DNA from: Bradyrhizobium ontarionense | GTDB lineage: Bacteria; Pseudomonadota; Alphaproteobacteria; Rhizobiales; Xanthobacteraceae | Length of the DNA: 64,000 nucleotides | Assembly: GCF_021088345.1 (NCBI RefSeq) | Contig: NZ_CP088156.1 | Span: 7,183,001 to 7,247,000 of the forward strand | Direction: 5' to 3' | In this document: positions 1 through 64,000 of the stretch, one piece after another | Position numbering within the stretch: position 1 is the stretch's first letter | Layout: the number at the start of each line of letters is the position of its first letter | Position numbers and translations under genes: made by a program | The notes under the pieces: model-generated | The model's input: the letters and a program-made list of their open reading frames with translations, nothing else | What the model was told of the DNA's origin: nothing | Databases searched by the model: none

Positions 1-1
1 G

Positions 2-352
2 CTGCACGGGATTCGCACCGTCGATCCGCAACTCATTGAAATGGGCCGCGTCTATGGCATGACCGACAGCGAGCTGTTTCGGCGCGTGATCTTCCCCGGT
101 GCGCTGCCCTCGATCTTCGTCGGCCTGCGCTTCGCGCTCGGCATCATGTGGCTCACCCTGATTGTCGCCGAGACGATCGCGGCGTCCTCCGGCCTCGGCT
201 ACATGGCGATGCAGGCGCGCGAGTTCATGCAGATCGACGTCGTCGTCCTCTCCATCCTGATCTACGCCCTGCTGGGCAAGGTCGCCGACAGCGCCTCGCG
301 GGCGCTCGAGCGGCTGACGCTGTCCTGGCATCCGGCCTTCAGCAAACATTGA
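2..352 (+). CDS. ssuC: ABC transporter permease, sulfonate/nitrate/taurine type (C-terminal part)
   Basis: The reading frame is already open at base 2 and stops at 352, so only the last ~116 residues of an inner-membrane permease are present. The fragment carries the EAA-loop region for contact with the ATPase (around residues [15 protein letters not shown]) followed by hydrophobic helices and the ending HPAFSKH. This pattern is typical of BPD-transport permeases of the SsuC/TauC/NrtB group. The ATPase gene follows 10 bp downstream, so the two are one operon. A sulfonate substrate is inferred from the SsuB-like partner and the flavin reductase beyond it; nitrate, taurine or a pyrimidine precursor remain possible. 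Confidence 0.8.
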
Positions 353-362
353 GGTCTGCCAA

Positions 363-1229
363 ATGCAGCAAGCTCTCCGAGTCCCCCTGTCCGACGTCGA
401 CGTGATCGACAGCGCCGAAATCATCGGGCATGCTGAGGCATTCCGTCATGCGAGGAAGCCAGGCGTGCCGCCGCAGCCGGCAAGACCCGAGGTGCGCGGC
501 CTGCCGCTCGTGATCCACGACCTCCACAAGTCGTTCGGTGACAACGAGGTGCTGCGCGGCATCGATCTGGAGATCCCGGCCGGTCAGTTCGTCGCGATCG
601 TCGGCCAGAGCGGCTGCGGCAAGAGCACGCTGCTGCGCCTGATCGCGGGCCTCGACAAGCCGACCTCCGGCACGATCAGCTTCGGCGAAGCGGCGGCGCG
701 GCCCGAGGATATCCGGGTGATGTTCCAGGAGCCGCGGCTGCTGCCATGGGCCCGGGTGCTGGCCAATGTCGAGGTCGGGCTCGGCCGCGAGCGCAAGGCT
801 GCCGGCGCGCATGAGCGTGCCAGGCGGGCGCTGGAGGAAGTGGGTCTCGCCGAGAAGCGCGACCAATGGCCGGCCGTGCTGTCCGGCGGCCAGAAGCAGC
901 GCGTCGCGCTGGCGCGTGCGCTGGTGAGCGGGCCGCGCCTGCTGGCCTTCGACGAGCCGCTCGGGGCGCTCGATGCGCTTACGCGAATCGCGATGCAGCG
1001 CCTGCTGGAGCGGGTCTGGGCCGATCAAACCTTCACCGCAATCCTGGTCACCCATGACGTGGCGGAAGCCGTCGCCCTGGCCGACCGCGTTCTGGTCATC
1101 GAAGATGGCCGGATCGCCGAGGATATCACGGTCGGTCTGGCGCGCCCGCGCGAGCGCGGCTCAGCCGATCTGGCGGCACTCGAAGGTTCGATCCTGCACC
1201 AGTTGCTTGGACCGGGCATGACGGGTTAG
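363..1229 (+). CDS. ssuB: ABC transporter ATP-binding protein, aliphatic sulfonate type
   Basis: This is a 288-residue cytoplasmic ATPase that would energise the adjacent permease. Walker [10 protein letters not shown] lies at residues 81-89, the signature LSGGQKQR at 173-180 and Walker B with LLAFDEP around 193-199; the H-loop histidine is in LVTHD. The ~48-residue N-terminal extension before the ABC domain is seen in SsuB-like proteins. ATG 363 lies 10 bp after the permease stop. The flavin reductase gene starts 16 bp downstream, which fits a pathway supplying reduced flavin for desulfonation. Family assignment is firm; the substrate is inferred. Confidence 0.85.
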
Positions 1230-1245
1230 GAGGGATATTAACGCA

Positions 1246-1827
1246 ATGAACTCCATCATCCGTCTCATGCCCGATGCCACGGCGCTCCAGCCCGATTTCC
1301 GCTCTGCGATGCGCCAACTGGTCGGCGGCGTCAGCGTCATCACCGTCGGGCGAGGCGATGAGATGACCGGCATGACCGTGAGCTCGCTATCCTCGCTCTC
1401 GGTCGACCCGCCCTCCGTGATCGTCAGCCTCAATCGCAACGCTTCGTCCTGGCCGATCCTGCAGCGGGAGCTGGTGTTCGGGGCCAGCCTGCTGGCCGCC
1501 GATCAGCTCGATGTCGCCGAACGGTTTGCAGGCAAGGGTGGCCTGCGCGGCGCCGAGCGGTTCGCGGGCGCCGATTGGCGCCGGCACGTTACCGGCGTGC
1601 CGCTGCTGGTCGGGGCGCTCGCCACGCTGGACTGCGAGGTCGAGGAGATCATCGAGCGGCATTCCCACGGCATCGTGATCGGCCGGGTGCTCAACGTCGA
1701 AGTGTCACCGCAGGCTGCTGCCCTGGCCTATTGGCATGGCAGCTATGTGCCGGTCGACCGTGCCGACGACATGGCCCGGCTTGCTGCATTGAGCGTTCCT
1801 GATCCGAGGCTCACGCCGAAGGGCTGA
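1246..1827 (+). CDS. flavin reductase-like (FMN-binding split-barrel) protein
   Basis: A 193-residue soluble protein of the flavin reductase family. The N-terminal pattern FRSAMRQLVGGVSVITV, followed by GMTVSSLSSLSVDPPSVIVSLN, is characteristic of the FMN-binding split barrel of NAD(P)H:flavin oxidoreductases that serve two-component monooxygenases. The length is normal for the family. It is the last gene of the ABC-transporter operon, so a role in supplying FMNH2 to an alkanesulfonate-type monooxygenase is plausible, but no monooxygenase gene is inside the window. Confidence 0.8.
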   Translation: MNSIIRLMPDATALQPDFRSAMRQLVGGVSVITVGRGDEMTGMTVSSLSSLSVDPPSVIVSLNRNASSWPILQRELVFGASLLAADQLDVAERFAGKGGLRGAERFAGADWRRHVTGVPLLVGALATLDCEVEEIIERHSHGIVIGRVLNVEVSPQAAALAYWHGSYVPVDRADDMARLAALSVPDPRLTPKG

Positions 1828-1922
1828 CCGCGGACATTCGTCCGCCGGGTGCCGGGTGGTGTCTCGGAGCCGGACACCGTAAAAGCGCCGTGGCCTTCTC
1901 GGCGTTGTTTACGGCGGAGCTG

Positions 1923-2078
1923 ATGAAACGGATCGGAACCTGGGCACTCTACGTGGTCGGCACGGCGGCGGTTCTCTATCTCGCGCTGTATGCCTATGCG
2001 CTTCTCACGCAGCGCGAGTTCACGCCGGGCGATCCCATCCACATCTTTCGCAATCCCGAAGCGCCGAACTATTCGTAG
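1923..2078 (+). CDS. small single-pass membrane protein, unknown function
   Basis: A 51-residue ORF starting at ATG 1923 with GGAG 4 bp upstream; a GTG start at 1890 would add 11 residues but lacks a clear ribosome binding site. One hydrophobic helix (about residues 6-26) is followed by a short polar tail containing REFTPGDPIHIF. I do not recognise a family. It converges on the next gene and overlaps its 3' end by 10 bp. Confidence 0.45.
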   Translation: MKRIGTWALYVVGTAAVLYLALYAYALLTQREFTPGDPIHIFRNPEAPNYS

Positions 2079-2536
2079 ATCGCGGCAGGCCTGGAGCCGG
2101 CCTTCGGCTGTTCTCGGACCCACGGATCGGGCGACTGATCACAATTCTGCAGCTGCATCCAGTCTTCCGTCAGAAACTGCACCCGGCACCGGTGCCAGAT
2201 CCTGGACTGTGCCTTGCCGTCCGGCGACGTCTCGAGCTCGGAAAATGAAAGGGTGGGCGGCCGCCACCGATAGCTGCGTTCGTTGTCCCACCCGTCGCAG
2301 CCGCTGCTGCCACACGCGACCGTTCGCGAGATCAGCTTTCCCTTGCGGGCGAAGCACCAGGTTCGCGAGCCCCATTCCTCGCCCGACGACGGCATCACCA
2401 GCGGTGCATGAGACGTCTGCTCCCAGCAGCCCCACAGCGCGGCTCGCGTGTCGGCCCTTGCTTCGGAAACGGCGAGCGGCACGCTCAGGATGAGCGCGCC
2501 GCCGATGAGAAGACGGGCGGCTGCACCGAACGTCAC
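2069..2536 (-). CDS. secreted protein of unknown function
   Basis: A 155-residue protein with a signal peptide (hydrophobic core about residues 8-23, cleavage near SEARA-DTR). The mature part has several cysteines (WGCWEQ, RTWCF, ACGSSGC, HRC, QNC) that could pair in the periplasm. GTG 2536 overlaps the stop of flbD in a GTGA junction, so it is probably the last gene of the flbD transcript. I do not recognise the family. Confidence 0.6.
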   Translation of the reverse strand: MTFGAAARLLIGGALILSVPLAVSEARADTRAALWGCWEQTSHAPLVMPSSGEEWGSRTWCFARKGKLISRTVACGSSGCDGWDNERSYRWRPPTLSFSELETSPDGKAQSRIWHRCRVQFLTEDWMQLQNCDQSPDPWVREQPKAGSRPAAIYE

Positions 2537-3912
2537 ACCGGACTCGGCATGCGCGGGGTGTCGCCGGCGCCGGGGGGCGTGATCGGCACGCCGCCATCGG
2601 CATATTCATTGAGCTTGTTGCGCAGCGTCCGGATCGAAATCCCCAGGATGTTGGCGGCGTGCGTCCGGTTGCCGAGACAATGCTTCAGGGTCTCGAGGAT
2701 CAGGTCGCGCTCGACGTCGGCGACGGTGCGGCCGACCAGCGCGCGCGTCACCTGTTCAGCCGCCATGGTTGCATGCGCTACTGCGGGCGGGGTCTTGCCG
2801 ATGTCGAGGCGGGCGCCGTCCGGCGTGATGATCGCGTCGGCACCGATCTCGTCGCCCTGCGCCATCAGCACCGCGCGATGCATCGTGTTCTCCAGCTCGC
2901 GGACGTTGCCCTGCCAGCGGTTGGTGGTGAGGATGCGCTTGGCCTCGGTGGAGATCGGGCGCAGCGGCACCGCGTTGGCCTCCGAATATTTGCGCGCGAA
3001 ATGCTGGGCGAGCTCAAGAATGTCGGCCGGGCGTTCGCGCAAGGGCGGAATCTTCAGGTTCACGACATTGAGCCGGAACAGGAGGTCCTCGCGGAACGTG
3101 CCCTCGCGCACCGCGTCGGCCAGGTTGCGGTTCGAGGTCGCGATGATCCGGATGTCGACCGGGACGGGCCGCGTGCCGCCGACGCGGTCGATCACGCGCT
3201 CCTGGATGGCGCGCAGCAGCTTGGACTGCAGCCTCACGTCCATTTCCGAGATTTCGTCGAGCAGCAGCGTGCCGCCATTGGCCTCCTCGAACTTGCCGAC
3301 GCGGCGGGCGATCGCACCCGTGAAGGCGCCCTTCTCATGACCGAACAGCTCTGATTCCAGGAGGTGCTCGGGGATTGCGGCGCAATTGATCGAGATGAAG
3401 GGTCGCTTCGCACGCGCCGAGCGGCTGTGGACGTAGCGCGCCAGCACCTCCTTGCCGGTGCCGGACTCGCCCGTGATCATCACCGAAGCGTCGGAGCCGG
3501 CGATCTGCTGCGCGAGCTTGATCACCTTCGCCATGGCCTCGTCGCGATAGACGAGGTCGCGGGCGTCGTTAGCCACCGCGGCGAGAACGGCCGCGATCAG
3601 TTCGGGATCCGGCGGCAGCGGGATGTATTCCTTGGCGCCGGCATGGATGGCGGCGACCGCGGCGCGGGCGTCGCTGGTGATGCCGCAGGCCACGATCGGA
3701 ACATGGATGTGCTCGGCGTCCAGCCGCATCACGAGGTCGCGGATGTCGAGGCCGACGTCGACCAGCAGGAGGTCGGCGCCCTTGCCGCCGCGCAGCACCC
3801 GCATCGCCTGCTCGTTGTCCTCGGCATGGGTGACGGTCGCCCCGTTGTCCATGGCGATCTTGGTGGCTGCGGTCAGCTGACCCTTCAGCGTTCCGACGAT
3901 GAGAAGCCGCAT
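2533..3912 (-). CDS. flbD: sigma-54-dependent flagellar regulator FlbD
   Basis: A 459-residue NtrC-type activator that drives sigma-54 transcription of later flagellar genes. A receiver-like domain (1-115) keeps D52 but lacks the usual acidic pair near the N-terminus (it begins MRLLIVGTLKGQ), as in FlbD proteins. The AAA+ domain has Walker A GESGTGKE at 148-155, the sigma-54 contact loop GAFTGA at 195-200 and Walker B GGTLLLDE at 213-220. A Fis-type helix-turn-helix lies near the C-terminus (THAANILGISIRTLRNKL). It sits downstream of fliN-fliH-fliG-fliF on the same strand. The sigma-54 promoter before fliK is a likely target. Confidence 0.9.
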   Translation of the reverse strand: MRLLIVGTLKGQLTAATKIAMDNGATVTHAEDNEQAMRVLRGGKGADLLLVDVGLDIRDLVMRLDAEHIHVPIVACGITSDARAAVAAIHAGAKEYIPLPPDPELIAAVLAAVANDARDLVYRDEAMAKVIKLAQQIAGSDASVMITGESGTGKEVLARYVHSRSARAKRPFISINCAAIPEHLLESELFGHEKGAFTGAIARRVGKFEEANGGTLLLDEISEMDVRLQSKLLRAIQERVIDRVGGTRPVPVDIRIIATSNRNLADAVREGTFREDLLFRLNVVNLKIPPLRERPADILELAQHFARKYSEANAVPLRPISTEAKRILTTNRWQGNVRELENTMHRAVLMAQGDEIGADAIITPDGARLDIGKTPPAVAHATMAAEQVTRALVGRTVADVERDLILETLKHCLGNRTHAANILGISIRTLRNKLNEYADGGVPITPPGAGDTPRMPSPV

Positions 3913-3967
3913 GTTCGTCTCCTATTCGGTCGCGCCGCTACCGAAGGGCGCGCGTGGGTCATTCATG

Positions 3968-4318
3968 TCAGTTGCGGTCGGACTTGATGATTTCCGTCAT
4001 CGTCACGCCGAGTTTGTCTTCGACCAGCACCACCTCGCCGCGTGCCACGAGACGGTTGTTGACGTAGATGTCGATGGCCTCGCCGACCTTGCGGTCGAGC
4101 TCGAGCACCGTTCCGGGCCCGAGCTTCAGCAGCTCGCCGACATCCATCTTGGAGCGGCCGAGCACGGCCGAGACCTGAACCGGCACGTCGAAGACGGCCT
4201 CCAGATCGGCGGCAATGCGCGCGGCATGATCGTCCTCGTTGTAGCCGACGTCACCGAGCGGCGGCGCGTCGGTGGCGTTGAGATCGGGCAGCGGGATCTG
4301 AGAATCGTTGTCGCTCAT
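3968..4318 (-). CDS. fliN: flagellar motor switch protein FliN
   Basis: FliN forms the outer part of the flagellar C-ring and acts with FliG and FliM in torque generation and switching. The C-terminal SpoA domain is clear (VPVQVSAVLGRSKM, then LELDRKVGEAIDIYVNNRLVARGEVV). I chose ATG 4318 (116 residues) because GGAG lies 8 nt upstream; ATG 4339 would add seven residues. It lies between fliH and flbD in the minus-strand flagellar operon. Confidence 0.9.
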   Translation of the reverse strand: MSDNDSQIPLPDLNATDAPPLGDVGYNEDDHAARIAADLEAVFDVPVQVSAVLGRSKMDVGELLKLGPGTVLELDRKVGEAIDIYVNNRLVARGEVVLVEDKLGVTMTEIIKSDRN

Positions 4319-4348
4319 AACTTGAACTCCGTCGGCCACATCGGTGGC

Positions 4349-4969
4349 CTAGTTCTTTCTGGACGCCATGTAGCGTCCGACCAGTTCGTTGATCTTGGTC
4401 TCGATCGCGGCGCGCTCCAGCACGACGCCGCCATCAGCCCATTCGATGCGGCAGTCGCCGGTCGCGATCTCGGGCTCCGCCAGGATCACGAGGCGCCCCT
4501 CGAAGCCGCTCTGCTTGGCGAGCTTCTCGATCTTCTCGCGCGCGAGCTCGTACAGGGAATCGTTGATGCGCAGAACGAGATGCGGAGTGGCCACCAGATG
4601 CGCGAAACAGTCGTGCACGAGGCCGGTGATCTCGCCGAGCGGCTCGGCGGCGACCAGCGCCGAGCACAGCTTGCGGGCGACGGCGATCGCGACATCCACC
4701 GCCTCGGTCTCCATCCGCGCCTCGATGCCGCAAAAGCGGGCGGAGATGCCCTGCAGCTGGATGTTGATCTGCTCCAGCGCGGCCGCGACGCGGCGGTCGG
4801 CTTCGACCTTGGCTTCGCGCTGCGCGGCCTCGTAGCCGTTGCGGTAGGCGACCGCTTCGGCGGCTGCGACGCTCTGCGCGATCTCCGCGGCGCTGGCCGC
4901 GCGTTCCCGCGTCTTCTTCTCGGGCGCGGAGAAGTCGGTATCGAACAGGAACTTCGCGGGTTGAGCCAT
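4349..4969 (-). CDS. fliH: flagellar assembly protein FliH
   Basis: FliH is the stator-like partner of the export ATPase FliI. The protein (206 residues) has an Ala/Glu-rich, probably coiled-coil N-terminal half and a conserved C-terminal domain with GEITGLVHDCFAHL and RIEWADGGVVLERAAIE. The start ATG 4969 overlaps the fliG stop as TGATG, indicating translational coupling. A TTG one codon upstream is also open. Sequence conservation of FliH is low, so the order fliF-fliG-fliH-fliN is the strongest support. Confidence 0.85.
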   Translation of the reverse strand: MAQPAKFLFDTDFSAPEKKTRERAASAAEIAQSVAAAEAVAYRNGYEAAQREAKVEADRRVAAALEQINIQLQGISARFCGIEARMETEAVDVAIAVARKLCSALVAAEPLGEITGLVHDCFAHLVATPHLVLRINDSLYELAREKIEKLAKQSGFEGRLVILAEPEIATGDCRIEWADGGVVLERAAIETKINELVGRYMASRKN

Positions 4970-6057
4970 CAATACACCAGTTCGTCGTCGGCGCGGTTCT
5001 TGCTGAGCATGATCTCGCCCTTGGCGGCGAGGTCCTTGGCGAGGTTGACGAGCAGGGCCTGGGCCTCATCGACATCCCTCAGGCGCACCGGCCCCATGGC
5101 GGCCATGTCGTCCTGCAGCATCTTGGCCGCGCGGGACGACATGTTGCCGAAGAAGAAGTTGCGCACCTCCTCGTTGGCGCTCTTGAGCGCCACGCCGAGC
5201 TTGTCCTTGTCGACGTTGCGCAGCAGCGTCTGGGCCGAGGCCGAGTCGAGCTTGATCAGGTCGTCGAAGGTGAACATCAGCGCCTTGATGCGCTCGGCCG
5301 CTTCGCGGTTCTCCTCCTCCAGCGAGGTGATGAAGCGGGTCTCGGTCTGGCGGTCGAAATTGTTGAAGATTTCGGCCATGACCTCGTGGGCGTCACGGCG
5401 CCGAGTCTGCGACAGGTTCGACATGAACTCCGTGCGCAGCGTCTGCTCGACGCGCTCGATGACCTCCTTCTGCACCGCCTCCATGCGCAGCATGCGGCCG
5501 ATGACGTCGAGCGCCATGTCCTCGGGCAGGATCGCGAGGACGCGCGCCGCATGCTCCGGCTTCAGCTTGGACAGCACGACCGCGATGGTCTGCGGATATT
5601 CGTTCTTGAGATAGTTCGCGAGCACCTCTTCCTGGACGTTGGAGAGCTTCTCCCACATGTTGCGGCCCGCGGGGCCCCTGATCTCGTCCATGATGCCGCT
5701 GACGCGTTCCGACGGCAGGTATTGCTGCAGCAGCCGCTCGGTGGCGTCGAAATTGCCCATCAGCGCGCCGGAGGCCGACATGCGCGAGACGAATTCGAGC
5801 ATCAGGTCCTCGACCACGTCGGCTTCGATCGTTCCGAGCGTCGACATGGCGAGCGACAATTCGCGCACCTCGTCGTCGTCGAGCTGCTGCCAGATCTTGC
5901 CGCCATACTGCTCGCCGAGGGCCAGCATCATCACGGCCGCTCGTTTCGGGCCGCTCAGGGGCTGGGTCTTCTCGCGTTGCGCCTGGCGGCTCGCAAGCGT
6001 CGCGATGACCGTGGAGATGTCGTTGGAGTTTGCGTTCTGCGTCTGCGGGAGCGACAT
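4969..6057 (-). CDS. fliG: flagellar motor switch protein FliG
   Basis: FliG (362 residues) links the MS ring to the C-ring and carries the charged torque helix that meets the stator. Recognisable elements are [20 protein letters not shown] in the N-terminal domain, the middle-domain signature [19 protein letters not shown], and the C-terminal domain with [20 protein letters not shown] and the charged stretch around [12 protein letters not shown]. The start at ATG 6057 gives the usual length. It lies 49 bp after fliF and is coupled to fliH. Confidence 0.93.
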
Positions 6058-6106
6058 GGCGATCTGCGTTCGATTCAGTTACGGCGGCTCAAAGGGAAGC
6101 GGTTCA

Positions 6107-7711
6107 TTACTGCTGTGGCTCGGCGAGCCACTGACGGATGATTGCGGCGGCTTCACCCGGGTTGCGATCGGCCAGCTCGCCCACGCGGTGGACGGACTGG
6201 GCGTGGACCTGGCCCTGGACCTGGGCGACGTCGATCAGGGTGGCGGTCTGCTGGGCATGGACGGCCTGTGCCTGCGCGGTTTCGTCGGTGAGCGCAGGGA
6301 CGGAGGCCCTCAGGGCCGCGGCGACCTCGTCGGAGGCGATGATCTTCTTCACCAGCGGCCGTACCACCATGAACACGACCACGATGCCGAGCAGCATCAT
6401 GACGGCGAGCTCGATGACGTACATCACGTCATCCTTGGTGAAGTGGAGCATGCCGAGGAAGCCGGTGGGCTCGTTGATCTGCGGCACGGCCGGCGCGTCG
6501 GCGAATTTCAGGTTGACCACCTCGACCTGGTCGCCGCGCTTCTGGTCGAAGCCGATCGCTGAGCGGACCAGCGTGGCGATGCGGTCGAGCTCGTCCTTGC
6601 TGCGCTCCTGGTAGACCAGTTCGCCCTTCTCGTTCTTGGAATAGGCGCCATCGACCAGCACCGCGACCGAGATGCGGTTGACCTTCCCGGCTTCGGTGAC
6701 TTCCGTCTTGGTGGTCCGGGAGATCTCGTAATTGTTGGTCTCTTCGGTCTTCTTGCTCTGGTCGCGCGGGGGCTGCGGCGGGGCGTTCTGCTGGTTGCCC
6801 GGCAGCTCGTTGTTGACCGTGACCTGTCCGTTGGTCTCGTTGGTGGCCGACTGCTCTTCGCGGGTCTGGCTCGAGCGCAGTACGCGTCCTTCCGGATCGA
6901 ACCGGTCGGAGGTCTGGGTGATGCGGTTGAAGTCGAAGTCGGCCGAGAGCTGGACCCGGGCGCGGCCCTGGCCGACCACGGAGGAAACGATGTCCTCGAC
7001 CTGCTTGCGCATCCGCTTCTCGAAGGCGGTGCGGCGCTCGTCGCCGACCGCCTGGTCGATATCGGAAACCGTTCCGTCCGCAAGCAGCTGGCCGGCCTCG
7101 TCGACGATCGAGACCCGCTGCGGCTTCAGGCCGTTGACGGCGGAGGCGACCAGATGGCGGATGGCGCGGATCTGCGCCGGCTCGAGCGCGCCGCGCACGC
7201 GCACGACGATCGAGGCCGACGGCTCCGGGGTCTCGCGCGAGAACAACGGCCGTTCGGGCAGCACGAGATGGACGCGCGCGGCCTGGACACGGTCGATGGC
7301 GCGGATGGTGCGGGCGAGTTCGCCCTCGAGCGCCCGCAGATGATTGATGTTCTGGACGAAGCTCGTGGTCCCCAGCGCGTCCGACTTGTCGAAGATCTCG
7401 TAGCCGACGCCGCCGCCCTTGGGCAGGCCGCCCTCGGCGAGCTTCATGCGCAGCCGGGTGACCTTGTCCTTCGGGACCAGGATCACGCTGCCTTCATTGC
7501 GCATCTCGAAGGGAATACCCTGGCGCTCCAGATCCTTGATGATGCTGGAGGAGTCGTCCAGGCCGAGGTCGGTGAACAGCGTCGTCATCTGCGGCGCCGT
7601 TACGCGCATGATGACGAAGCCGAAGAAGCCGATCAAAGCTGCCGTGACCGCGATCATGGCAGTGAGCCGCGCGGCACCCAAACCCTTCAGGAAGTCCAAG
7701 AGACCTTGCAA
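6107..7711 (-). CDS. fliF: flagellar MS-ring protein FliF
   Basis: FliF (534 residues) builds the membrane-embedded MS ring. An N-terminal transmembrane helix (about 17-38) precedes the ring-building motif regions (LGLDDSSSIIKDLERQGIPF; LARTIRAIDRVQAARVHLVL). A Gln/Pro/Asn-rich linker follows, and a second transmembrane helix lies around residues 430-450 (VIELAVMMLLGIVVVFMVV). The C-terminal tail for FliG binding ends AAAIIRQWLAEPQQ. It is the first gene of the minus-strand flagellar operon; the upstream gap contains a CtrA-like motif. Confidence 0.93.
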   Translation of the reverse strand: MQGLLDFLKGLGAARLTAMIAVTAALIGFFGFVIMRVTAPQMTTLFTDLGLDDSSSIIKDLERQGIPFEMRNEGSVILVPKDKVTRLRMKLAEGGLPKGGGVGYEIFDKSDALGTTSFVQNINHLRALEGELARTIRAIDRVQAARVHLVLPERPLFSRETPEPSASIVVRVRGALEPAQIRAIRHLVASAVNGLKPQRVSIVDEAGQLLADGTVSDIDQAVGDERRTAFEKRMRKQVEDIVSSVVGQGRARVQLSADFDFNRITQTSDRFDPEGRVLRSSQTREEQSATNETNGQVTVNNELPGNQQNAPPQPPRDQSKKTEETNNYEISRTTKTEVTEAGKVNRISVAVLVDGAYSKNEKGELVYQERSKDELDRIATLVRSAIGFDQKRGDQVEVVNLKFADAPAVPQINEPTGFLGMLHFTKDDVMYVIELAVMMLLGIVVVFMVVRPLVKKIIASDEVAAALRASVPALTDETAQAQAVHAQQTATLIDVAQVQGQVHAQSVHRVGELADRNPGEAAAIIRQWLAEPQQ

Positions 7712-7946
7712 GCAACTGCCCCACAGTTCGGCATTCGACAGGTGGCTGCTGGAAGGTGATTTGAGCTTCGCGGACCTTTACGGCCGATTGCAGAGAACGC
7801 GAAATTCAATCCGAACCTTCAGCCGACACCTGCATTCCAGGTGGTCGCTCTATCCCGACTGCCGCGCCCCGACCTCTCGGGAGAGGTTCACGGAATCTGA
7901 ATCGGACCACTGGGCAATTATTGCCTATGGGAAGGTTTCGATATGG

Positions 7947-7960
7947 TTAACGATGGTTAA
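7947..7960. promoter_or_regulatory. CtrA-like box upstream of fliF
   Basis: Two TTAA half-sites (7947-7950 and 7957-7960) are separated by 6 bp. The CtrA consensus is TTAA-N7-TTAA, so this is one base short of ideal. Its position about 240 bp before fliF and next to sciP, which encodes a CtrA partner, is suggestive. The 7712-8048 gap holds no other gene. Confidence 0.35.
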
Positions 7961-7988
7961 GACGTCCTAACAAAGTCTGGACATGCAA

Positions 7989-8019
7989 AAAATCGGCTTG
8001 GCGGGGCCAAGCCGATTTT
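7989..8019 (-). terminator. intrinsic terminator of sciP
   Basis: A perfect 14-bp stem (7989-8002 with 8006-8019) closes a GGG loop. On the minus strand the stem runs into six T residues (complement of 7987-7992), the classic Rho-independent form. It lies 30 bp after the sciP stop. Confidence 0.85.
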
Positions 8020-8048
8020 CAAGAAAATCCCGTCGTCTCGGAAACGCT

Positions 8049-8324
8049 TTATTGACGATATTGCTGGATTCGGGTGGTGCGCAGGCCGGCGAGACCGTGC
8101 TGGTCGATCGAGAACTGCCACGACAGGAATTCGTCGACGGTCAGGGTGTAGCGGCTGCACGCTTCTTCGAGGGACAGCAATCCGCCGCGAACCGCAGCGA
8201 CGACTTCGGCCTTGCGGCGAATGACCCACCTCTTGGTGCCTGGTGCAGGCAAATCCGCGATGGTGAGCGGGCTGCCGTCAGGCCCGATGACGTATTTCAC
8301 CCTCGGGCGATGGGGTTCTGTCAT
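8049..8324 (-). CDS. sciP: CtrA inhibitor SciP-like regulator (DUF1153)
   Basis: A 91-residue helix-turn-helix protein of the DUF1153/SciP family. In Caulobacter, SciP binds CtrA and limits CtrA-dependent transcription. Family features visible are the N-terminal VKYVIGPDGSPLTIADLP, the RWVIRRKAEVVAAVRGGLLSLEEAC recognition region and the ending LSWQFSIDQHGLAGLRTTRI. It lies alone between fliF and flgD with its own terminator, and a CtrA-like box is 58 bp upstream. Confidence 0.88.
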   Translation of the reverse strand: MTEPHRPRVKYVIGPDGSPLTIADLPAPGTKRWVIRRKAEVVAAVRGGLLSLEEACSRYTLTVDEFLSWQFSIDQHGLAGLRTTRIQQYRQ

Positions 8325-8381
8325 GGCGTACTCACAAACTCTTAACCACTGAACTCACGGTAAGACCCTACGCCGCCTCGC

Positions 8382-8396
8382 TTAAAATTTGCCTAA
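8382..8396. promoter_or_regulatory. CtrA-like box upstream of sciP
   Basis: TTAA (8382-8385), 7 bp, then CTAA (8393-8396) matches the CtrA consensus TTAA-N7-TTAA with one mismatch and correct spacing. It lies 58 bp upstream of the sciP start. The 8325-8596 gap contains no convincing gene. Confidence 0.4.
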
Positions 8397-8596
8397 GCAA
8401 AGGGCGCGAATTCGGGGCTCGGCGCAAACGCCGCCGCTCCGGGTGCCGCGAGGCCCCGGGAGCGTGATCGTGGTAAATGATTGGTTAAGAGTTTCCGCAG
8501 CTTACGCCGACGTGTCGCCGCCGCAGCTGAGCTTGATGCTCACGCTCAGCTGCAAGCGCATCTGCTGTCTCAAGAGCCGGTAGCGGCACGTGAGAG

Positions 8597-9295
8597 CTAG
8601 CCGACGATCCGCTGGATCTGGTTGACCGTGTAGGTCTGGCCGCCGACCGTCAGCAATGGCGGCTGCTGGGTCAGGTCGACCGAGGACACCGCGCCCTGGA
8701 TCTGGGTCTTGATCGCAACAGGACTGCCGTTGACGGCGTCGGTCGCCACCGTCGTGATCTTGTACTGTCCATCCGGCCATTGGGTGCCGTCATTGCCCTG
8801 GCCATTCCAGCCGTAGGTCTGGTTGTCACCGGCGTTGGCCGTATATTTGCCGGTGAAGACGGTCTGCCCGGCCTTGTTGATGATGTTGACCGTCAGATTG
8901 CAGTTCTTGGGGATGTTGAGGCCCCAGCTTGCCTTTCCACTGGTCAGGCTGGTCGTGTCGCCGGCGACGACCGCGGTCTTGCCGACGAAGGCCAGCGCCT
9001 GGGTCGCCTGTACCGACTGCTGCATCGTGAGCAGCGAAGCCAGCTGGTCGTTGGTCTTGAGCTGTTGCTCGACGCCGGCGAACTGCACGAGCTGCTGGGT
9101 GAACTGGTTGGTGTCCAGCGGATCAAGCGGGTTCTGGTTCTGCAGCTGCGTCGTCAGCAGCGTCAGGAAGGTCTGGAAGTTGCCCGCGATGGTCGAGCCC
9201 GTGTTCGAGCCCAGGCTGTTGTTGCCCGATGAAGAGTTCGAATTGGTCGTGCCCGAGACTGCCGGGCTTGCCGTGATTGCGTCGCCGATTGCCAT
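8597..9295 (-). CDS. flgD: flagellar hook assembly protein FlgD
   Basis: FlgD (232 residues) caps the growing hook and lets FlgE polymerise. The conserved block FQTFLTLLTTQLQNQNPLDP followed by FTQQLVQFAGVEQQL is the FlgD N-terminal signature. The C-terminal half carries the FLN/tudor-like region with GWNGQGNDGTQWPDGQYK. A Ser/Asn/Gly-rich segment lies at about residues 15-38. It is 12 bp downstream of fliK and probably uses the same sigma-54 promoter. Confidence 0.92.
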   Translation of the reverse strand: MAIGDAITASPAVSGTTNSNSSSGNNSLGSNTGSTIAGNFQTFLTLLTTQLQNQNPLDPLDTNQFTQQLVQFAGVEQQLKTNDQLASLLTMQQSVQATQALAFVGKTAVVAGDTTSLTSGKASWGLNIPKNCNLTVNIINKAGQTVFTGKYTANAGDNQTYGWNGQGNDGTQWPDGQYKITTVATDAVNGSPVAIKTQIQGAVSSVDLTQQPPLLTVGGQTYTVNQIQRIVG

Positions 9296-9307
9296 GGAAG
9301 CCTCCTG

Positions 9308-10906
9308 TTAAACCCGGATGTCGACGCCGCCTTGCGCGCCGAGCATGCGTCCGTAGGACCGTCCGGCGAGCTGGGCCGGGACGGTTTCGTCCTCGGTCAC
9401 GATCAGGCGTTGTGCGTTACCGTTTTGTTGATTGTCGCCGCCGTTCTGGCCGGACGAGGTCTGGTCGCGGAGCGAGAATTGCAGCCCGCTGTCGCTGGTC
9501 TTGAGACCGGCGTCCTGCAGCGCCTGCTGCAGCTGCGGCACGGTCTGCTGCAGCATCGAGAGCGTTTCGGGCTTCTCGACCCGCAGATGGGAGGTCACCT
9601 GGCCGTTGCGGTCGACGTCGATGCGGACATCGATGCGGCCGAGCTCGGCCGGATCGAGCCTGATCTCGAAGCGGCTCTTGCCGTTGAGCGCGGAGGCCGC
9701 GATTTCGACCGCGAGCCCGTGCAGCGGAACGGCTGCGCCCGTAGCCGTCGTCGCGGTCAGATTGGCGGAGGTGATCTGGGTTGTCGAAGAGGTTGGGGTC
9801 GACAGCTGCGGCTGCAGGCCAGCCCCGGCCTGGGCCGTTGGATCTGGCGCCGGAACGTTGGTCTGGCTGTTGGCTTGCGCGACGCCGTGCTCATGCGCGA
9901 CCGGTGCCGGCGCATTGCCGCTGTCCTTGGTCGGCCCGTCGACGGAGCCACCGTCCGGCTTGGCAGCGACGGCGGGCTGTTGCGCGGTGCCGGCGCCCTG
10001 GCTCGGTTGGTGGACGCCTTGCGTCGTGATGTTGCTCTGTTCCGGGGTCTTGGCCGCTTCGCCGGCGACCAGACCCGTCTTGGCCTGGCTGCCCGGTTTG
10101 CCGGCCGCCTTGCCATTGCCCGGAGTGGCGGCATCGAGCGCGGTCGCGAAGGTCGCATCTGCCGTGACGACCGTGTCGCCGGAGGCCGTGGTGGCCGCGT
10201 CGGAGGCGACCGCCGCCGGGGCAGCTTCGCCCGGCCCCTTCGCGGCGCCAGCGGACTTGGCTGCCGCGAGCGTCAATGCTGCAGTGGCATCGGTCGCGCC
10301 GTTCATGCCAGGGCCGGAGATTCCAGTTGGCACGGCCGCGGCCGGCGCGGTGGCAGAGCCGTTACCTTCCGGCGCGGTGACGCTCGTGGGGGCATCGGCC
10401 AGGAGGATTCCGGGCTGAATCGCGGCAGCCACTGGGACCGGGGTTGCCGCCGTCTGGTCGGCAGCCGCCGGTGTGGCGGTTGTTTCCACGCCGCCCTGGT
10501 CGCCGTCTTTCTTATCGGCGGACTTGCCGTTTGCGGCTCCCGTCGTATCGGTGCCGGTCTTGGCGGATTTGTCGGTGGTCGCGTCCGATGTCGTATCGGC
10601 GGTCGGCTTGTCACTGCGATCGGTTCGGGTGCTGCCGTCAGCCTTGTCCTGGGACCTGGACTGGTTCGTTCGGTCGGAATCCGCGCTGCGTGGAGGTTCG
10701 CGGCTCGGGCTTGATCCGGCGCTGCTGGCGCGTGGCGCTGGCGAGGGCGAGGTGGGCGGGGAAGATGTCGACGAATCCGGCGGCGTCGCGGCATCGACCA
10801 GCGCCGAGAAGCTGTCGGACAGCTGGGAGGTGTCCTGGCGTGACTGCTTCGGCGCTGCGGTCTTGAGGGCCGCCCCGGCCTGGATGTCTGACGTGACGCT
10901 GAACAC
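9308..10906 (-). CDS. fliK: flagellar hook-length control protein FliK
   Basis: A 532-residue protein, mostly a disordered Ala/Thr/Pro/Asp-rich region, ending in the Flg_hook domain (EIRLDPAELGRIDVRIDV, then LSMLQQTVPQLQQALQDAGL). This architecture is typical of FliK, which measures hook length and switches export specificity. I chose GTG 10906 because GAGAGG lies 8 nt upstream; an ATG at 10960 lies inside the sigma-54 promoter and would be untranscribed. It is the first gene of the fliK-flgD unit. Confidence 0.85.
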   Translation of the reverse strand: MFSVTSDIQAGAALKTAAPKQSRQDTSQLSDSFSALVDAATPPDSSTSSPPTSPSPAPRASSAGSSPSREPPRSADSDRTNQSRSQDKADGSTRTDRSDKPTADTTSDATTDKSAKTGTDTTGAANGKSADKKDGDQGGVETTATPAAADQTAATPVPVAAAIQPGILLADAPTSVTAPEGNGSATAPAAAVPTGISGPGMNGATDATAALTLAAAKSAGAAKGPGEAAPAAVASDAATTASGDTVVTADATFATALDAATPGNGKAAGKPGSQAKTGLVAGEAAKTPEQSNITTQGVHQPSQGAGTAQQPAVAAKPDGGSVDGPTKDSGNAPAPVAHEHGVAQANSQTNVPAPDPTAQAGAGLQPQLSTPTSSTTQITSANLTATTATGAAVPLHGLAVEIAASALNGKSRFEIRLDPAELGRIDVRIDVDRNGQVTSHLRVEKPETLSMLQQTVPQLQQALQDAGLKTSDSGLQFSLRDQTSSGQNGGDNQQNGNAQRLIVTEDETVPAQLAGRSYGRMLGAQGGVDIRV

Positions 10907-10943
10907 CTTGGAACCTCTCGCGATGAACTCTACGAGCCTATGC

Positions 10944-10960
10944 AGCAAGGAGCGGGCCAA
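10944..10960 (-). promoter_or_regulatory. sigma-54 (-24/-12) promoter of fliK-flgD
   Basis: Read on the minus strand, TTGGCCCGCTCCTTGCT matches the -24/-12 consensus TTGGCACG-N4-TTGCT with one mismatch and correct spacing. It would start transcription about 27 nt before the GTG of fliK. The activator is plausibly FlbD, encoded at 2533-3912. Confidence 0.7.
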
Positions 10961-11263
10961 GGGAGAGAAATTAGATATTCATAGTATTATCAATGGTTTA
11001 TGGGTTGACTTGGCAAGTGCAACCCGCGCGGCACCCCCGTCATTTCTGCCCGCCCGGCAAGATTTGCCGCCGTCCTCTGCGGCCAGCGCGATTGCTTCGC
11101 AGGATGTGCACCTATATTAGTGACACGTGCCTCTCGCGCCGTTTCCGACCAGGCGAGCTTGTCCGGAGATCGCTGGAGGCAAGCCATCCGCAAAGACGGC
11201 GCATGCGAGGCGTTCCCGCGCTGGGAACCTGTCGCCTGACGCTGCGATCGCAGTGACCTGACC

Positions 11264-12457
11264 ATGCTCAACAGTCTCGATCTCGAAGGCCGTCCTGAAG
11301 ACACCAGGGTCGTCGTCGCCATGTCCGGCGGCGTGGACTCCTCGGTGACGGCCGCGCTGTTGAAGTCCGAGGGATACGACGTCGTCGGCATCACGCTGCA
11401 GCTCTACGACCATGGCGCGGCGGTCCACCGCAAGGGCGCCTGCTGCGCCGGCCAGGACATCCATGACGCGCGCAATGTCGCCGAGCGCCTGGGCATTCCG
11501 CACTACGTGCTGGACTACGAAGATCGGTTCCGCGAATCGGTGATCGACAATTTCGCCGCGAGCTACGCGTCGGGCGAGACGCCGGTTCCCTGCATCGAGT
11601 GTAACCGGGCGATCAAGTTCGGCGATCTGCTCAAAACCGCGCGTGAGCTCGGCGCCTCGGTGCTGGCCACCGGCCATTACGTCGCCTCGCGCCGGCTCGC
11701 GGATGGATCGCGCGCGCTCGTCTGCGCGGCCGATGCCGATCGCGACCAGAGCTATTTCCTGTTCGCGACCACGCGCGAGCAGCTCGACTACTTACGCTTT
11801 CCGCTCGGCGACATGACCAAGCCTGAGGTGCGCGAGCTCGCGCGCCGCTTCGGCCTCGAGGTCGCCGACAAGCACGACAGCCAGGACATCTGCTTCGTGC
11901 CGACCGGCCGCTACACCGATATCATCGGCAAGCTGCGTCCGAACGCGATGGAGCCGGGCGACATCGTCGATCTCGGGGGCCGGGTGCTCGGCGCCCATCA
12001 CGGCATCGCCAACTACACGATCGGGCAGCGCAAGGGGCTTGGCATCGCCGCCGGCGCGCCGCTCTATGTGGTCAGGCTCGATGTTGCGAGCCGCCGCGTC
12101 GTGGTCGGCCCGCGCGAGGCGTTGCGCACGCATCGGATGACGCTGCGCGAGGTCAACTGGATCGGCGACGGCGCGCTCGATGCTGCCGTGCGCGACGGTC
12201 TCGAACTGTTCGTCCGGGTCCGTTCGACCCGTCCGCCACAGCCGGCCTGGCTGCGCGGCGCTGATGGCCACTACGACGTCGAACTCGTTGCGGGCGAGGA
12301 GGGCGTCTCGCCCGGCCAGGCCTGCGTGTTCTACGACGCGGCCTCGGGCCGTGCGCGGGTTCTCGGCGGCGGCTTCATCCAGAGCGCGGCCACCGACAGC
12401 AGCACCGCAGGTGGCATCGTCAGGCCGCAGCGCCTGGCCGAGCCGGTCCGCGGCTGA
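11264..12457 (+). CDS. mnmA: tRNA-specific 2-thiouridylase MnmA
   Basis: MnmA (397 residues) adds the 2-thio group to U34 of tRNAs for Lys, Glu and Gln. The PP-loop SGGVDSS lies at residues 21-27. The catalytic cysteine motifs are in PCIECN and [13 protein letters not shown] and SYFLF are also conserved. The start ATG 11264 gives an N-terminus slightly ahead of the PP-loop. It is followed 27 bp later by the methyltransferase gene. The 10907-11263 gap before it carries the divergent fliK promoter and no other gene I can support. Confidence 0.95.
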
Positions 12458-12484
12458 TCAGCATCCATCATTCAGGGCAGGGGC

Positions 12485-13120
12485 ATGGGGGACATCGACC
12501 GCGCAGGGGTCGAAAAGGCCTACGAGCGCTGGGCGCCGGTCTACGACCTGGTGTTCGGCAAGGTCTTCGATCAGGGGCGTCAATCGACCATCGCGGAAGC
12601 TGATCGCATCGGCGGCCGCATTCTCGACGTCGGCGTCGGCACCGGTCTGTCGCTGTCGGACTATGCCCGCACGACGAAGATCTGCGGCGTCGATATTTCC
12701 GAGCCGATGCTGCGCCGGGCGCAGGCCCGCGTGCGCGAGCTGAAGCTCTTCAACGTCGAGACGCTGGCCGTGATGGACGCGAAGCATCTCGCCTTCCCCG
12801 ACAATTTCTTCAACGCCGTGGTCGCGCAATACGTCATCACCGCGGTGCCTGACCCGGAAGCGACGCTCGATGATTTCGTCCGCGTGCTGAAGCCCGGCGG
12901 CGAGCTGATCCTGGTCAATCACATCGGCGCCGAAAGCGGACCGCGCCGCCTGTTCGAGCTCGCCTTTGCGCCGATTGCGCGCCGGCTCGGCTGGCGACCG
13001 GAGTTCCCCTGGGCGCGGCTCGTGAACTGGGCCGCGAAGCACGGCGGCATCACGCTTGCCGAACGCCGGCCGATGCCGCCGCTCGGGCATTTTTCGCTGA
13101 TCCGTTATCGCAAGGCTTGA
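12485..13120 (+). CDS. pmtA: phosphatidylethanolamine N-methyltransferase-like SAM methyltransferase
   Basis: A 211-residue class I SAM-dependent methyltransferase. Motif I is ILDVGVGTGLS, preceded by the alphaproteobacterial PmtA-like start YERWAPVYDLVFGKVFDQGR; motif IV/post region VVAQYVITAVPDPEATL and motif VI VLKPGGELILVNHI are present. Rhodobacter-type PmtA makes phosphatidylcholine by stepwise methylation at the membrane surface. The assignment rests on these motifs; a ubiquinone/menaquinone-type methyltransferase is the main alternative. Confidence 0.75.
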   Translation: MGDIDRAGVEKAYERWAPVYDLVFGKVFDQGRQSTIAEADRIGGRILDVGVGTGLSLSDYARTTKICGVDISEPMLRRAQARVRELKLFNVETLAVMDAKHLAFPDNFFNAVVAQYVITAVPDPEATLDDFVRVLKPGGELILVNHIGAESGPRRLFELAFAPIARRLGWRPEFPWARLVNWAAKHGGITLAERRPMPPLGHFSLIRYRKA

Positions 13121-13195
13121 GACGCGGCGGCAGCACGGGGCTGATCTGCCGCGGCCGGCGTGGGAACGCCCGGACGGGCTTCGCGTTGCTCCGTC

Positions 13196-13546
13196 ATGAG
13201 CATCAGGCAATCCTTGTTCCTCGCGGCCCTGCTGGCCTCAGCCTCTGCTGCCGCTCATGCCCAGGCGCCGCCTGGTCCGGCCACGCCGCCGCAGGCCACC
13301 GCGCCGGCCCCGAACCAGACAGCGGCGTGTGCGCCGACTGCGCTGGCAACGCCGACGCCCGATGGAATCACCACCGGCCGCGCCGGCGAGCCGCTCGGCG
13401 ACAAGCTCGCCAAGACCAACGGCGTGCTGTGTCCTCCGAGTGGCGTCGATCCCGGGATGCACGCGCCGACGCCCGAAGGCGGCACGACGCCGGTGATCCC
13501 GCCGCCTGGCAGCCCCGGCGGCGATCGGAGCGTGCAGCCGAAGTGA
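13196..13546 (+). CDS. small secreted proline-rich protein
   Basis: A 116-residue ORF from ATG 13196 with a clear signal peptide (LFLAALLASASAAAHA, then QAPPG). The mature protein is rich in Pro, Ala, Gly and Thr and has only two cysteines. No family is recognised. The remaining 13547-13750 stretch up to the tRNA promoter shows nothing I can support. Confidence 0.55.
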   Translation: MSIRQSLFLAALLASASAAAHAQAPPGPATPPQATAPAPNQTAACAPTALATPTPDGITTGRAGEPLGDKLAKTNGVLCPPSGVDPGMHAPTPEGGTTPVIPPPGSPGGDRSVQPK

Positions 13547-13751
13547 TCAGCAGCCGAAGTGATCATTGCAATGTTCCCCGGCGCGGCTGACGGAGCGCAG
13601 CGCCCGCCCTGCCGCCAGTGCGGAGCGGATCTGCCTGCTCTCGGCCGGTGCTTGGGCGAGCGCGACGATCAGCGTCACCGCAACTCTGCCACACGTCGAA
13701 TCGAAGTCTAGCCGCAGCCATTCAAAGCCTCGGAGTGGGCGCCAGGTTTGC

Positions 13752-13780
13752 TTGACACGGGCCGGACCGCCTCTTTATAT
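13752..13780 (+). promoter_or_regulatory. sigma-70 promoter of tRNA-Met
   Basis: TTGACA at 13752-13757 and TTATAT at 13775-13780 are separated by 17 bp, close to the housekeeping consensus. The predicted start is near 13788, leaving a leader of about 50 nt before the mature tRNA. Confidence 0.75.
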
Positions 13781-13840
13781 GCGGCCCGTTCGCCCAGCCG
13801 TTTGCGGTCGTTTGACCCCTGGACCTTGGCCGGACACCGT

Positions 13841-13917
13841 GGCGGGGTAGCTCAGCTGGTTAGAGCACGGGAATCATAATCCTGGGGTCGGGGGTTCGAG
13901 TCCCTCCCCCGCTACCA
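13841..13917 (+). tRNA. tRNA-Met (CAT), elongator type
   Basis: A 77-nt cloverleaf with acceptor GGCGGGG pairing CCCCGCT (G1-U72), D-arm GCTCAGCTGGTTAGAGC, anticodon stem CGGGA/TCCTG with loop ATCATAA (anticodon CAT at 13874-13876), T-arm with loop TTCGAGT, and encoded CCA (13915-13917). It lacks the C1-A72 mismatch and the GGG/CCC anticodon-stem pairs of initiators, so it is an elongator; tRNA-Ile2 with lysidine cannot be excluded. Its last 14 nt are the left end of the island's direct repeat. Confidence 0.95.
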
Positions 13918-13939
13918 TCTTTCCCCATACTCCCTTCAC
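13904..13939 (+). repeat. attL-like direct repeat (tRNA-Met 3' end)
   Basis: This 36-bp segment starts CTCCCCCGCTACCATC and is matched at 40748-40783 with two mismatches. Fourteen bases belong to the tRNA and 22 lie downstream. A further 21-bp identical block follows at 13959-13979 (copy at 40795-40815), part of a related recombinase tail. Confidence 0.8.
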
Positions 13940-14000
13940 TGGTTCGGATATGCCTCCCCGCCTCTCAGCGAGTTGAGACCTCCAGGGATTTCTACGCTAA
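13920..14000 (-). pseudogene. C-terminal remnant of a serine recombinase, left end of island
   Basis: On the minus strand the stretch encodes VSVEIPGGLNSLRGGEAYPN and then, after a stop and frameshift, a WGK-like sequence entering the tRNA as MVAGEGLEPPT. The right-hand remnant has the parallel series VSVDISERLNSLRGEETY...WGTMVAGE. Such tails reading into a tRNA are familiar from alphaproteobacterial recombinase genes. Only about 25 residues are recognisable; the rest to 14217 shows no gene I can support. Confidence 0.55.
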
Positions 14001-14217
14001 CGCCACTGGAACTCATCTCGTCCGCCGCATCGCTGGAGGCCCGACAGCGTTCTGCGGGAACGGCGCTGATGGCTCGGATGCGTGCGGCCGCGCTCGGTCT
14101 TGCGCCTCTGGGCTGCCGCGAAAAGGTCGGCCCTGACGATGGCAGGGTGTGCTACCTCCGCCGTCCGCTAATCGTTTTTCGGATCCGCCTGTGTCCGGAT
14201 CCTTCATCATCTGCACC

Positions 14218-15699
14218 TTATTCGCCAAGTTGCTCACAGCCGCCGCGATTCCGATCTATCTCGTCCGCGCCTTTCGGGGCCACGGCGCCGTGTATGTCTG
14301 CTGTGCCCGCCGCGATCGAAGCCGTGCTGCAATTCGGAGCGCTCTTTTTTCGGAGCGCAAGCTTCAGGGCAGCGCCCCCAATTCTCGAGTCATCGATCCA
14401 CAGTCGGCCGTCATAGAGGCTGGTCAGGTCGCGGGCAATTGCGAGACCCAGTCCAGTGCCCGGCTTTGCTTCGTCAAGTCTCGTGCCGACATCGAACACG
14501 CGCGTTCGATGCTCGATTGGAATGCCGGGCCCATCGTCCTCCACCGTGATCAAGACGGTGCTCTCGAGGTCTTCGATCGATATCACGACGCGGTCGCGCG
14601 CCCATTTTGCCGCGTTGTCGAGAAGGTTGCCAATCAGCTCGGTCAAATCGTTTGTATCGCAGGCGACGACGACGTCCGCCGCCCCTTCGACTTCGAACCG
14701 CCGGTCATGCCCTGGGCCAAATCGCGAATAGGTATTGATGACGCTCCTCAATACGTCTGCCACGACCGAACACGCGCCTGCATTCGCTATTGCGGACGCC
14801 TTCGCGCGTGCTGTCTGATAGTCGATCAGCAGCGCCATTCGCGCGCATTGCTCGAAGAGAATCCGAGCGTGGCTCTCCTGGCCGGATGCTCCCAGCCGCG
14901 TTGCTTCCTCGTCGAGGATGGCCAGGGGCGTCTTCAGCGCATGCGCAAAATTTCCAGCGAGCACGCGCGCGCGATCGACCATTGTGAGATTGGCCGTGAT
15001 CATTCCGTTCAACTCGGTTACCAGCGGCATGATCTCCTCCGGCAGGTCCTCCGGCAGGCGTGTGGTCTTGCCGCTGCGCACGTCCACGATGGCGCGACTC
15101 ATGCGTTGCAGCGGCCGCAGACCGTAGACGACCTGAGCATAGGCGGTGCCGACCATGGCAAGGGCCAAGATACCGAGCATCGCCATCAGCGTCAGATTGA
15201 GGTGCTGCATCTCGTCGCTGATCAGTCGCTCGTCGGCACCGATGCGGACCTCGACGGTTTGTCCGAGACGGGACGGCTCGCTGATGTTTCGGATCATGCG
15301 CATCGGCCCGGTCGGTCCCTCTACATTTGTAAGCACCGTGGAGGGGCTCGCGGAGCCGTCGCGAGTCTGGTCGGGCGTGAGTGAAAGAAAAAGATCATCG
15401 TCCAGCGAAGGCGAACGCGCGCTTTCGCCGTTCTGCAGAACGACCTGCCAATACATTCCGGATCGGGCAGGGGAGAATCGCGGATCGCTCAGATTGCGGG
15501 CGATGAATGGCCGCTGCGCTGCGTCGAGCTCAACGAGGTCGACGAGCTCGCGAGCGTGATCCAGCAGGTCATGATCGAAGTGGGCCTCGACGACACGGCG
15601 AATGATGATCGAAAGCCCGAGCCCGCTGGCGAACAAGACGATCGAAATCCAGATCGCGGCGATCGCGATCATGCGGGCCCGGAAGTTGCGGCTGAACAT
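14218..15699 (-). CDS. sensor histidine kinase (OmpR-group partner)
   Basis: A 493-residue inner-membrane kinase. Transmembrane helices lie at about 10-30 and 165-185, flanking a periplasmic sensor domain, followed by HAMP-like sequence. The H-box is NFAHALKTPLAIL, the N-box LIGNLLDNAAKWA, and G-boxes are VEDDGPGIP and GTGLGLAIA. I chose ATG 15699, 4 bp after the response-regulator stop, because the longer frame overlaps that gene. The HALKTP H-box and layout resemble PhoQ/QseC relatives. It presumably senses a periplasmic signal controlling the island. Confidence 0.85.
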   Translation of the reverse strand: MFSRNFRARMIAIAAIWISIVLFASGLGLSIIIRRVVEAHFDHDLLDHARELVDLVELDAAQRPFIARNLSDPRFSPARSGMYWQVVLQNGESARSPSLDDDLFLSLTPDQTRDGSASPSTVLTNVEGPTGPMRMIRNISEPSRLGQTVEVRIGADERLISDEMQHLNLTLMAMLGILALAMVGTAYAQVVYGLRPLQRMSRAIVDVRSGKTTRLPEDLPEEIMPLVTELNGMITANLTMVDRARVLAGNFAHALKTPLAILDEEATRLGASGQESHARILFEQCARMALLIDYQTARAKASAIANAGACSVVADVLRSVINTYSRFGPGHDRRFEVEGAADVVVACDTNDLTELIGNLLDNAAKWARDRVVISIEDLESTVLITVEDDGPGIPIEHRTRVFDVGTRLDEAKPGTGLGLAIARDLTSLYDGRLWIDDSRIGGAALKLALRKKSAPNCSTASIAAGTADIHGAVAPKGADEIDRNRGGCEQLGE

Positions 15700-15703
15700 T
15701 GTT

Positions 15704-16357
15704 CTATCCGAAGCGATATCCCATGCCTCTGATGGTGCGAATGCAATCGCGCCCCAGCTTTCTCCTGAGCCGGGCAATGTAGACTTCGACGGTATTGGAA
15801 TCGCGATGGTCGCTGCCCGGATAGATGTGGTCCAGCAGCTCGGTCTGCGACACGATATGATCGGCGCGGCGCATGAGGAGCTCGAGGACACGCAACTCGC
15901 TTGCGGTCAGGTCGACGATCTCGCCATCCTTCTTGACCAGGCCGGCCGCCGCGTTGAACTCGATCTGCCGGAGCCGGAGCACGGCGTCCGGTCTGTTGGC
16001 AACCCGCCGGAGCAGCGATCTGACCCGCGCGACCAACTCCTGCGCCTTGAAGGGCTTTTCGAGATAGTCGTCCGCGCCTGCGTTGAGTCCGTTGACGCGC
16101 TCGGCCCAGCCGCTGCGGGCGGACAGGATCAGCACCGGCAGCGTGTGTCCCGTATGACGCCAGCGTTGCAGCACATCGAGGCCCGAAAGGCACGGCAGGC
16201 CAAGATCGAGGACCGCGGCATCATAGGGCTGGCTGTTGCCCAGCATCCAACCCTGCTTGCCGTCGGTGGCTAGATCCGCCTCGAAGCCGGCGTCGGCCAG
16301 GCTTTCCCTGATGCGCGCCGCGTAAACGGGCTCGTCCTCTATGAGCAGAATGCGCAT
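15704..16357 (-). CDS. OmpR-family response regulator
   Basis: A 217-residue regulator with an N-terminal receiver (acidic pocket E7-D8, phosphoacceptor D51 in VLDLGLP, lysine in LEKPFKAQEL) and a C-terminal winged helix ending TIRGMGYRFG. It lies immediately before the kinase and 66 bp after ccmI on the same strand. Likely targets are the island's divergent promoters, but no binding site is proven. Confidence 0.9.
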   Translation of the reverse strand: MRILLIEDEPVYAARIRESLADAGFEADLATDGKQGWMLGNSQPYDAAVLDLGLPCLSGLDVLQRWRHTGHTLPVLILSARSGWAERVNGLNAGADDYLEKPFKAQELVARVRSLLRRVANRPDAVLRLRQIEFNAAAGLVKKDGEIVDLTASELRVLELLMRRADHIVSQTELLDHIYPGSDHRDSNTVEVYIARLRRKLGRDCIRTIRGMGYRFG

Positions 16358-16423
16358 GGCCGTTACTCCGGTTGCCGAACGGAATTGTTCCGACGATGCG
16401 GAGACGCCGATCGGCCTCGAACG

Positions 16424-17743
16424 CTATGGGTTGATCCCGAGCTGCTTGGCGGCGTCAGCTATGCGCGTGCGCTCAGGGGCATCCTCGGCGAAGACCGACA
16501 ATGCACGTTGCAGGGACTGTTTCGCTGCCTCGACCTCGCCCAGCACGACCCGCGAGCGGATCAGCTTGATCCAGCCCTCCGCATCGCGCGGTGATTGTTC
16601 GAGCCGGCTCGCAAGGCTATCCACCATGCCCCGGATCATGAGGTTGCGGTCCTGTGCGGACATACTTTCCGCTTTGCGGACGTCTTCGGCGCGGGGGCCG
16701 CGCGGCTCCGCGGGCTCGGTCGCGGCCGTCTTGCCGGAGCGCAGGAGTTCCTGCATGCGCTCGGCGGACAGGTTCGGCAGAGTAGACGATGGCGCGCCGT
16801 CATTCTCTCCGAGCTCGCGACGGAGCGCGCCAAGCCGCTGCTTGAGATCGGGCAGCCATGGCTCATTCGGATCGGCCTCCGAGACGATGGCCGTCCAGTC
16901 GGTCATCGCCCCCCGTTTGTCTCCCTCCTGTTCTTTCACGACGCCGATGAAGAAGCGGGCGCGCGCGTCTTTGGGATCCAGCCTGAGTGCCTCGTCAAAA
17001 TCCGCGCGGGCGTCAGGCGTGACGGTGCCGTCTGCGGCCCGCACCAGCGCTTCGCCCCTTGCGCTCCGATATTCCGCCGAGCCCGGCCGCAGCTCCATGG
17101 CGCGCGCATAGGCCTGCGTAGCCTCGGCAAATCGCTCGATGTTGAACAAGGACCAGCCCAGCAGCCGCCATCCGTCCGGATCCTTGGGATTCCGCTCCAG
17201 TCTGGTCTGCACACGTTGGATCATCTCTTCGACCGGCGGCAGCCCGCTGCCCTGCTGCGGTCGGTCCCGACTGTCCTGGCTGGCCATCTGCTCCAATGAC
17301 GCAATGGCCTGCGTGCCGGCGTCGGATCGCGCCTCGCCAACCGATCTGGCCGACGTGCTACTGGCTGTCTGGCCCGGCCCGGCTGCGGGGACATCCGGAT
17401 TTCCGATGACCGCGTACAGAACGACGGAGCCGAACACCACCGTCCCCGTCACGACGGTGAGCGCAAATTTTCGTTCGGAGCTCGTGAGGGAGGGCGCGGG
17501 CGGTTGTTCTGCGGCGGCTGCGGCGAGAATGCGCCGCTTGATCTCGCTGGCCGCGTTCTCGCCATCCGACTTGTCGATCAGGCCCCGCGCGGTGTCGTTC
17601 TCGATCTCGCGAAGCTGGTCGTGGTGGACGGCAAGTCCCTGAGCCGAAGCCAACTGTCTCCGCTCGAATCTGCGTATGAAGGGCGTCGATATAAGCACGG
17701 CGGCCACGGAAATCATCGCCGTCAGGATCAGCCACAGCATCAT
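16424..17743 (-). CDS. ccmI: cytochrome c maturation protein CcmI (CycH)
   Basis: A 439-residue protein of the haem-ligation complex that holds apocytochrome c. Two N-terminal membrane helices (about 2-20 and 92-112) flank a cytoplasmic loop, then a periplasmic TPR domain (GWRLLGWSLFNIERFAEATQ, repeated patterns after). The start ATG 17743 overlaps the ccmH stop. It is the most distal ccm gene of this arm. CcmI chaperones apocytochromes in alpha- and gammaproteobacteria, so a dedicated copy makes sense beside the giant cytochrome. Confidence 0.88.
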   Translation of the reverse strand: MMLWLILTAMISVAAVLISTPFIRRFERRQLASAQGLAVHHDQLREIENDTARGLIDKSDGENAASEIKRRILAAAAAEQPPAPSLTSSERKFALTVVTGTVVFGSVVLYAVIGNPDVPAAGPGQTASSTSARSVGEARSDAGTQAIASLEQMASQDSRDRPQQGSGLPPVEEMIQRVQTRLERNPKDPDGWRLLGWSLFNIERFAEATQAYARAMELRPGSAEYRSARGEALVRAADGTVTPDARADFDEALRLDPKDARARFFIGVVKEQEGDKRGAMTDWTAIVSEADPNEPWLPDLKQRLGALRRELGENDGAPSSTLPNLSAERMQELLRSGKTAATEPAEPRGPRAEDVRKAESMSAQDRNLMIRGMVDSLASRLEQSPRDAEGWIKLIRSRVVLGEVEAAKQSLQRALSVFAEDAPERTRIADAAKQLGINP

Positions 17744-18252
17744 GAAAGGCTCCGTCGATCGAGGATCGCCTCGATGGCTTTGAGTTCGTCGGCGCTGAGC
17801 GGAGCGACGTGCTCCGCATCGAGCGCTGTCGCATTGGCTGCCGCCCGGCGCACGTAGCGGCCAAAGGCGACGATGGCCGCCAGCAGCGCCAGCAGCGGGC
17901 CGATCCAGAGCGGGATCGTATTCCACTGCAGGGGAGGCTTGAGCAGAACGAAGTTGCCATAGCGTGCGACGAGGAAGTCCACTGCCTGCCGATCGCTGTC
18001 GCCAGCCTGCAGGCGATCTCGCAGCAGCACCCTCAGATCATGCGCCAATGGAGCGTTCGAGTCGTCGATGCTTTGATTCTGACAGACGACGCAGCGCAAC
18101 TCCTGGCTCAGCGCGCGCGCACGGGTCTCCAGCCCCTCATCCCGCAGCATTTCGTCCGGAAGCACCGCACGGGACGGCGACAGGGTCGCCGTCAGCATGA
18201 GCGAGCTGACGAGCAGCGCTTCGGCTACTCTCTTGATCCGCCGGCAGCTCAT
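17740..18252 (-). CDS. ccmH: cytochrome c maturation protein CcmH (CcmL/CycL)
   Basis: A 170-residue periplasmic-facing thiol protein with signal peptide, the conserved LRCVVCQNQ motif (C54, C57) and a C-terminal membrane helix (about 113-130). CcmH keeps the CXXCH cysteines reduced for haem ligation. It overlaps ccmG and ccmI by 4 bp on either side, so the three are translationally coupled. Confidence 0.93.
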   Translation of the reverse strand: MSCRRIKRVAEALLVSSLMLTATLSPSRAVLPDEMLRDEGLETRARALSQELRCVVCQNQSIDDSNAPLAHDLRVLLRDRLQAGDSDRQAVDFLVARYGNFVLLKPPLQWNTIPLWIGPLLALLAAIVAFGRYVRRAAANATALDAEHVAPLSADELKAIEAILDRRSLS

Positions 18253-18785
18253 GACTCGCTCCTGAGTGCCTTCAGGAGAGGTTCGAAATCGTCACGCCAC
18301 ACGTCTTCGGTCAGCGGGCCGGGATAGCGGAAGCGGATCCGGCCGGCCCGGTCGATCACGAAGGTCTCGGGAACGCCGGTCACGCCGAGATCGATGCCGA
18401 CCCGGCCGGACTCATCGGAGCCGACACGGGCATAGGGACTGCCATGCTTGGCAAGCCAGCGTTTACCGTCGCTCCGATCGTCCTTCCAGTTCAGTCCGTA
18501 GATCGGGATGGCGGAGCTCTCCGCAAGCTTGAGCAGCATCGGGTGCTCGACGCGGCATCCGGGACACCAGGATGCGAACACATTGAGCAGCAAGACGTCG
18601 CCCTGCAGATCGGTATTGGCAAGACCGGCACCCTTGCCGTCCAGCGATGCGAGCTGGAAGCGCGGCGTCGGCTTGTCGATCAGGGTCGACGGCATTCGCC
18701 GTGGATCGTTGGTCAGACTGAAAGCAAGTCCAGCGGCCAGCGCGGCGAAAGTGACGAGCGGTATGAGATAAGGGAGGCGCGGCAT
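18249..18785 (-). CDS. ccmG: thiol:disulfide interchange protein CcmG (DsbE/CycY)
   Basis: A 178-residue membrane-anchored thioredoxin-like protein with active site WCPGC (C74, C77) and the family features SLDGKGAGL and GVPETFVIDRAGRI (cis-proline after GV). It reduces apocytochrome or CcmH thiols in the periplasm. It lies 8 bp after ccmF and overlaps ccmH. Confidence 0.93.
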   Translation of the reverse strand: MPRLPYLIPLVTFAALAAGLAFSLTNDPRRMPSTLIDKPTPRFQLASLDGKGAGLANTDLQGDVLLLNVFASWCPGCRVEHPMLLKLAESSAIPIYGLNWKDDRSDGKRWLAKHGSPYARVGSDESGRVGIDLGVTGVPETFVIDRAGRIRFRYPGPLTEDVWRDDFEPLLKALRSES

Positions 18786-18793
18786 ATCTCGTC

Positions 18794-20782
18794 CTATTCA
18801 GCAGGAACGGCAATCGGTACAGCTGGCATCGCCCGCCGCGGTGCGCCGACGCGCAATCTCCGGTCGGCAAGCGAGATGAAGCCGCCGCAAGCCATCAGCA
18901 GCGCGCCGATCCAGACCAGCGGCACCAGAGGATGATAGTAGCAGCGCACCGCCCAGGCGCCCTTGTCGTCGGGATCGCCGAGCGTCACGTAGACGTTCCA
19001 GATCAGGTTGGTACGAATACCGGCGGCGGTGGTCAGCTGCTGTCTGACGGGATAGAAGCGGCGCTCGCTGGAAAGCTGCGTGAACGGCTTGCCGTTCCGC
19101 GTGATGTCGAAGGTGCCACGCTCGGCTTCGTAGTTGGGACCTGGAAATTTTCCGATCGAACGCAGCTTGATGTCATAGCCTGCGAGCTGCAGGCTCTGGC
19201 CCGGCCGCAGCATCTGCACCTTCTCGCTGGCCCACGCGGTCATCCCGGTAATGCCTGCGACGGTGACGCCCATTCCCGCATGGGCCAGCACGAGGCCGTA
19301 GACCGCGAGTGGCGTGGTGCGCGCGAGGTTGAGCGAGGTCGCCAAGGGAGTCGTCGTGCCGAGGCGCACGCGATGAACCAGTATCATCAGAGAGCCGACG
19401 ACGAGCCAGACGGCGATGCCGAAGAAGAACGCGACCAGGACATGGCGTCCGAACGTCGCGATGAGCATTGCGACGGTGACGAGTGCTGCAAGCCCCCCGA
19501 CCAGGCGGAGCCGTTGCAGCGCCGCAACGAGGAGATCTCGCTTCCATTTCAGAACCGGGCCGATCACCATGGCGAGCAGCACAGGGACCATGATGGGGAC
19601 GAACGTCATGTTGTAGTAGGGAGGGCCGACGGAGATCTTGTCGTTCCCCAGCATGTCGACGAGGAGCGGGTAGAACGTGCCGAGAAACACCGTGGCCACG
19701 GCTGCCGTGAGCAGCACATTGTTGAGGACGAGGCCGCTCTCGCGGCTGACCGCTGCAAACAGTGCACCGTGCTTCAGGCCTGGCGCCCGGATCGCATACA
19801 GTGTCAAGGCGCCGCCGGTTGCCACCAGGATCAGCGCCAGGATGAATGCGCCACGCGATGGATCCTGTGCGAAGGCATGAACGCTAGTGAGCACCCCGGA
19901 CCTCACCAGGAACGTTCCGATCAGGCTCAATGAGAAGGTCACGATCCCCAGGAGGATCGTCCAGCTTTGGAGGGCGTTCCGACGCTCGACCACCAGGGCG
20001 GAATGCAGGAGCGCAGTCCCCGCAAGCCATGGCATGAAGGAGGCGTTCTCGACGGGGTCCCAGAACCACCAGCCGCCCCAACCGAGCGTGTAGTAGGCCC
20101 ATGCGCTACCGAGCGTGATGCCAATCGTGAGAAAGCACCAGGCCGCGAGCACCCACGGTCGAACCCAGCGGGCCCAGCTGGCATCGACCTTTCCCTCGAT
20201 CAGCGCGGCAACCGAGAACGAGAACGCCATCGAGAAGCCGACGTAACCCAGGTACAGAAACGGCGGATGAAAGGCGAGGCCGGGATCCTGCAAAATCGGA
20301 TTCAGCCCGTTGCCTTCAAGGGGAGCATCGGCGAGCCGCGCGAACGGATTCGAGGTTGAGACAATGAACGCCAGAAAGCCGAGACCGATCATGCCGTGCA
20401 CGCCGAGAACGTTGCTCTGCAGCCGCTCGGGAAGGTTCGCGCCGAACAATGCAACTGCCGCGCCGAACACGGAGAGGATCAGGACCCACAACAGCATGGA
20501 TCCCTCGTGGTTCCCCCAGACTCCGGAGACCTTGTAGAGCAGCGGCTTCAGCGTGTGCGAATTCGCTGCGACGACCTGGACTGAAAAGTCCGAGTGGACG
20601 AACAGCGACGTCAGGCATGCGAACGCGATCGCGACAAAGAGAAACTGAGTGAGGGCGGCGTGACGAACGAAGCCGGCGATCATTGCGGATTGGCGACGCA
20701 GCGCTGCGAACGGAACGATCGACTGCACCAGCGACACGAGAAGCGCGAGAATTAGCGCAAAGGATCCGGCCTCCGCCGTCAT
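18794..20782 (-). CDS. ccmF: cytochrome c haem lyase subunit CcmF
   Basis: CcmF (662 residues, usual length) is a multi-spanning membrane protein that transfers haem from holo-CcmE to apocytochrome. The WWD region is clear: YYTLGWGGWWFWDPVENASFM. I chose ATG 20782 with GGAG 7 nt upstream; the open frame extends 22 codons further without a better start. The island lacks ccmABCDE, so this copy must work with a housekeeping CcmE elsewhere. The 20783-21086 gap likely holds its promoter; I see no gene there. Confidence 0.93.
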   Translation of the reverse strand: MTAEAGSFALILALLVSLVQSIVPFAALRRQSAMIAGFVRHAALTQFLFVAIAFACLTSLFVHSDFSVQVVAANSHTLKPLLYKVSGVWGNHEGSMLLWVLILSVFGAAVALFGANLPERLQSNVLGVHGMIGLGFLAFIVSTSNPFARLADAPLEGNGLNPILQDPGLAFHPPFLYLGYVGFSMAFSFSVAALIEGKVDASWARWVRPWVLAAWCFLTIGITLGSAWAYYTLGWGGWWFWDPVENASFMPWLAGTALLHSALVVERRNALQSWTILLGIVTFSLSLIGTFLVRSGVLTSVHAFAQDPSRGAFILALILVATGGALTLYAIRAPGLKHGALFAAVSRESGLVLNNVLLTAAVATVFLGTFYPLLVDMLGNDKISVGPPYYNMTFVPIMVPVLLAMVIGPVLKWKRDLLVAALQRLRLVGGLAALVTVAMLIATFGRHVLVAFFFGIAVWLVVGSLMILVHRVRLGTTTPLATSLNLARTTPLAVYGLVLAHAGMGVTVAGITGMTAWASEKVQMLRPGQSLQLAGYDIKLRSIGKFPGPNYEAERGTFDITRNGKPFTQLSSERRFYPVRQQLTTAAGIRTNLIWNVYVTLGDPDDKGAWAVRCYYHPLVPLVWIGALLMACGGFISLADRRLRVGAPRRAMPAVPIAVPAE

Positions 20783-21086
20783 GTTGGCTCTCCGACTGCA
20801 GTATTTATTCCTGCACATAACTATCAAGTGTCTGTGATGCGTCGACAATCAATGCGCCGAATGAGGCATCATTCGTACAGAATGGTGATGATCCATCGAC
20901 GCGCATCGTAGTGTAATTGCAGCTCACTAGCGGTAGCTGTCGTGAGAGCGTGATGAACACGTCTTCGCGGTTCAACGCGTTATGTCGGACGAGAAACAGC
21001 CGCTCGAATCGCCTGCGGCGCGCCTGCGAACGGCGAACGCGACGTCGGTCGCGCGATGGACGGGAAGGTCGAAACGAGATCGTCTG

Positions 21087-22610
21087 CTATTCCAGAAGCT
21101 TGGCGATATCGCCGTGACCGCTGGCGGTGGCGATGTCCGTGGCACGTTCGTGCCGCTTGTTCGTCAGTTGCTTCTCAGCGCCGGCGGCAACAAGGCTCTG
21201 CGCAATACCGATGTGTCCCTCATGAGCCGCCATCATCAACGCGCTCATGCCTTGGCCGTTGCGCACGTTCGGATCGGCCTTGCGTCTGAGAAGTTCGCCG
21301 ACGACATCGGCAAGCCCAGCGCGCGCGGCGAGGATAAGGGCGGTATTTCTGCTTCTGGTCGCGCGTGTCGGATCGGCCCCATGGTCCAGCAAGAGCAGCG
21401 AAGCCGGAGAGCTGCGGCCTTCGATTGCACTCAGCAACGGCGTCTTTCCGTCGGCGTCAGCGCCGTTGACGTCGGCCCCTGCGCGGATCAGTTGCTCGAG
21501 CGCCCGCGTATTGCCGTTGTTGGCGGCGTACCAGAGTGCCGTGCGGCCTTGGCCATCGGCGGCGTTGAGGTCAGACTTCTGAATGAGTGGCCGATCGAGC
21601 ACGCCATTGGCGCACGATGATGCCGCGATCATGAGCGGGGTCCGGCCGTCGGCCGACGCTGGTAGATTGCCGGAGGCACCGTCGAGAAGCGCGGCAATGG
21701 CGGCGCCGTTGCAACGGCCGACGGCTATCAGCAGTGCGGTCGAGCCATCCCCCCGCGCTGCGGATGGATCGGCGGCCTTCGTCAGCAGCAATCTGACAAC
21801 GTCTCCGTGATCCTTATCCGCTGCCAGCATCAACGGCGTATCGCCGCGCCGGTTGCCGGTGTTCGGGGTGGCTCCCGCGGCAAGCAGCAGCTCGACGAGC
21901 CGAAGATGCCCGGCGGCTGCGGCAATCGCCAGAGGCGTATCGCCGTCCTCATTGACGGCGTTGACGTCGGCCTTCGCTGCGATCAGCTGGCGCATCGGAT
22001 CGAGCTGACCGCGCAGCGCCGCGTCGATGATGGCCGGATGGCCGTTTCGCGTGGCCGCCTGCGCGTTGGGAGGCGGCAGGGGCTTGCGCGCAGAGTCGCG
22101 CTCCAGCTCTCTGGCACGGGGGCGCGAAATCCGGTTGGCGATGTCGGCCAGCAGCTGCTCGGCGGGCTGATAACCGGCCGCGGCCGATTTGCGCAGCCAA
22201 TCCCGCGCCCGGTCGGGATCGGCCGGCGTTCCGCGTCCCGCAAGATACATCGCTGCGACATTGTACTGTGCTTTGACGTGTCCTTTTGTTGCACTCGCCT
22301 CCATCCATTTGAAGGCGAGAGCGTCATCCGATCTGGTGCCGAGACCGGCGCGGTAGAGTGATGCAAGCCGGTACTGCGCCTCTGGATCGCCCGCATTTGC
22401 CGCGCGCTCGAGCAGCTTCAGTGCGTCATCGGGACGTCCGGCCCGGATTGCGGTATCGGCGGCCTGGCTCGCGCCGGACATTTCGGAGTTCGAGCCCGCC
22501 GGGTTGCCGCGCGGCACCGATGCGTCGCCGGCCAGGGCAATCAACGGTGCCGTCCAGCTCGCGAGACAGACCAAGGGGATGATCACATGAGAGGATCTAT
22601 GCCGTGCCAT
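21087..22610 (-). CDS. secreted Sel1 / ankyrin repeat protein
   Basis: A 507-residue protein with a signal peptide (cleavage near LIALAGDA), two or three Sel1-type repeats (DPEAQYRLASLYRAGLG; HVKAQYNVAAMYLAGRG) at about 70-150, then 7-8 ankyrin repeats from about 190 (for example DGDTPLAIAAAAGHLRLVELL). Such repeats bind proteins. The gene overlaps the oxidoreductase gene by 14 bp, so it is co-expressed with the electron-input enzyme. A periplasmic scaffold for the multihaem proteins is one inference; no catalytic motif is seen. Confidence 0.8.
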   Translation of the reverse strand: MARHRSSHVIIPLVCLASWTAPLIALAGDASVPRGNPAGSNSEMSGASQAADTAIRAGRPDDALKLLERAANAGDPEAQYRLASLYRAGLGTRSDDALAFKWMEASATKGHVKAQYNVAAMYLAGRGTPADPDRARDWLRKSAAAGYQPAEQLLADIANRISRPRARELERDSARKPLPPPNAQAATRNGHPAIIDAALRGQLDPMRQLIAAKADVNAVNEDGDTPLAIAAAAGHLRLVELLLAAGATPNTGNRRGDTPLMLAADKDHGDVVRLLLTKAADPSAARGDGSTALLIAVGRCNGAAIAALLDGASGNLPASADGRTPLMIAASSCANGVLDRPLIQKSDLNAADGQGRTALWYAANNGNTRALEQLIRAGADVNGADADGKTPLLSAIEGRSSPASLLLLDHGADPTRATRSRNTALILAARAGLADVVGELLRRKADPNVRNGQGMSALMMAAHEGHIGIAQSLVAAGAEKQLTNKRHERATDIATASGHGDIAKLLE

Positions 22611-23898
22611 ATTTCGTCTCGACCTCGATACCCATGCTCTTCAGGAAGGCGGTCGGCAGAATGCCGCCGACGCAAACGATGACGGCATCGTTTCGCATCG
22701 TGCTCGTGTCACCGTCAGCATCGATGTCGACGTCGTCATGGCCGATCCGTTTGACTGACGAATTGTAGATGACGCGGAGCCGTCCCGATCGGGCGGTTGC
22801 CTCCGTCCGTTGGCGGTTCTTCAGTTTGGCGCGACCGAATGATTCGCTGCGATGGGAAAGGGTCACCGTCGTTCCAGGCTCGTCGGCGATGGAGCACGCG
22901 GCTTCCAGTGCGGCGTCGCCGCCGCCGACGACGAGCACGTGCTGGCCGCGATATTGTTCGGGGTCGATCAGTCGATAGACGACCTTGGTCTGCTCTTCGC
23001 CGGGAACCTCCAGCTTGCGCGGTGTTCCGCGGCGGCCGATCGCCAGGAGCACGGCATGCGTTCTGTAACTGCCGCGGTTCGTCCTGACGTCAAAGCTGTC
23101 TCCGACTCGGGCGACCGCTTCGACGCGTTCGCCGACGTTCACCTTGAGACGAGCCTTGCGGACGATACTCATGAAGAAGGCGATCAGCTGTTCCTTGCTG
23201 AGCTCTCTGAAGTTGAACTTTCCCGCGAGCGGAAGCGTGAAAGGGGCAGTCATCACCAGCTTGCCGCGGGGGAAGTGCGCGACTGTGCCGCCGAGAGAGT
23301 CCTGTTCGAGGGTGACGAAGCGCAACCGATGCTGCAGGCAAGCAAGGCTGGCTGCGAGCCCAGCCGGGCCGCAGCCGATGATCACGACGTCGAGCATGTC
23401 CGACTTGCCGACATTCTTGATCCTGCGGACGGAGTCGATCGCCTGGCGCCCCTGCTCGATGGCGTTACGGACCAGGCCCATCCCGCCGAGCTCCCCCGCG
23501 ATGAAGATGCCGGGCACGTTGGTCTGAAAGGCCTCGTCCACGTTCGGAATGTCGATGCCGCGCGTCTCGGTGCCGAATACGAGCGTGATGGCGTTCACGG
23601 GGCAGACCGCCTTGCAGGCGCCGTGTCCTATGCAGTGCGAGGGTTCGACAAGCGAGGCCTTGCCGCCGATGAGGCCGAGAATGTCGCCCTCGGGACACGC
23701 CCTGACGCATGAGCCGCAACCGATGCACAAGGCAGGATCGATGATGGGGTGGAGCGATGCCGGCTCGAGCAGGCCGGCGTCCTTGGCCGCCGAAAGCTTC
23801 GCGACGCTCTTTATTTCCTTTCGCTTGCGCACGGCCATGTAGGTGGCCCAGACGCCAAGCATTGGAGCCGCGTAGACAATCAGCAGATCGAGCGCCAT
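22597..23898 (-). CDS. membrane-anchored NAD(P)H/FAD oxidoreductase with ferredoxin domain
   Basis: A 433-residue protein with an N-terminal helix (4-22), a 2x[4Fe-4S]-type segment, then a pyridine nucleotide-disulfide oxidoreductase-like domain. Cluster 1 is C58-C61-C64-C68. In the second motif, CIGHGACKAVCP, the second position is His92 instead of Cys (C89, C95, C99 remain). The FAD motif is VVIIGCGPAGLA (171-182) and the NAD(P) motif VLVVGGGDAALEAA. ATG 23898 has GAGAGG upstream. It is the first gene of the minus arm and the likely cytoplasmic electron input to the cytochromes; function is inferred. Confidence 0.8.
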   Translation of the reverse strand: MALDLLIVYAAPMLGVWATYMAVRKRKEIKSVAKLSAAKDAGLLEPASLHPIIDPALCIGCGSCVRACPEGDILGLIGGKASLVEPSHCIGHGACKAVCPVNAITLVFGTETRGIDIPNVDEAFQTNVPGIFIAGELGGMGLVRNAIEQGRQAIDSVRRIKNVGKSDMLDVVIIGCGPAGLAASLACLQHRLRFVTLEQDSLGGTVAHFPRGKLVMTAPFTLPLAGKFNFRELSKEQLIAFFMSIVRKARLKVNVGERVEAVARVGDSFDVRTNRGSYRTHAVLLAIGRRGTPRKLEVPGEEQTKVVYRLIDPEQYRGQHVLVVGGGDAALEAACSIADEPGTTVTLSHRSESFGRAKLKNRQRTEATARSGRLRVIYNSSVKRIGHDDVDIDADGDTSTMRNDAVIVCVGGILPTAFLKSMGIEVETKYGTA

Positions 23899-24258
23899 GT
23901 CGCCTCTCTCTTCTCTCTTACGAACTGGCGGTAGGCGAGAGCAGTTTCCGGCTACGCAAGCCGCCTGGAAGGATGAGTTGTGGTGCCAGATGCAAACTCC
24001 TCTCAACAGATGCCGACATAGAAATTCCAGAATGATCTGTAGACCTGCGGACAACGATTAGTTCATTCGTTGAACAGATACCGTCGGCGGAAATATGGCT
24101 CGTACTGATCTCGCACTCATGACATCGCTGTCGGAGCACGTAAGACTTCGTTGCAAGTGGTTATCAGGAAGCAATCTCTCGACTGAGATCCGGAAATCCG
24201 CAGGCAAGCCGGACATTCGCCCATCCGGCTTTGGGGTTTCACAGGAAGCGTCGATGAC
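23899..24258. promoter_or_regulatory. divergent promoter region of the island
   Basis: This 360-bp gene-free stretch separates the two divergent arms, so it should carry both promoters. A palindrome GTTCA-N5-TGAAC lies at 24061-24075, and a second inverted pair GCCGGA/TCCGGC at 24208-24213 and 24224-24229. Either could be an operator for the island's response regulator. No clear sigma-70 hexamers stand out. Confidence 0.5.
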
Positions 24259-25137
24259 ATGAGTAGAGTACCGGTCGCTCGCGTGAGCGGAAATCCTCTG
24301 CGAGGGACCATTCCGATTGTCATGACGATCCTCGTTGTCGGGGTCATCGGCGTCGGATGGCTGCAGAGGGAAGAGGAATATGTCACGCCGGGATCCGGTA
24401 CCGGATACTGGCTCGGAATATACGGCAGCATCGCGATGCTATCGTTGCTGACCTACTCGATGCGCAAGCGCTTCAAGTCGCTGCGCGGGATTGGCTCGGT
24501 GCCGTTCTGGTTCAGGACTCACATGCTGCTGGGCGTCATTGGCCCCGTGCTCATCCTGTTCCATGCCAATTTCAAACTGGGTGCGCTCAACAGCAATGTA
24601 GCGTTCTTCGCAATGCTGATCGTTGCGATCAGCGGAGTGATCGGCCGGTACATCTACAGCAAGATCCACATGGGTCTCCATGGCGGAAAGGCCCGTGTCA
24701 AGGAGCTGCTTGCGGAAGCCGAGGCGATGAGGATGGAACTCGGTCAGGAGATACAGGCAGCTTCGTTCGTATCGCGAGAGTTGACCGCGTTCAGCAAGGG
24801 GCTCGACAACAGGGTGCCGCGAACTGCGTTGGGTAGCCTCCGGACCGGGGCGATCATCGCAGCGCGCACGAGGCGGCTGCGTGTCAACGTGACTGCGGAA
24901 GCGCGCCGACTCATTCGCGCCGAGGGTAAACGTGCGCGATGGTCGTGGTCCGAGCGGCGGCGCCGCGAGAAGCGAATCGATGAAACCGTGCGGCGGTATG
25001 CCGCGGCGGTGCGGAAGGCCGCCGAGATGACGTTCTTCGAACGGCTGTTTTCGCTCTGGCACGTTCTGCATTTGCCGCTGTTTTTTCTCATGCTGCTCGC
25101 GGGTCTCGTTCATGTCTGGGCTGTCCACCATTACTGA
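24259..25137 (+). CDS. four-helix b-type-cytochrome-like membrane protein
   Basis: A 292-residue inner-membrane protein with helices at about 15-34, 50-68, 88-130 (two) and 268-288. Histidines are placed like haem ligands: H in FRTHMLLGV and LILFHANFKLG, and WHVLHLPLFF with LVHVWAVHHY at the C-terminus. A long Arg/Lys/Glu-rich cytoplasmic loop (about 150-255) is probably a coiled coil. It resembles cytochrome b561/ferric-reductase-like folds but I do not recognise a named family. It begins the plus arm and is 12 bp before the 18-haem cytochrome, fitting electron transfer across the membrane. Confidence 0.65.
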   Translation: MSRVPVARVSGNPLRGTIPIVMTILVVGVIGVGWLQREEEYVTPGSGTGYWLGIYGSIAMLSLLTYSMRKRFKSLRGIGSVPFWFRTHMLLGVIGPVLILFHANFKLGALNSNVAFFAMLIVAISGVIGRYIYSKIHMGLHGGKARVKELLAEAEAMRMELGQEIQAASFVSRELTAFSKGLDNRVPRTALGSLRTGAIIAARTRRLRVNVTAEARRLIRAEGKRARWSWSERRRREKRIDETVRRYAAAVRKAAEMTFFERLFSLWHVLHLPLFFLMLLAGLVHVWAVHHY

Positions 25138-25149
25138 CGGAGTTTCGCG

Positions 25150-26508
25150 ATGAGGTGGCGCCTTGCGGCAGTTGTCGCCGTCATGATCGGGGTTGCGACG
25201 CTGTCGGCCGGGCTTCGAGCGCAGACGGTGCTGGAAAAACTGGTGATGCCGGGCCCGCTGGTCGAGAAGCATGCCAAGCTCGAGAGCGAATGCGGAAAGT
25301 GCCATGAGGCCTTCACGCGGAAGGCGCAGTCGGGCCTCTGCCTCGATTGCCACAAGGAGATTGCCGTCGACCGCAGGCAGCGTGAGCGCCTGCATGGACG
25401 CGATCAGGCGGCGCTGACCCAGGAATGCAGGCAGTGTCACACTGACCACAAAGGGCGTGGAACCGACATCGTCCAGCTCGACAAGGAAACGTTCAACCAC
25501 GACGTTACGAACTACAGGCTGGTCGATGCACACAGGAACGTGCCTTGTGCGGGATGTCACGTCGCGAAGGTGAAGTTCCGCAACGCGCCATCGACCTGCT
25601 TCGAGTGCCACAAGGCGCTCGATCCTCATCGCGGCCGGCTCGGTGAGCGCTGCGAGAATTGCCACACGACTGTGAAATGGCGTGCGACCAAGGAGTTCGA
25701 TCACACGAAGACCCGGTTTCCCCTCGTTGGTGCCCATAAGTCGGTTGCTTGTGGAACGTGCCATTCCGGCCAGCAATATAAGGACCTGCAGACCTCTTGC
25801 GGCTCATGCCACCGTCTTCAGGACGTCCATGCCGGCCGCTTCGGCGACAAGTGCGAGGCGTGCCACGATCAGGAAAAATGGAAGACGGTCCGCTTCAATC
25901 ACGACAAGACGCGCTTCCCGTTGCGAAATGCCCATGCCAAGGTGAAATGCGAGGGTTGCCATACCGGTGACCTCTATCGGGACAAGCTCGCGACGTCGTG
26001 CGTGTCCTGTCACCGCAAGCAGGATCCTCATCAGGGCAAGCTGGGCGAACGTTGCGAGACGTGCCACAGCGATGCGGGCTGGCGGAAGAAGCTCTCCTTC
26101 GATCATGAGATTACGCGCTTCCCGTTGATAGGCCTGCACAAGTCGGTGCCGTGCGAGGAGTGCCACCGCTCGCCGACCTACAAGAACACGCCGATGGCCT
26201 GTGAGAGCTGTCACAAGGATTTCCATCAGGGAAGGCTCGGGGCACAGTGCGCCAGTTGCCATAATCCGAACGGGTGGCGGCTGTGGCGCTTCGACCACGC
26301 GCGGCAGACCCGGTTCCCACTGGTCGGAGTCCACCAGAAGATCACGTGCGAGGCCTGCCACAAGGCCAAGTCGCCGCCGGATCTGAAGTTGCCGATGGAT
26401 TGCTTCAGCTGTCATCGCAGTTCGGACGTGCACAACGGCACGTTCGGCCAGACGTGCGAGCGCTGCCATGTCGCAACGGGATGGCGCAACGTTCAGATCA
26501 GGAACTGA
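25150..26508 (+). CDS. periplasmic multihaem cytochrome c with 18 CXXCH motifs
   Basis: A 452-residue protein with signal peptide (cleavage near GLRA-QT). I count 18 CXXCH motifs, about one per 24 residues, in repeating patterns such as FDHTKTRFPLVGAHKSVAC and LGERCENCH. Non-motif histidines (FDH, AHK, DPH) recur and could be distal ligands. This is the pattern of c3/c7-type multihaem proteins. It should relay electrons from the membrane protein encoded just upstream to the giant cytochrome. Length and haem density are far above MtrA-type decahaem proteins. Confidence 0.9.
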   Translation: MRWRLAAVVAVMIGVATLSAGLRAQTVLEKLVMPGPLVEKHAKLESECGKCHEAFTRKAQSGLCLDCHKEIAVDRRQRERLHGRDQAALTQECRQCHTDHKGRGTDIVQLDKETFNHDVTNYRLVDAHRNVPCAGCHVAKVKFRNAPSTCFECHKALDPHRGRLGERCENCHTTVKWRATKEFDHTKTRFPLVGAHKSVACGTCHSGQQYKDLQTSCGSCHRLQDVHAGRFGDKCEACHDQEKWKTVRFNHDKTRFPLRNAHAKVKCEGCHTGDLYRDKLATSCVSCHRKQDPHQGKLGERCETCHSDAGWRKKLSFDHEITRFPLIGLHKSVPCEECHRSPTYKNTPMACESCHKDFHQGRLGAQCASCHNPNGWRLWRFDHARQTRFPLVGVHQKITCEACHKAKSPPDLKLPMDCFSCHRSSDVHNGTFGQTCERCHVATGWRNVQIRN

Positions 26509-27002
26509 TTCCACGGGTCGCTTCGACGTGCATCAGCTATCTCGGGGCTTAGTTGCGCTGAGATGAGCTAGCAACGACTCTCCATTCGCGTTGCGAACTA
26601 TTCGCTCGAGCGATGCGTTTGCGAGAGCGCAGGGACCACCGCCTTCAAATTCGCCGCCGCCCATTCAGCTTGAGTTCAGCTTGGCCCAGTTTTGGGCCAG
26701 CTTTGCGCGTCTCTGGAAGCCCTGTTGTATGCGTGGCGTACGCTGCGTGATCTGGTTGATGACGTTGTCGTCGCCCGGATCAACATGGCGGTCGATTGAA
26801 GGAGTAAGGGGCGTTCCGAGTGTTCGGCGGCTGGGGAACAGACGCCGCCGAACCGTAGGGAAAATCTGCAAGAGCTTCTTGGGTTTGTCAGGGGCGACCG
26901 CATGCAGCGGGGCGCCCGAAGGATTCGGCTGGCCTGGAGTCGGCCGGCCTCCGGTGCATGTCCAGATGGCATTCGAGTCGAGAGTGAAGATCGGAGTTCG
27001 GG
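26509..27002. other. 494-bp gap with two inverted repeats before the giant cytochrome gene
   Basis: No convincing gene. A 7-bp stem TGGCCCA/TGGGCCA (26682-26688, 26693-26699) with a 4-nt loop and a perfect 10-bp stem GTTCGGCGGC/GCCGCCGAAC (26822-26831, 26844-26853) with a 12-nt loop are present. Neither is followed by a T run. They could be an attenuator, an mRNA-processing site or operators setting the ratio of the two cytochromes. Confidence 0.4.
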
Positions 27003-30000
27003 TTGAGCGGCTGCTACAGCAAGCTGGGGCTGTTGGCGCGAGCATCGCACCGCATGGTGTGGTGGCTGCTCGCTGGTATGCTGCTTGCGCTGGCGATGGC
27101 AGGACACGCTGCTGCGCAGAGCTCATTCGATCATGTCTCGACCGGGTTTCCACTCACCGGAAGCCATATCGGGGTGGAGTGCTCGTCCTGCCACGTCAGC
27201 GGACGGTTCAAAGGCACGCAAACGCAGTGCGCCAGTTGCCACAATGGCGCGCAGACGGCGGGCATGTCGGTCAACCACCCGAAGACGACAAGGCGATGCG
27301 AAAGCTGCCACCAGACCTCGTCGTGGAAAGACATTCGGGTCATCGATCACAGCCAGGCGAAGGCGCCATGTGCGACCTGCCACAACGGCGTGATGGCGCT
27401 CGGCAAGCCGAAAAGTCACATCACGACAATGGCGCCGTGCGATGCGTGCCACAGGACGACGGCCAGCTTTCGTGTCGGAATGAAGATGGATCACGCCGGC
27501 ATCGTCGCCGGCTGCGCCAACTGCCATAACGGTACGACCGCGCGCGGCAAGTCCAGCGCGCACATCCAGACCAATCTGCCGTGCGAGTCCTGTCATACCA
27601 GCACGGCCAGCTTCGGCGGGGCGGCGTTCAAGCACGCCGCCACCGACACCAACTGTGCGACCTGCCACAACGGCAAGACCGCGTTGGGCATGACCACGCC
27701 GCCGCACATCCCGGTGACCGGCATCCAGTGCTCGAACTGCCACAGCAACACGGCCGCGGCGTTCGACGTCTACACCATGAGCCACGCCGCGGTGAGCGCG
27801 AGCCGCTGCGACAGCTGTCACAACGGCAGCTACACCGACCAGGGCAACGCCGGCGCCGTCGGCACCAAATCGTACCCGAACCACGTCGCCACCAACGGCC
27901 AGGACTGCATCACCTGCCATGCCACCGCAGCTTCCGGCGGCTTCAAGAGCTGGGGTGGGGCCGGCTTCAAGCACGCGGCGACCGACACCAATTGCGCGAC
28001 CTGCCACAACGGCAAGACCGCGCTGGGCATGACCACGCCGCCGCACATTCCGGTGACCGGCGTCCAGTGCTCGAACTGCCACAGCAACACGGCAGCGGCG
28101 TTCGACGTCTACACCATGAGCCACGCCGCGGTGAGCGCGAGCCGCTGCGACAGCTGTCACAACGGCAGCTACACCGACCAGGGCAACGCCGGCGCCGTCG
28201 GCACCAAATCGTACCCGAACCACGTCGCCACCAACGGCCAGGACTGCATCACCTGCCATGCCACCGCAGCTTCCGGCGGCTTCAAGAGCTGGGGCGGGGC
28301 CGGCTTCAAGCACGCCGCGACCGACACCAATTGCGCCACCTGCCACAACGGCAAGACCGCGTTGGGCATGACCACGCCACCGCACATCCCGGTGACCGGC
28401 ATCCAGTGCTCGAACTGCCACAGCAACACGGCCGCGGCGTTCGACGTCTACACCATGAGCCACGCCGCGGTCAGCGCGAGCCGCTGCGACAGCTGTCACA
28501 ACGGCTCCTACACCGGCCAGGGCACCAAGGGTGCCATGGGCGCGGCGTCCTACCCGAATCACGTCGCCACCGGCGGCGCCGACTGCATCAGCTGCCATGC
28601 CAAGGCCGCGAGTGGCGGCTTCACCAGCTGGGGTGGCGCGGCCTTCAAGCATGCCGCCACCGACATCAACTGCGCGACCTGCCACAACGGCAAGACGGCG
28701 CAAGGCATGACGACGCCACCGCACATTCCGACCGGGACGCTGCAGTGCTCGAATTGCCACACGAACACCGCGGCGAGTTTTGCCACCTACACGATGAGCC
28801 ACGCCGCGGTGGCAACGGCGCGCTGCGACAGCTGCCACAATGGCAGCTACACCGGCCAGGGCACCAAGGGCGCGCTGGGCACGGCGTCGTATCCGAACCA
28901 CGTTGCCACCGGCGGGGCGGACTGCGTCAGCTGTCATGCCAAGGCGGCGAGTGGCGGCTTCACCAGCTGGGGTGGGGCGGCATTCAAGCACGCCGCGACC
29001 GACACCAATTGTGCGACCTGCCACAACGGCAAGACCGCGATGGGGATGACGACACCGCCGCATGTCCCGACCGGGACGCTGCAGTGCTCGAACTGTCACA
29101 CGAACACCGCGGCGAGCTTCACCACGTACACGATGAACCACGCCGCGGTGTCGGCGGCACGCTGCGACAGCTGTCACAACGGCTCCTACGCCGGCCAGGG
29201 CACCAAGGGCGCGCTGGGCACGGCGTCGTATCCGAACCACGTTGCCACCGGCGGGGCGGACTGCGTCAGCTGTCATGCCAAGGCGGCGAGTGGCGGCTTC
29301 ACCAGCTGGGGTGGGGCGGCATTCAAGCACGCCGCGACCGACACCAATTGTGCGACCTGCCACAACGGCAAGACCGCGATGGGGATGACGACACCGCCGC
29401 ATGTCCCGACCGGGACGCTGCAGTGCTCGAACTGTCACACGAACACCGCGGCGAGCTTCACCACGTACACGATGAACCACGCCGCGGTGTCGGCGGCACG
29501 CTGCGACAGCTGTCACAACGGCTCCTACGCCGGCCAGGGAACCAAGGGTGCGTTGGGGACGGCTTCGTACCCGAACCACGTCGCCACCGGCGGCGCCGAC
29601 TGCGTCAGCTGTCATGCCAAGGCGGCTTCGGGTGGCTTCACCAGCTGGGGCGGTGCGGCATTCAAGCACGCCGCGACCGACACCAATTGTGCTACCTGCC
29701 ACAACGGCAAGACCGCGCAGGGCATGACCACGCCGCCGCACATCCCGACCGGCACGCTGCAATGCTCGAACTGCCACAGCAACACCGCGGCGAGCTTCAC
29801 CACCTACACGATGAACCATGCTGCCGTGTCGACGGCGCGTTGCGACAGTTGTCACAACGGCAGCTACATCGGCCAGGGCACCAAGGGTGCCATGGGCACC
29901 GCGTCCTACCCGAACCATGTCGCGACCGGCGGCGCCGACTGCGTCAGCTGTCATGCCAAGGCAGCGAGTGGCGGCTTCACCAGCTGGGGCGGCGCGGCAT

Positions 30001-33000
30001 TCAAGCATGCCGCCACCGACACCAACTGTGCGACCTGCCACAACGGTAAGACGGCGCAGGGCATGACCACGCCGCCGCACATCCCGACCGGCACGCTGCA
30101 ATGCTCGAACTGCCACACGAACACCGCGGCGAGTTTTGCCACCTACACGATGAACCACGCCGCAGTGGCGACGGCGCGCTGCGACAGCTGTCATAACGGC
30201 AGCTTCACCGGCCAAGGCACCAAGGGTGCCATGGGTACCGCGTCGTATCCGAACCACGTTGCCACCGGCGGCGTGGACTGCGTCAGCTGTCATGCCAAGG
30301 CCGCGAGCGGCGGCTTCACCAGCTGGGGCGGCGCGGCATTCAAGCATGCCGCCACCGACACCAACTGCGCCACCTGCCATAACGGCAAGACCGCGCAGGG
30401 CATGACCACGCCGCCGCATATCCCGACCGGCACGTTGCAGTGCTCGAACTGCCACAGCAACACCGCGGCGAGCTTCACCACCTACACGATGAACCACACT
30501 GCAGTGTCGACGGCGCGCTGCGACAGCTGCCACAACGGCAGCTTCACCGGCCAAGGCACCAAGGGCGCGCTGGGCACGGCGTCCTATCCGAACCACGTCG
30601 CCACCAACGGCAGCGATTGCGTCAGCTGTCATGCCAAGGCGGCCTCGGGTGGCTTCACCAGCTGGGGCGGCGCGGCATTCAAGCATGCCGCCACCGACAC
30701 CAACTGCGCCACCTGCCATAACGGCAAGACCGCGCAGGGCATGACCACGCCGCCGCATATCCCGACCGGGACGCTGCAGTGCTCGAATTGCCACAGCAAC
30801 ACCGCGGCGAGCTTCACCACCTACACGATGAACCACACTGCAGTGGCGACGGCGCGCTGCGACAGCTGTCATAACGGCAGCTACACCGGCCAAGGCACCA
30901 AGGGTGCGATGGGCACGGCGTCCTATCCGAACCACGTCGCCACCAACGGCCAGGACTGCATCAGCTGCCACAGCACTGCAGCGAGCGGTGGCTACACCAG
31001 CTGGGGTGGCGCGGCATTCAAGCATGCCGCGACCGACACCAACTGTGCGACCTGCCACAACGGCAAGACCGCGCAGGGCATGACCACGCCGCCGCATATC
31101 CCGACCGGGACGCTGCAGTGCTCGAACTGCCACAGCAACACCGCGGCGAGCTTCACCACCTACACGATGAGCCACGCCGCGGTGGCAACGGCGCGCTGCG
31201 ACAGCTGCCACAACGGTTCCTACACGGGGCAGGGCACCAAGGGGGCGATGGGCACCGCGTCGTATCCGAACCACGTCGCCACCGGCGGGGCGGACTGCGT
31301 CAGTTGTCACGCCAAGGCGGCCTCGGGCGGCTTCACCAGCTGGGGTGGCGCGGCCTTCAAGCATGCCGCCACCGACACCAACTGCGCCACCTGCCATAAC
31401 GGCAAGACCGCGTTGGGCATGACCACGCCGCCGCATATCCCGACCGGGACGCTGCAGTGCTCGAACTGCCACAGCAACACCGCGGCGAGCTTCGCCACCT
31501 ACACGATGAACCACGCCGCGGTGTCGACCGCGCGCTGCGACAGCTGCCACAACGGCAGCTACACCGGCCAGGGCACCAAGGGCGCGCTGGGCACAGCGTC
31601 GTATCCGAACCATGTTGCCACGGGCGGGTCGGACTGCGTCAGCTGCCACGGCACTGCAGCGAGTGGCGGCTACGCGAGCTGGGGCGGCGCGGCCTTCAAG
31701 CATGCCGCAACTGACACCAACTGTGCGACCTGCCACAACGGCAAGACCGCGCAGGGCATGACCACGCCGCCGCACATTCCGACCGGCACGTTACAGTGCT
31801 CGAACTGCCACAGCAACACCGCGGCGAGCTTCACCACCTACACGATGAACCATGCTGCCGTGTCGACGGCGCGTTGCGACAGTTGTCACAACGGCAGCTA
31901 CATCGGCCAGGGCACCAAGGGTGCCATGGGCACCGCGTCGTATCCGAACCACGTTGCCACCGGCGGCGCGGACTGCGTCAGCTGTCACGCCAAGGCGGCC
32001 TCGGGCGGCTTCACCAGCTGGGGCGGCGCGGCCTTCAAGCATGCCGCCACCGACACCAATTGCGCGACCTGCCACAACGGCAAGATCGCGCAGGGCATGA
32101 CCACGCCGCCGCATATCCCGACCGGGACGCTGCAGTGCTCGAATTGCCACACGAACACCGCGGCGAGCTTCACCACCTACACGATGAGCCACGCCGCGGT
32201 GGCGACGGCCCGCTGCGACAGCTGCCACAATGGCAGCTACACCGGCCAGGGCACCAAGGGTGCCATGGGCACCGCGTCCTACCCGAACCACGTTGCCACC
32301 GGCGGGGCCGACTGCGTCAGTTGTCACGCGAAGGCGGCGAGCGGCGGCTACGCGAGCTGGGGTGGCGCGGCCTTCAAGCATGCCGCGACCGACACCAACT
32401 GTGCGACCTGCCACAACGGCAAGACCGCGCAGGGCATGACCACGCCGCCGCATATCCCGACCGGCACGTTGCAGTGCTCGAACTGCCACAGCAACACCGC
32501 GGCGAGCTTTGCCACCTACACGATGAACCACTCCGCAGTGTCGACCGCACGCTGCGATAGCTGTCACAACGGCTCCTACGCCGGCCAGGGCACCAAGGGC
32601 GCGATGGGCCCGGCGTCCTATCCGAACCACGTCGCCACCAACGGCCAGGACTGCATCAGCTGCCACAGCACTGCAGCGAGTGGCGGCTACGCGAGCTGGG
32701 GCGGTGCGGCATTCAAGCACGCCGCGACCGACACCAATTGTGCGACCTGCCACAACGGCAAGACCGCGTTGGGCATGACCACGCCGCCGCATATCCCGAC
32801 CGGGACGCTGCAGTGCTCGAACTGCCACAGCAACACCGCGGCGAGCTTTGCCACCTACACGATGAGCCACGCTGCGGTGTCGACGGCACGCTGCGACAGC
32901 TGTCACAACGGCTCCTACGTCGGCCAGGGCACCAAGGGCGCGATGGGCACCGCGTCCTATCCGAACCACGTCGCCACCGGCGGCGCGGACTGCATCAGCT

Positions 33001-36000
33001 GCCACGCCAAGGCAGCGAGTGGCGGCTTCACCAGCTGGGGCGGCGCGGCATTCAAGCACGCCGCCACCGACACCAACTGCGCGACCTGCCACAACGGCAA
33101 GACGGCACAGGGCATGACCACGCCGCCGCACATCCCGACCGGCACGCTGCAATGCTCGAACTGCCACAGCAACACCGCGGCGAGCTTCACCACCTACACG
33201 ATGAGTCACGCCGTGGTGTCGACGGCCCGCTGCGACAGCTGCCACAATGGCAGCTACACCGGCCAGGGCACCAAGGGTGCGCTGGGGACGGCTTCGTACC
33301 CGAACCACGTCGCCACCGGCGGCGCCGACTGCGTCAGCTGTCATGCCAAGTCGGCTTCGGGCGGCTTCACCAGCTGGGGCGGTGCGGCATTCAAGCACGC
33401 CGCGACCGACACCAACTGCGCGACCTGCCACAACGGCAAGACGGCACAGGGCATGACCACGCCGCCGCATATCCCGACCGGCACGTTGCAGTGCTCGAAC
33501 TGCCACAGCAACACCGCGGCGAGCTTCACCTCCTACACGATGAACCACACTGCTGTGTCGACGGCGCGCTGCGACAGCTGTCATAACGGCAGCTACACCG
33601 GCCAGGGCACCAAGGGCGCGATGGGCACGGCGTCCTATCCGGGCCATGTTGCCACCAACGGCAGCGATTGCGTCAGCTGTCACGCCAAGGCCGCGAGCGG
33701 CGGCTTCACCAGCTGGGGCGGCGCGGCATTCAAGCATGCCGCCACCGACACCAACTGCGCCACCTGCCACAACGGCAAGACGGCGCAGGGCATGACCACG
33801 CCGCCGCACATTCCGGTGACCGGCATCCAGTGCTCGAACTGCCACAGCAACACCGCGGCGAGCTTTGCCACCTACACGATGAGCCACGCCGCGGTGGCGA
33901 CGGCCCGCTGCGACAGCTGCCACAATGGCAGCTACACCGGCCAGGGCACCAAGGGCGCGATGGGCACGGCGTCCTATCCGGGCCATGTTGCCACCAACGG
34001 CAGCGATTGCGTCAGCTGTCACGCCAAGGCAGCCTCGGGTGGCTTCACCAGCTGGGGCGGGGCGGCGTTTTCGCACTCGGCCGCGGACACCAATTGCTCG
34101 ACCTGCCACAACGGTTCGAGCGCCAAAGGCTTGACGACTCCGCCGCATATTCCGGTGACCGGCGTCCAGTGCTCGAACTGCCATAGCAACACGGCAGCGA
34201 GCTTCGCCACCTACACCATGAGCCATGCCGCGGTTCATGCCACGCGGTGTGACAGCTGCCATAACGGTTCGTATCGCGGTCAGGGCCGTAAAGGTGCGCA
34301 GGGGCCGGATCATAGCGCCAAGACGCAGGATTGCGGCTGCTGCCACGTGCGCGCCGCCGCCAACTTCTCGACTTGGGACGACGATCCGCAAAAGCCGGCA
34401 GCGGGTTGCACGACTACAGCGAGGTCGGTCGTTCCCGCACAGGCTCCGACCGTCAAAGCGGTTACGCCGGCCTCGACTGCCAATCGGACGATGACAGCGG
34501 CGACGGCCCCCAGCGCCGCCGCATCGCAGTCGCCGGGCGCAGGCACCGCTATGTCTCAGGCGCCAGCCGGTGCTGCTGCCAAGCCAGCTGCACCAAGCAA
34601 TTCGGCGCTCCTGTTCAGCAGCAAGCCGCTCGCGAATATGTCGGGAACGTCGCCCGCTGCCGGAACCAATCCCGAAGCAGGGGCTGCCTCGGCAGTCGCG
34701 CCGGGCTCCTCCAAATCCGACAGCTCAGCGAAAGCCGGAGCCTCCGGGGTGTCGGTGACGCAGCCGCAGAGCTCCGGATCCCAAATGACGGCCGTCCCGT
34801 CTGCACAGCTTGCACCGAACGATCCGCGCAGCAAGCTCTTGCCTCAGGCCGGCGCGGCCAGCACCGACTCCTCGGAAGCGCAGAACGCAGGTCGGCTCCC
34901 GTCGCTGCTGCCGACCCTCAATCCGAGGGCAGGCCTTGCCGGATCGAGCACGATGGAGGCCGGCTCCAGGTTCAATCACATGACGGCGCAAGGACCTTGC
35001 ACTTCCTGCCACAACGGCACGAGCGCGCCTGGCAAGCCGCAGAAGCACGTCGCCACCAGCGCACCGTGCGAGACCTGCCACAAGAGTACGACGACGTTCA
35101 GCGGCGCCCGCTTCAGCCATACCGCGACGACGGCGGCCTGCGCGAGCTGCCACAACGGCATGGCCGCAACCGGCAAGCCGCAGAAGCACGTCGCGACCAA
35201 CGCGCCGTGCGAGACCTGCCATAAGAGCACGACCACGTTCAGTGGCGCACGCTTCAGCCATACCGGGACGGCGGCGGCTTGCGCGAGCTGCCACAACGGC
35301 ATGGTTGCGAGCGGCAAGCCGCAGAAGCACGTCGCGACCAACGCGCCGTGCGAAACCTGCCACAAGAGCACGACCACGTTCAGTGGCGCACGCTTCAGCC
35401 ACACCGGGACGATGGCGGCCTGCGCGAGCTGCCACAACGGCATGGCCGCGACCGGCAAGCCGCAGAAGCACGTCGCGACCAATGCGCCGTGCGAGACCTG
35501 CCACAAGAGCACGACGACGTTCAGCGGCGCCCGCTTCAGCCACGCCGGCACGATGGCCGCCTGTGCAACCTGCCACAACGGATCATCAGCCGGCGGCAAG
35601 CCGCCGCGTCACGTGCTCACCAGCGCGCCGTGCGAAAGCTGTCACAAGAACACGGTGTCGTTCTCGGGCGCACGGATGGATCACAGCAGCCTGACTGCGC
35701 CGTGCGCCAGCTGCCACAACGGCTCCAACGCCACCGGAAAGTCGCCGAAGCACTTCGTGACCAATGTCCCCTGCGAGAGCTGCCATCGGACGGTCAGCTG
35801 GACGTCGGTCAACTACCGGCATATGTCGGCAAGCTATCCGAACCATAGCGCGGCGATTGCCTGCACCGCCTGCCATAGCGGCAACTCGCAAGCCGTCGTG
35901 TTCAAGTTCGCGGCCTACAAGCCCGACTGCGCCGCCTGTCACGCGGGTGATTTCCGGCCGCAGCAACACGCCAAGCTCGTGAAGCCGGCGCCGATGGACT

Positions 36001-36119
36001 ACACCGTCGCCGAGCTCAAGGACTGCACCGGCGCGTGCCACATCTATGCTGACAAGTCGCAGACCACCATCATCACCCGTCGCCAGCGGCAGCACCGGGT
36101 CAATGGAGGCGGCTGGTGA
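27003..36119 (+). CDS. giant multihaem cytochrome c, 3,038 residues, 101 CXXCH plus one CX3CH
   Basis: A signal peptide (hydrophobic core about 19-34, AHAAA-Q) leads into a 7-haem N-terminal region (to ~209). Twenty tandem 113-residue units (about 210-2469) follow, each with four CXXCH and four other histidines (KHA, PPH, MNH/MSH, PNH) placed 6-9 residues before a motif. An Ala/Ser/Pro linker without haem sites (about 2470-2654) separates a C-terminal region with 14 CXXCH and one CX3CH (C3008-C3012). TTG 27003 has GGAG nearby; ATG 27054 is an alternative that still leaves a signal peptide. The stop overlaps the barrel gene (GTGA). Proposed role: long-range electron wire in the periplasm, through or outside the outer membrane. 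Count was made by eye. Confidence 0.9.
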   Translation: MSGCYSKLGLLARASHRMVWWLLAGMLLALAMAGHAAAQSSFDHVSTGFPLTGSHIGVECSSCHVSGRFKGTQTQCASCHNGAQTAGMSVNHPKTTRRCESCHQTSSWKDIRVIDHSQAKAPCATCHNGVMALGKPKSHITTMAPCDACHRTTASFRVGMKMDHAGIVAGCANCHNGTTARGKSSAHIQTNLPCESCHTSTASFGGAAFKHAATDTNCATCHNGKTALGMTTPPHIPVTGIQCSNCHSNTAAAFDVYTMSHAAVSASRCDSCHNGSYTDQGNAGAVGTKSYPNHVATNGQDCITCHATAASGGFKSWGGAGFKHAATDTNCATCHNGKTALGMTTPPHIPVTGVQCSNCHSNTAAAFDVYTMSHAAVSASRCDSCHNGSYTDQGNAGAVGTKSYPNHVATNGQDCITCHATAASGGFKSWGGAGFKHAATDTNCATCHNGKTALGMTTPPHIPVTGIQCSNCHSNTAAAFDVYTMSHAAVSASRCDSCHNGSYTGQGTKGAMGAASYPNHVATGGADCISCHAKAASGGFTSWGGAAFKHAATDINCATCHNGKTAQGMTTPPHIPTGTLQCSNCHTNTAASFATYTMSHAAVATARCDSCHNGSYTGQGTKGALGTASYPNHVATGGADCVSCHAKAASGGFTSWGGAAFKHAATDTNCATCHNGKTAMGMTTPPHVPTGTLQCSNCHTNTAASFTTYTMNHAAVSAARCDSCHNGSYAGQGTKGALGTASYPNHVATGGADCVSCHAKAASGGFTSWGGAAFKHAATDTNCATCHNGKTAMGMTTPPHVPTGTLQCSNCHTNTAASFTTYTMNHAAVSAARCDSCHNGSYAGQGTKGALGTASYPNHVATGGADCVSCHAKAASGGFTSWGGAAFKHAATDTNCATCHNGKTAQGMTTPPHIPTGTLQCSNCHSNTAASFTTYTMNHAAVSTARCDSCHNGSYIGQGTKGAMGTASYPNHVATGGADCVSCHAKAASGGFTSWGGAAFKHAATDTNCATCHNGKTAQGMTTPPHIPTGTLQCSNCHTNTAASFATYTMNHAAVATARCDSCHNGSFTGQGTKGAMGTASYPNHVATGGVDCVSCHAKAASGGFTSWGGAAFKHAATDTNCATCHNGKTAQGMTTPPHIPTGTLQCSNCHSNTAASFTTYTMNHTAVSTARCDSCHNGSFTGQGTKGALGTASYPNHVATNGSDCVSCHAKAASGGFTSWGGAAFKHAATDTNCATCHNGKTAQGMTTPPHIPTGTLQCSNCHSNTAASFTTYTMNHTAVATARCDSCHNGSYTGQGTKGAMGTASYPNHVATNGQDCISCHSTAASGGYTSWGGAAFKHAATDTNCATCHNGKTAQGMTTPPHIPTGTLQCSNCHSNTAASFTTYTMSHAAVATARCDSCHNGSYTGQGTKGAMGTASYPNHVATGGADCVSCHAKAASGGFTSWGGAAFKHAATDTNCATCHNGKTALGMTTPPHIPTGTLQCSNCHSNTAASFATYTMNHAAVSTARCDSCHNGSYTGQGTKGALGTASYPNHVATGGSDCVSCHGTAASGGYASWGGAAFKHAATDTNCATCHNGKTAQGMTTPPHIPTGTLQCSNCHSNTAASFTTYTMNHAAVSTARCDSCHNGSYIGQGTKGAMGTASYPNHVATGGADCVSCHAKAASGGFTSWGGAAFKHAATDTNCATCHNGKIAQGMTTPPHIPTGTLQCSNCHTNTAASFTTYTMSHAAVATARCDSCHNGSYTGQGTKGAMGTASYPNHVATGGADCVSCHAKAASGGYASWGGAAFKHAATDTNCATCHNGKTAQGMTTPPHIPTGTLQCSNCHSNTAASFATYTMNHSAVSTARCDSCHNGSYAGQGTKGAMGPASYPNHVATNGQDCISCHSTAASGGYASWGGAAFKHAATDTNCATCHNGKTALGMTTPPHIPTGTLQCSNCHSNTAASFATYTMSHAAVSTARCDSCHNGSYVGQGTKGAMGTASYPNHVATGGADCISCHAKAASGGFTSWGGAAFKHAATDTNCATCHNGKTAQGMTTPPHIPTGTLQCSNCHSNTAASFTTYTMSHAVVSTARCDSCHNGSYTGQGTKGALGTASYPNHVATGGADCVSCHAKSASGGFTSWGGAAFKHAATDTNCATCHNGKTAQGMTTPPHIPTGTLQCSNCHSNTAASFTSYTMNHTAVSTARCDSCHNGSYTGQGTKGAMGTASYPGHVATNGSDCVSCHAKAASGGFTSWGGAAFKHAATDTNCATCHNGKTAQGMTTPPHIPVTGIQCSNCHSNTAASFATYTMSHAAVATARCDSCHNGSYTGQGTKGAMGTASYPGHVATNGSDCVSCHAKAASGGFTSWGGAAFSHSAADTNCSTCHNGSSAKGLTTPPHIPVTGVQCSNCHSNTAASFATYTMSHAAVHATRCDSCHNGSYRGQGRKGAQGPDHSAKTQDCGCCHVRAAANFSTWDDDPQKPAAGCTTTARSVVPAQAPTVKAVTPASTANRTMTAATAPSAAASQSPGAGTAMSQAPAGAAAKPAAPSNSALLFSSKPLANMSGTSPAAGTNPEAGAASAVAPGSSKSDSSAKAGASGVSVTQPQSSGSQMTAVPSAQLAPNDPRSKLLPQAGAASTDSSEAQNAGRLPSLLPTLNPRAGLAGSSTMEAGSRFNHMTAQGPCTSCHNGTSAPGKPQKHVATSAPCETCHKSTTTFSGARFSHTATTAACASCHNGMAATGKPQKHVATNAPCETCHKSTTTFSGARFSHTGTAAACASCHNGMVASGKPQKHVATNAPCETCHKSTTTFSGARFSHTGTMAACASCHNGMAATGKPQKHVATNAPCETCHKSTTTFSGARFSHAGTMAACATCHNGSSAGGKPPRHVLTSAPCESCHKNTVSFSGARMDHSSLTAPCASCHNGSNATGKSPKHFVTNVPCESCHRTVSWTSVNYRHMSASYPNHSAAIACTACHSGNSQAVVFKFAAYKPDCAACHAGDFRPQQHAKLVKPAPMDYTVAELKDCTGACHIYADKSQTTIITRRQRQHRVNGGGW
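27630..34409 (+). repeat. 20 tandem 339-bp coding repeats
   Basis: The period is exactly 339 bp (113 codons) from the first KHAATDT unit at about 27630 to the last, most diverged unit starting about 34071. Units 5 and 6 (starting about 28986 and 29325) are nearly identical over more than 200 bp, showing recent duplication. Units 1-3 share a DQGNAGAVG/AAAFDVY variant; the rest share GQGTKGA. The array is prone to copy-number change and to assembly collapse. Confidence 0.95.
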
Positions 36120-39100
36120 CGAGTGGCCGCTTCAGACAAGCAGCGGCAGCGAGGTCGACCCGATGGGCGATGACTCTGCTGTTCGGCTTGCTCGCAATCC
36201 TGCTCGATGGAGCCTTTGGCATCGCATCGGCGCAGCCGGTCATCGATCAGTTCGTCGCCACTGCAAATGCCACGACGGTCGGCAACTGCAGTCTCCTGCA
36301 AGTCAATTTTCATGTTCGCGTACGCTATACCGGGCATTTCCCGCTCGATCAGGGCAGCCAGCTCAGCGTCTCGCTGCAATTGGTCGATCGGGACGCCATC
36401 ATGGCGCGGCGGCTGGTCCGGCGCGAGGGTGTGCGGGTCGAAAATGCCCAGGGCTCCGGCATCCAGGACGTCTATCTGACACTCGATCAGAACAGAGGAC
36501 CGATCCTCGTCGTCCAGTTTGGCGGCGAATTCACCTACCAGATCGTGCAATCCGGCAGCTTCGAGCAGGTGACGATCGTCATTGCCCGCAAGGGGCCGGT
36601 GTCGGCGTGCAAGGTGAAGGCCCTGGTGCCGAGCGTGGCGGATCCGGGTGCGCCGAAGCCGGCCCCGATTCCGGGGGCGGCGGTGTCGATCCGCAACGAC
36701 AATCGGACGATGCAGCAGGCGTCCGCGGCGGACATCCGTTTTGCCGAGGCCTCGATGGACGAGGCGCGCGCATCAATCAAGAAAGGCAATTTCAGCGCCG
36801 CGATCGATCTTCTGAAGAAGGTGCTCAAGCTCCCTGAGACCGGTTCGAGCGCTGAGGCGCAGGAACTGCTCGGCGTCGCCCGCCAGAAGGCCGGCCAGAC
36901 CGCTGCAGCTCAGGCCGAATATGAGGACTATTTGCGCCGCTATCCGAACGGCGAGGGCGGCGAGCGGGTCAGGCAGCGGCTCGCCGCGCTTCTCACCGCG
37001 ACCAGCAGCGCACCGGCGCGGCCGCGTGACACGTCTCCTGGGGCCTCCGACGGCGGAGACATGGGGGGAGCGATGTCGACGAAGGCGGGAGGGCCGAACG
37101 GCGATACCCGCTGGTCGATGTCGGGCAGCCTCTCGACGACCTTCATCACCAATGACAGCACCAGCGCCGTCAAAGACAGGGCGATGGCGCCGAACCCGAA
37201 TGCCGATCCCGATGCCCACCGGGTTCATCAGAACACGCTGCTGACCAATTTCGACTACCTCGGCACGGCTGACAACGATCGCATCAGGACCAAGTTCAAG
37301 CTGGCTTTCACCCATGAGCGCCAGTTCGATACGGGGAACGACAAGTATGGCGTATCGACCGCGCAAGTCGATTACACGCTGAAGGAGGCCGACGTGACGT
37401 TGCGCGTCGGACGGCAATCGCGCAACACCGGAGGCGTGATGGGCCGTTTCGACGGCGCGGTGCTGAGCTGGCAGAAGAGCCCTGGTCTGCGCTTGAACGT
37501 GCTCGCGGGCTCGCCGAACTGGAGCCGCTTCGACGCACCGTTCAAGGACGGCAAGACGCTCTATGGCGCAAGCATCGACTTCGGCAAGATTCTGGGCGGG
37601 CTCGAAACCACAGTCTACCTCATCACCCAATACGATCGCAACATCGTCGATCGCCAGGCCATCGGCGCCGAATTCCGCTACTTCGATGCCAATAAGTCGC
37701 TGCTCGGCCTGATCGACTACGATACACATTTTCGCGCGCTCAATGCGGCGGTGTTCTCCGGAACCTACACGTTCGACGACAAGTCGGTCATCAACGCCTC
37801 GTTCGACTATCGAAAGGTTCCGTTTCTCTCGACCTGGAATGCGTTGCAGGGGCAGCCGTTCCTCACTCTTTACGACATGATGAAGTTCAACACCGCAGCC
37901 GAGATCAGGCAGTTCGCGATCGACCGGACGCCGACGTTCCAGTCGGCCATGGTGAGCTATTCGCGGCCTTTGAACGAGACCTGGCAGGTGGCCGCCGATG
38001 CCACGGTGACCAATCTGACCGGTACGCTGCCGTCCGGAGGCGTCGATGGCACGCCGGCGAGCGGTCTCGAATATTACCTGTCGGCTCAGCTGACCGGGAA
38101 CGGCATCGTCAAACCGGGCGATCTGTTCATGGGCGCGCTGCGCTACGCGAGCCTGGCGGATTCGAAGTTCTACGTGCTGGATCTTGCCTCGCGCTATCCG
38201 ATCACGCCCGATCTCGCCGTCAGCCCGCGGCTGCGGATGGGCTACAGGTCCGGGACGCAGACCGACCTAAAGGAGTACACGATCCTCCCGTCGCTGCTGG
38301 TCAGCTATTTGTGGTCGAAAGAGATCAGCATGGATGCCGAGGTCGGGTACCGCTACGTCGACAGCACGCAGGCCAACATCAAGACGACGACCAAGGATCT
38401 TTTCGCGACGGTCACGTTGCGGCGCGACTTCAACGCCGACGGCGTTACCAAGTGCAACGCCTCGATCGTCAGCTGCGCCTGGGCCAGGCCTGCGGCGTTG
38501 GAAGGCGGGCAGGGGGCAGGCGCGGGCGGCATGCCGCTGAAATCGCGCGGATCGCCCCTGTCGTCCTACATGCTGGAGACCGGTGTGCGCTACTGGTTCA
38601 GCTCGGGGCAGAATCGCTACCGCTATTTCGCCGACCAGGCCGCGACGCTGCAGGTCTCGCGGCTCGCCTATGGCGGAATGACCGGGCACACTGGCGAGAT
38701 GTTCTTCAGGGTCGATGCGCTCGACGGACCCTTCACCAACATGTTTCTGAAGGGCTACATCGGAACGGGCAAGATCACTTCGGGCACTCTCGTCGACGAG
38801 GACTTCGCCCCGTTCGTCAATCCATCGTCCAAGACCGTCAGCAGCCTCGGCGGTGGGTTGCACTACGCAAATCTCGATGTCGGCTTCAATCTCCTGGAAA
38901 CCGAGCGCTTCCGGCTCGGCGCCTTCGTCGGCTATCAATATTGGGCGGAGACGGTCGACGCCCGAGGCTGCACCCAGGTTGGCGGCAACCCGGCGATCTG
39001 CAATCCGGCGCTGGGGCCCGGCGTGAAGGTGGTGACCGAGCAGGATCGCTGGCACAGCGGACGGGCCGGTGTCTCACTCGACACGCGGCTGTCGGACCGG

Positions 39101-39385
39101 CTGAGCTGGCAGGCGGAGGCCGCTTATGTCTGGACTTCGCAGAATGCGATCGACACGCACTATTTCACGTTCGGGCGCGACCCCGCCGCAGGACAAGGAT
39201 CCGGATTCCAGGCCGAGACCGTTCTGAACTACCAGCTGACGGACAACTTCCGCATCGGCATCGGCGGACGCTGGTGGCATCTCAGCACCAATGCGGTCGA
39301 TTCGTTCAATCAGGTCCTGAGATATACGACGGAGCGTTATGGCGTCTTCCTCCAGGGCTCCTACAAGTTCAACCAGCCGCGATAG
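36116..39385 (+). CDS. outer-membrane beta-barrel protein with periplasmic TPR domain
   Basis: A 1,089-residue protein. The signal peptide (about 17-40, ending IASAQ) precedes a beta-rich domain (to ~200), a TPR-like domain (about 220-300: [33 protein letters not shown]) and an Asp/Gly/Pro linker. From about 345 to the end the sequence alternates polar and aromatic residues as in a large barrel and closes with [10 protein letters not shown] plus four residues. About 740 barrel residues is similar to MtrB/PioB porins that sheath decahaem cytochromes, though I cannot show homology. GTG 36116 overlaps the cytochrome stop, so the two are made together. Confidence 0.75.
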
Positions 39386-39405
39386 CCAGCCGGAGTCGTT
39401 CGATC

Positions 39406-40683
39406 ATGAACTATCAAGCACGGCCGTTCGGCCTTCTTCCCGAATACGACGCGATGTTCCGCGGGGCATTGGATCGGCTGCGCCAGGAACGGCGCTATCG
39501 TGTCTTTGCGGATCTTGAACGTCTGGCGGGCCGCTGCCCGCACGCGATCTGGCATTCGCCGGAGGGCGAGCGTGAGGTCGTGATCTGGTGCTCGAACGAT
39601 TATCTGGGCATGAGCCAGCACCCGAAAGTCATCGGCGCCATGATCGATGCCGCATCGCGCATGGGCACCGGTGCCGGCGGCACCCGCAACATCGCGGGGA
39701 CGAACCACCCGCTCATCGCGCTCGAGCGAGAGCTGGCCGATCTCCACGGCAAGGAGGCCGCACTGGTGTTTACTTCGGGTTATGTTTCCAACGAAGCGGG
39801 GATATCGACCATCGCCAAGCTGCTGCCTGGATGTTTGCTGCTATCCGACACGTTGAACCACAACTCCATGATCGAGGGCGTCCGCAAGGCCGGTGTGGAG
39901 AAGCAGATCTGGCAGCACAACGACACGGAGCATCTCGAGCGGCTGCTGCGAGCAGCTGATCCCGAAAGGCCCAAGCTGATCGTGTGCGAGAGCCTCTACT
40001 CGATGGACGGCGATATCGCGCCGTTGCATCGAATTTGCGATCTGGCCGAGCGCTACGGCGCGCTCACCTATGTCGACGAGGTGCATGCGGTCGGGATGTA
40101 TGGCCCGCGCGGCGGCGGCATAGCTGAGCGCGACGGGGTCATGGGTAGGATCGACATTGTCGAGGGCACGCTGGCAAAGGCCTATGGCTGTCTCGGCGGC
40201 TATCTTGCGGCCGGGGCGAACCTGATCGATGCGGTGCGCTCCTACGCCCCTGGCTTCATTTTCACGACGGCATTGCCGCCGCCGGTCTGCGCAGCCGCGA
40301 CCGCTGCGATCCGGCATCTGAAAGTCTCGACAGCAGAGCGCGTCCGGCATCAGGATCGAGCCGCGCGCTTGAAGTCGGTCCTGATCGCAGCAGACCTGCC
40401 GGTGATGCCGAGCGAGAGCCATATCGTGCCGGTGCACGTCGGCGATCCCGAGAAGTGCAGGGCGGCATCGGACCTGCTGATGTCGGAGCACGGCATCTAC
40501 ATCCAGCCGATCAATTACCCCACTGTTCGGCGAGGAATGGAACGCCTGCGTCTTACACCAACGCCCTATCACGATGATGCGCTCATGGACCGGCTGGTCC
40601 ATGCGATGGTCGAGGTGTGGGACAGACTCCATCTCCGTTACCGCCGGGAGAGCGGCCGGCCGCGCGGGGACGAGACGCCATAG
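39406..40683 (+). CDS. hemA: 5-aminolevulinate synthase
   Basis: A 425-residue PLP enzyme that condenses glycine and succinyl-CoA, the first step of haem synthesis in alphaproteobacteria. Features include [43 protein letters not shown] and the PLP lysine K258 in [11 protein letters not shown] 39406 lies 20 bp after the barrel gene; the frame is open further upstream but inside that gene. It is the last gene before the right repeat. An island copy next to haem-rich proteins suggests a supply role in addition to a housekeeping hemA expected elsewhere. Confidence 0.93.
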
Positions 40684-40744
40684 CGCCGTCTGCGAACGGT
40701 TGGATCAGAAATCGTATGTTCGGCTGGCGTGGGGAAAGGCGGTA

Positions 40745-41298
40745 GCGCTCCCCCGCTACCATCGTTCCCCATAGTCCCTTCACATATGTCTCCTCGCCTC
40801 TCAGCGAGTTGAGACGTTCAGAGATGTCTACGCTGACCCGGCGGGCCGCGTCTCGTCCCGCCCACAGGATGACTTTCTCAACGAGGTCTGGGATCGCTTC
40901 CGTGGCCCCCACGTCTCCCTCGCTCACACCTCGTGAGCTTTCGAGCCGGACCGATTGTTCCTCGTAGCGCCTCAGAATGGACCGGTGGGAGTGCGATGGC
41001 TCGCGGCGCTGGGGGCGCGCTCCGCAATTCGGCAATGTCTCGCTTCCGGTCGGCATCCAGAGCCGTGGACTTGGGTCCGAGAATTGCGGGATCGCCATGA
41101 TCCTTGGCGATCGCGTCAACCGGTCGATCAATCTCTCGGTTCGGTTGGCCGAGCTGCTGGTCCAGTCGTCCTCTCTTGGCGACGGTTGAGGCTGCAAGGC
41201 GTTTCCTCTCGTCCAGCTAGGTCTTCACATATTCAGTAGAGACCTTCGGTGAGCGCATCTTCCGCTCGCAGACCGCCGAGCACTGTCCGCTTGAGTCG
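40745..41298 (-). pseudogene. decayed serine recombinase (C-terminal part)
   Basis: Translating the minus strand with two or three frame changes and one stop recovers a serine-recombinase C-terminal region: TVLGGLRAE, then LDERKRLAASTVAKRGRLDQ, QLGQPNREIDRPVDAIAKD, HGDPAILGPKSTALDADRK, and after a frameshift RRYEEQSVRLESS...IPDLVEKVILWA...VSVDISERLNSL...GLWGTMVAGE. This coiled-coil and tail pattern is typical of large alphaproteobacterial recombinases whose genes end in a tRNA. No catalytic N-terminal domain is found upstream; 41299-41459 holds nothing else I can support. Confidence 0.75.
40748..40783 (+). repeat. attR-like direct repeat (copy of tRNA-Met 3' end)
   Basis: Matches 13904-13939 over 36 bp with two mismatches; the first 14 bp equal the tRNA 3' end including CCA. 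No other tRNA arm is present, so it is not a tRNA gene. It lies 64 bp after hemA and abuts the recombinase remnant. Confidence 0.8.
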
Positions 41299-41459
41299 AG
41301 GTCGAACGACTTCGCGTCAGAACAGCCGCCACTCTCCTTGGCCCCAGAGCACCGGACCCGAACCCGCCCGGAAGAGAGTTCTGCTGTTGAGTTCAGACTT
41401 GCCCATCCGCGCCGTGATCCAACGGGCGGAGATGCGGATGGTGATGCGGCCGTCCTTGG

Positions 41460-42545
41460 TCACGACGGCATGCGCAGCAGGTTGCGCACGGCCGGCCGCC
41501 ACTCGCCGGTCATGGTATATTCGAGGCCGAGCCGTGCACCGCATGTGATCGCCAGCATTGTGATCGGAGCGGACACGGCGAGCGCAGAGAATGCCGAGAG
41601 GCCCTGGCCGATCGTGCAGCCCATAGACATGACGCCGCCGGTGCCCATCAGCAGGGCGCCGACCATGTGACGTTTCAGCTCGCGCGCGTCGTCGCAGGCT
41701 TCCCAGCGAAACACATGCGAGAACATCGCCGCGACGAACGAGCCCAGGATCACGCCCGCCACCGAGCCGATCGCGAAGTCGGCATGGCTGCCTGAGAGCG
41801 TGGCGATGTAGAGCACGGTGTTGCCGAGCGGGGCGACGAAGGTCAGCGATGCCACGCGCGCCGGATCGAAATCGTCATTGCCGAGCCAGCCGGTCGCGAA
41901 CCAGCCGAACGCCACGGCAAGGCCGACAGCGAGGCCCGAGAGCAGCAGCCGCGGCGATCTCACGAGGCGCCCGTCGGCCAGCGCCCCGGCGGACAGCGCG
42001 ACGGCTGCGATGGAGACGACCATCGGCCGCGCATACGATCCAAGCGCCGCCGACAGCAGGACGTCCATGCCCTGGGTCATCGTCTCGGGCAGACGCAGCG
42101 ACAGTGGCTCGATCAGTGCAACGCGCAGGAAGCCGGTGAGCCCGCGCATCGCGGCCAGGGCCGAGACGCCGAGCACCAGGAAGACGACGATGGCGCGCAG
42201 ATCGCCACCGCCGATGCGGACCAAGGTTCCGAAGCCGCAGGTGCCGACCAGGGCCATTCCGATTCCGAACAGGAAGCCACCCAGGATGGCGCCGCCGAGC
42301 GGAATGGATGAGGTCAGATAGATGGAGCGTGAGAGATCGACGAGGCCGAACGTGGCGAGCGACTGCGTCGCGACCAGCGCCACCGCCGCTGCCAGAGCGA
42401 ATGATTTGAGCCGTCGCGTGTCCGCGCCGAAGAAGGCGTCTTCCAGCATCGCGAGCGTGCAGAAGCGCCCGGCTCGTCCAGCGACGCCGAGGACGGCGCC
42501 TGCGAGCAGGCCACACGCGAACGTCAAGACAGACGGACTGAGCAT
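41460..42545 (-). CDS. soxT: YeeE/YedE-family transporter SoxT
   Basis: A 361-residue polytopic inner-membrane protein of the YeeE/YedE (DUF395) family, members of which import thiosulfate or other sulfur compounds. Conserved cysteine motifs of the family are visible (GRAGRFCTLAML, VGTCGFGTLVRI, SMGCTIGQGLS). It lies upstream-distal to soxR on the minus strand, matching the soxT-R-S order of other alphaproteobacteria. Confidence 0.85.
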   Translation of the reverse strand: MLSPSVLTFACGLLAGAVLGVAGRAGRFCTLAMLEDAFFGADTRRLKSFALAAAVALVATQSLATFGLVDLSRSIYLTSSIPLGGAILGGFLFGIGMALVGTCGFGTLVRIGGGDLRAIVVFLVLGVSALAAMRGLTGFLRVALIEPLSLRLPETMTQGMDVLLSAALGSYARPMVVSIAAVALSAGALADGRLVRSPRLLLSGLAVGLAVAFGWFATGWLGNDDFDPARVASLTFVAPLGNTVLYIATLSGSHADFAIGSVAGVILGSFVAAMFSHVFRWEACDDARELKRHMVGALLMGTGGVMSMGCTIGQGLSAFSALAVSAPITMLAITCGARLGLEYTMTGEWRPAVRNLLRMPS

Positions 42546-42628
42546 TCCCCCGCGACTTCCTTGGTTGGTTTCCCGGCACTCTGCGTCAGGACCGGCCAGG
42601 AAGCCAGAACTCTTGCGCGGCTCCGGTG

Positions 42629-42979
42629 CTAGCGCCGGCGCTTGCGGACCGGCTCGCAGAAGACGTCATAGATCGCCGTCAGGATCTTGCGAACGTCGTC
42701 GCTCGCAAGGCTGTAATAGATGGTCTTGCCGTCGCGCCGGGTCGTCACCAGCCGGTCGAGCCGCAAACGGGCGAGTTGTTGCGAGACCGTGGACTGGCGC
42801 TCGCCGAGGAACTGCTCGAGCTCGGTGACGGATTTTTCGCCTTCGGCGAGGATGCAGAGCAGCAGCAGCCTGGACTCGTGGGACAGCGCCTTCAGCATCT
42901 CGCTGGCTTCGCGCGCTTTTTCGATCATCTGCTCGAGTTCGGCAGACGTTTCGATGTCCTTGAGCTTCGGCAATGGCAT
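42629..42979 (-). CDS. soxR: ArsR-family sulfur-responsive repressor SoxR
   Basis: A 116-residue winged-helix repressor (ALSHESRLLLLCILAEGEKSV; ERQSTVSQQLARLRLDRLV). Two cysteines, C42 and C108, match the pair that senses persulfide in SqrR/BigR by forming a tetrasulfide link. It is 24 bp after soxS on the minus strand. Its likely operators are the ATTC/ATCA-N8-GAAT sites at four sox-region promoters. Confidence 0.88.
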   Translation of the reverse strand: MPLPKLKDIETSAELEQMIEKAREASEMLKALSHESRLLLLCILAEGEKSVTELEQFLGERQSTVSQQLARLRLDRLVTTRRDGKTIYYSLASDDVRKILTAIYDVFCEPVRKRRR

Positions 42980-43003
42980 GGATCCTGGATCCCTCGATTC
43001 CTG

Positions 43004-43378
43004 TCAGGTACGGGCCTGCGGCCTGTTTGTAGCATTCATTATACGGCCGAGCAGCCCAAAGAAGAACGCCTCGCCGGGATAGCCGCGGATACGTCCGATT
43101 TCGCGCCCCTGGTCCACGATCACGAAGGTCGGGGTGAATGCGCCCGGGTCGATCCCGGCAAGGTCGGCTGGCAGGGGCTTGCCAAGATCGACCCGCCGCA
43201 GGGGAGCGTCGCGCCCTTCGTCCGTCTTGGCATAGATCGGCGCGATCTCGGCATTGAACCGGGCGCACCAGCCGCAGCCGGCACGTTCGAACATCACGAG
43301 CTCGGAGGCGGCGGCCGGCAACGAGAGACACAGGCCGGTCACCGCCGCCCATGCGAATTTTGCGATTCTGCGCGACAT
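43004..43378 (-). CDS. soxS: periplasmic thioredoxin-like protein SoxS
   Basis: A 124-residue exported thiol protein; signal peptide at about 8-24 (ending AAASE), active site ERAGCGWCARF, and TPTFVIVDQGREIGRIRGYPG. SoxS reduces or reactivates the SoxYZ carrier thiol in related systems. ATG 43378 was chosen because the long open frame upstream lies in the divergent promoter region and soxV. Confidence 0.87.
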   Translation of the reverse strand: MSRRIAKFAWAAVTGLCLSLPAAASELVMFERAGCGWCARFNAEIAPIYAKTDEGRDAPLRRVDLGKPLPADLAGIDPGAFTPTFVIVDQGREIGRIRGYPGEAFFFGLLGRIMNATNRPQART

Positions 43379-43412
43379 GCCGCCATCCTCTTCTGGACTT
43401 GCCGCCCAACCT

Positions 43413-43428
43413 ATCATTAAATTCGAAT
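43413..43428. promoter_or_regulatory. candidate SoxR operator between soxS and soxV
   Basis: ATCA-N8-GAAT, with an internal ATTCGAAT palindrome at 43421-43428. It is in the 129-bp divergent gap and could control both directions. Confidence 0.5.
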
Positions 43429-43507
43429 ATGTACTAGTGCTCCGTTTCCGAAGCCCGCTCCGCCCAGTCGGGCGGCATGCAGCGCGGCCGGCGGGCTGGG
43501 AGGATGG

Positions 43508-44242
43508 ATGGATCTCGACGTCACGCTGGGCGCTGCGTTGGCCGCGGGCCTGCTGTCTTTCCTGTCGCCGTGCATTCTGCCACTGGTCCCGCCGTTCCTG
43601 TGCTACATGGCCGGCGTCTCGGCTGCCGACACGATCACCGAAGCCGGCATCGTGCAGCGGCGGCGGACGATCCTGACCGCGCTTTGTTTTGTCGCCGGCT
43701 TTTCGCTCGTCTTCGTCGGTCTCGGCGCCACCGCTTCGGTGTTCGGACGGTTCATCGCCGGTCATCTCAGCCAGCTCGGCATGGTTGCCGGCCTCGTCAT
43801 CATCACGATGGGGCTGCATTTCCTCGGCGTGTTGCGGATACCGCTGCTGTACCGGAGCGCGACGATTGACCTCGGCAGCAAGCCGGCCGGCCTGCTCGGC
43901 GCGTTCATGATGGGGCTGGCCTTCGCCTTCGGTTGGACGCCGTGCGCGGGGCCGGTTCTTGCCGCCGTCCTGATGATGGCCGGCGCGGAGGCGACGGTCG
44001 GAAAGGGCGCTCTGCTACTCGCCGCCTACTCCGTCGGAACGGGCATCCCGTTCTTGATCGCCGCTGCCTTCACCGGGCAGTTCATGACCATGCTCAAGGG
44101 GATCAAGCCTCATCTGCCGCTGGTTGAGAAGACCATGGGCGGCTTTCTGGTCCTGACCGGTGCGGCCTTCCTCTCAGGGATCATTCCGTGGATGTCGGAA
44201 TGGATCTTCGAGCGCTTTCCGTCGCTCGCCACCATCGGCTGA
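43508..44242 (+). CDS. soxV: CcdA-family thiol-electron transporter SoxV
   Basis: A 244-residue inner-membrane protein with about six helices and the two CcdA cysteine motifs LSPCILPLVPP and GWTPCAGPVL. It passes electrons from cytoplasmic thioredoxin to periplasmic SoxW/SoxS. GGGAGG precedes ATG 43508. It diverges from soxS. Confidence 0.92.
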   Translation: MDLDVTLGAALAAGLLSFLSPCILPLVPPFLCYMAGVSAADTITEAGIVQRRRTILTALCFVAGFSLVFVGLGATASVFGRFIAGHLSQLGMVAGLVIITMGLHFLGVLRIPLLYRSATIDLGSKPAGLLGAFMMGLAFAFGWTPCAGPVLAAVLMMAGAEATVGKGALLLAAYSVGTGIPFLIAAAFTGQFMTMLKGIKPHLPLVEKTMGGFLVLTGAAFLSGIIPWMSEWIFERFPSLATIG

Positions 44243-44962
44243 TCAGCCGAAGCGGAAGTCCAGCAGATTGACGAAGGACTGCAGCTCGATCTGGTAGCGA
44301 TGCACGAGGCCCGCATCGCCCGTACGCGCGGCACTGCCGATCTCGCCTGCACTCGCAATGGCGCCGTCGATCAGGCGGCGGAATTCGGCCTGGCCCGCAA
44401 TATCGGGCGGAGCGAGGCCGTTGCAGCGCTGCAGCCGCTCGCGCAGCGCGGTGCCGGCCTGGACGACCTCGCTGGTGTCTGCCTTGGCAGCTCCAAACCG
44501 TGTGGCGACACTGCGCAACTCGTCCATGGCCGATGACAGGTCGAACACGCAATCGCTGAGCTCGACGACGCCCGCCTCCCGTCTGAGTGCGTGAAGAGCG
44601 CGGCGCAAAGTTGCGATGTCCGCCGCGGCGCCTGCGCTGTCACCGGCCGTGAGCGCGTCGTCCGCCATGCTCAAGCGCTCGCGTCCGGTCGCGAGCAGAT
44701 CTGCGAAGGACTTGGCAACGTAGGGTGCGATTGGCTGCTCCGTGAGCCGGCTGAGCTGCGTCCAGGCGCGCCTCGCATCATCGAGCTCGATCTGCGCCAG
44801 GGCGATGTTGCCCGTGCGTCCATAACTCGCTGCCGTGCGCAGGCCGGCCATGGCCGACTGCATGAGAGCGGGAAGATCATTGCTGTCGCCGGCCTCTGCA
44901 CGAGGCCCGTGGCCAAAACACCAGAGGAGAAGAAGCGACAGCATGATGGCGCGGCGCAACAT
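44243..44962 (-). CDS. secreted helical protein of unknown function in the sox cluster
   Basis: A 239-residue protein with signal peptide (cleavage near RAEAG). The mature part is Ala/Leu/Arg/Glu-rich and predicted mostly helical, with two cysteines (LSDCVFD, QRCNGL). No CXXCH. Its stop touches the end of soxV (tail to tail) and its start faces soxW, sharing that promoter gap with the operator at 44980-44995. Family not recognised. Confidence 0.65.
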   Translation of the reverse strand: MLRRAIMLSLLLLWCFGHGPRAEAGDSNDLPALMQSAMAGLRTAASYGRTGNIALAQIELDDARRAWTQLSRLTEQPIAPYVAKSFADLLATGRERLSMADDALTAGDSAGAAADIATLRRALHALRREAGVVELSDCVFDLSSAMDELRSVATRFGAAKADTSEVVQAGTALRERLQRCNGLAPPDIAGQAEFRRLIDGAIASAGEIGSAARTGDAGLVHRYQIELQSFVNLLDFRFG

Positions 44963-44979
44963 CGAATGTCCTTTTCACA

Positions 44980-44995
44980 TTCTGTTATTCGAATA
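44980..44995. promoter_or_regulatory. candidate SoxR operator before soxW
   Basis: ATTC-N8-GAAT, an exact match to the pattern at 56766. It lies between a possible -35 (TTTTCA, 44973-44978) and -10 (TATTAT, 44995-45000), where a bound repressor would block polymerase. Confidence 0.55.
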
Positions 44996-45042
44996 TTATG
45001 TATCGAAAGTTCTCGGACTTGGCAAAGCGCGCGAGCAGGCTC

Positions 45043-45633
45043 ATGACCTCAAACTGGATGATGACGCGACGCGATCTGGTTGCGCTGCTGCCTGCCGCGG
45101 CCGCCCTCGGCGCGATGCAGAGGCGTGCGCGGGCGGAGGCCGTGCTCGGTGACGACGGGCTCTACCATCAGCCGTGGTTTCTCAACAGCTTCCTGGACCT
45201 GCGCGAGGATCTCGAGAGCGCAGCGTCGGAAGGCAAGCGGCTCGCGATCATGTGGGAGTTGCGCGGCTGTCCGTATTGCCGCGAGACCCACCTTGTTAAC
45301 TTCGCCGACCCTGGAATCACGGACTACATCCGCACCAATTTCGAAGTTCTGCAGCTCAATCTGCTCGGCGCGCGCAAGGTGATCGACTTCGATCGCAAGG
45401 AGCTCACCGAGAAGGAACTCGCCGAGCGCTACGCGATCCGGTTCACGCCGACGTTCCAGTTCTTTCCTCCATCCGCAGACGGTGTCGATTCAAAAGAGCC
45501 GCTCGCACGCGAGGTCGCGCGCGCGCCGGGCTATCTCAAGCCGCCGCATTTCCTCGCGATGTTCCGCTTCGTGCGCGACAGGGCCTATGAGCGCGGTACC
45601 TTCCGCGACTATCTCGCGTCTTCGAAGGGGTGA
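45043..45633 (+). CDS. soxW: thioredoxin-like protein SoxW
   Basis: A 196-residue exported thioredoxin-like protein with a twin-arginine-like signal (MTRRDLVALLPAAAALG), active site LRGCPYCRETH and the thioredoxin-fold TPTFQFF region. SoxV keeps it reduced. I chose ATG 45043 (AGCAGG upstream) because a start at 44998 would sit on the predicted -10; ATG 45058 or 45061 is possible. Confidence 0.85.
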   Translation: MTSNWMMTRRDLVALLPAAAALGAMQRRARAEAVLGDDGLYHQPWFLNSFLDLREDLESAASEGKRLAIMWELRGCPYCRETHLVNFADPGITDYIRTNFEVLQLNLLGARKVIDFDRKELTEKELAERYAIRFTPTFQFFPPSADGVDSKEPLAREVARAPGYLKPPHFLAMFRFVRDRAYERGTFRDYLASSKG

Positions 45634-45657
45634 GTGCGCTGCCGCATCGAAATTGGC

Positions 45658-45695
45658 TTGACACCAATCACATTATCAAATCATAATTCGTGAAT
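45658..45695 (+). promoter_or_regulatory. soxXYZABCD promoter with overlapping SoxR-like operator
   Basis: TTGACA at 45658-45663 and CATAAT at 45682-45687 (18-bp spacer) form a sigma-70 promoter. ATCA-N8-GAAT at 45680-45695, containing ATTCGTGAAT, overlaps the -10. Confidence 0.6.
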
Positions 45696-45758
45696 ATGAT
45701 GGACCGTAAGTCCATCGCATGAGCAGGCGAGGGGGAGCCTCGTCGTCAGGGTGGAAAC

Positions 45759-46202
45759 ATGCGCCGTTTGATTCCGGCCGCCTTGTTTTGCGCGTTGCTG
45801 TCGGCAACGGCGCGAGGCGACGAGCCGATCAGGCTCGACGTCGTCGACGACGCCATGCCGAAATCCCTGACGGGCGCGCCTGGCAATGCCGATGCTGGCA
45901 AGAAGGTGTTCCTGACGCGAACGCTCGGCAACTGCCTCGCCTGCCACCAGGTCTCCGCGCTGAAGTCCGAGGAGTTTCACGGCGAGTTCGGACCGTCGCT
46001 CGACGGCGTCGCCGGCCGCTACAATACGGCGCAGCTGCGCCTGATCGTCGCCGACCCCAAGCGCATCTTCACCGACACGGTGATGCCCGCCTTCTACAAG
46101 AACGACGGACTCGGTCGCGTCAGGCCGGAGTTCGTCGGCAAACCGGTCCTCACCGCCGCGCAGGTCGAGGACGTCGTCGCCTTTCTCGAAACATTGAAAT
46201 AA
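45759..46202 (+). CDS. soxX: SoxX, monohaem cytochrome subunit of SoxAX
   Basis: A 147-residue secreted cytochrome with one CXXCH (CLACH) and the typical FGPSLDGVAGRY and VMPAFYK (methionine ligand region). SoxAX oxidatively couples thiosulfate to the SoxY carrier cysteine. First gene of the catalytic operon. Confidence 0.94.
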   Translation: MRRLIPAALFCALLSATARGDEPIRLDVVDDAMPKSLTGAPGNADAGKKVFLTRTLGNCLACHQVSALKSEEFHGEFGPSLDGVAGRYNTAQLRLIVADPKRIFTDTVMPAFYKNDGLGRVRPEFVGKPVLTAAQVEDVVAFLETLK

Positions 46203-46222
46203 CCGCCTCTGGAGGATGATGC

Positions 46223-46675
46223 ATGGGCGCAATCAACAGACGACAGGCATTCCTTCTCGGCGGCGGCTTCGTCGCCCTGACGGTGATGCCGATGGCCGCC
46301 AACGCCGAGCCGAGCAACGACGCGGCCGAGTTGATCAAGAAGTTCACCGACGGCAAGGAAGCAGCCAAGGGCAAGATCACGCTCGATCTGCCTGAGATCG
46401 CCGAGAACGGCAACACCGTGCCGCTCGCGCTCACGGTCGAAAGTCCGATGACATCAGACAACTACGTCAAGGAAGTGCTGTTCGTGGCCGACGGCAACCC
46501 GAACGCCGGCGTTGCAACGCTGATGTTCACGCCGATGTCCGGCAAGGCCGAGGCATCGATCCGCATCCGTCTGGCGCAGACGCAGAACGTGATCGCGATT
46601 GCCAAGATGAGCGACGGTTCGCTCTTCACCGAGCGCAAGACCGTCAAGGTTACCATCGGCGGCTGCGGCGGCTGA
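46223..46675 (+). CDS. soxY: SoxY, sulfur carrier subunit
   Basis: A 150-residue Tat-exported protein (INRRQAFLLGGGFVAL) ending in the carrier motif GGCGG, whose cysteine holds the sulfur substrate. The gene lies 20 bp after soxX and 18 bp before soxZ. Confidence 0.96.
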   Translation: MGAINRRQAFLLGGGFVALTVMPMAANAEPSNDAAELIKKFTDGKEAAKGKITLDLPEIAENGNTVPLALTVESPMTSDNYVKEVLFVADGNPNAGVATLMFTPMSGKAEASIRIRLAQTQNVIAIAKMSDGSLFTERKTVKVTIGGCGG

Positions 46676-46693
46676 GACAGGGGAGAGACGAAC

Positions 46694-47020
46694 ATGGCAG
46701 ACAAGCCGCGCATCAAGCTTCCGAAGGAAGCCAAGAAGGGCGAGATCATCCAGATCAAGACGCTGGTCTCGCATCTGATGGAATCGGGCCAGCGCAAGGA
46801 TGCGCAGGGCAAGCCGATCCCGCGCAAGATCGTCAACAAGTTCGCCTGCGAGTTCAACGGCAAGCCGGTGTTCTCCTGCGCGCTCGAGCCCGCGATCTCA
46901 GCCAATCCGTACATCCAGTTCGACGCCAGGATCGACGAGGAAGGCACGTTCAAGTTCGCCTGGACCGATGATGACGGCTCGGTGGTGGCGGCCGAAGAAA
47001 AGATCGCGTTGAAGGGCTGA
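46694..47020 (+). CDS. soxZ: SoxZ, carrier partner of SoxY
   Basis: A 108-residue protein without signal peptide, exported with SoxY as a heterodimer. Conserved features are IQIKTLVSHLMESGQRKD and a C-terminal FKFAWTDDDGSV. Normal length. Confidence 0.95.
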   Translation: MADKPRIKLPKEAKKGEIIQIKTLVSHLMESGQRKDAQGKPIPRKIVNKFACEFNGKPVFSCALEPAISANPYIQFDARIDEEGTFKFAWTDDDGSVVAAEEKIALKG

Positions 47021-47053
47021 TCGTCGGCGTGTGATCGCTACGGGGAGTGATGG

Positions 47054-47878
47054 ATGTCCATTCGCTACGTTTCTCTCGCTGGTCTGGCGATGGCGGCGCT
47101 GGTCCTCTCGGCGATCGCAGCGTCCGGCCAGGAGGCGGAACGGAAGGGCATTCCGGCGCCTCCCGGTCACGTATTCCAGACCATCATCTCGGGCTATCAG
47201 TTCCGCACCAAGGAGACGCGCGCGCTCCAGGACGACGACCTGGAGAACCCCGGTTTCCTTGCGGTGGAGCGGGCGGCCGACGTCTGGAAGGCGGTCGACG
47301 GCAGCGAAGGCAAGTCGTGCATGAGCTGCCACGGCGAGGCCGAGACGACCATGAAGGGCGTCGGCGCAGCGATGCCCAAATGGAGCGAGAAGCTCAACAA
47401 GCCGGTCAATCTCGAGCAGCAGATCAACATCTGCCGAACCGAGCACATGAAGGCGCAGCCCTGGGCGTTCAAGTCCAACGAGCTGACCGACATGACGACC
47501 TTCGTCCGCTCGCAGTCGCGGGGCATGCCCGTGGCCGTGAAGACCGACGGCCCGATGTCGCCATGGTTCGAGAAGGGCAAGGAGATCTACTATACGCGGG
47601 TCGGCCAGCTCGATCTCGCCTGCGCCTCCTGTCACGAGAAGAACAACGGCAAGTTCATGCGCGCCGATTTTCTCAGCCAGGGCCAGACCAACGGCTTTCC
47701 GACCTACCGGCTGCGCGATCAGCGCCTGATCCCGCTGCACGAACGCTTCGAGGGCTGCATGTTCGACGTTCGCGGCGTGCCGTACAAGCCGCTGTCGGAC
47801 GAGTTCCTCGCGCTCGAAGTCTACGTCGCATGGCGCGGCATCGGTCTGCCCGTCGAGACACCGTCGGTCCGCAACTGA
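47054..47878 (+). CDS. soxA: SoxA, dihaem cytochrome subunit of SoxAX
   Basis: A 274-residue secreted protein with two CXXCH motifs (CMSCH, CASCH) and the active-site cysteine in EGCMFDVRG, the ligand that becomes persulfidated. This is the dihaem class of SoxA. It follows soxZ by 33 bp. Confidence 0.94.
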   Translation: MSIRYVSLAGLAMAALVLSAIAASGQEAERKGIPAPPGHVFQTIISGYQFRTKETRALQDDDLENPGFLAVERAADVWKAVDGSEGKSCMSCHGEAETTMKGVGAAMPKWSEKLNKPVNLEQQINICRTEHMKAQPWAFKSNELTDMTTFVRSQSRGMPVAVKTDGPMSPWFEKGKEIYYTRVGQLDLACASCHEKNNGKFMRADFLSQGQTNGFPTYRLRDQRLIPLHERFEGCMFDVRGVPYKPLSDEFLALEVYVAWRGIGLPVETPSVRN

Positions 47879-47903
47879 GGCGCGGACGCAAGGAACAAGC
47901 ATC

Positions 47904-49598
47904 ATGATATCGCGTCGCGAATTCGTTCAGGTCGCGTTGGCGGCGGCTGCTCTGACGGGTGGCGCCGGCCTCGCCGGCACGCCCCACGCCTTTGCCCAGC
48001 AGAAGCTGACGGAGAAGGAGCTTCTGGCGTTCGATCCCGTCGGCAACGTCACCTTGGTGCACGTCACCGACATCCACGGCCAGCTGATGCCGCTGTATTT
48101 CCGCGAACCGTCGACCAATCTTGGTGTCGGCGACGCCAAGGGGCAGCCGCCACACGTCACGGCTAAGGATTTCCTCACCCGGTTCGGCATCGCGCCGGGA
48201 TCGTCGTCCGCCTATGCGCTGACCTCGGAGGATTTCGAGGCGCTCGCCAAGACCTACGGGCGGATCGGCGGACTGGACCGCGCTGCCACGGTCATCAAAG
48301 CCATTCGCGCCGAGCGCGGCGACAAGGTCGTGCTGCTCGATGGCGGCGACACCTGGCAGGGATCATGGTCGTCGCTGCAGACCCGTGGCCAGGACATGAT
48401 CGATTGCATGTCGCTGCTGAAGCCGGACGCGATGACCGGCCATTGGGAGTTCACCTACGGCACCGAGCGCGTCAAGCAGGCGGTCGATGCGCTCGGCTTT
48501 CCCTTCCTCGGCCTGAACATCCGCGACACCGAGTGGAACGAGCCGGCCTTCGAGGCCTCGACCATGATCGAGCGTGGCGGCGTCAAGATCGCCGTGCTCG
48601 GGCAGGCCTTTCCGTACACGCCGGTCGCCAATCCGCGCTGGATGATCCCGAACTGGTCGTTCGGCGTGCGCGAGGAAGATGTCCAGATCCAGGTCGACAA
48701 GGCGCGCGAGGCCGGCGCGGGTCTCGTCGTGCTGCTGTCCCACAACGGTTTCGACGTCGACCGCAAGCTGGCGAGCCGCGTCAAGGGACTCGATGTCATC
48801 CTGACCGGCCACACCCATGATGCGTTGCCTGAGGCCATCAAGGTCGGCAAGACGTTGCTGATTGCGTCGGGCTCCTCCGGCAAGTTCGTTTCGCGGCTCG
48901 ATCTCGATGTCAAGGATGGCGAGGTCAAGGCCTATCGCTACAAGCTGATCCCGCTGTTCTCCGACGTGATCACGCCGGATGCGGCGATGGCGGCGAAGAT
49001 CGCCGAGGTGCGCAAGCCGTTTGCCGCGGATCTTAGCCGCGCGCTGGGACGCACCGAGACGCTGCTGTATCGTCGCGGCAATTTCAACGGCACCTTCGAC
49101 GATCTGATCTGTCAGGCGCTGCTGCAGGAGCGCGATGCGGAGATCGCGCTGTCGCCGGGCTTCCGTTGGGGCACCAGCGTGATGCCGGGCCAGGACATCA
49201 CCTTCGAGGACGTCACCAACGCCACCGCGATCACCTATCCTGCGGTCTATCGCATGGGCATGACGGGCACGCGCCTGAAGGAGATCATCGAGGACGTCGC
49301 CGACAATCTGTTCAACGTCGATCCCTACTACCAGCAGGGCGGCGACATGGTTCGCATCGGCGGCATGTCCTATGCGATCGATGTCAACAAGCCGCAAGGC
49401 GCCCGCATCTCCGACATGCGCCTGATCAAGACCGGCGCCGCGATCGATCCGGGGCGCGAGTATCAGGTTGCTGGCTGGGCCAGCGTCAACGAGGGCACGC
49501 AGGGGCCGCCGATCTGGGAGGTCGTGTCGAGCTATCTGCAGCGCCAGAAAACCGTTCGTCTCGAGCCCAACCGGGCCGTCAAAGTCTCCGGAGTGTGA
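47904..49598 (+). CDS. soxB: SoxB, thiosulfohydrolase
   Basis: A 564-residue Tat-exported (SRREFVQVALAAAALTGG) dimanganese hydrolase that releases sulfate from SoxY-S-sulfonate. Metal-site motifs are VTDIHGQLMP, LDGGDTWQGS, GHWEFTYG and GHTHD. Normal length, 25 bp after soxA. Confidence 0.95.
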   Translation: MISRREFVQVALAAAALTGGAGLAGTPHAFAQQKLTEKELLAFDPVGNVTLVHVTDIHGQLMPLYFREPSTNLGVGDAKGQPPHVTAKDFLTRFGIAPGSSSAYALTSEDFEALAKTYGRIGGLDRAATVIKAIRAERGDKVVLLDGGDTWQGSWSSLQTRGQDMIDCMSLLKPDAMTGHWEFTYGTERVKQAVDALGFPFLGLNIRDTEWNEPAFEASTMIERGGVKIAVLGQAFPYTPVANPRWMIPNWSFGVREEDVQIQVDKAREAGAGLVVLLSHNGFDVDRKLASRVKGLDVILTGHTHDALPEAIKVGKTLLIASGSSGKFVSRLDLDVKDGEVKAYRYKLIPLFSDVITPDAAMAAKIAEVRKPFAADLSRALGRTETLLYRRGNFNGTFDDLICQALLQERDAEIALSPGFRWGTSVMPGQDITFEDVTNATAITYPAVYRMGMTGTRLKEIIEDVADNLFNVDPYYQQGGDMVRIGGMSYAIDVNKPQGARISDMRLIKTGAAIDPGREYQVAGWASVNEGTQGPPIWEVVSSYLQRQKTVRLEPNRAVKVSGV

Positions 49599-49603
49599 AG
49601 ACG

Positions 49604-50887
49604 ATGTCGAAGGACAAATCTCTCTTGTCAGCATCACGCCAATCGCGGCGCGGCTTTCTGACTGCAGCCGGCGGCCTTGCGGCCACTGCGCTGGCGTCCT
49701 CGGCCCGTGCCGGCGCAGGAAATCTGGCCAACCAGCCGCCGAACGTGCCGGAATGGACGCGCACCCTCGGCGAGGGCGTGGCCGTGCGCCCCTATGGCAA
49801 GCCGTCGAAGTTCGAAAAGGATGTCATTCGCCGGGACGTCGAGTGGCTCACCGCGTCACGCGAATCCTCCGTCAGCTTCACGCCGCTGCATGAGCTCGAA
49901 GGTATCATCACGCCGAACGGGCTGTGCTTCGAGCGCCATCATGGCGGTGTCGCCGACGTCGATCCTGCCGATCACCGGCTGATGATCCATGGTCTGGTCG
50001 AGCGGCCCTTGACGCTGTCGCTCGACGAGCTCAAGCGCTATCCGCGCGTCAACCGCATCCACTTCATGGAATGCGCGGCCAATTCCGGCATGGAGTGGCG
50101 CGGCGCCCAGCTCAACGGCTGCCAGTTCACGCATGGCATGATCCACTGCGTGCAATACACCGGCGTCTCGCTGCGCACGCTGCTCGAGGAGGCCGGCGTC
50201 AAGACCAACGGCAAATGGTTGTTGGTGGAGGGCGCCGATTCCGCGTCGATGGATCGCAGCCTGCCGATCGAGAAGGCGCTCGACGACTGCATCATCGCCT
50301 ACAAGATGAATGGCGAGGCGCTGTATCCCGAGCAGGGCTATCCGATGCGGCTGGTCGTGCCGGGCTGGCAGGGCAATCTCTGGGTCAAGTGGCTGCGCCG
50401 CATCAAGGTCGGCGACCAGCCCTGGCACACCCGCGAGGAGACCTCGAAGTACACCGACCTGCTGCCGAACGGCAAGGCGCGGCGCTTCACCTGGTCCATG
50501 GATGCGAAGTCCGTGATCACGAGCCCGAGCCCGCAGGCGCCGATCAAGCATGGCAAGGGTTTCACGATCGTCTCGGGCCTCGCGTGGTCGGGCAGCGGCA
50601 AGGTCAGGCGCGTCGACGTCTCGCTCGATGGCGGTCGCAACTGGTGGCCAGCGCGGATCGACGGCCCGGTGCTGGATAAGGCGCTGACCCGCTTCTACTA
50701 CGAATTCGACTGGAATGGCGAGCCGCTGCTGCTGCAGTCGCGGGTGCAGGACGAGACCGGCTATGTCCAGCCGTCCAAGGCCGAGCTGCGCAAGGTCCGC
50801 GGCTACAACTCCATCTATCACAACAATGGCATCCAGACCTGGCACGTGCAGGCAAACGGTGAGGTCGAGAATGTCGAGGTCGCCTAA
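49604..50887 (+). CDS. soxC: SoxC, molybdenum subunit of sulfane dehydrogenase
   Basis: A 427-residue Tat-exported (QSRRGFLTAAGG) protein of the sulfite oxidase family. The Mo-ligating cysteine is in HFMECAANSG; the dimerisation domain follows (HGKGFTIVSGLAWSGSGKV). With SoxD it oxidises the sulfane sulfur on SoxY. ATG 49604 is 5 bp after soxB; the open frame extends upstream inside soxB. Confidence 0.95.
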   Translation: MSKDKSLLSASRQSRRGFLTAAGGLAATALASSARAGAGNLANQPPNVPEWTRTLGEGVAVRPYGKPSKFEKDVIRRDVEWLTASRESSVSFTPLHELEGIITPNGLCFERHHGGVADVDPADHRLMIHGLVERPLTLSLDELKRYPRVNRIHFMECAANSGMEWRGAQLNGCQFTHGMIHCVQYTGVSLRTLLEEAGVKTNGKWLLVEGADSASMDRSLPIEKALDDCIIAYKMNGEALYPEQGYPMRLVVPGWQGNLWVKWLRRIKVGDQPWHTREETSKYTDLLPNGKARRFTWSMDAKSVITSPSPQAPIKHGKGFTIVSGLAWSGSGKVRRVDVSLDGGRNWWPARIDGPVLDKALTRFYYEFDWNGEPLLLQSRVQDETGYVQPSKAELRKVRGYNSIYHNNGIQTWHVQANGEVENVEVA

Positions 50888-51572
50888 GCTCATCATCGCT
50901 GTCGCGCTGGCCTCGCTTGCGGGCTCGGCGGCGCTCGCTGGTGGTTCGAGCGAAAAGCCCGAGGCCAAGCCGGTGCAGAGGTTCAATATCGGACGTGCGC
51001 CGACGACTGAGGAAATCCGCGGCTGGGACATTGACGTGCGTCCGGACGGGCAGGGCCTGCCGGTCGGCAAGGGCACCGTCGCCCAGGGCGAGAAGCTGTT
51101 CATGGACAATTGCGCGAGCTGCCACGGCGAGTTCGGTGAGGGCGCCGGCCGCTGGCCGGTGCTTGCCGGCGGCAAGGGCTCGCTGACATCAGACAATCCG
51201 GTCAAGACGGTCGGCTCGTACTGGCCTTACGCCTCGACACTGTTCGACTATGTCCGGCACGCGATGCCGTTCGGCAGTCCGCAGTCGCTGAAGGTTGACG
51301 AGTACTATGCGCTGGTCGCCTATGTGCTCTATCTCAACGACATCGTGACCGATCAGAATTTCGAGTTGAGCAACGGCAATCTCGCCACGATCAAGATGCC
51401 GAACGAGGCTGGTTTCATCATGGACGACCGGGCCACGAGCGAGAAGGCGTTCTGGCAGAAGGAGCCGTGCATGAAGAACTGCATCGCGCCGGTCAAGATC
51501 ACGGGACATGCGACCGCGGTCGATGTCACTCCGGAGGAGGGTAAGGACGGGAAGCCTCGAGGGGTCGAGTGA
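50871..51572 (+). CDS. soxD: SoxD, cytochrome subunit of sulfane dehydrogenase (short, monohaem form)
   Basis: A 233-residue secreted cytochrome with one CXXCH (CASCH) around residue 80 and a distal region AMPFGSP. It is much shorter than the ~380-residue dihaem Paracoccus SoxD; the second haem domain is absent. A CMKNC pair lies near the C-terminus. It overlaps soxC by 17 bp. Confidence 0.9.
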   Translation: MSRSPKLIIAVALASLAGSAALAGGSSEKPEAKPVQRFNIGRAPTTEEIRGWDIDVRPDGQGLPVGKGTVAQGEKLFMDNCASCHGEFGEGAGRWPVLAGGKGSLTSDNPVKTVGSYWPYASTLFDYVRHAMPFGSPQSLKVDEYYALVAYVLYLNDIVTDQNFELSNGNLATIKMPNEAGFIMDDRATSEKAFWQKEPCMKNCIAPVKITGHATAVDVTPEEGKDGKPRGVE

Positions 51573-52033
51573 CGGTCATCGGATGCAGTCGCCGTCAGAT
51601 CCTGCTGGCGGTCGCATCCGGCGCCGTGGCCGGCATCGGCACGGCGAGGGTCGCAGCAGCAGCCGAGCCGCACAGGCTCGCGCTGCAGATCAGCGACGAG
51701 GATCCGGCGAAGATACGGGCCGTGCTCGACGTCGCCGCCAATGTGTCCCGTCACTATTCGGGCGAAGGCGGCGAGGTAGAGATCGTCATCGTCGCCTTCA
51801 ATGGCGGGCTCGACATGTTGCTGGCCGACCGGTCGCCGGTGAAGGAGCGGGTGATCGGCTTTTCGAAGTCGATGCCCAATGTGAGCTTCATCGCATGCGG
51901 CAACACTTTGGAGACGCTCGCGAGCAAGGAGGGACGGCAGCCGCCTTTGCTCGACGGCGTCACGGTGGTCAAGGCCGGGGTGGCGACCTTGCTGGAGCTG
52001 TCGGAGAAGAACTGGACGATCGTGCGTCCCTGA
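51569..52033 (+). CDS. DsrE-family exported protein (first copy)
   Basis: A 154-residue protein with Tat-like signal (CSRRQILLAVASG) and a DsrE fold pattern; the conserved cysteine is in FIACGNTLETL. DsrE proteins carry or transfer sulfur. It overlaps soxD by 4 bp, so it belongs to the sox operon. The exact role here is unknown. Confidence 0.8.
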   Translation: MTVIGCSRRQILLAVASGAVAGIGTARVAAAAEPHRLALQISDEDPAKIRAVLDVAANVSRHYSGEGGEVEIVIVAFNGGLDMLLADRSPVKERVIGFSKSMPNVSFIACGNTLETLASKEGRQPPLLDGVTVVKAGVATLLELSEKNWTIVRP

Positions 52034-52044
52034 AGGGTTTGACG

Positions 52045-52947
52045 ATGCGGTGGTGGCTCGCTCTCTTGATCTCGTTCGTCGCAACGGTCGCCCTTGCCGC
52101 GGAGGAGCCGCGCGAGGTCGTTATCGGCGGCCGCGTCGCGCTCGGCACCTTGCGGCTGTCGGCGCGATCGGGGCCGGATGTGCCGCTGGTGCTGATGACC
52201 CACGGCACGCTCGCGCACAAGGACATGGAGACCATCCAGGGCTTGTCCAAGGCCTTGGCCGAGCGCGGCATCGCCTCGCTCGCGCACAACCTCGTGCTCG
52301 GCCTCGATCGCCGCACCGGCATGTACGATTGCGCCAACGATCACGACTACGCACCGGACGACGCGATCGCGGAGATCGCGGCCTGGGTGACCGAGGCGCG
52401 CAAGACGTCGTCGCGCGTCTTCGTGCTCGGACATTCGCGTGGCGCCAACCAGGTTGCGCGCTATCTGGCATCGACTCCAAAAGCCGCGGTCGAGGGCGCG
52501 ATCCTGCTGGCGCCGGCCACCGCAGGCATCGAGGCCAGCCTGAGAGCGGCTTATGCCGAGAGCTACGGCCAGCCGCTGGCGCCGCTGCTCGACAAGGCAG
52601 AAGCCGCGATCTCCGCCGGGCGCGGCGGCGAATGGATGTCCGTGCCGGGCTTCATCTATTGCCGCGATGCCAAGGTGACGGCGCGCGCCCTCGCCGCGTT
52701 CTATCGCGCCGACCGGCGTCAGGACACAGCGGCCTTGATTGCCGAAGTGAGTATTCCGGTCCTGGTGCTTGCAGCCTCGCAAGACAAGACGGTGCCCGAT
52801 GTGGCCGCATCGTTCGCGCCGCTGGCGTCACGCGCCGGCGGCCGGGTCCGGCTGGAGACGATCGACGATGCGGATCACTTCTTCCGCGATCTCGCGGCCG
52901 AGGATGCCGCCGATCGCATCGCAGGTTTCATTGCTGCAACGCGTTAG
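52045..52947 (+). CDS. exported alpha/beta hydrolase
   Basis: A 300-residue secreted hydrolase: signal peptide to about 19 (ALAAEE), MTHGTLAHKD oxyanion region, nucleophile elbow GHSRG, acid in ASQDKTVPD and histidine in DADHFF. It lies between the two DsrE genes. Substrate unknown; a thioester or thiosulfonate ester is conceivable from context only. Confidence 0.8.
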   Translation: MRWWLALLISFVATVALAAEEPREVVIGGRVALGTLRLSARSGPDVPLVLMTHGTLAHKDMETIQGLSKALAERGIASLAHNLVLGLDRRTGMYDCANDHDYAPDDAIAEIAAWVTEARKTSSRVFVLGHSRGANQVARYLASTPKAAVEGAILLAPATAGIEASLRAAYAESYGQPLAPLLDKAEAAISAGRGGEWMSVPGFIYCRDAKVTARALAAFYRADRRQDTAALIAEVSIPVLVLAASQDKTVPDVAASFAPLASRAGGRVRLETIDDADHFFRDLAAEDAADRIAGFIAATR

Positions 52948-52955
52948 GAGCAATC

Positions 52956-53396
52956 ATGGAACGACGATCTTTGATGCAAGCCGGGTTCGCCGGCCTGTTC
53001 GGAATGCTCGGCATCGCCAGCGCACGCGCGGCGACGGAGTCGCCCCGGCAGCGGGTCGCCTATCATCTCGCCGATCAGGATCGCGCCTTGTTCGTTCTCG
53101 GCAACATCCAGAATCACGTCGATGGCACCGGAGGACCGGGGCGCGCGGACATCCGCCTTGTGATTCATGGTCCGGGGCTGCGCGCCTTTCATGCGATCTC
53201 GGCCGATCAGACCATCTCCGCGCTTGCCGAACGCCTGATCAAAGCGGGTGTCGGTTTCGACGCGTGTGCCAACACCATGAAAGCGCAAGGCGTGAAGCTC
53301 GACGATCTGCTGCCCGGCTTTGCAGTGGCGGAGAAGGGCGGGGTGGTGCGTCTCGCTGAGCTGCAGCAGAGCGGATACGCCTATCTGCGTCCGTGA
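52956..53396 (+). CDS. DsrE-family exported protein (second copy)
   Basis: A 146-residue protein with a Tat-like signal (MERRSLMQAGFAGLFG) and DsrE features (LVIHGPGLRAF; cysteine in FDACANTMKAQG). GGAG is 5 nt before ATG 52956. Probably a diverged partner of the DsrE protein encoded just before the hydrolase. Confidence 0.8.
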   Translation: MERRSLMQAGFAGLFGMLGIASARAATESPRQRVAYHLADQDRALFVLGNIQNHVDGTGGPGRADIRLVIHGPGLRAFHAISADQTISALAERLIKAGVGFDACANTMKAQGVKLDDLLPGFAVAEKGGVVRLAELQQSGYAYLRP

Positions 53397-53462
53397 CGGA
53401 CGCATGTCTTTGCCGATGCCGACCGGTGCGTCGAGCGGCAGACCTGAACGACGAGAGCGCCC

Positions 53463-54563
53463 GTGCTCACCGTATTGATCGACCTTCTGGGTGAGGAGCT
53501 GGTGTCGCTGCTCGGCGGGCTCGTGGTCGGCGGTGCGTTCGGCTTCTTTGCCCAGCGCAGCCGCTTCTGCCTGCGCGCGGCCACCATCGAGTTCGCGCGC
53601 GGGCATGGCGGCCCGCGCCTCGCGGTCTGGCTGCTGACCTTCGCCTCGGCGCTGCTCGGCACTCAGGCGCTGGTGGCGATGGGCCTGCTCGACGTCTCGG
53701 AAGCGCGCCAGCTGGCGCAGCAGGGCAGCATATCCGGTGCGATGATCGGCGGCACCCTGTTCGGCTGCGGCATGATCCTGGCGCGCGGCTGCGCCAGCCG
53801 GCTGCTGGTGCTCTCCGCCAACGGCAATCTGCGAGCCTTGCTGTCGGGCCTGATCTTTGCGGTCACCGCGCAATCCGCCTATCACGGTCTGCTCTCACCG
53901 TTGCGCGAGTGGCTGACCAATCTCTGGCTCGTCGATGGTGGACCGTCGCGCGACATCATGAGCGTGTTCGGCGGCGGCGTGCCTGAGAAGCTCGGCTTCG
54001 GCATGCTGTGGTTTCTGGCGGGATTGGCCGCCGTGTCGAAATTCCAGATCGGGGGGCGGATCCTCCGCTCGGCGGTGGCAACCGGCGCAGCGGTCGCAGC
54101 CGGCTGGCTCCTGACCTATCAGCTCGGGCAGGCGTCGTTCTCGCCGGTGCCGCTGAAGAGTCTCACCTTCAGCGGCCCCTCGGCCGAGCTGCTGATGCAG
54201 GTGCTAGCCAGCACGCAACTCAAGCCGGGCTTCGATCTCGGCATCATCCCGGGCGTCTTCATCGGCTCATTCGTCGCGGCCGCGCTGGCGCGCGAGCTCA
54301 ATCTCGAAGGATTCTCGGACGGGCGCGGCATGCGGCGCTATCTGGTCGGCGCCATTCTCATGGGCTTCGGAGCAATGCTCGCCGGCGGCTGTGCCGTCGG
54401 CGCCGGCGTGACCGGAGCGTCGGTGTTTGCGCTGACCGCGTGGATCGTGCTCGGGGGCATGTGGCTCGGCGCTGCCATCACTGATCTCGTCGTGGACCGC
54501 TGGCTGTTCGCAGCCAAGGCGGCGCAGAGCCCGGTCCAGTTGCCCGCCGCGACGCCTTCATAG
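53463..54563 (+). CDS. YeeE/YedE-family transporter
   Basis: A 366-residue polytopic membrane protein (family DUF395) with cysteine motifs [30 protein letters not shown] and [12 protein letters not shown], likely a sulfur-compound importer. The start is GTG 53463. The 54564-54814 gap downstream shows no gene. Confidence 0.85.
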
Positions 54564-54814
54564 ATCATCGTGAGGAAGCCGAGTGCGCTCGTATTGCAGC
54601 ATCGGAAGGCGACGTCTGGAGACTCGATCGCACGTGTCGCAGGCGTCAACGGTTGGCGTGTCGGCACGCACTCGGACTGCCGCGCCTGAGAACGACATTT
54701 GCAGATCCCAGTTCGTTAACCAAATTGCGAAGGTCTGACGTTACCGTCACGAGCGGCACGGCGCCATCGTGCGGTGGACCGATACGAACCGCGGGGCAAC
54801 GAAAGGCAGGCGAG

Positions 54815-56503
54815 ATGTCGCAACTCTCGATTCGAGCAAAAATGGCCGCAGTTATTGCGCTGCTGCTGGTGGCCATGACCGTCGTCGGATTGCTGGCCGT
54901 GCGCGGCATGCAGACGATCAACACGCACACCGAACAGATCGCCAAGAACTGGCTGCCGAGCGTGCGCGTTCTCGGTGAGCTGCGCTCCGCGATCAATCTC
55001 AATCGAGCCCAGCTCCGCGCCTACATGACGGCGGACACGGCTGAGGAAAGGGACAACCTCGACCGCAATATGAAGGCAACGCTCGCGGCCATCGCGGCGG
55101 CGCGCCGCTCCTACGAGGCGATGATCTCGTCGGCCGAGGAGCGCAGCCTGTTCGAGAGCTGGTCGCAGGGTTGGGAGCAATACGTCAAGGCGGCGGATAG
55201 TGTACTCGAGGTTCTGCGCGCCGGGAACGGCAATGCGACCAAGCAGGCGAGCGATTTGTTCAACAAGACGGTCCGGAGCATCGCCAATCAGTCGGACGAA
55301 TATCTGAAGAAGCTGATCGACATCAATAACCGCGGCGCCGACGCTGAGACGAAGATCGCCGCCGATGGCTATGCCCAGGCATTCGCATTGATGTCGGCGA
55401 TCATCGTCCTTGCCGTTCTCGTTGGCATTGGGATCGGAAGCTGGTTCATTCGCGACATTTCCCGGTGTATCGCCTCGATCATCCGGCCGATGCAGGCGCT
55501 CGGCGAGGGTAACCTGACGACGGAGATTCCCTATCGCGGCCAGAACACCGAAGTGGGCATGATGGCCGACGCCCTGGAGGTCTTCAAGACCGCTTTGATC
55601 GCCAAGAAGAACGCCGACGATATTGCGTCGAAAGAGGCGGAGGTGAAGCTGGAGCGCGGCCGACGGCTTGACGAGATCACGGGCCGCTTTGAGGCCGCGG
55701 TCAGCGAGATTGTCGAGACCGTGTCCACGGCATCAAGCGCATTGGAAGGTCACGCCGGCGGGCTCAGCAACACGGCCACTCGCGCGCAGAATCTGGCGAC
55801 GTCCGTCACCGCTGCGTCCGAGGAAGCCTGCACCAATGTGCAATCGGTGGCATCCGCGACCGAGGAACTGTCTGCATCCGTCAACGAGATCAGCAGACAA
55901 GTCCAGGATTCGGCCCGGATGGCCAATGAGGCGGTGGCGCAGGCCCGCAAGACCAATGAGCAGGTCAGCGAGCTCTCGAAGTCTGCTGCGCGCATCGGCG
56001 ACGTCGTGGAGCTCATCAACACGATCGCCGGACAGACCAATCTGCTCGCGCTCAATGCCACGATCGAGGCCGCGCGCGCCGGCGAGGCCGGCCGTGGCTT
56101 TGCCGTGGTCGCATCCGAGGTCAAGGCGCTGGCGGAGCAGACGGCCAAGGCCACCGGCGAGATCGGCCAGCAGATATCCGGCATCCAGTCCGCCACCCAG
56201 CAATCGGTCGGTGCGATCCGGGAGATCAGCATCACGATCGAGAAACTGTCGGAGATTTCGTCGACGATCGCGGCGGCCGTGGAGCAGCAGGGCGCCGCGA
56301 CGCAGGAGATCTCGCGCAACGTCCAGCACGCGGCTTCGGGGACGCAGCAGGTCTCGGCCAACGTCACGGATGTGCAGCGTGGCGCGGTCGATACCGGCAG
56401 CGCCGCGTCCCAGGTTCTGTCCGCTGCGAAGTCGCTGGCCGGCGACAGTGCGAGACTGAGCCTGGAAGTGAAGAAGTTCATCGCCGGCGTGAGGGCGGCC
56501 TAG
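54815..56503 (+). CDS. methyl-accepting chemotaxis protein
   Basis: A 562-residue chemoreceptor with helices at about 10-30 and 190-212, a four-helix-bundle periplasmic sensor between them (MCP 4HB type), HAMP, and a signalling domain with the hairpin [33 protein letters not shown] (residues split here for reading: the tip begins at about 405). ATG 54815 has AGGCAGG upstream. It is a stand-alone gene in the sox region and may steer motility to sulfur compounds, by inference only. Confidence 0.93.
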
Positions 56504-56599
56504 CACATCGCGCCGCTGCGAGCGGTGGAGGTTCGACATCGCCGCGATTTTGCCGGCCGGGCTCGGACGCTCAACGGGTTGTCCAGGGCTGGCCCACTC

Positions 56600-56760
56600 G
56601 CCAGTCATGGCGGCCGCGCCGGCGTGCGAGCCATATCTCGCAGGCTTCTCGCACGGGCGCGGCATGCGGCGTTCTCTGGTGGCGCCGGCAGTTCGCCGCC
56701 AACCCGACGCTGACCCCGGTGCAGCGCACAGCGCAGCCGATCGCGGCAGCACCCTCATAA
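56600..56760 (+). pseudogene. remnant of a YeeE/YedE-family gene
   Basis: The segment 56641-56681 encodes AGFSHGRGMRRSLV, close to [14 protein letters not shown] of the intact gene at 54308-54348, also at DNA level. The end, rich in Gln/Pro/Ala codons before a stop at about 56758, resembles the tail of that gene. Most of the reading frame between is deleted. No other gene is seen in 56504-56846. Confidence 0.6.
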
Positions 56761-56765
56761 TTTAT

Positions 56766-56794
56766 ATTCACAAGTTCGAATAGACGAATATAAT
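56766..56794 (+). promoter_or_regulatory. promoter and SoxR-like operators of the second YeeE/YedE pair
   Basis: ATTC-N8-GAAT at 56766-56781 overlaps a second GTTC-N8-GAAT at 56774-56789. TTCACA (56767-56772) and a perfect TATAAT (56789-56794) with a 16-bp spacer form the promoter, so both operators sit on it. Confidence 0.6.
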
Positions 56795-56846
56795 AGGCGC
56801 ATGTCCGGTCGCGGCGCTGGGCCGCGCGAGCAGGGAGGGCGGCGTC

Positions 56847-57398
56847 ATGACGATGATGACCGACGTCATGGTCAAGGATTCACGGAAGTCCAAACGGATC
56901 GACTGGTCGCCCTATCTGGTCGGCGCCGGCATCGGCATTCTCAGCTGGGTGGCCTTTGCCGCATTTGGCGACCCGCTCGGCGTGACGACCGCCTTTTCGC
57001 GTATCGCATCGCTGTTTGCCGCGCCGGTGATCGGATCCGATGCCGTCGCCGCCAACAGCTATTGGAAATCGATGCCGCTGAAATGGGACTATGGTGTCTG
57101 GTTCCTGGTCGGCATTCCGCTCGGCGCCTTCCTGTCGGCGATCATCTCGGGCACGTGGCGGCTCGAGCTGGTGCCGGAGGTGTGGAAGCAGCGCTTCGGT
57201 CCCTCCGTGTTCAAGCGCTTCGTCGCTGCGTTCCTCGGCGGCATCGTCATCATGTATGGCGCGCGTCTGGCCGGCGGCTGCACCAGCGGGCACGGCATCT
57301 CGGGCGGGCTGCAGCTGGCACTTTCCAGCTGGCTGTTCCTCGCCGTGATGTTCGCGACCGGTCTCCTGGCGTCGCGCATCATGTTCCGCAAGGCATAG
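56847..57398 (+). CDS. YeeE/YedE half-transporter (PmpA-like)
   Basis: A 183-residue membrane protein, half the size of full YeeE proteins, with four or so helices and LAGGCTSGHGISGGLQLA as the conserved cysteine motif. Its partner follows 9 bp downstream. BigR-type regulons in rhizobia contain such pairs. Confidence 0.85.
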   Translation: MTMMTDVMVKDSRKSKRIDWSPYLVGAGIGILSWVAFAAFGDPLGVTTAFSRIASLFAAPVIGSDAVAANSYWKSMPLKWDYGVWFLVGIPLGAFLSAIISGTWRLELVPEVWKQRFGPSVFKRFVAAFLGGIVIMYGARLAGGCTSGHGISGGLQLALSSWLFLAVMFATGLLASRIMFRKA

Positions 57399-57407
57399 GA
57401 GAAGGTC

Positions 57408-57965
57408 ATGACGTCACTGATGATCATCGCCGGCCCGCTGCTGATGGGCGCCGTGTTCGGCTATCTCTTGCAGCAGGGCAAGGTCACGAGCTGCAACGTG
57501 ATCGAGAACCAGTTCCGGCTGCGTGACTTCACGGTACTGAAGGTGATGGGCACTGCGATCGTGGTCGGCGGCATCGGCGTGCTGCTGCTGGTCGATACCG
57601 GCAACACCAAATACTACGTCAAGGATGCCAACATGCTGGCCGTCGCGCTCGGCGCGGCGCTGTTCGGCATCGGCATGGTGGTCTACGGCTACTGCCCGGG
57701 CACCGCGCTCGGCGCCATCGCCAGCGGCAGCGTGCACGCGGCGGTCGGCGCGTTCGGTATGATCGTCGGCGCCATCCTCTACGCACTGAGCTTCGACTGG
57801 GTGAAGGCCCACATCCTCAATGTCTGGGCGCTCGGCAAGGTGCGGCTGCCCGACATCACCGGCGTGCCGGACGGCGCCTGGTTCGCTGCGCTCGCGATCG
57901 GCGCCGGTGCTTTCTTCTTCTGGGTCGAATCGTCCGAGGCCAAGGCGAGGCGTGCGCAGGGCTAG
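57408..57965 (+). CDS. YeeE/YedE half-transporter (PmpB-like)
   Basis: A 185-residue polytopic membrane protein with QQGKVTSCNVIENQF near the N-terminus and VYGYCPGTALGAIASG, the second cysteine motif of the family. Together with the preceding half it should form a full transporter. Confidence 0.85.
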   Translation: MTSLMIIAGPLLMGAVFGYLLQQGKVTSCNVIENQFRLRDFTVLKVMGTAIVVGGIGVLLLVDTGNTKYYVKDANMLAVALGAALFGIGMVVYGYCPGTALGAIASGSVHAAVGAFGMIVGAILYALSFDWVKAHILNVWALGKVRLPDITGVPDGAWFAALAIGAGAFFFWVESSEAKARRAQG

Positions 57966-58015
57966 TTGCTCTGGCCGTCGTGGCCGGTCCTTCGTCAAAC
58001 GGTGAGGTTCCTCCA

Positions 58016-58357
58016 ATGCTATCAGGACTGTTCAGCAAGCTTACCGGATCGGCCAGCGTGCCGGCGATCGAGCACGATGAGCTGGTACGGGCGCATCGGC
58101 AGCGGAGCTGCGTGATCGTCGACGTGCGCGAGCCGCATGAGTTCAAGGGCGGTCACATTCCCGGCGCCGTCAACCACCCGCTGTCGCGCTTCGATCCCGA
58201 CAGCCTCGTCCACGACAAGCCCGTGGTTCTGATCTGCCAGGCCGGCGGTCGCTCGGCGACCGCGCTGCGAAAGGCATTGTCGGCGGGACGGCAGGATATT
58301 CGCCACTATGCCGGCGGCATGAGCAGCTGGCGGTCGCGCGGCGGCCCGGTTGCCTGA
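58016..58357 (+). CDS. rhodanese-domain sulfurtransferase
   Basis: A 113-residue single-domain rhodanese with VIVDVREPHEFKGGHIPGAV and active cysteine in ICQAGGRSA. It is cytoplasmic (no signal peptide) and follows the YeeE pair, so it probably accepts imported sulfane sulfur. Confidence 0.88.
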   Translation: MLSGLFSKLTGSASVPAIEHDELVRAHRQRSCVIVDVREPHEFKGGHIPGAVNHPLSRFDPDSLVHDKPVVLICQAGGRSATALRKALSAGRQDIRHYAGGMSSWRSRGGPVA

Positions 58358-58522
58358 TCATCCGGTTAGGGCGCGGCCGGAGTGAGCCGTGACGTTTGTC
58401 GGGATCGTCCAAGTCGCCAAAGCGGACTTGGCTCCGACGTCAGCTCTCGCGGTCGGAGCGGCCACGCGAAAGGTCCGCGTGGCCGAGGTCCGGAGCGCCA
58501 ATCGCTTCGAGGCCAGTCGCTG

Positions 58523-59158
58523 CTATTTGTTCGCCGCGGCGCGTGCATCGGCAATGGCCTGTTTGAAGGCCTGGATATTCGGGGCGCCCGGCACGCGGAA
58601 ATGGCCGATGATGAAGGCCGGCGTGCCACGGAAGCCGAGGCCTGTGGCCTGCTCATGGTTGCGCGCAAGAACCTCGTCGATGTCGGCGCGCTTGGCTGTG
58701 AGGTCGGCCTTTGCGCGGGCGAGGTCGACCCCGGCGGCCGTGAGCGCAGCATCGACCTTGGCCTCTGACAGCTTCTCATTGAGCGAGATCAGCGCCTCAT
58801 GCGCCTCGGCGAACTTGTCCTGATATTTGGCGGCCAGGGTGAGACGGGCCGCGTAGATCGAGGCGCCGCCGAAGATCGGCCAATCCTTGAAGACCAGTCG
58901 CACGTGACCGTCGTCGCGGACCACCTTCGCGAGGTCCGGGCTGATCTTGCGGCAATACGGACATTGGTAGTCGAAATACTCGACGATCGTGATATCGCCG
59001 TCCGCGTTGCCGACGGCGGGAATGGCGGGATCTCGCAGGATGCGCGCTTCGCTCAGGATGTCGGTGTCATCGTCTTCGGCGCGGGCCTGCAGCGGCAGGA
59101 TGGCGGCTGTCAGCAGCAGCAACGTCGCGAGGGATGCGGCAAGGCTCGTTCTGGTCAT
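58523..59158 (-). CDS. DsbA-family thiol:disulfide oxidoreductase
   Basis: A 211-residue secreted protein with active site DYQCPYCRKI, a Com1/BdbD-like fold pattern and the cis-Pro region RGTPAFIIG. Signal peptide at 1-27. It overlaps the DsbD-like gene by 4 bp and is likely its partner. Confidence 0.88.
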   Translation of the reverse strand: MTRTSLAASLATLLLLTAAILPLQARAEDDDTDILSEARILRDPAIPAVGNADGDITIVEYFDYQCPYCRKISPDLAKVVRDDGHVRLVFKDWPIFGGASIYAARLTLAAKYQDKFAEAHEALISLNEKLSEAKVDAALTAAGVDLARAKADLTAKRADIDEVLARNHEQATGLGFRGTPAFIIGHFRVPGAPNIQAFKQAIADARAAANK

Positions 59159-61257
59159 GTCTTGTTATTCTCCGGATGAGGGCGGGTGGATGCGGTGTCG
59201 ATCGCGTCGAGCACGATCTGTGGGGTGAGCAGCTCTGGGAGCAGGATTCCGGCCGGCGCACCTGGGCCGAACACGACGTTGAAAGGCAGCCCATAGCGGC
59301 CGAAGGATCTGAGGTAGGTCGCAATCGCATCGTTGGGCGAGGTCCAGTCCGCCTTGATGGCGACGACGCCGGCGGTGAGGCGGCTCCGGACGGCCGCGCT
59401 GTCGAGCACGAGCTTCTCATTGACCTTGCAGGTGATGCACCAGCTCGCGCCGATGTCGACGAACACGGTGTGGCCGGCGCGAACCTGCGCTGCGATCTCG
59501 GCTGGCACCAGCGGTTGCCACGCGATCCCGGTCGATTGCGCCGTCCCGACCGGCTGCACATAGGTGGCGGCCATCAGCGCCATCGTGACGACGATGCCGG
59601 CTCCGGCAACCGTCCTCCGCAACGGGAAGCGGAGTGCGGTCATGATCAGGAGCGCAACGAGCAGCGCGCCGGCAAGGATGATGGCGGGGGCAGGCCCACT
59701 GATGTCCGAGAGCACGATCAGCAGCCACAGCGCGGTCGCGGCCATCGCGAGCGCTGCGAAGGCGCGCAGCTTCAGCATCCAGCGTCCCGGCCGCGGGAAC
59801 AGCGCGGCAAGGCGCGGCGCCGCTGCGAGACAGAGATAGGGCGCAGCCATCCCGAGGCCGAGCCCGGTGAACACGAGCACGATCTGAGGCGCCGCCTGCG
59901 ACAGCGCAAAGGCGACGGCAGTGCCGACGAAGGGAGCCGAGCACGGCGTCGCCAGCAGCGTCATGACGAAGCCGTTCACAAGATGGCTTGCGATCGTGCG
60001 CTGGCTCGTGACGGCGCCGAGGCGGCCTGCGACCCACCACGGCAGGGTGATCTCGAACAGGCCGAGCAGATTGGCGCCGAACGCGGCGAGCACGATGATC
60101 ATTGCAATGAGGAAAACAGGCTGCTGAAACTGCAGGCCCCAGCCGACTTCGGCGCCGGTCGCCTTCAGGCCTGAGAGGACGAGCGCGAGGCTCACGAATG
60201 ACGCGACGATGCCGGCGGCCGTGGCCAGGAATGCCGTCCGCGGCGAAGCCGAGCGCCCCGGCTCATGATCGACCAGTGACACCAGCTTCAGGGACAGCAC
60301 CGGAAACACGCACGGCATGAAGTTGAGAATGAAGCCTCCGAGCAGCGCGATGCCGAGAATGGTCCAGATCGATGCGGCGGCGGGGTGAGGCGTTGCCGTC
60401 CCCGGAGCGGCGGCAGCGGGCGCAGCTCCGGCGGCGTTCACGGCAAGCGTGGTTTCGATCGATCTGTCGCCATCAACCAGCGTCACCCGAAGCCTGTCGA
60501 TCGGACCGGCCTGATCGAGACCCTGCACCGGCACGGTGATCCGGACGCCGCCATCCGACGTCCTGCCCACCCGCGCGCGGCCGCCGGAGACTGCGTCATT
60601 GCCATCGAGAAAGACGTCCGGTGCGACTAGCGGCGGGGAGGCCTGCGCGTCGAGCAGCAGCTGCGGCTTGGCTTGACGATCGAGGCGCAGGGCCGTGATG
60701 GACAGCCCGGGCAACGTCTCGCGCGGGACGCTGTGCCGCCATTCGTCGATCTGCGCCTGATCGTTCGGCTGGCGTGTCGCCGTGGGGATATCGGCCTCGA
60801 GCTGCGCCTCCTGCTGGGTGCAGATGACAGAGCACACGAACAGGACGGCCTTCAGAGCCAGATGCGCCGGAGCCGTCCCGTCCTGGAGCCGTACCCGCAA
60901 GGGAAACAGCACGTGCTCGTCATAGCCGAAGGTGTCGATGTCCTGCTCGGTGAAGCGGCGCGGCGCCGGCCATTCGACGGTGACGTCAGCGATGTTGCGG
61001 GAGCCGGACCAGTCGAATTCGGGCGGTGCGCCGGCATCGCCGGCTGAGCGCCAATAGGTGTGCCAGCCCGATCCGAGCCTGACATCCAGGCCCGCCCAGG
61101 CCTCGGTCGGACCGCCGTCGGCTCGCGCGACCTCGCCGACCAGCAGGCGTGTGTCGACCTCCGGCTTGTGCGGCAGGCCGCCGGCTGCGGCCATCGTTGG
61201 GGCCAGATGGAACGCCCCGAGCAACAGGGTGGCCAGGCCGAGTTGACGAATGGACAT
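59155..61257 (-). CDS. DsbD/ScsB-type transmembrane thiol reductase
   Basis: A 700-residue protein: signal peptide, N-terminal periplasmic domain with a cysteine pair (FVCSVICTQQ), a central membrane domain with paired cysteines (NFMPCVFPVL; LLATPCSAPFVG) and a C-terminal thioredoxin domain (GASWCITCKVNE). It carries electrons outward to DsbA-like or Sox thiol proteins. ATG 61257 was chosen just before the signal peptide. Confidence 0.88.
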   Translation of the reverse strand: MSIRQLGLATLLLGAFHLAPTMAAAGGLPHKPEVDTRLLVGEVARADGGPTEAWAGLDVRLGSGWHTYWRSAGDAGAPPEFDWSGSRNIADVTVEWPAPRRFTEQDIDTFGYDEHVLFPLRVRLQDGTAPAHLALKAVLFVCSVICTQQEAQLEADIPTATRQPNDQAQIDEWRHSVPRETLPGLSITALRLDRQAKPQLLLDAQASPPLVAPDVFLDGNDAVSGGRARVGRTSDGGVRITVPVQGLDQAGPIDRLRVTLVDGDRSIETTLAVNAAGAAPAAAAPGTATPHPAAASIWTILGIALLGGFILNFMPCVFPVLSLKLVSLVDHEPGRSASPRTAFLATAAGIVASFVSLALVLSGLKATGAEVGWGLQFQQPVFLIAMIIVLAAFGANLLGLFEITLPWWVAGRLGAVTSQRTIASHLVNGFVMTLLATPCSAPFVGTAVAFALSQAAPQIVLVFTGLGLGMAAPYLCLAAAPRLAALFPRPGRWMLKLRAFAALAMAATALWLLIVLSDISGPAPAIILAGALLVALLIMTALRFPLRRTVAGAGIVVTMALMAATYVQPVGTAQSTGIAWQPLVPAEIAAQVRAGHTVFVDIGASWCITCKVNEKLVLDSAAVRSRLTAGVVAIKADWTSPNDAIATYLRSFGRYGLPFNVVFGPGAPAGILLPELLTPQIVLDAIDTASTRPHPENNKT

Positions 61258-61434
61258 GAAGAACTCCCTCGCGCTGATCGCGCACGGCATGGGCAGCCGC
61301 GCTGCCGCATTCGGCGTCGGGCGAGCCCGCTCACCGGTCGCCGGAGCCGATCCGGTCGAGATGCGATCGATAAGGATATTCGTCCGCGCAAGCCGCCGCG
61401 TTACGTCGCGTGCGACAAGGCGACGGAGATAGGC

Positions 61435-61815
61435 CTAGGAGAGCCGACAGGGAGGGCGGTAGGGCGAGGACGCGTGGCACTGCGTCAACAGCGCATCATC
61501 GTGCGGTCGCCATGTCAGCATCTGAGGCGCCGCAACCGGCTGCGCAGTCGCACCGTCGCTCGTCGGAATGGCCGTAACACCCGCTCCGGCAAACGGGCAG
61601 ATGTTGATGGTGCCTGGAAGCACCGCCTTCTTGCACGGCTTTGGCGCGTCCGTCCCGGTGCGAGACCACTGACGCGTCGCATCGGCTTTACCGGCCGTCG
61701 CGGCCGCAGCCGACTCGAATGCACCGAGAAGAGGAGCCAGGCCCATGACGATCGCGATCATCGCCGCTGCCAAGCGGCGCATCATCGCATGCATCGTGAG
61801 AACGGGACGCCTCAT
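61435..61815 (-). CDS. small secreted cysteine-containing protein
   Basis: A 126-residue protein with a signal peptide (AMIAIVMGLAPLLGAFESAAA) and cysteines at KPCKKA, NICPFA, TQCHAS and PPCRLS. Several ATG codons (61815, 61791, 61782) could start it. It lies upstream of the DsbD-like gene in the same direction, with a 177-bp gap. Family not recognised. Confidence 0.55.
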   Translation of the reverse strand: MRRPVLTMHAMMRRLAAAMIAIVMGLAPLLGAFESAAAATAGKADATRQWSRTGTDAPKPCKKAVLPGTINICPFAGAGVTAIPTSDGATAQPVAAPQMLTWRPHDDALLTQCHASSPYRPPCRLS

Positions 61816-61931
61816 CGGGGATCATCAGCTCCAGTCGGAACTGGTCGCGCAAACCCGCCGTGTTTGGCAACTGACATCTTCGTGACGCTGCAGTGGCGCA
61901 GCGAGTGGTGGCGCTTGTACATGATTTGTTG

Positions 61932-62819
61932 TCAGAGCACGTTGATCGGGACCTTCAGGAAGGTCTTGCCGGTCTCGTCCGCAGGCGGGAGATGCCCGGC
62001 CCGAATGTTGACCTGCAGCGAGGGAATGATCAGGCGGGGCATGCCCAGTGTCTTGTCGCGGGCCTCGCGGAGCGCGACGAACTCGTCCTCGGTCATTCCG
62101 TCCCGCGCATGGATATTGTGCAGTCGTTCCTCGCCCACGGTCGTTTCCCAGCGCACGGCGCGGCCGTTCGGGCTGTAGTCGTGACACATGAACAGCCGGG
62201 TCTCGTGCGGCAGCGTTTCGAGGATCTTACGGATCGAGCGAAACAGCGTGCGCGCATTGCCGCCGGGGAAATCGGCCCGCGCAGTGCCGCCATCCGGCAT
62301 GAACAGGGTGTCGCCGACGAAGGCCGCATCGCCCATGACATGGGTGGTGCAGGCGGGCGTGTGCCCCGGCGTGTGCATCACGAACGCCGTCATCGCGCCG
62401 ATGCGGTAGGTGTCCCCGTCCTTGAACAGGCGGTCGAACTGGCTGCCGTCGCGGCGAAACTCGGTGCCCTCGTTGAAGACTTTGCCGAAGGTCTCCTGCA
62501 CGGTCAGGATATGCTCGCCGATGCCGACCTTGCCGCCGATCCTGCCCTGGATGTAGGGCGCGGCGGACAGATGATCGGCGTGCGCGTGCGTCTCGATCAG
62601 CCATTCGGGCTGCAGACCGTTCAGCTTCACATAGTCGATCAGCATGTCGGCCGACCGCGTGCTGATACGGCCGGCCGCGTAGTCGATGTCGAGGACGGGA
62701 TCGATGATCGCGCAGGCCGCGGACGACGGGTCCTTCACGACGTAACTGATCGTGCTGGTTTCCGGATCGAAGAAACCCGCGACCTTGGGCTGCACGCGCG
62801 GATCGATGGGATGGGACAT
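61932..62819 (-). CDS. blh: metallo-beta-lactamase-fold persulfide dioxygenase-like hydrolase
   Basis: A 295-residue protein of the ETHE1/Blh type. The metal motif is THAHADHL; further ligands in TPGHTPAC, FVGDTLFMPDGG and MCHDY. Such enzymes oxidise glutathione persulfide to sulfite. In BigR regulons a Blh protein is regulated with DUF395 and DUF2892 proteins, as seen here. ATG 62819 was chosen. Confidence 0.85.
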   Translation of the reverse strand: MSHPIDPRVQPKVAGFFDPETSTISYVVKDPSSAACAIIDPVLDIDYAAGRISTRSADMLIDYVKLNGLQPEWLIETHAHADHLSAAPYIQGRIGGKVGIGEHILTVQETFGKVFNEGTEFRRDGSQFDRLFKDGDTYRIGAMTAFVMHTPGHTPACTTHVMGDAAFVGDTLFMPDGGTARADFPGGNARTLFRSIRKILETLPHETRLFMCHDYSPNGRAVRWETTVGEERLHNIHARDGMTEDEFVALREARDKTLGMPRLIIPSLQVNIRAGHLPPADETGKTFLKVPINVL

Positions 62820-62889
62820 GGCTGCTGCTCCACGATGAAGCTTGCCGGGCGGCACCGTCGCCCAGGCGTTGTCTGTCGTCCTGGCCGAT

Positions 62890-63093
62890 CTAGGACGTTG
62901 CGCCGGACCTGGTTCCGCAGGTGTTGATGCCGAGGATCGCGTAGGGCGGGCACCAGCCGATCAGCGCCGTACCGAGCGGAATCAGACCCAGCAGACCCCA
63001 CAGCGTCTGCGGGCCGATGATGGTGAGGCTCAGGATGGCCAGTCCCACGATGATCCGGATCAGCCGATCGATCTTGCCAACGTTCTGTGTCAT
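62890..63093 (-). CDS. DUF2892 small membrane protein
   Basis: A 67-residue protein with two hydrophobic helices and the family pattern VGKIDRLIRIIVGLAIL ending ILGINTCGTR. DUF2892 domains accompany rhodanese and persulfide-handling proteins. Located 70 bp upstream of blh on the same strand. Confidence 0.85.
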   Translation of the reverse strand: MTQNVGKIDRLIRIIVGLAILSLTIIGPQTLWGLLGLIPLGTALIGWCPPYAILGINTCGTRSGATS

Positions 63094-63179
63094 CTCGCGC
63101 TTCCTTTGCCTTGTGATGATGAGACCATAGAATGCGGTGCCGGGACGGTATGTAACTAAGTCACCAAGCCAGGTGCTTT

Positions 63180-63851
63180 CTAGCCATGCTGCGCAAGCTG
63201 CGAGAGCGCCGGCCCGTCGGTGATCTCGACCGCCCCGCGAGTCACTCGCAGCCAGCCGCGCCGCGCGAATTCGTTGAGCTGACGGCTGATCACCTCCCGC
63301 GCGCTGCCGAGCTCGTTGGCGAGGTCCTGGTGCGTCGCGGCGATGTGCTGCTTCGGTCCGGCGAGCTCGAGAAGCTTCTGCGCCAGTCTCACGTCGATCC
63401 GCTGAAAGGCGACCTCCTCGATGATGCGGAAGAGGTTCGTGACCCGGCGGCTGAACGCTGTGAAGACGAACTGGCGAAATTCGCGTGAGCTCGCGATCAG
63501 CGTGTCGAACATCGTGCGGGGGATCGCCACGGCGCGTATTCGCGTCTCCGCGATGCCCTCGGCCTGGTATTCCTCGTAGCCCATCAGGCAGGCGGTGGTG
63601 AGGGCGCAGCTTTCGCCGGCCTGGACGCGGTAGAGCACGATCTCACGGCCGGACTCGGACGTCTGCTGCACGCGAATCGTCCCGTCCAGCAGCAGCAGAA
63701 AGGACTCCGGCGCCTGACCGGGACCGAAGATGCGGCTGCCTTCAGGAAGCTCGACGATCAGGCTGGTATCGCGCAGCTGGACGAAAAGGTCGTGCGGCAG
63801 CTGTCGAAGCAGCGGGAAGGCGTGGGTCCAATCGTCCTTGTGCGCCATCAC
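63180..63851 (-). CDS. Crp/Fnr-family regulator
   Basis: A 223-residue regulator with an N-terminal cyclic-nucleotide-binding-like fold (EGSRIFGPGQAPESFLLLLDG) and a C-terminal winged helix (THQDLANELGSAREVISRQL). Two cysteines in the N-terminal part (ESCALTTACLM) might sense redox. No four-cysteine FNR cluster. It is first in the minus-strand group with DUF2892 and blh. Start ATG 63851 or 63848. Confidence 0.88.
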   Translation of the reverse strand: MMAHKDDWTHAFPLLRQLPHDLFVQLRDTSLIVELPEGSRIFGPGQAPESFLLLLDGTIRVQQTSESGREIVLYRVQAGESCALTTACLMGYEEYQAEGIAETRIRAVAIPRTMFDTLIASSREFRQFVFTAFSRRVTNLFRIIEEVAFQRIDVRLAQKLLELAGPKQHIAATHQDLANELGSAREVISRQLNEFARRGWLRVTRGAVEITDGPALSQLAQHG

Positions 63852-63926
63852 GGTGCATCGGCGGATATGGCCGTCATCGCAGCGACGTCGAAAGCAGAGG
63901 CGAAGAACGGCTCCATGACGAACTCC

Positions 63927-63955
63927 CGATACCTTCCCTGCGAATACCGGTATCG
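63927..63955. promoter_or_regulatory. inverted repeat upstream of the Crp/Fnr regulator gene
   Basis: CGATACC (63927-63933) and GGTATCG (63949-63955) are perfect inverted arms 15 bp apart, with nearby C/G extension. Position 76 bp before the start suggests an operator. Confidence 0.4.
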
Positions 63956-63974
63956 CGGGCGCGGTCGTCTTCGA

Positions 63975-63988
63975 TTGAGCTACATCAA
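63975..63988. promoter_or_regulatory. FNR/FixK-type box at right edge
   Basis: TTGA-N6-TCAA fits the anaerobox core (TTGAT-N4-ATCAA). It could serve the regulator gene or a gene beyond the window. Confidence 0.45.
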
Positions 63989-64000
63989 CGTCGAAACGGC

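Follow-up and report, generated by a model that had tools for sequence, protein, structure and literature searches.

A PCC3-type porin-cytochrome gene block with haem-lyase and 5-aminolevulinate synthase genes at a tRNA-Met of Bradyrhizobium ontarionense

Gene content of the block

The window analysed here is a stretch of 64,000 nucleotides from Bradyrhizobium ontarionense (NZ_CP088156.1, positions 7,183,001 to 7,247,000; the genome is labelled G000 below). It contains a 26.8-kb block between a tRNA-Met and a right-hand repeat. The features of the locus are listed below, with the evidence for each in brackets.

13841..13917, + strand: tRNA-Met (CAT), the insertion target (ARAGORN)
13877..14228, - strand: left remnant of a large serine integrase gene, degraded (tblastn; residues 504-552 and about 243-315 of a 552-aa relative)
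13904..13939, + strand: left repeat, attL-like, 14 nt of the tRNA 3' end plus 22 nt (34/36 identical to 40748-40783)
14218..15702, - strand: sensor histidine kinase (PF02518)
15704..16357, - strand: OmpR-type response regulator (PF00072 and PF00486)
16424..17926, - strand: CcmI/CycH TPR subunit, given as the open reading frame (TIGR03142 above cut-off)
17740..18252, - strand: CcmH (PF03918)
18249..18785, - strand: CcmG/DsbE, thioredoxin-like (TIGR00385 above cut-off)
18794..20848, - strand: CcmF haem lyase (TIGR00353 above cut-off)
21087..22610, - strand: Sel1 and ankyrin repeat protein (PF12796, PF08238)
22597..23898, - strand: 2[4Fe-4S] and thioredoxin-reductase-like flavoprotein (Fer4, Pyr_redox_3)
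24259..25137, + strand: PCC3-type inner-membrane protein, predicted di-haem b (conserved motifs, alignment)
25150..26508, + strand: periplasmic-type multihaem cytochrome, 18 CXXCH (motif count)
27054..36119, + strand: giant multihaem cytochrome (101 CXXCH and one CX3CH; 113-aa/4-haem tandem units)
36170..39385, + strand: TPR and predicted outer-membrane barrel protein, the putative PCC3 porin (relatives; open reading frame from 36116)
39406..40683, + strand: 5-aminolevulinate synthase, ALAS (TIGR01821, 664.8 bits against a cut-off of 338.55)
40748..40783, + strand: right repeat, attR-like (34/36 identical to 13904-13939)
40748..41402, - strand: right remnant of a serine integrase gene, degraded (tblastn; residues about 320-543)

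Pfam and NCBIfam searches of the main open reading frames agree with the gene contents named in a first-pass annotation of the sequence. The membrane protein, 18-haem cytochrome, giant cytochrome and porin form a core that is PCC3, a predicted conduit. PCC3 denotes a putative porin-cytochrome c complex (He et al. 2017, PMC5566968). As described there, its inner-membrane protein has about 300 aa, an SGXXG motif, two WX3HX13H motifs and five transmembrane helices, and its periplasmic multihaem cytochrome has a median of 21 haems. The block shares with the published complex the clustering of the four core genes, the membrane-protein motifs and a very low residue-to-haem ratio, and it also shows a periplasmic-type multihaem cytochrome, a repeat-rich giant cytochrome and the four-gene order. 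The membrane protein here (292 aa, with no Pfam or NCBIfam match) carries WX3H-X13-H twice plus SGXXG, invariant in 23/23 aligned membrane proteins, as are W84, H88, H102, S125, G126, G129, W267, H271 and H285. The smaller cytochrome, which we place in the periplasm by inference, has 18 CXXCH motifs in 11/11 cassettes. The giant cytochrome is encoded by an open reading frame of 3038 aa, for which ATG 27054 is a likelier start than TTG 27003, because it gives a signal-peptide-like N-terminus. The TPR and barrel protein (1089 aa) has 351 relatives among the candidates scored; PF13505 was matched at E <= 0.01 by 10 of 32 aligned barrel members, the window protein not among them.

The core follows the same logic as the MtrAB, MtoAB and PioAB conduits, which combine a membrane electron carrier, a periplasmic multihaem cytochrome and a porin. 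Unlike MtrA, MtoA and PioA, the 18-haem protein is no member of the DmsE-type decahaem family: it scores 26.1 bits with TIGR03508, whose cut-off is 192.2. Both PCC3 clusters of S. lithotrophicus ES-1 are downregulated on Fe(II), according to PMC8788666; we count this against an electron-conduit function for PCC3, a function taken here as putative.

The remaining genes surround the core with regulatory, haem-ligation and haem-synthesis functions. The block CcmF is a second genome copy, 55% identical to the other, and in a search of 12 genomes a second CcmF was found in 8/8 with the cassette and 0/4 without it (as counted for G143, it is split over contigs). CcmF, CcmG, CcmH and CcmI are present, the last with a likely true start near 17740, and no CcmA-E family was found among the main block open reading frames scanned. 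Dedicated haem-lyase sets such as NrfEFG and SirEFG likewise tie a second CcmF-type lyase to one particular cytochrome. Those sets serve unusual haem motifs, whereas the haem sites here are nearly all plain CXXCH, with one conserved CX3CH. The Sel1 and ankyrin protein has an apparent signal peptide, judged by eye from its N-terminus. The flavoprotein, whose open reading frame reaches 24054 and whose PDB relatives are 7a76 and 7a7b, is apparently membrane-anchored (the anchor was also judged by eye) and is a candidate electron input/output enzyme. The block ALAS is one of four copies in the genome, and in the relative G061 the ALAS gene has decayed to a remnant. The earlier description of a self-contained system with its own haem supply does not hold, given these ALAS findings and the lack of CcmABCDE among the main open reading frames scanned and of the remaining haem pathway in the block.

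The insertion site and its integrase remnants

The earlier annotation had also described a 26.8-kb region bounded by a 36-bp imperfect repeat of the tRNA-Met 3' end, and the ARAGORN prediction and 34/36 repeat match bear this out. The tRNA contributes only the first 14 nt of the repeat, and what follows is similar to a serine integrase gene in its 3' portion. Gapped local alignment lengthens the repeat to 13904-14026 and 40748-40862 with a score of 119, against a maximum of 36 among 463 random region pairs from the same window. The left edge of the block proper lies at about 14319, in the 3'-terminal part of the kinase gene (the kinase open reading frame spans 14218-15891, and its final ~33 codons fall outside the cassette). 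On the right, homology with the cassettes of G129 and G260 stops just before the 40748 repeat.

The left flank (12400-13970) has some match in 265/265 genomes of the genus. A comparison of related genomes at this tRNA-Met, as had been proposed, found the cassette absent from the 4-12 kb downstream in 11/11 relatives inspected; the DNA after the tRNA varies among relatives and includes an integrase in several. DNA to the right of 41469 is found at varying places in relatives, so the right flank yields no closed empty site at tRNA-Met. The neighbouring sox genes were considered as members of the system and rejected, since they are set off by a sharp edge at 41469 and relatives have the sox block elsewhere.

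The large serine integrase gene has its last codons inside tRNA-Met. An intact copy is present at tRNA-Met in G061, and an intact relative (L093:1912-3570) carries Resolvase, Recombinase and Zn ribbon domains. The tRNA target, the direct repeats and the behaviour of the block as a unit could all describe an integrative element that still carries itself. We regard this as very improbable and rejected a self-mobile element: a search of G000 with the class intact in G061 found no intact integrase at E <= 1e-10, and the three fragments it did find all lie here; the main open reading frames of the block include no family for conjugation or replication; and none of 72,556 plasmid records covers 80% of either the membrane protein or the porin. 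Judged from these fragments, the insertion looks fossil rather than self-mobile. An integrase of the G061 class may have put the block into tRNA-Met beside an older, similar element, after which both integrase genes would have decayed and so left the block stuck.

The tRNA 3'-end repeat and an integrase that reads into the tRNA are also found in tRNA-targeted genomic islands with serine integrases. The block differs from these in that its integrase is decayed, its cargo is one metabolic unit and other copies of the unit lie elsewhere, with no convincing flanking repeats in 6/6 other cassettes tested (the best match, an inverted 22-mer, had E 0.007). Inspection by eye of aligned cassette ends (10 left, 4 right) showed no terminal inverted repeats. 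Given the lack of convincing repeats in those six cassettes, the tRNA-integrase route accounts for G000 and falls short of covering all sites. Overall, we think it probable that the block is a PCC3-type conduit packaged with dedicated assembly genes, inserted as a 26.8-kb unit at the tRNA-Met 3' end between two decayed integrase genes that targeted this tRNA.

Distribution, location and divergence

The membrane protein has strong matches in 11/265 Bradyrhizobium genomes. Gene order is kept, as far as contigs allow, in 9/10 other cassette genomes, five of them seen whole and four interrupted in the giant gene, where a contig stops. The four conduit genes stand in order in the window and in 6/10 other cassettes seen whole, the other four being those cut in the giant gene. 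G202 retains the genes in a rearranged order, and CcmG was undetected in the G023 cassette. A genome of another family, G521, has the arrangement ALAS-Ank-FNR-CcmIHGF//IMP-18-haem-65-haem-porin, with HK/RR absent from the piece seen. In G417 and G471, the piece seen holds PCC3, FNR and Ank without Ccm or ALAS; the arrangement in G521 speaks for our best explanation, whereas its missing HK/RR, these two genomes and the decayed ALAS of G061 count against it.

The first-pass annotation knew of no described island with this combination of genes. The conduit itself is published as PCC3, and the examples named in PMC5566968 include 'Agromonas oligotrophica S58', with 85 haems, and Bradyrhizobium sp. 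STM 3843; the giant gene of G129 has 85 CXXCH, the same number as S58. The locus differs from published PCC3 in the accompanying CcmFGHI, extra ALAS, Fe-S flavoprotein, Ank/Sel1 and HK/RR genes, in its changes of location and in haem number (101 CXXCH in G000, 123 in G246). Neither this wider package nor its relocation was found among open-licence papers, and the PMC5566968 text contains none of the terms 'heme lyase', 'ankyrin' and 'aminolevulinate'.

Flanks differ between cassette genomes except for the left flanks of G000 and G246. Among the nine order-keeping genomes, only G246 has the tRNA-Met flank of G000, and the other eight have neither G000 flank in the stretches compared. In G129, a clean 25.5-kb cassette insertion lies beside tRNA-Arg, and its closed site is present in 3/9 other genomes, with about 51, 51 and 139 bp between the flanks. 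No closed site was found for G251 (left flank with long but scattered matches in 6/9 genomes, right flank with none) or for G191 (right flank with long matches in 14/17 other genomes, left flank partial and elsewhere).

Old vertical inheritance offers another account, in which an ancestral cassette, many losses and ordinary chromosome rearrangement explain the distribution, and the tRNA-Met neighbourhood of G000 is the coincidence of a rearrangement-prone hotspot. We take this as a serious contender with slightly less than even credence. Trees of a four-gene cassette set and of five core genes agree in their deep branching, with G143 outside the close clade and G191 and G246 further out, as vertical inheritance would have it. 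Cassette/core divergence ratios of 0.79-1.28 within that clade point the same way and fit long residence rather than recent delivery; recent transfer is unsupported. Among tree groups that were named for testing only after the trees were seen, the core-like group G129+G260+G251+G061 is not rejected by the cassette data (p 0.159), which also suits this account. The likewise displaced sox block with its sharp edge and the rearranged order in G202 show further movement of a kind it calls for. Against it stand the clean G129 insertion, for which three relatives have closed sites, the remnants of an integrase gene and the repeat on either side of the G000 block, and a conflict inside the clade: the cassette tree pairs G251+G061 (100/100) and rejects G260+G061, whereas the best core pair is G260+G061 (83/88), although the core data allow G251+G061 as well (p 0.165). 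The earlier claim that the system travels as a unit is upheld for insertion at a tRNA, relocation and co-location, and is not supported for recent transfer between lineages.

Haem number and proposed function

The giant genes of related strains form a series of 43, 53, 61, 73, 85, 101 and 123 haems, with one conserved CX3CH. This variation would fit a history in which ~113-aa units of four haems each were gained and lost. A periplasmic or surface capacitor, or a haem or iron store, would also suit such large and strain-dependent haem numbers; the extra ALAS and CcmFGHI would then serve that load, and the block would not exchange electrons with the outside. PMC10734462 discusses a capacitor role. 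We consider this unlikely, as the porin and the di-haem-b-type membrane protein are both part of PCC3 as described in PMC5566968 and both are kept in the cassette.

In the conduit reading, the chain would link an Fe-S flavoprotein on the cytoplasmic side and/or the quinone pool to the di-haem-b protein, the 18-haem periplasmic cytochrome, the porin and a surface cytochrome of ~100 haems, with electrons passing one way or the other. The two-component pair may switch the block on, whereupon the extra CcmFGHI and ALAS would boost haem ligation and synthesis, with CcmABCDE and the remaining haem synthesis presumably supplied by the host. A broader proposal, on which we are evenly divided, is that of a relocating 'wire factory': an extracellular electron conduit that brings along a regulator, a set of haem-lyase genes and the first enzyme of haem synthesis. 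Most of these parts would have been together since before the genus; the unit would move around Bradyrhizobium chromosomes with edges at its gene ends, and its wire would range from 43 to 123 haems as ~113-residue four-haem units are gained and lost.

Otherwise similar gene sets with 43-123 haems offer a ready-made range of lengths on which conduction or charge storage could be measured, and with it the question of whether very large PCC3 cytochromes are wires, and what effect length has, could be addressed. From the link with a dedicated haem-lyase set and ALAS one would predict such proteins to be limited by how much haem is supplied and ligated, a limit relevant to moving electron conduits between bacteria. 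The findings also suggest electroactivity in plant-associated and soil bacteria that are not generally considered metal oxidisers.

Gene content and conduit core

The gene list given by the first-pass annotation for the block between two tRNA-Met repeats is present, including its 18-haem cytochrome (18 CXXCH motifs) and its 101-haem cytochrome (101 CXXCH and one CX3CH in the giant open reading frame). The features used below are as follows.

13841-13917, tRNA-Met(CAT)
21087-22610, minus strand, Sel1+ankyrin protein (Ank) with an apparent signal peptide
24259-25137, plus strand, membrane protein (IMP)
25150-26508, plus strand, 18-haem periplasmic cytochrome
27054-36119, plus strand, giant cytochrome
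36116-39385, plus strand, porin
40748-40783, repeat of the tRNA-Met 3' end
41469-58357, Sox/sulfur block

Judged by sequence, the four core genes correspond to PCC3, a predicted porin-cytochrome conduit type, as described in PMC5566968. The IMP has the PCC3 features, two WX3HX13H motifs and SGXXG, unchanged in all 23 sequences aligned, and the periplasmic cytochrome, giant cytochrome and porin (barrel predicted) match PCC3 components. That source lists 'Agromonas oligotrophica S58', with 85 sites, as the largest then known. Public records call relatives of the IMP 'pyridine nucleotide-disulfide oxidoreductase', a name probably taken over from the neighbouring flavoprotein.

Electrons would pass, in one direction or the other, along a path of flavoprotein and/or quinones, di-haem-b IMP, 18-haem cytochrome, porin and giant surface cytochrome. 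Fe(II) oxidation as the role of PCC3 is a published guess; two reports describe PCC3 as downregulated on Fe(II) in ES-1 (PMC8788666) and one PCC3 IMP as upregulated with iron oxidation in CL21 (PMC12442390).

Strong IMP matches occur in 11 of 265 Bradyrhizobium genomes, that of the window (G000) included. Nine of the 10 other cassette genomes keep the order sensor kinase, response regulator, CcmI-H-G-F, Ank, Fe-S flavoprotein (FNR) on the minus strand and IMP, 18-haem cytochrome, giant cytochrome, porin, 5-aminolevulinate synthase (ALAS) on the plus strand, five of these cassettes being whole and four broken off within the giant gene where the contig ends. The G023 cassette showed no CcmG, and in the tenth genome, G202, the cassette genes are rearranged. 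Right-hand parts of broken cassettes lie on other contigs in G260 (ALAS), G061 and G143 (porin), and L037, from the same kind of MAG record, probably holds that of G190. In B. aeschynomenes 83002, the ALAS adjoining the porin (L033:6256-6457) is a remnant of about residues 3-81.

Alignments suggest that the porin of Bradyrhizobium is a fusion of a PCC3 porin with a second barrel. Its residues from about 805 to 1086 (the C-terminal ~280) match a distinct outer-membrane barrel family whose members stand by themselves in many genomes and also on plasmids, and the porins of G202, G597, G471 and G046 align to it only up to about residue 774. Porin matches at E <= 1e-60 occur in 19 of 397 genomes drawn from the order, eight covering the N-terminal part or the whole porin and 11 the C-terminal barrel part only.

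G521 belongs to another family; there, IMP, an 18-haem cytochrome, a 65-haem cytochrome and the porin lie on one strand and ALAS, Ank, FNR and CcmI-H-G-F on the other, and the stretch examined had no kinase or regulator match. G417 and G471 have FNR and Ank beside PCC3, with neither Ccm nor ALAS within the stretch examined. Ank has FNR and PCC3 as neighbours in G521, G417 and G471, which represent three other families. The package is placed as older than the genus Bradyrhizobium.

Haem number and haem supply

A 339-bp unit encoding 113 aa with four haems recurs 19-20 times in the giant gene, which also has a set of 141-bp units at its C-terminal end. Units 1 and 2 (27726-28364) are 98% identical, with other pairings at 76-92%, and represent a recent unit duplication. 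Counted with the same script, CXXCH motifs number 43 (G023), 53 (G191), 61 (G202), 73 (G251), 85 (G129), 101 (G000) and 123 (G246), with at least 95 in G190; these repeat numbers hinge on the assembly of near-identical units. The periplasmic partner has 18 in all 11 cassettes, and the single CX3CH near the giant C-terminus is present in all seven cassettes whose C-terminus is covered.

The cassette carries a second CcmF, 55% identical to the other G000 copy and found in 8/8 cassette genomes versus 0/4 others, and the fourth ALAS of G000. The simplest reading is that together they supply capacity for a complex taking about 120 haems, a figure that assumes one-to-one pairing of the two cytochromes. 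No CcmABCDE was found within the block, which therefore leans on the host and is not the self-contained system first proposed.

Insertion sites and integrase remnants

The imperfect 36-bp repeat described as bounding the block was recovered with 34/36 identities; it comprises the final 14 nt of the tRNA, which ends at 13917, and the adjoining 22 nt. Gapped likeness of the two repeats reaches 14026 and 40862 (score 119, where 463 random pairs reached 36 at most). In G061, a gene for a 552-aa large serine recombinase (Resolvase, Recombinase and zinc ribbon domains) lies directly after tRNA-Met on the opposite strand, its last codons inside the tRNA. Relatives occupy the same position in G191 (82-83%), G143 (80%, split over two frames) and G260 (53%). 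The left island end retains serine integrase residues 504-552 and about 243-315, and the right end residues about 320-543, both with stops and frame breaks. Since integrase pieces lie at both ends and G000 has no further copy at E <= 1e-10 (three fragments, all at this locus), the repeat most plausibly represents an integrase att region. Its two copies would reflect a tandem arrangement of two elements, or of one element with an older relic, and neither of these is now self-mobile by this integrase.

All 11 relatives inspected at this tRNA-Met, over 4-12 kb, lack the cassette. Apart from a few short stretches, the only cassette flanks that match each other are the left ones of G000 and G246, which both lie at tRNA-Met; four genomes have no right flank to compare. 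Likeness of G246 to the cassette-free G008 ends at the tRNA-Met 3' end. The insertion in G129 has a 425-aa ORF on one side and a tRNA-Arg 3' end on the other; the distance between these two flanks is about 51 bp in both G231 and G272 and about 139 bp in G251, and in the remaining six of nine genomes they are far apart or unpaired. At this tRNA-Arg, G000 and G079 carry other DNA whose far side bears a 25-31 bp copy of the tRNA end. In G000 (C1, about 1904998-1951108; ends in L138 and L139) this DNA spans ~46 kb, with a 31-bp copy.

The left cassette edge is the kinase gene 3' end in all 10 aligned, and G000, G129 and G260 share a right edge to about 64 bp beyond the ALAS stop; in G000 this edge abuts the tRNA-Met repeat. 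To the right of the island, the Sox/sulfur block shares its sharp left edge with G079, G129 and G260, each of which has different upstream DNA, and looks like another relocating block.

Inheritance of the cassette

Divergence at four-fold sites was compared between seven cassette genes and five core genes. The cassette/core ratio is 0.79-1.28 in the 10 pairs of the close clade, and the cassette is 1.6-2.0 times as divergent as the core in 18 pairs with G143, G191 or G246. Ten cassette genes have a GC3 of 0.73-0.87, lower than the 0.84-0.92 of five core flank genes, but right-flank genes have 0.71-0.85.

Cassette and core trees agree in deep branching. Inside the clade, the cassette tree joins G251 and G061 (100/100). 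For groups picked after the trees were seen, cassette data reject G260+G061 (p about 1e-77), the best core pair (83/88), and do not reject G129+G260+G251+G061 (p 0.159); core data do not reject G251+G061 (p 0.165) or G000+G129 (p 0.069) and weakly reject G000+G129+G260 (p 0.036).

The first-pass annotation knew of no described island with this combination. The conduit itself was already known, as a predicted type; we found no report in the open-licence literature of the wider package, of its relocation or of the series of haem lengths. The divergence and tree results do not demonstrate a recent arrival, and fit an old resident cassette that moves, is often lost and undergoes some exchange among near relatives.
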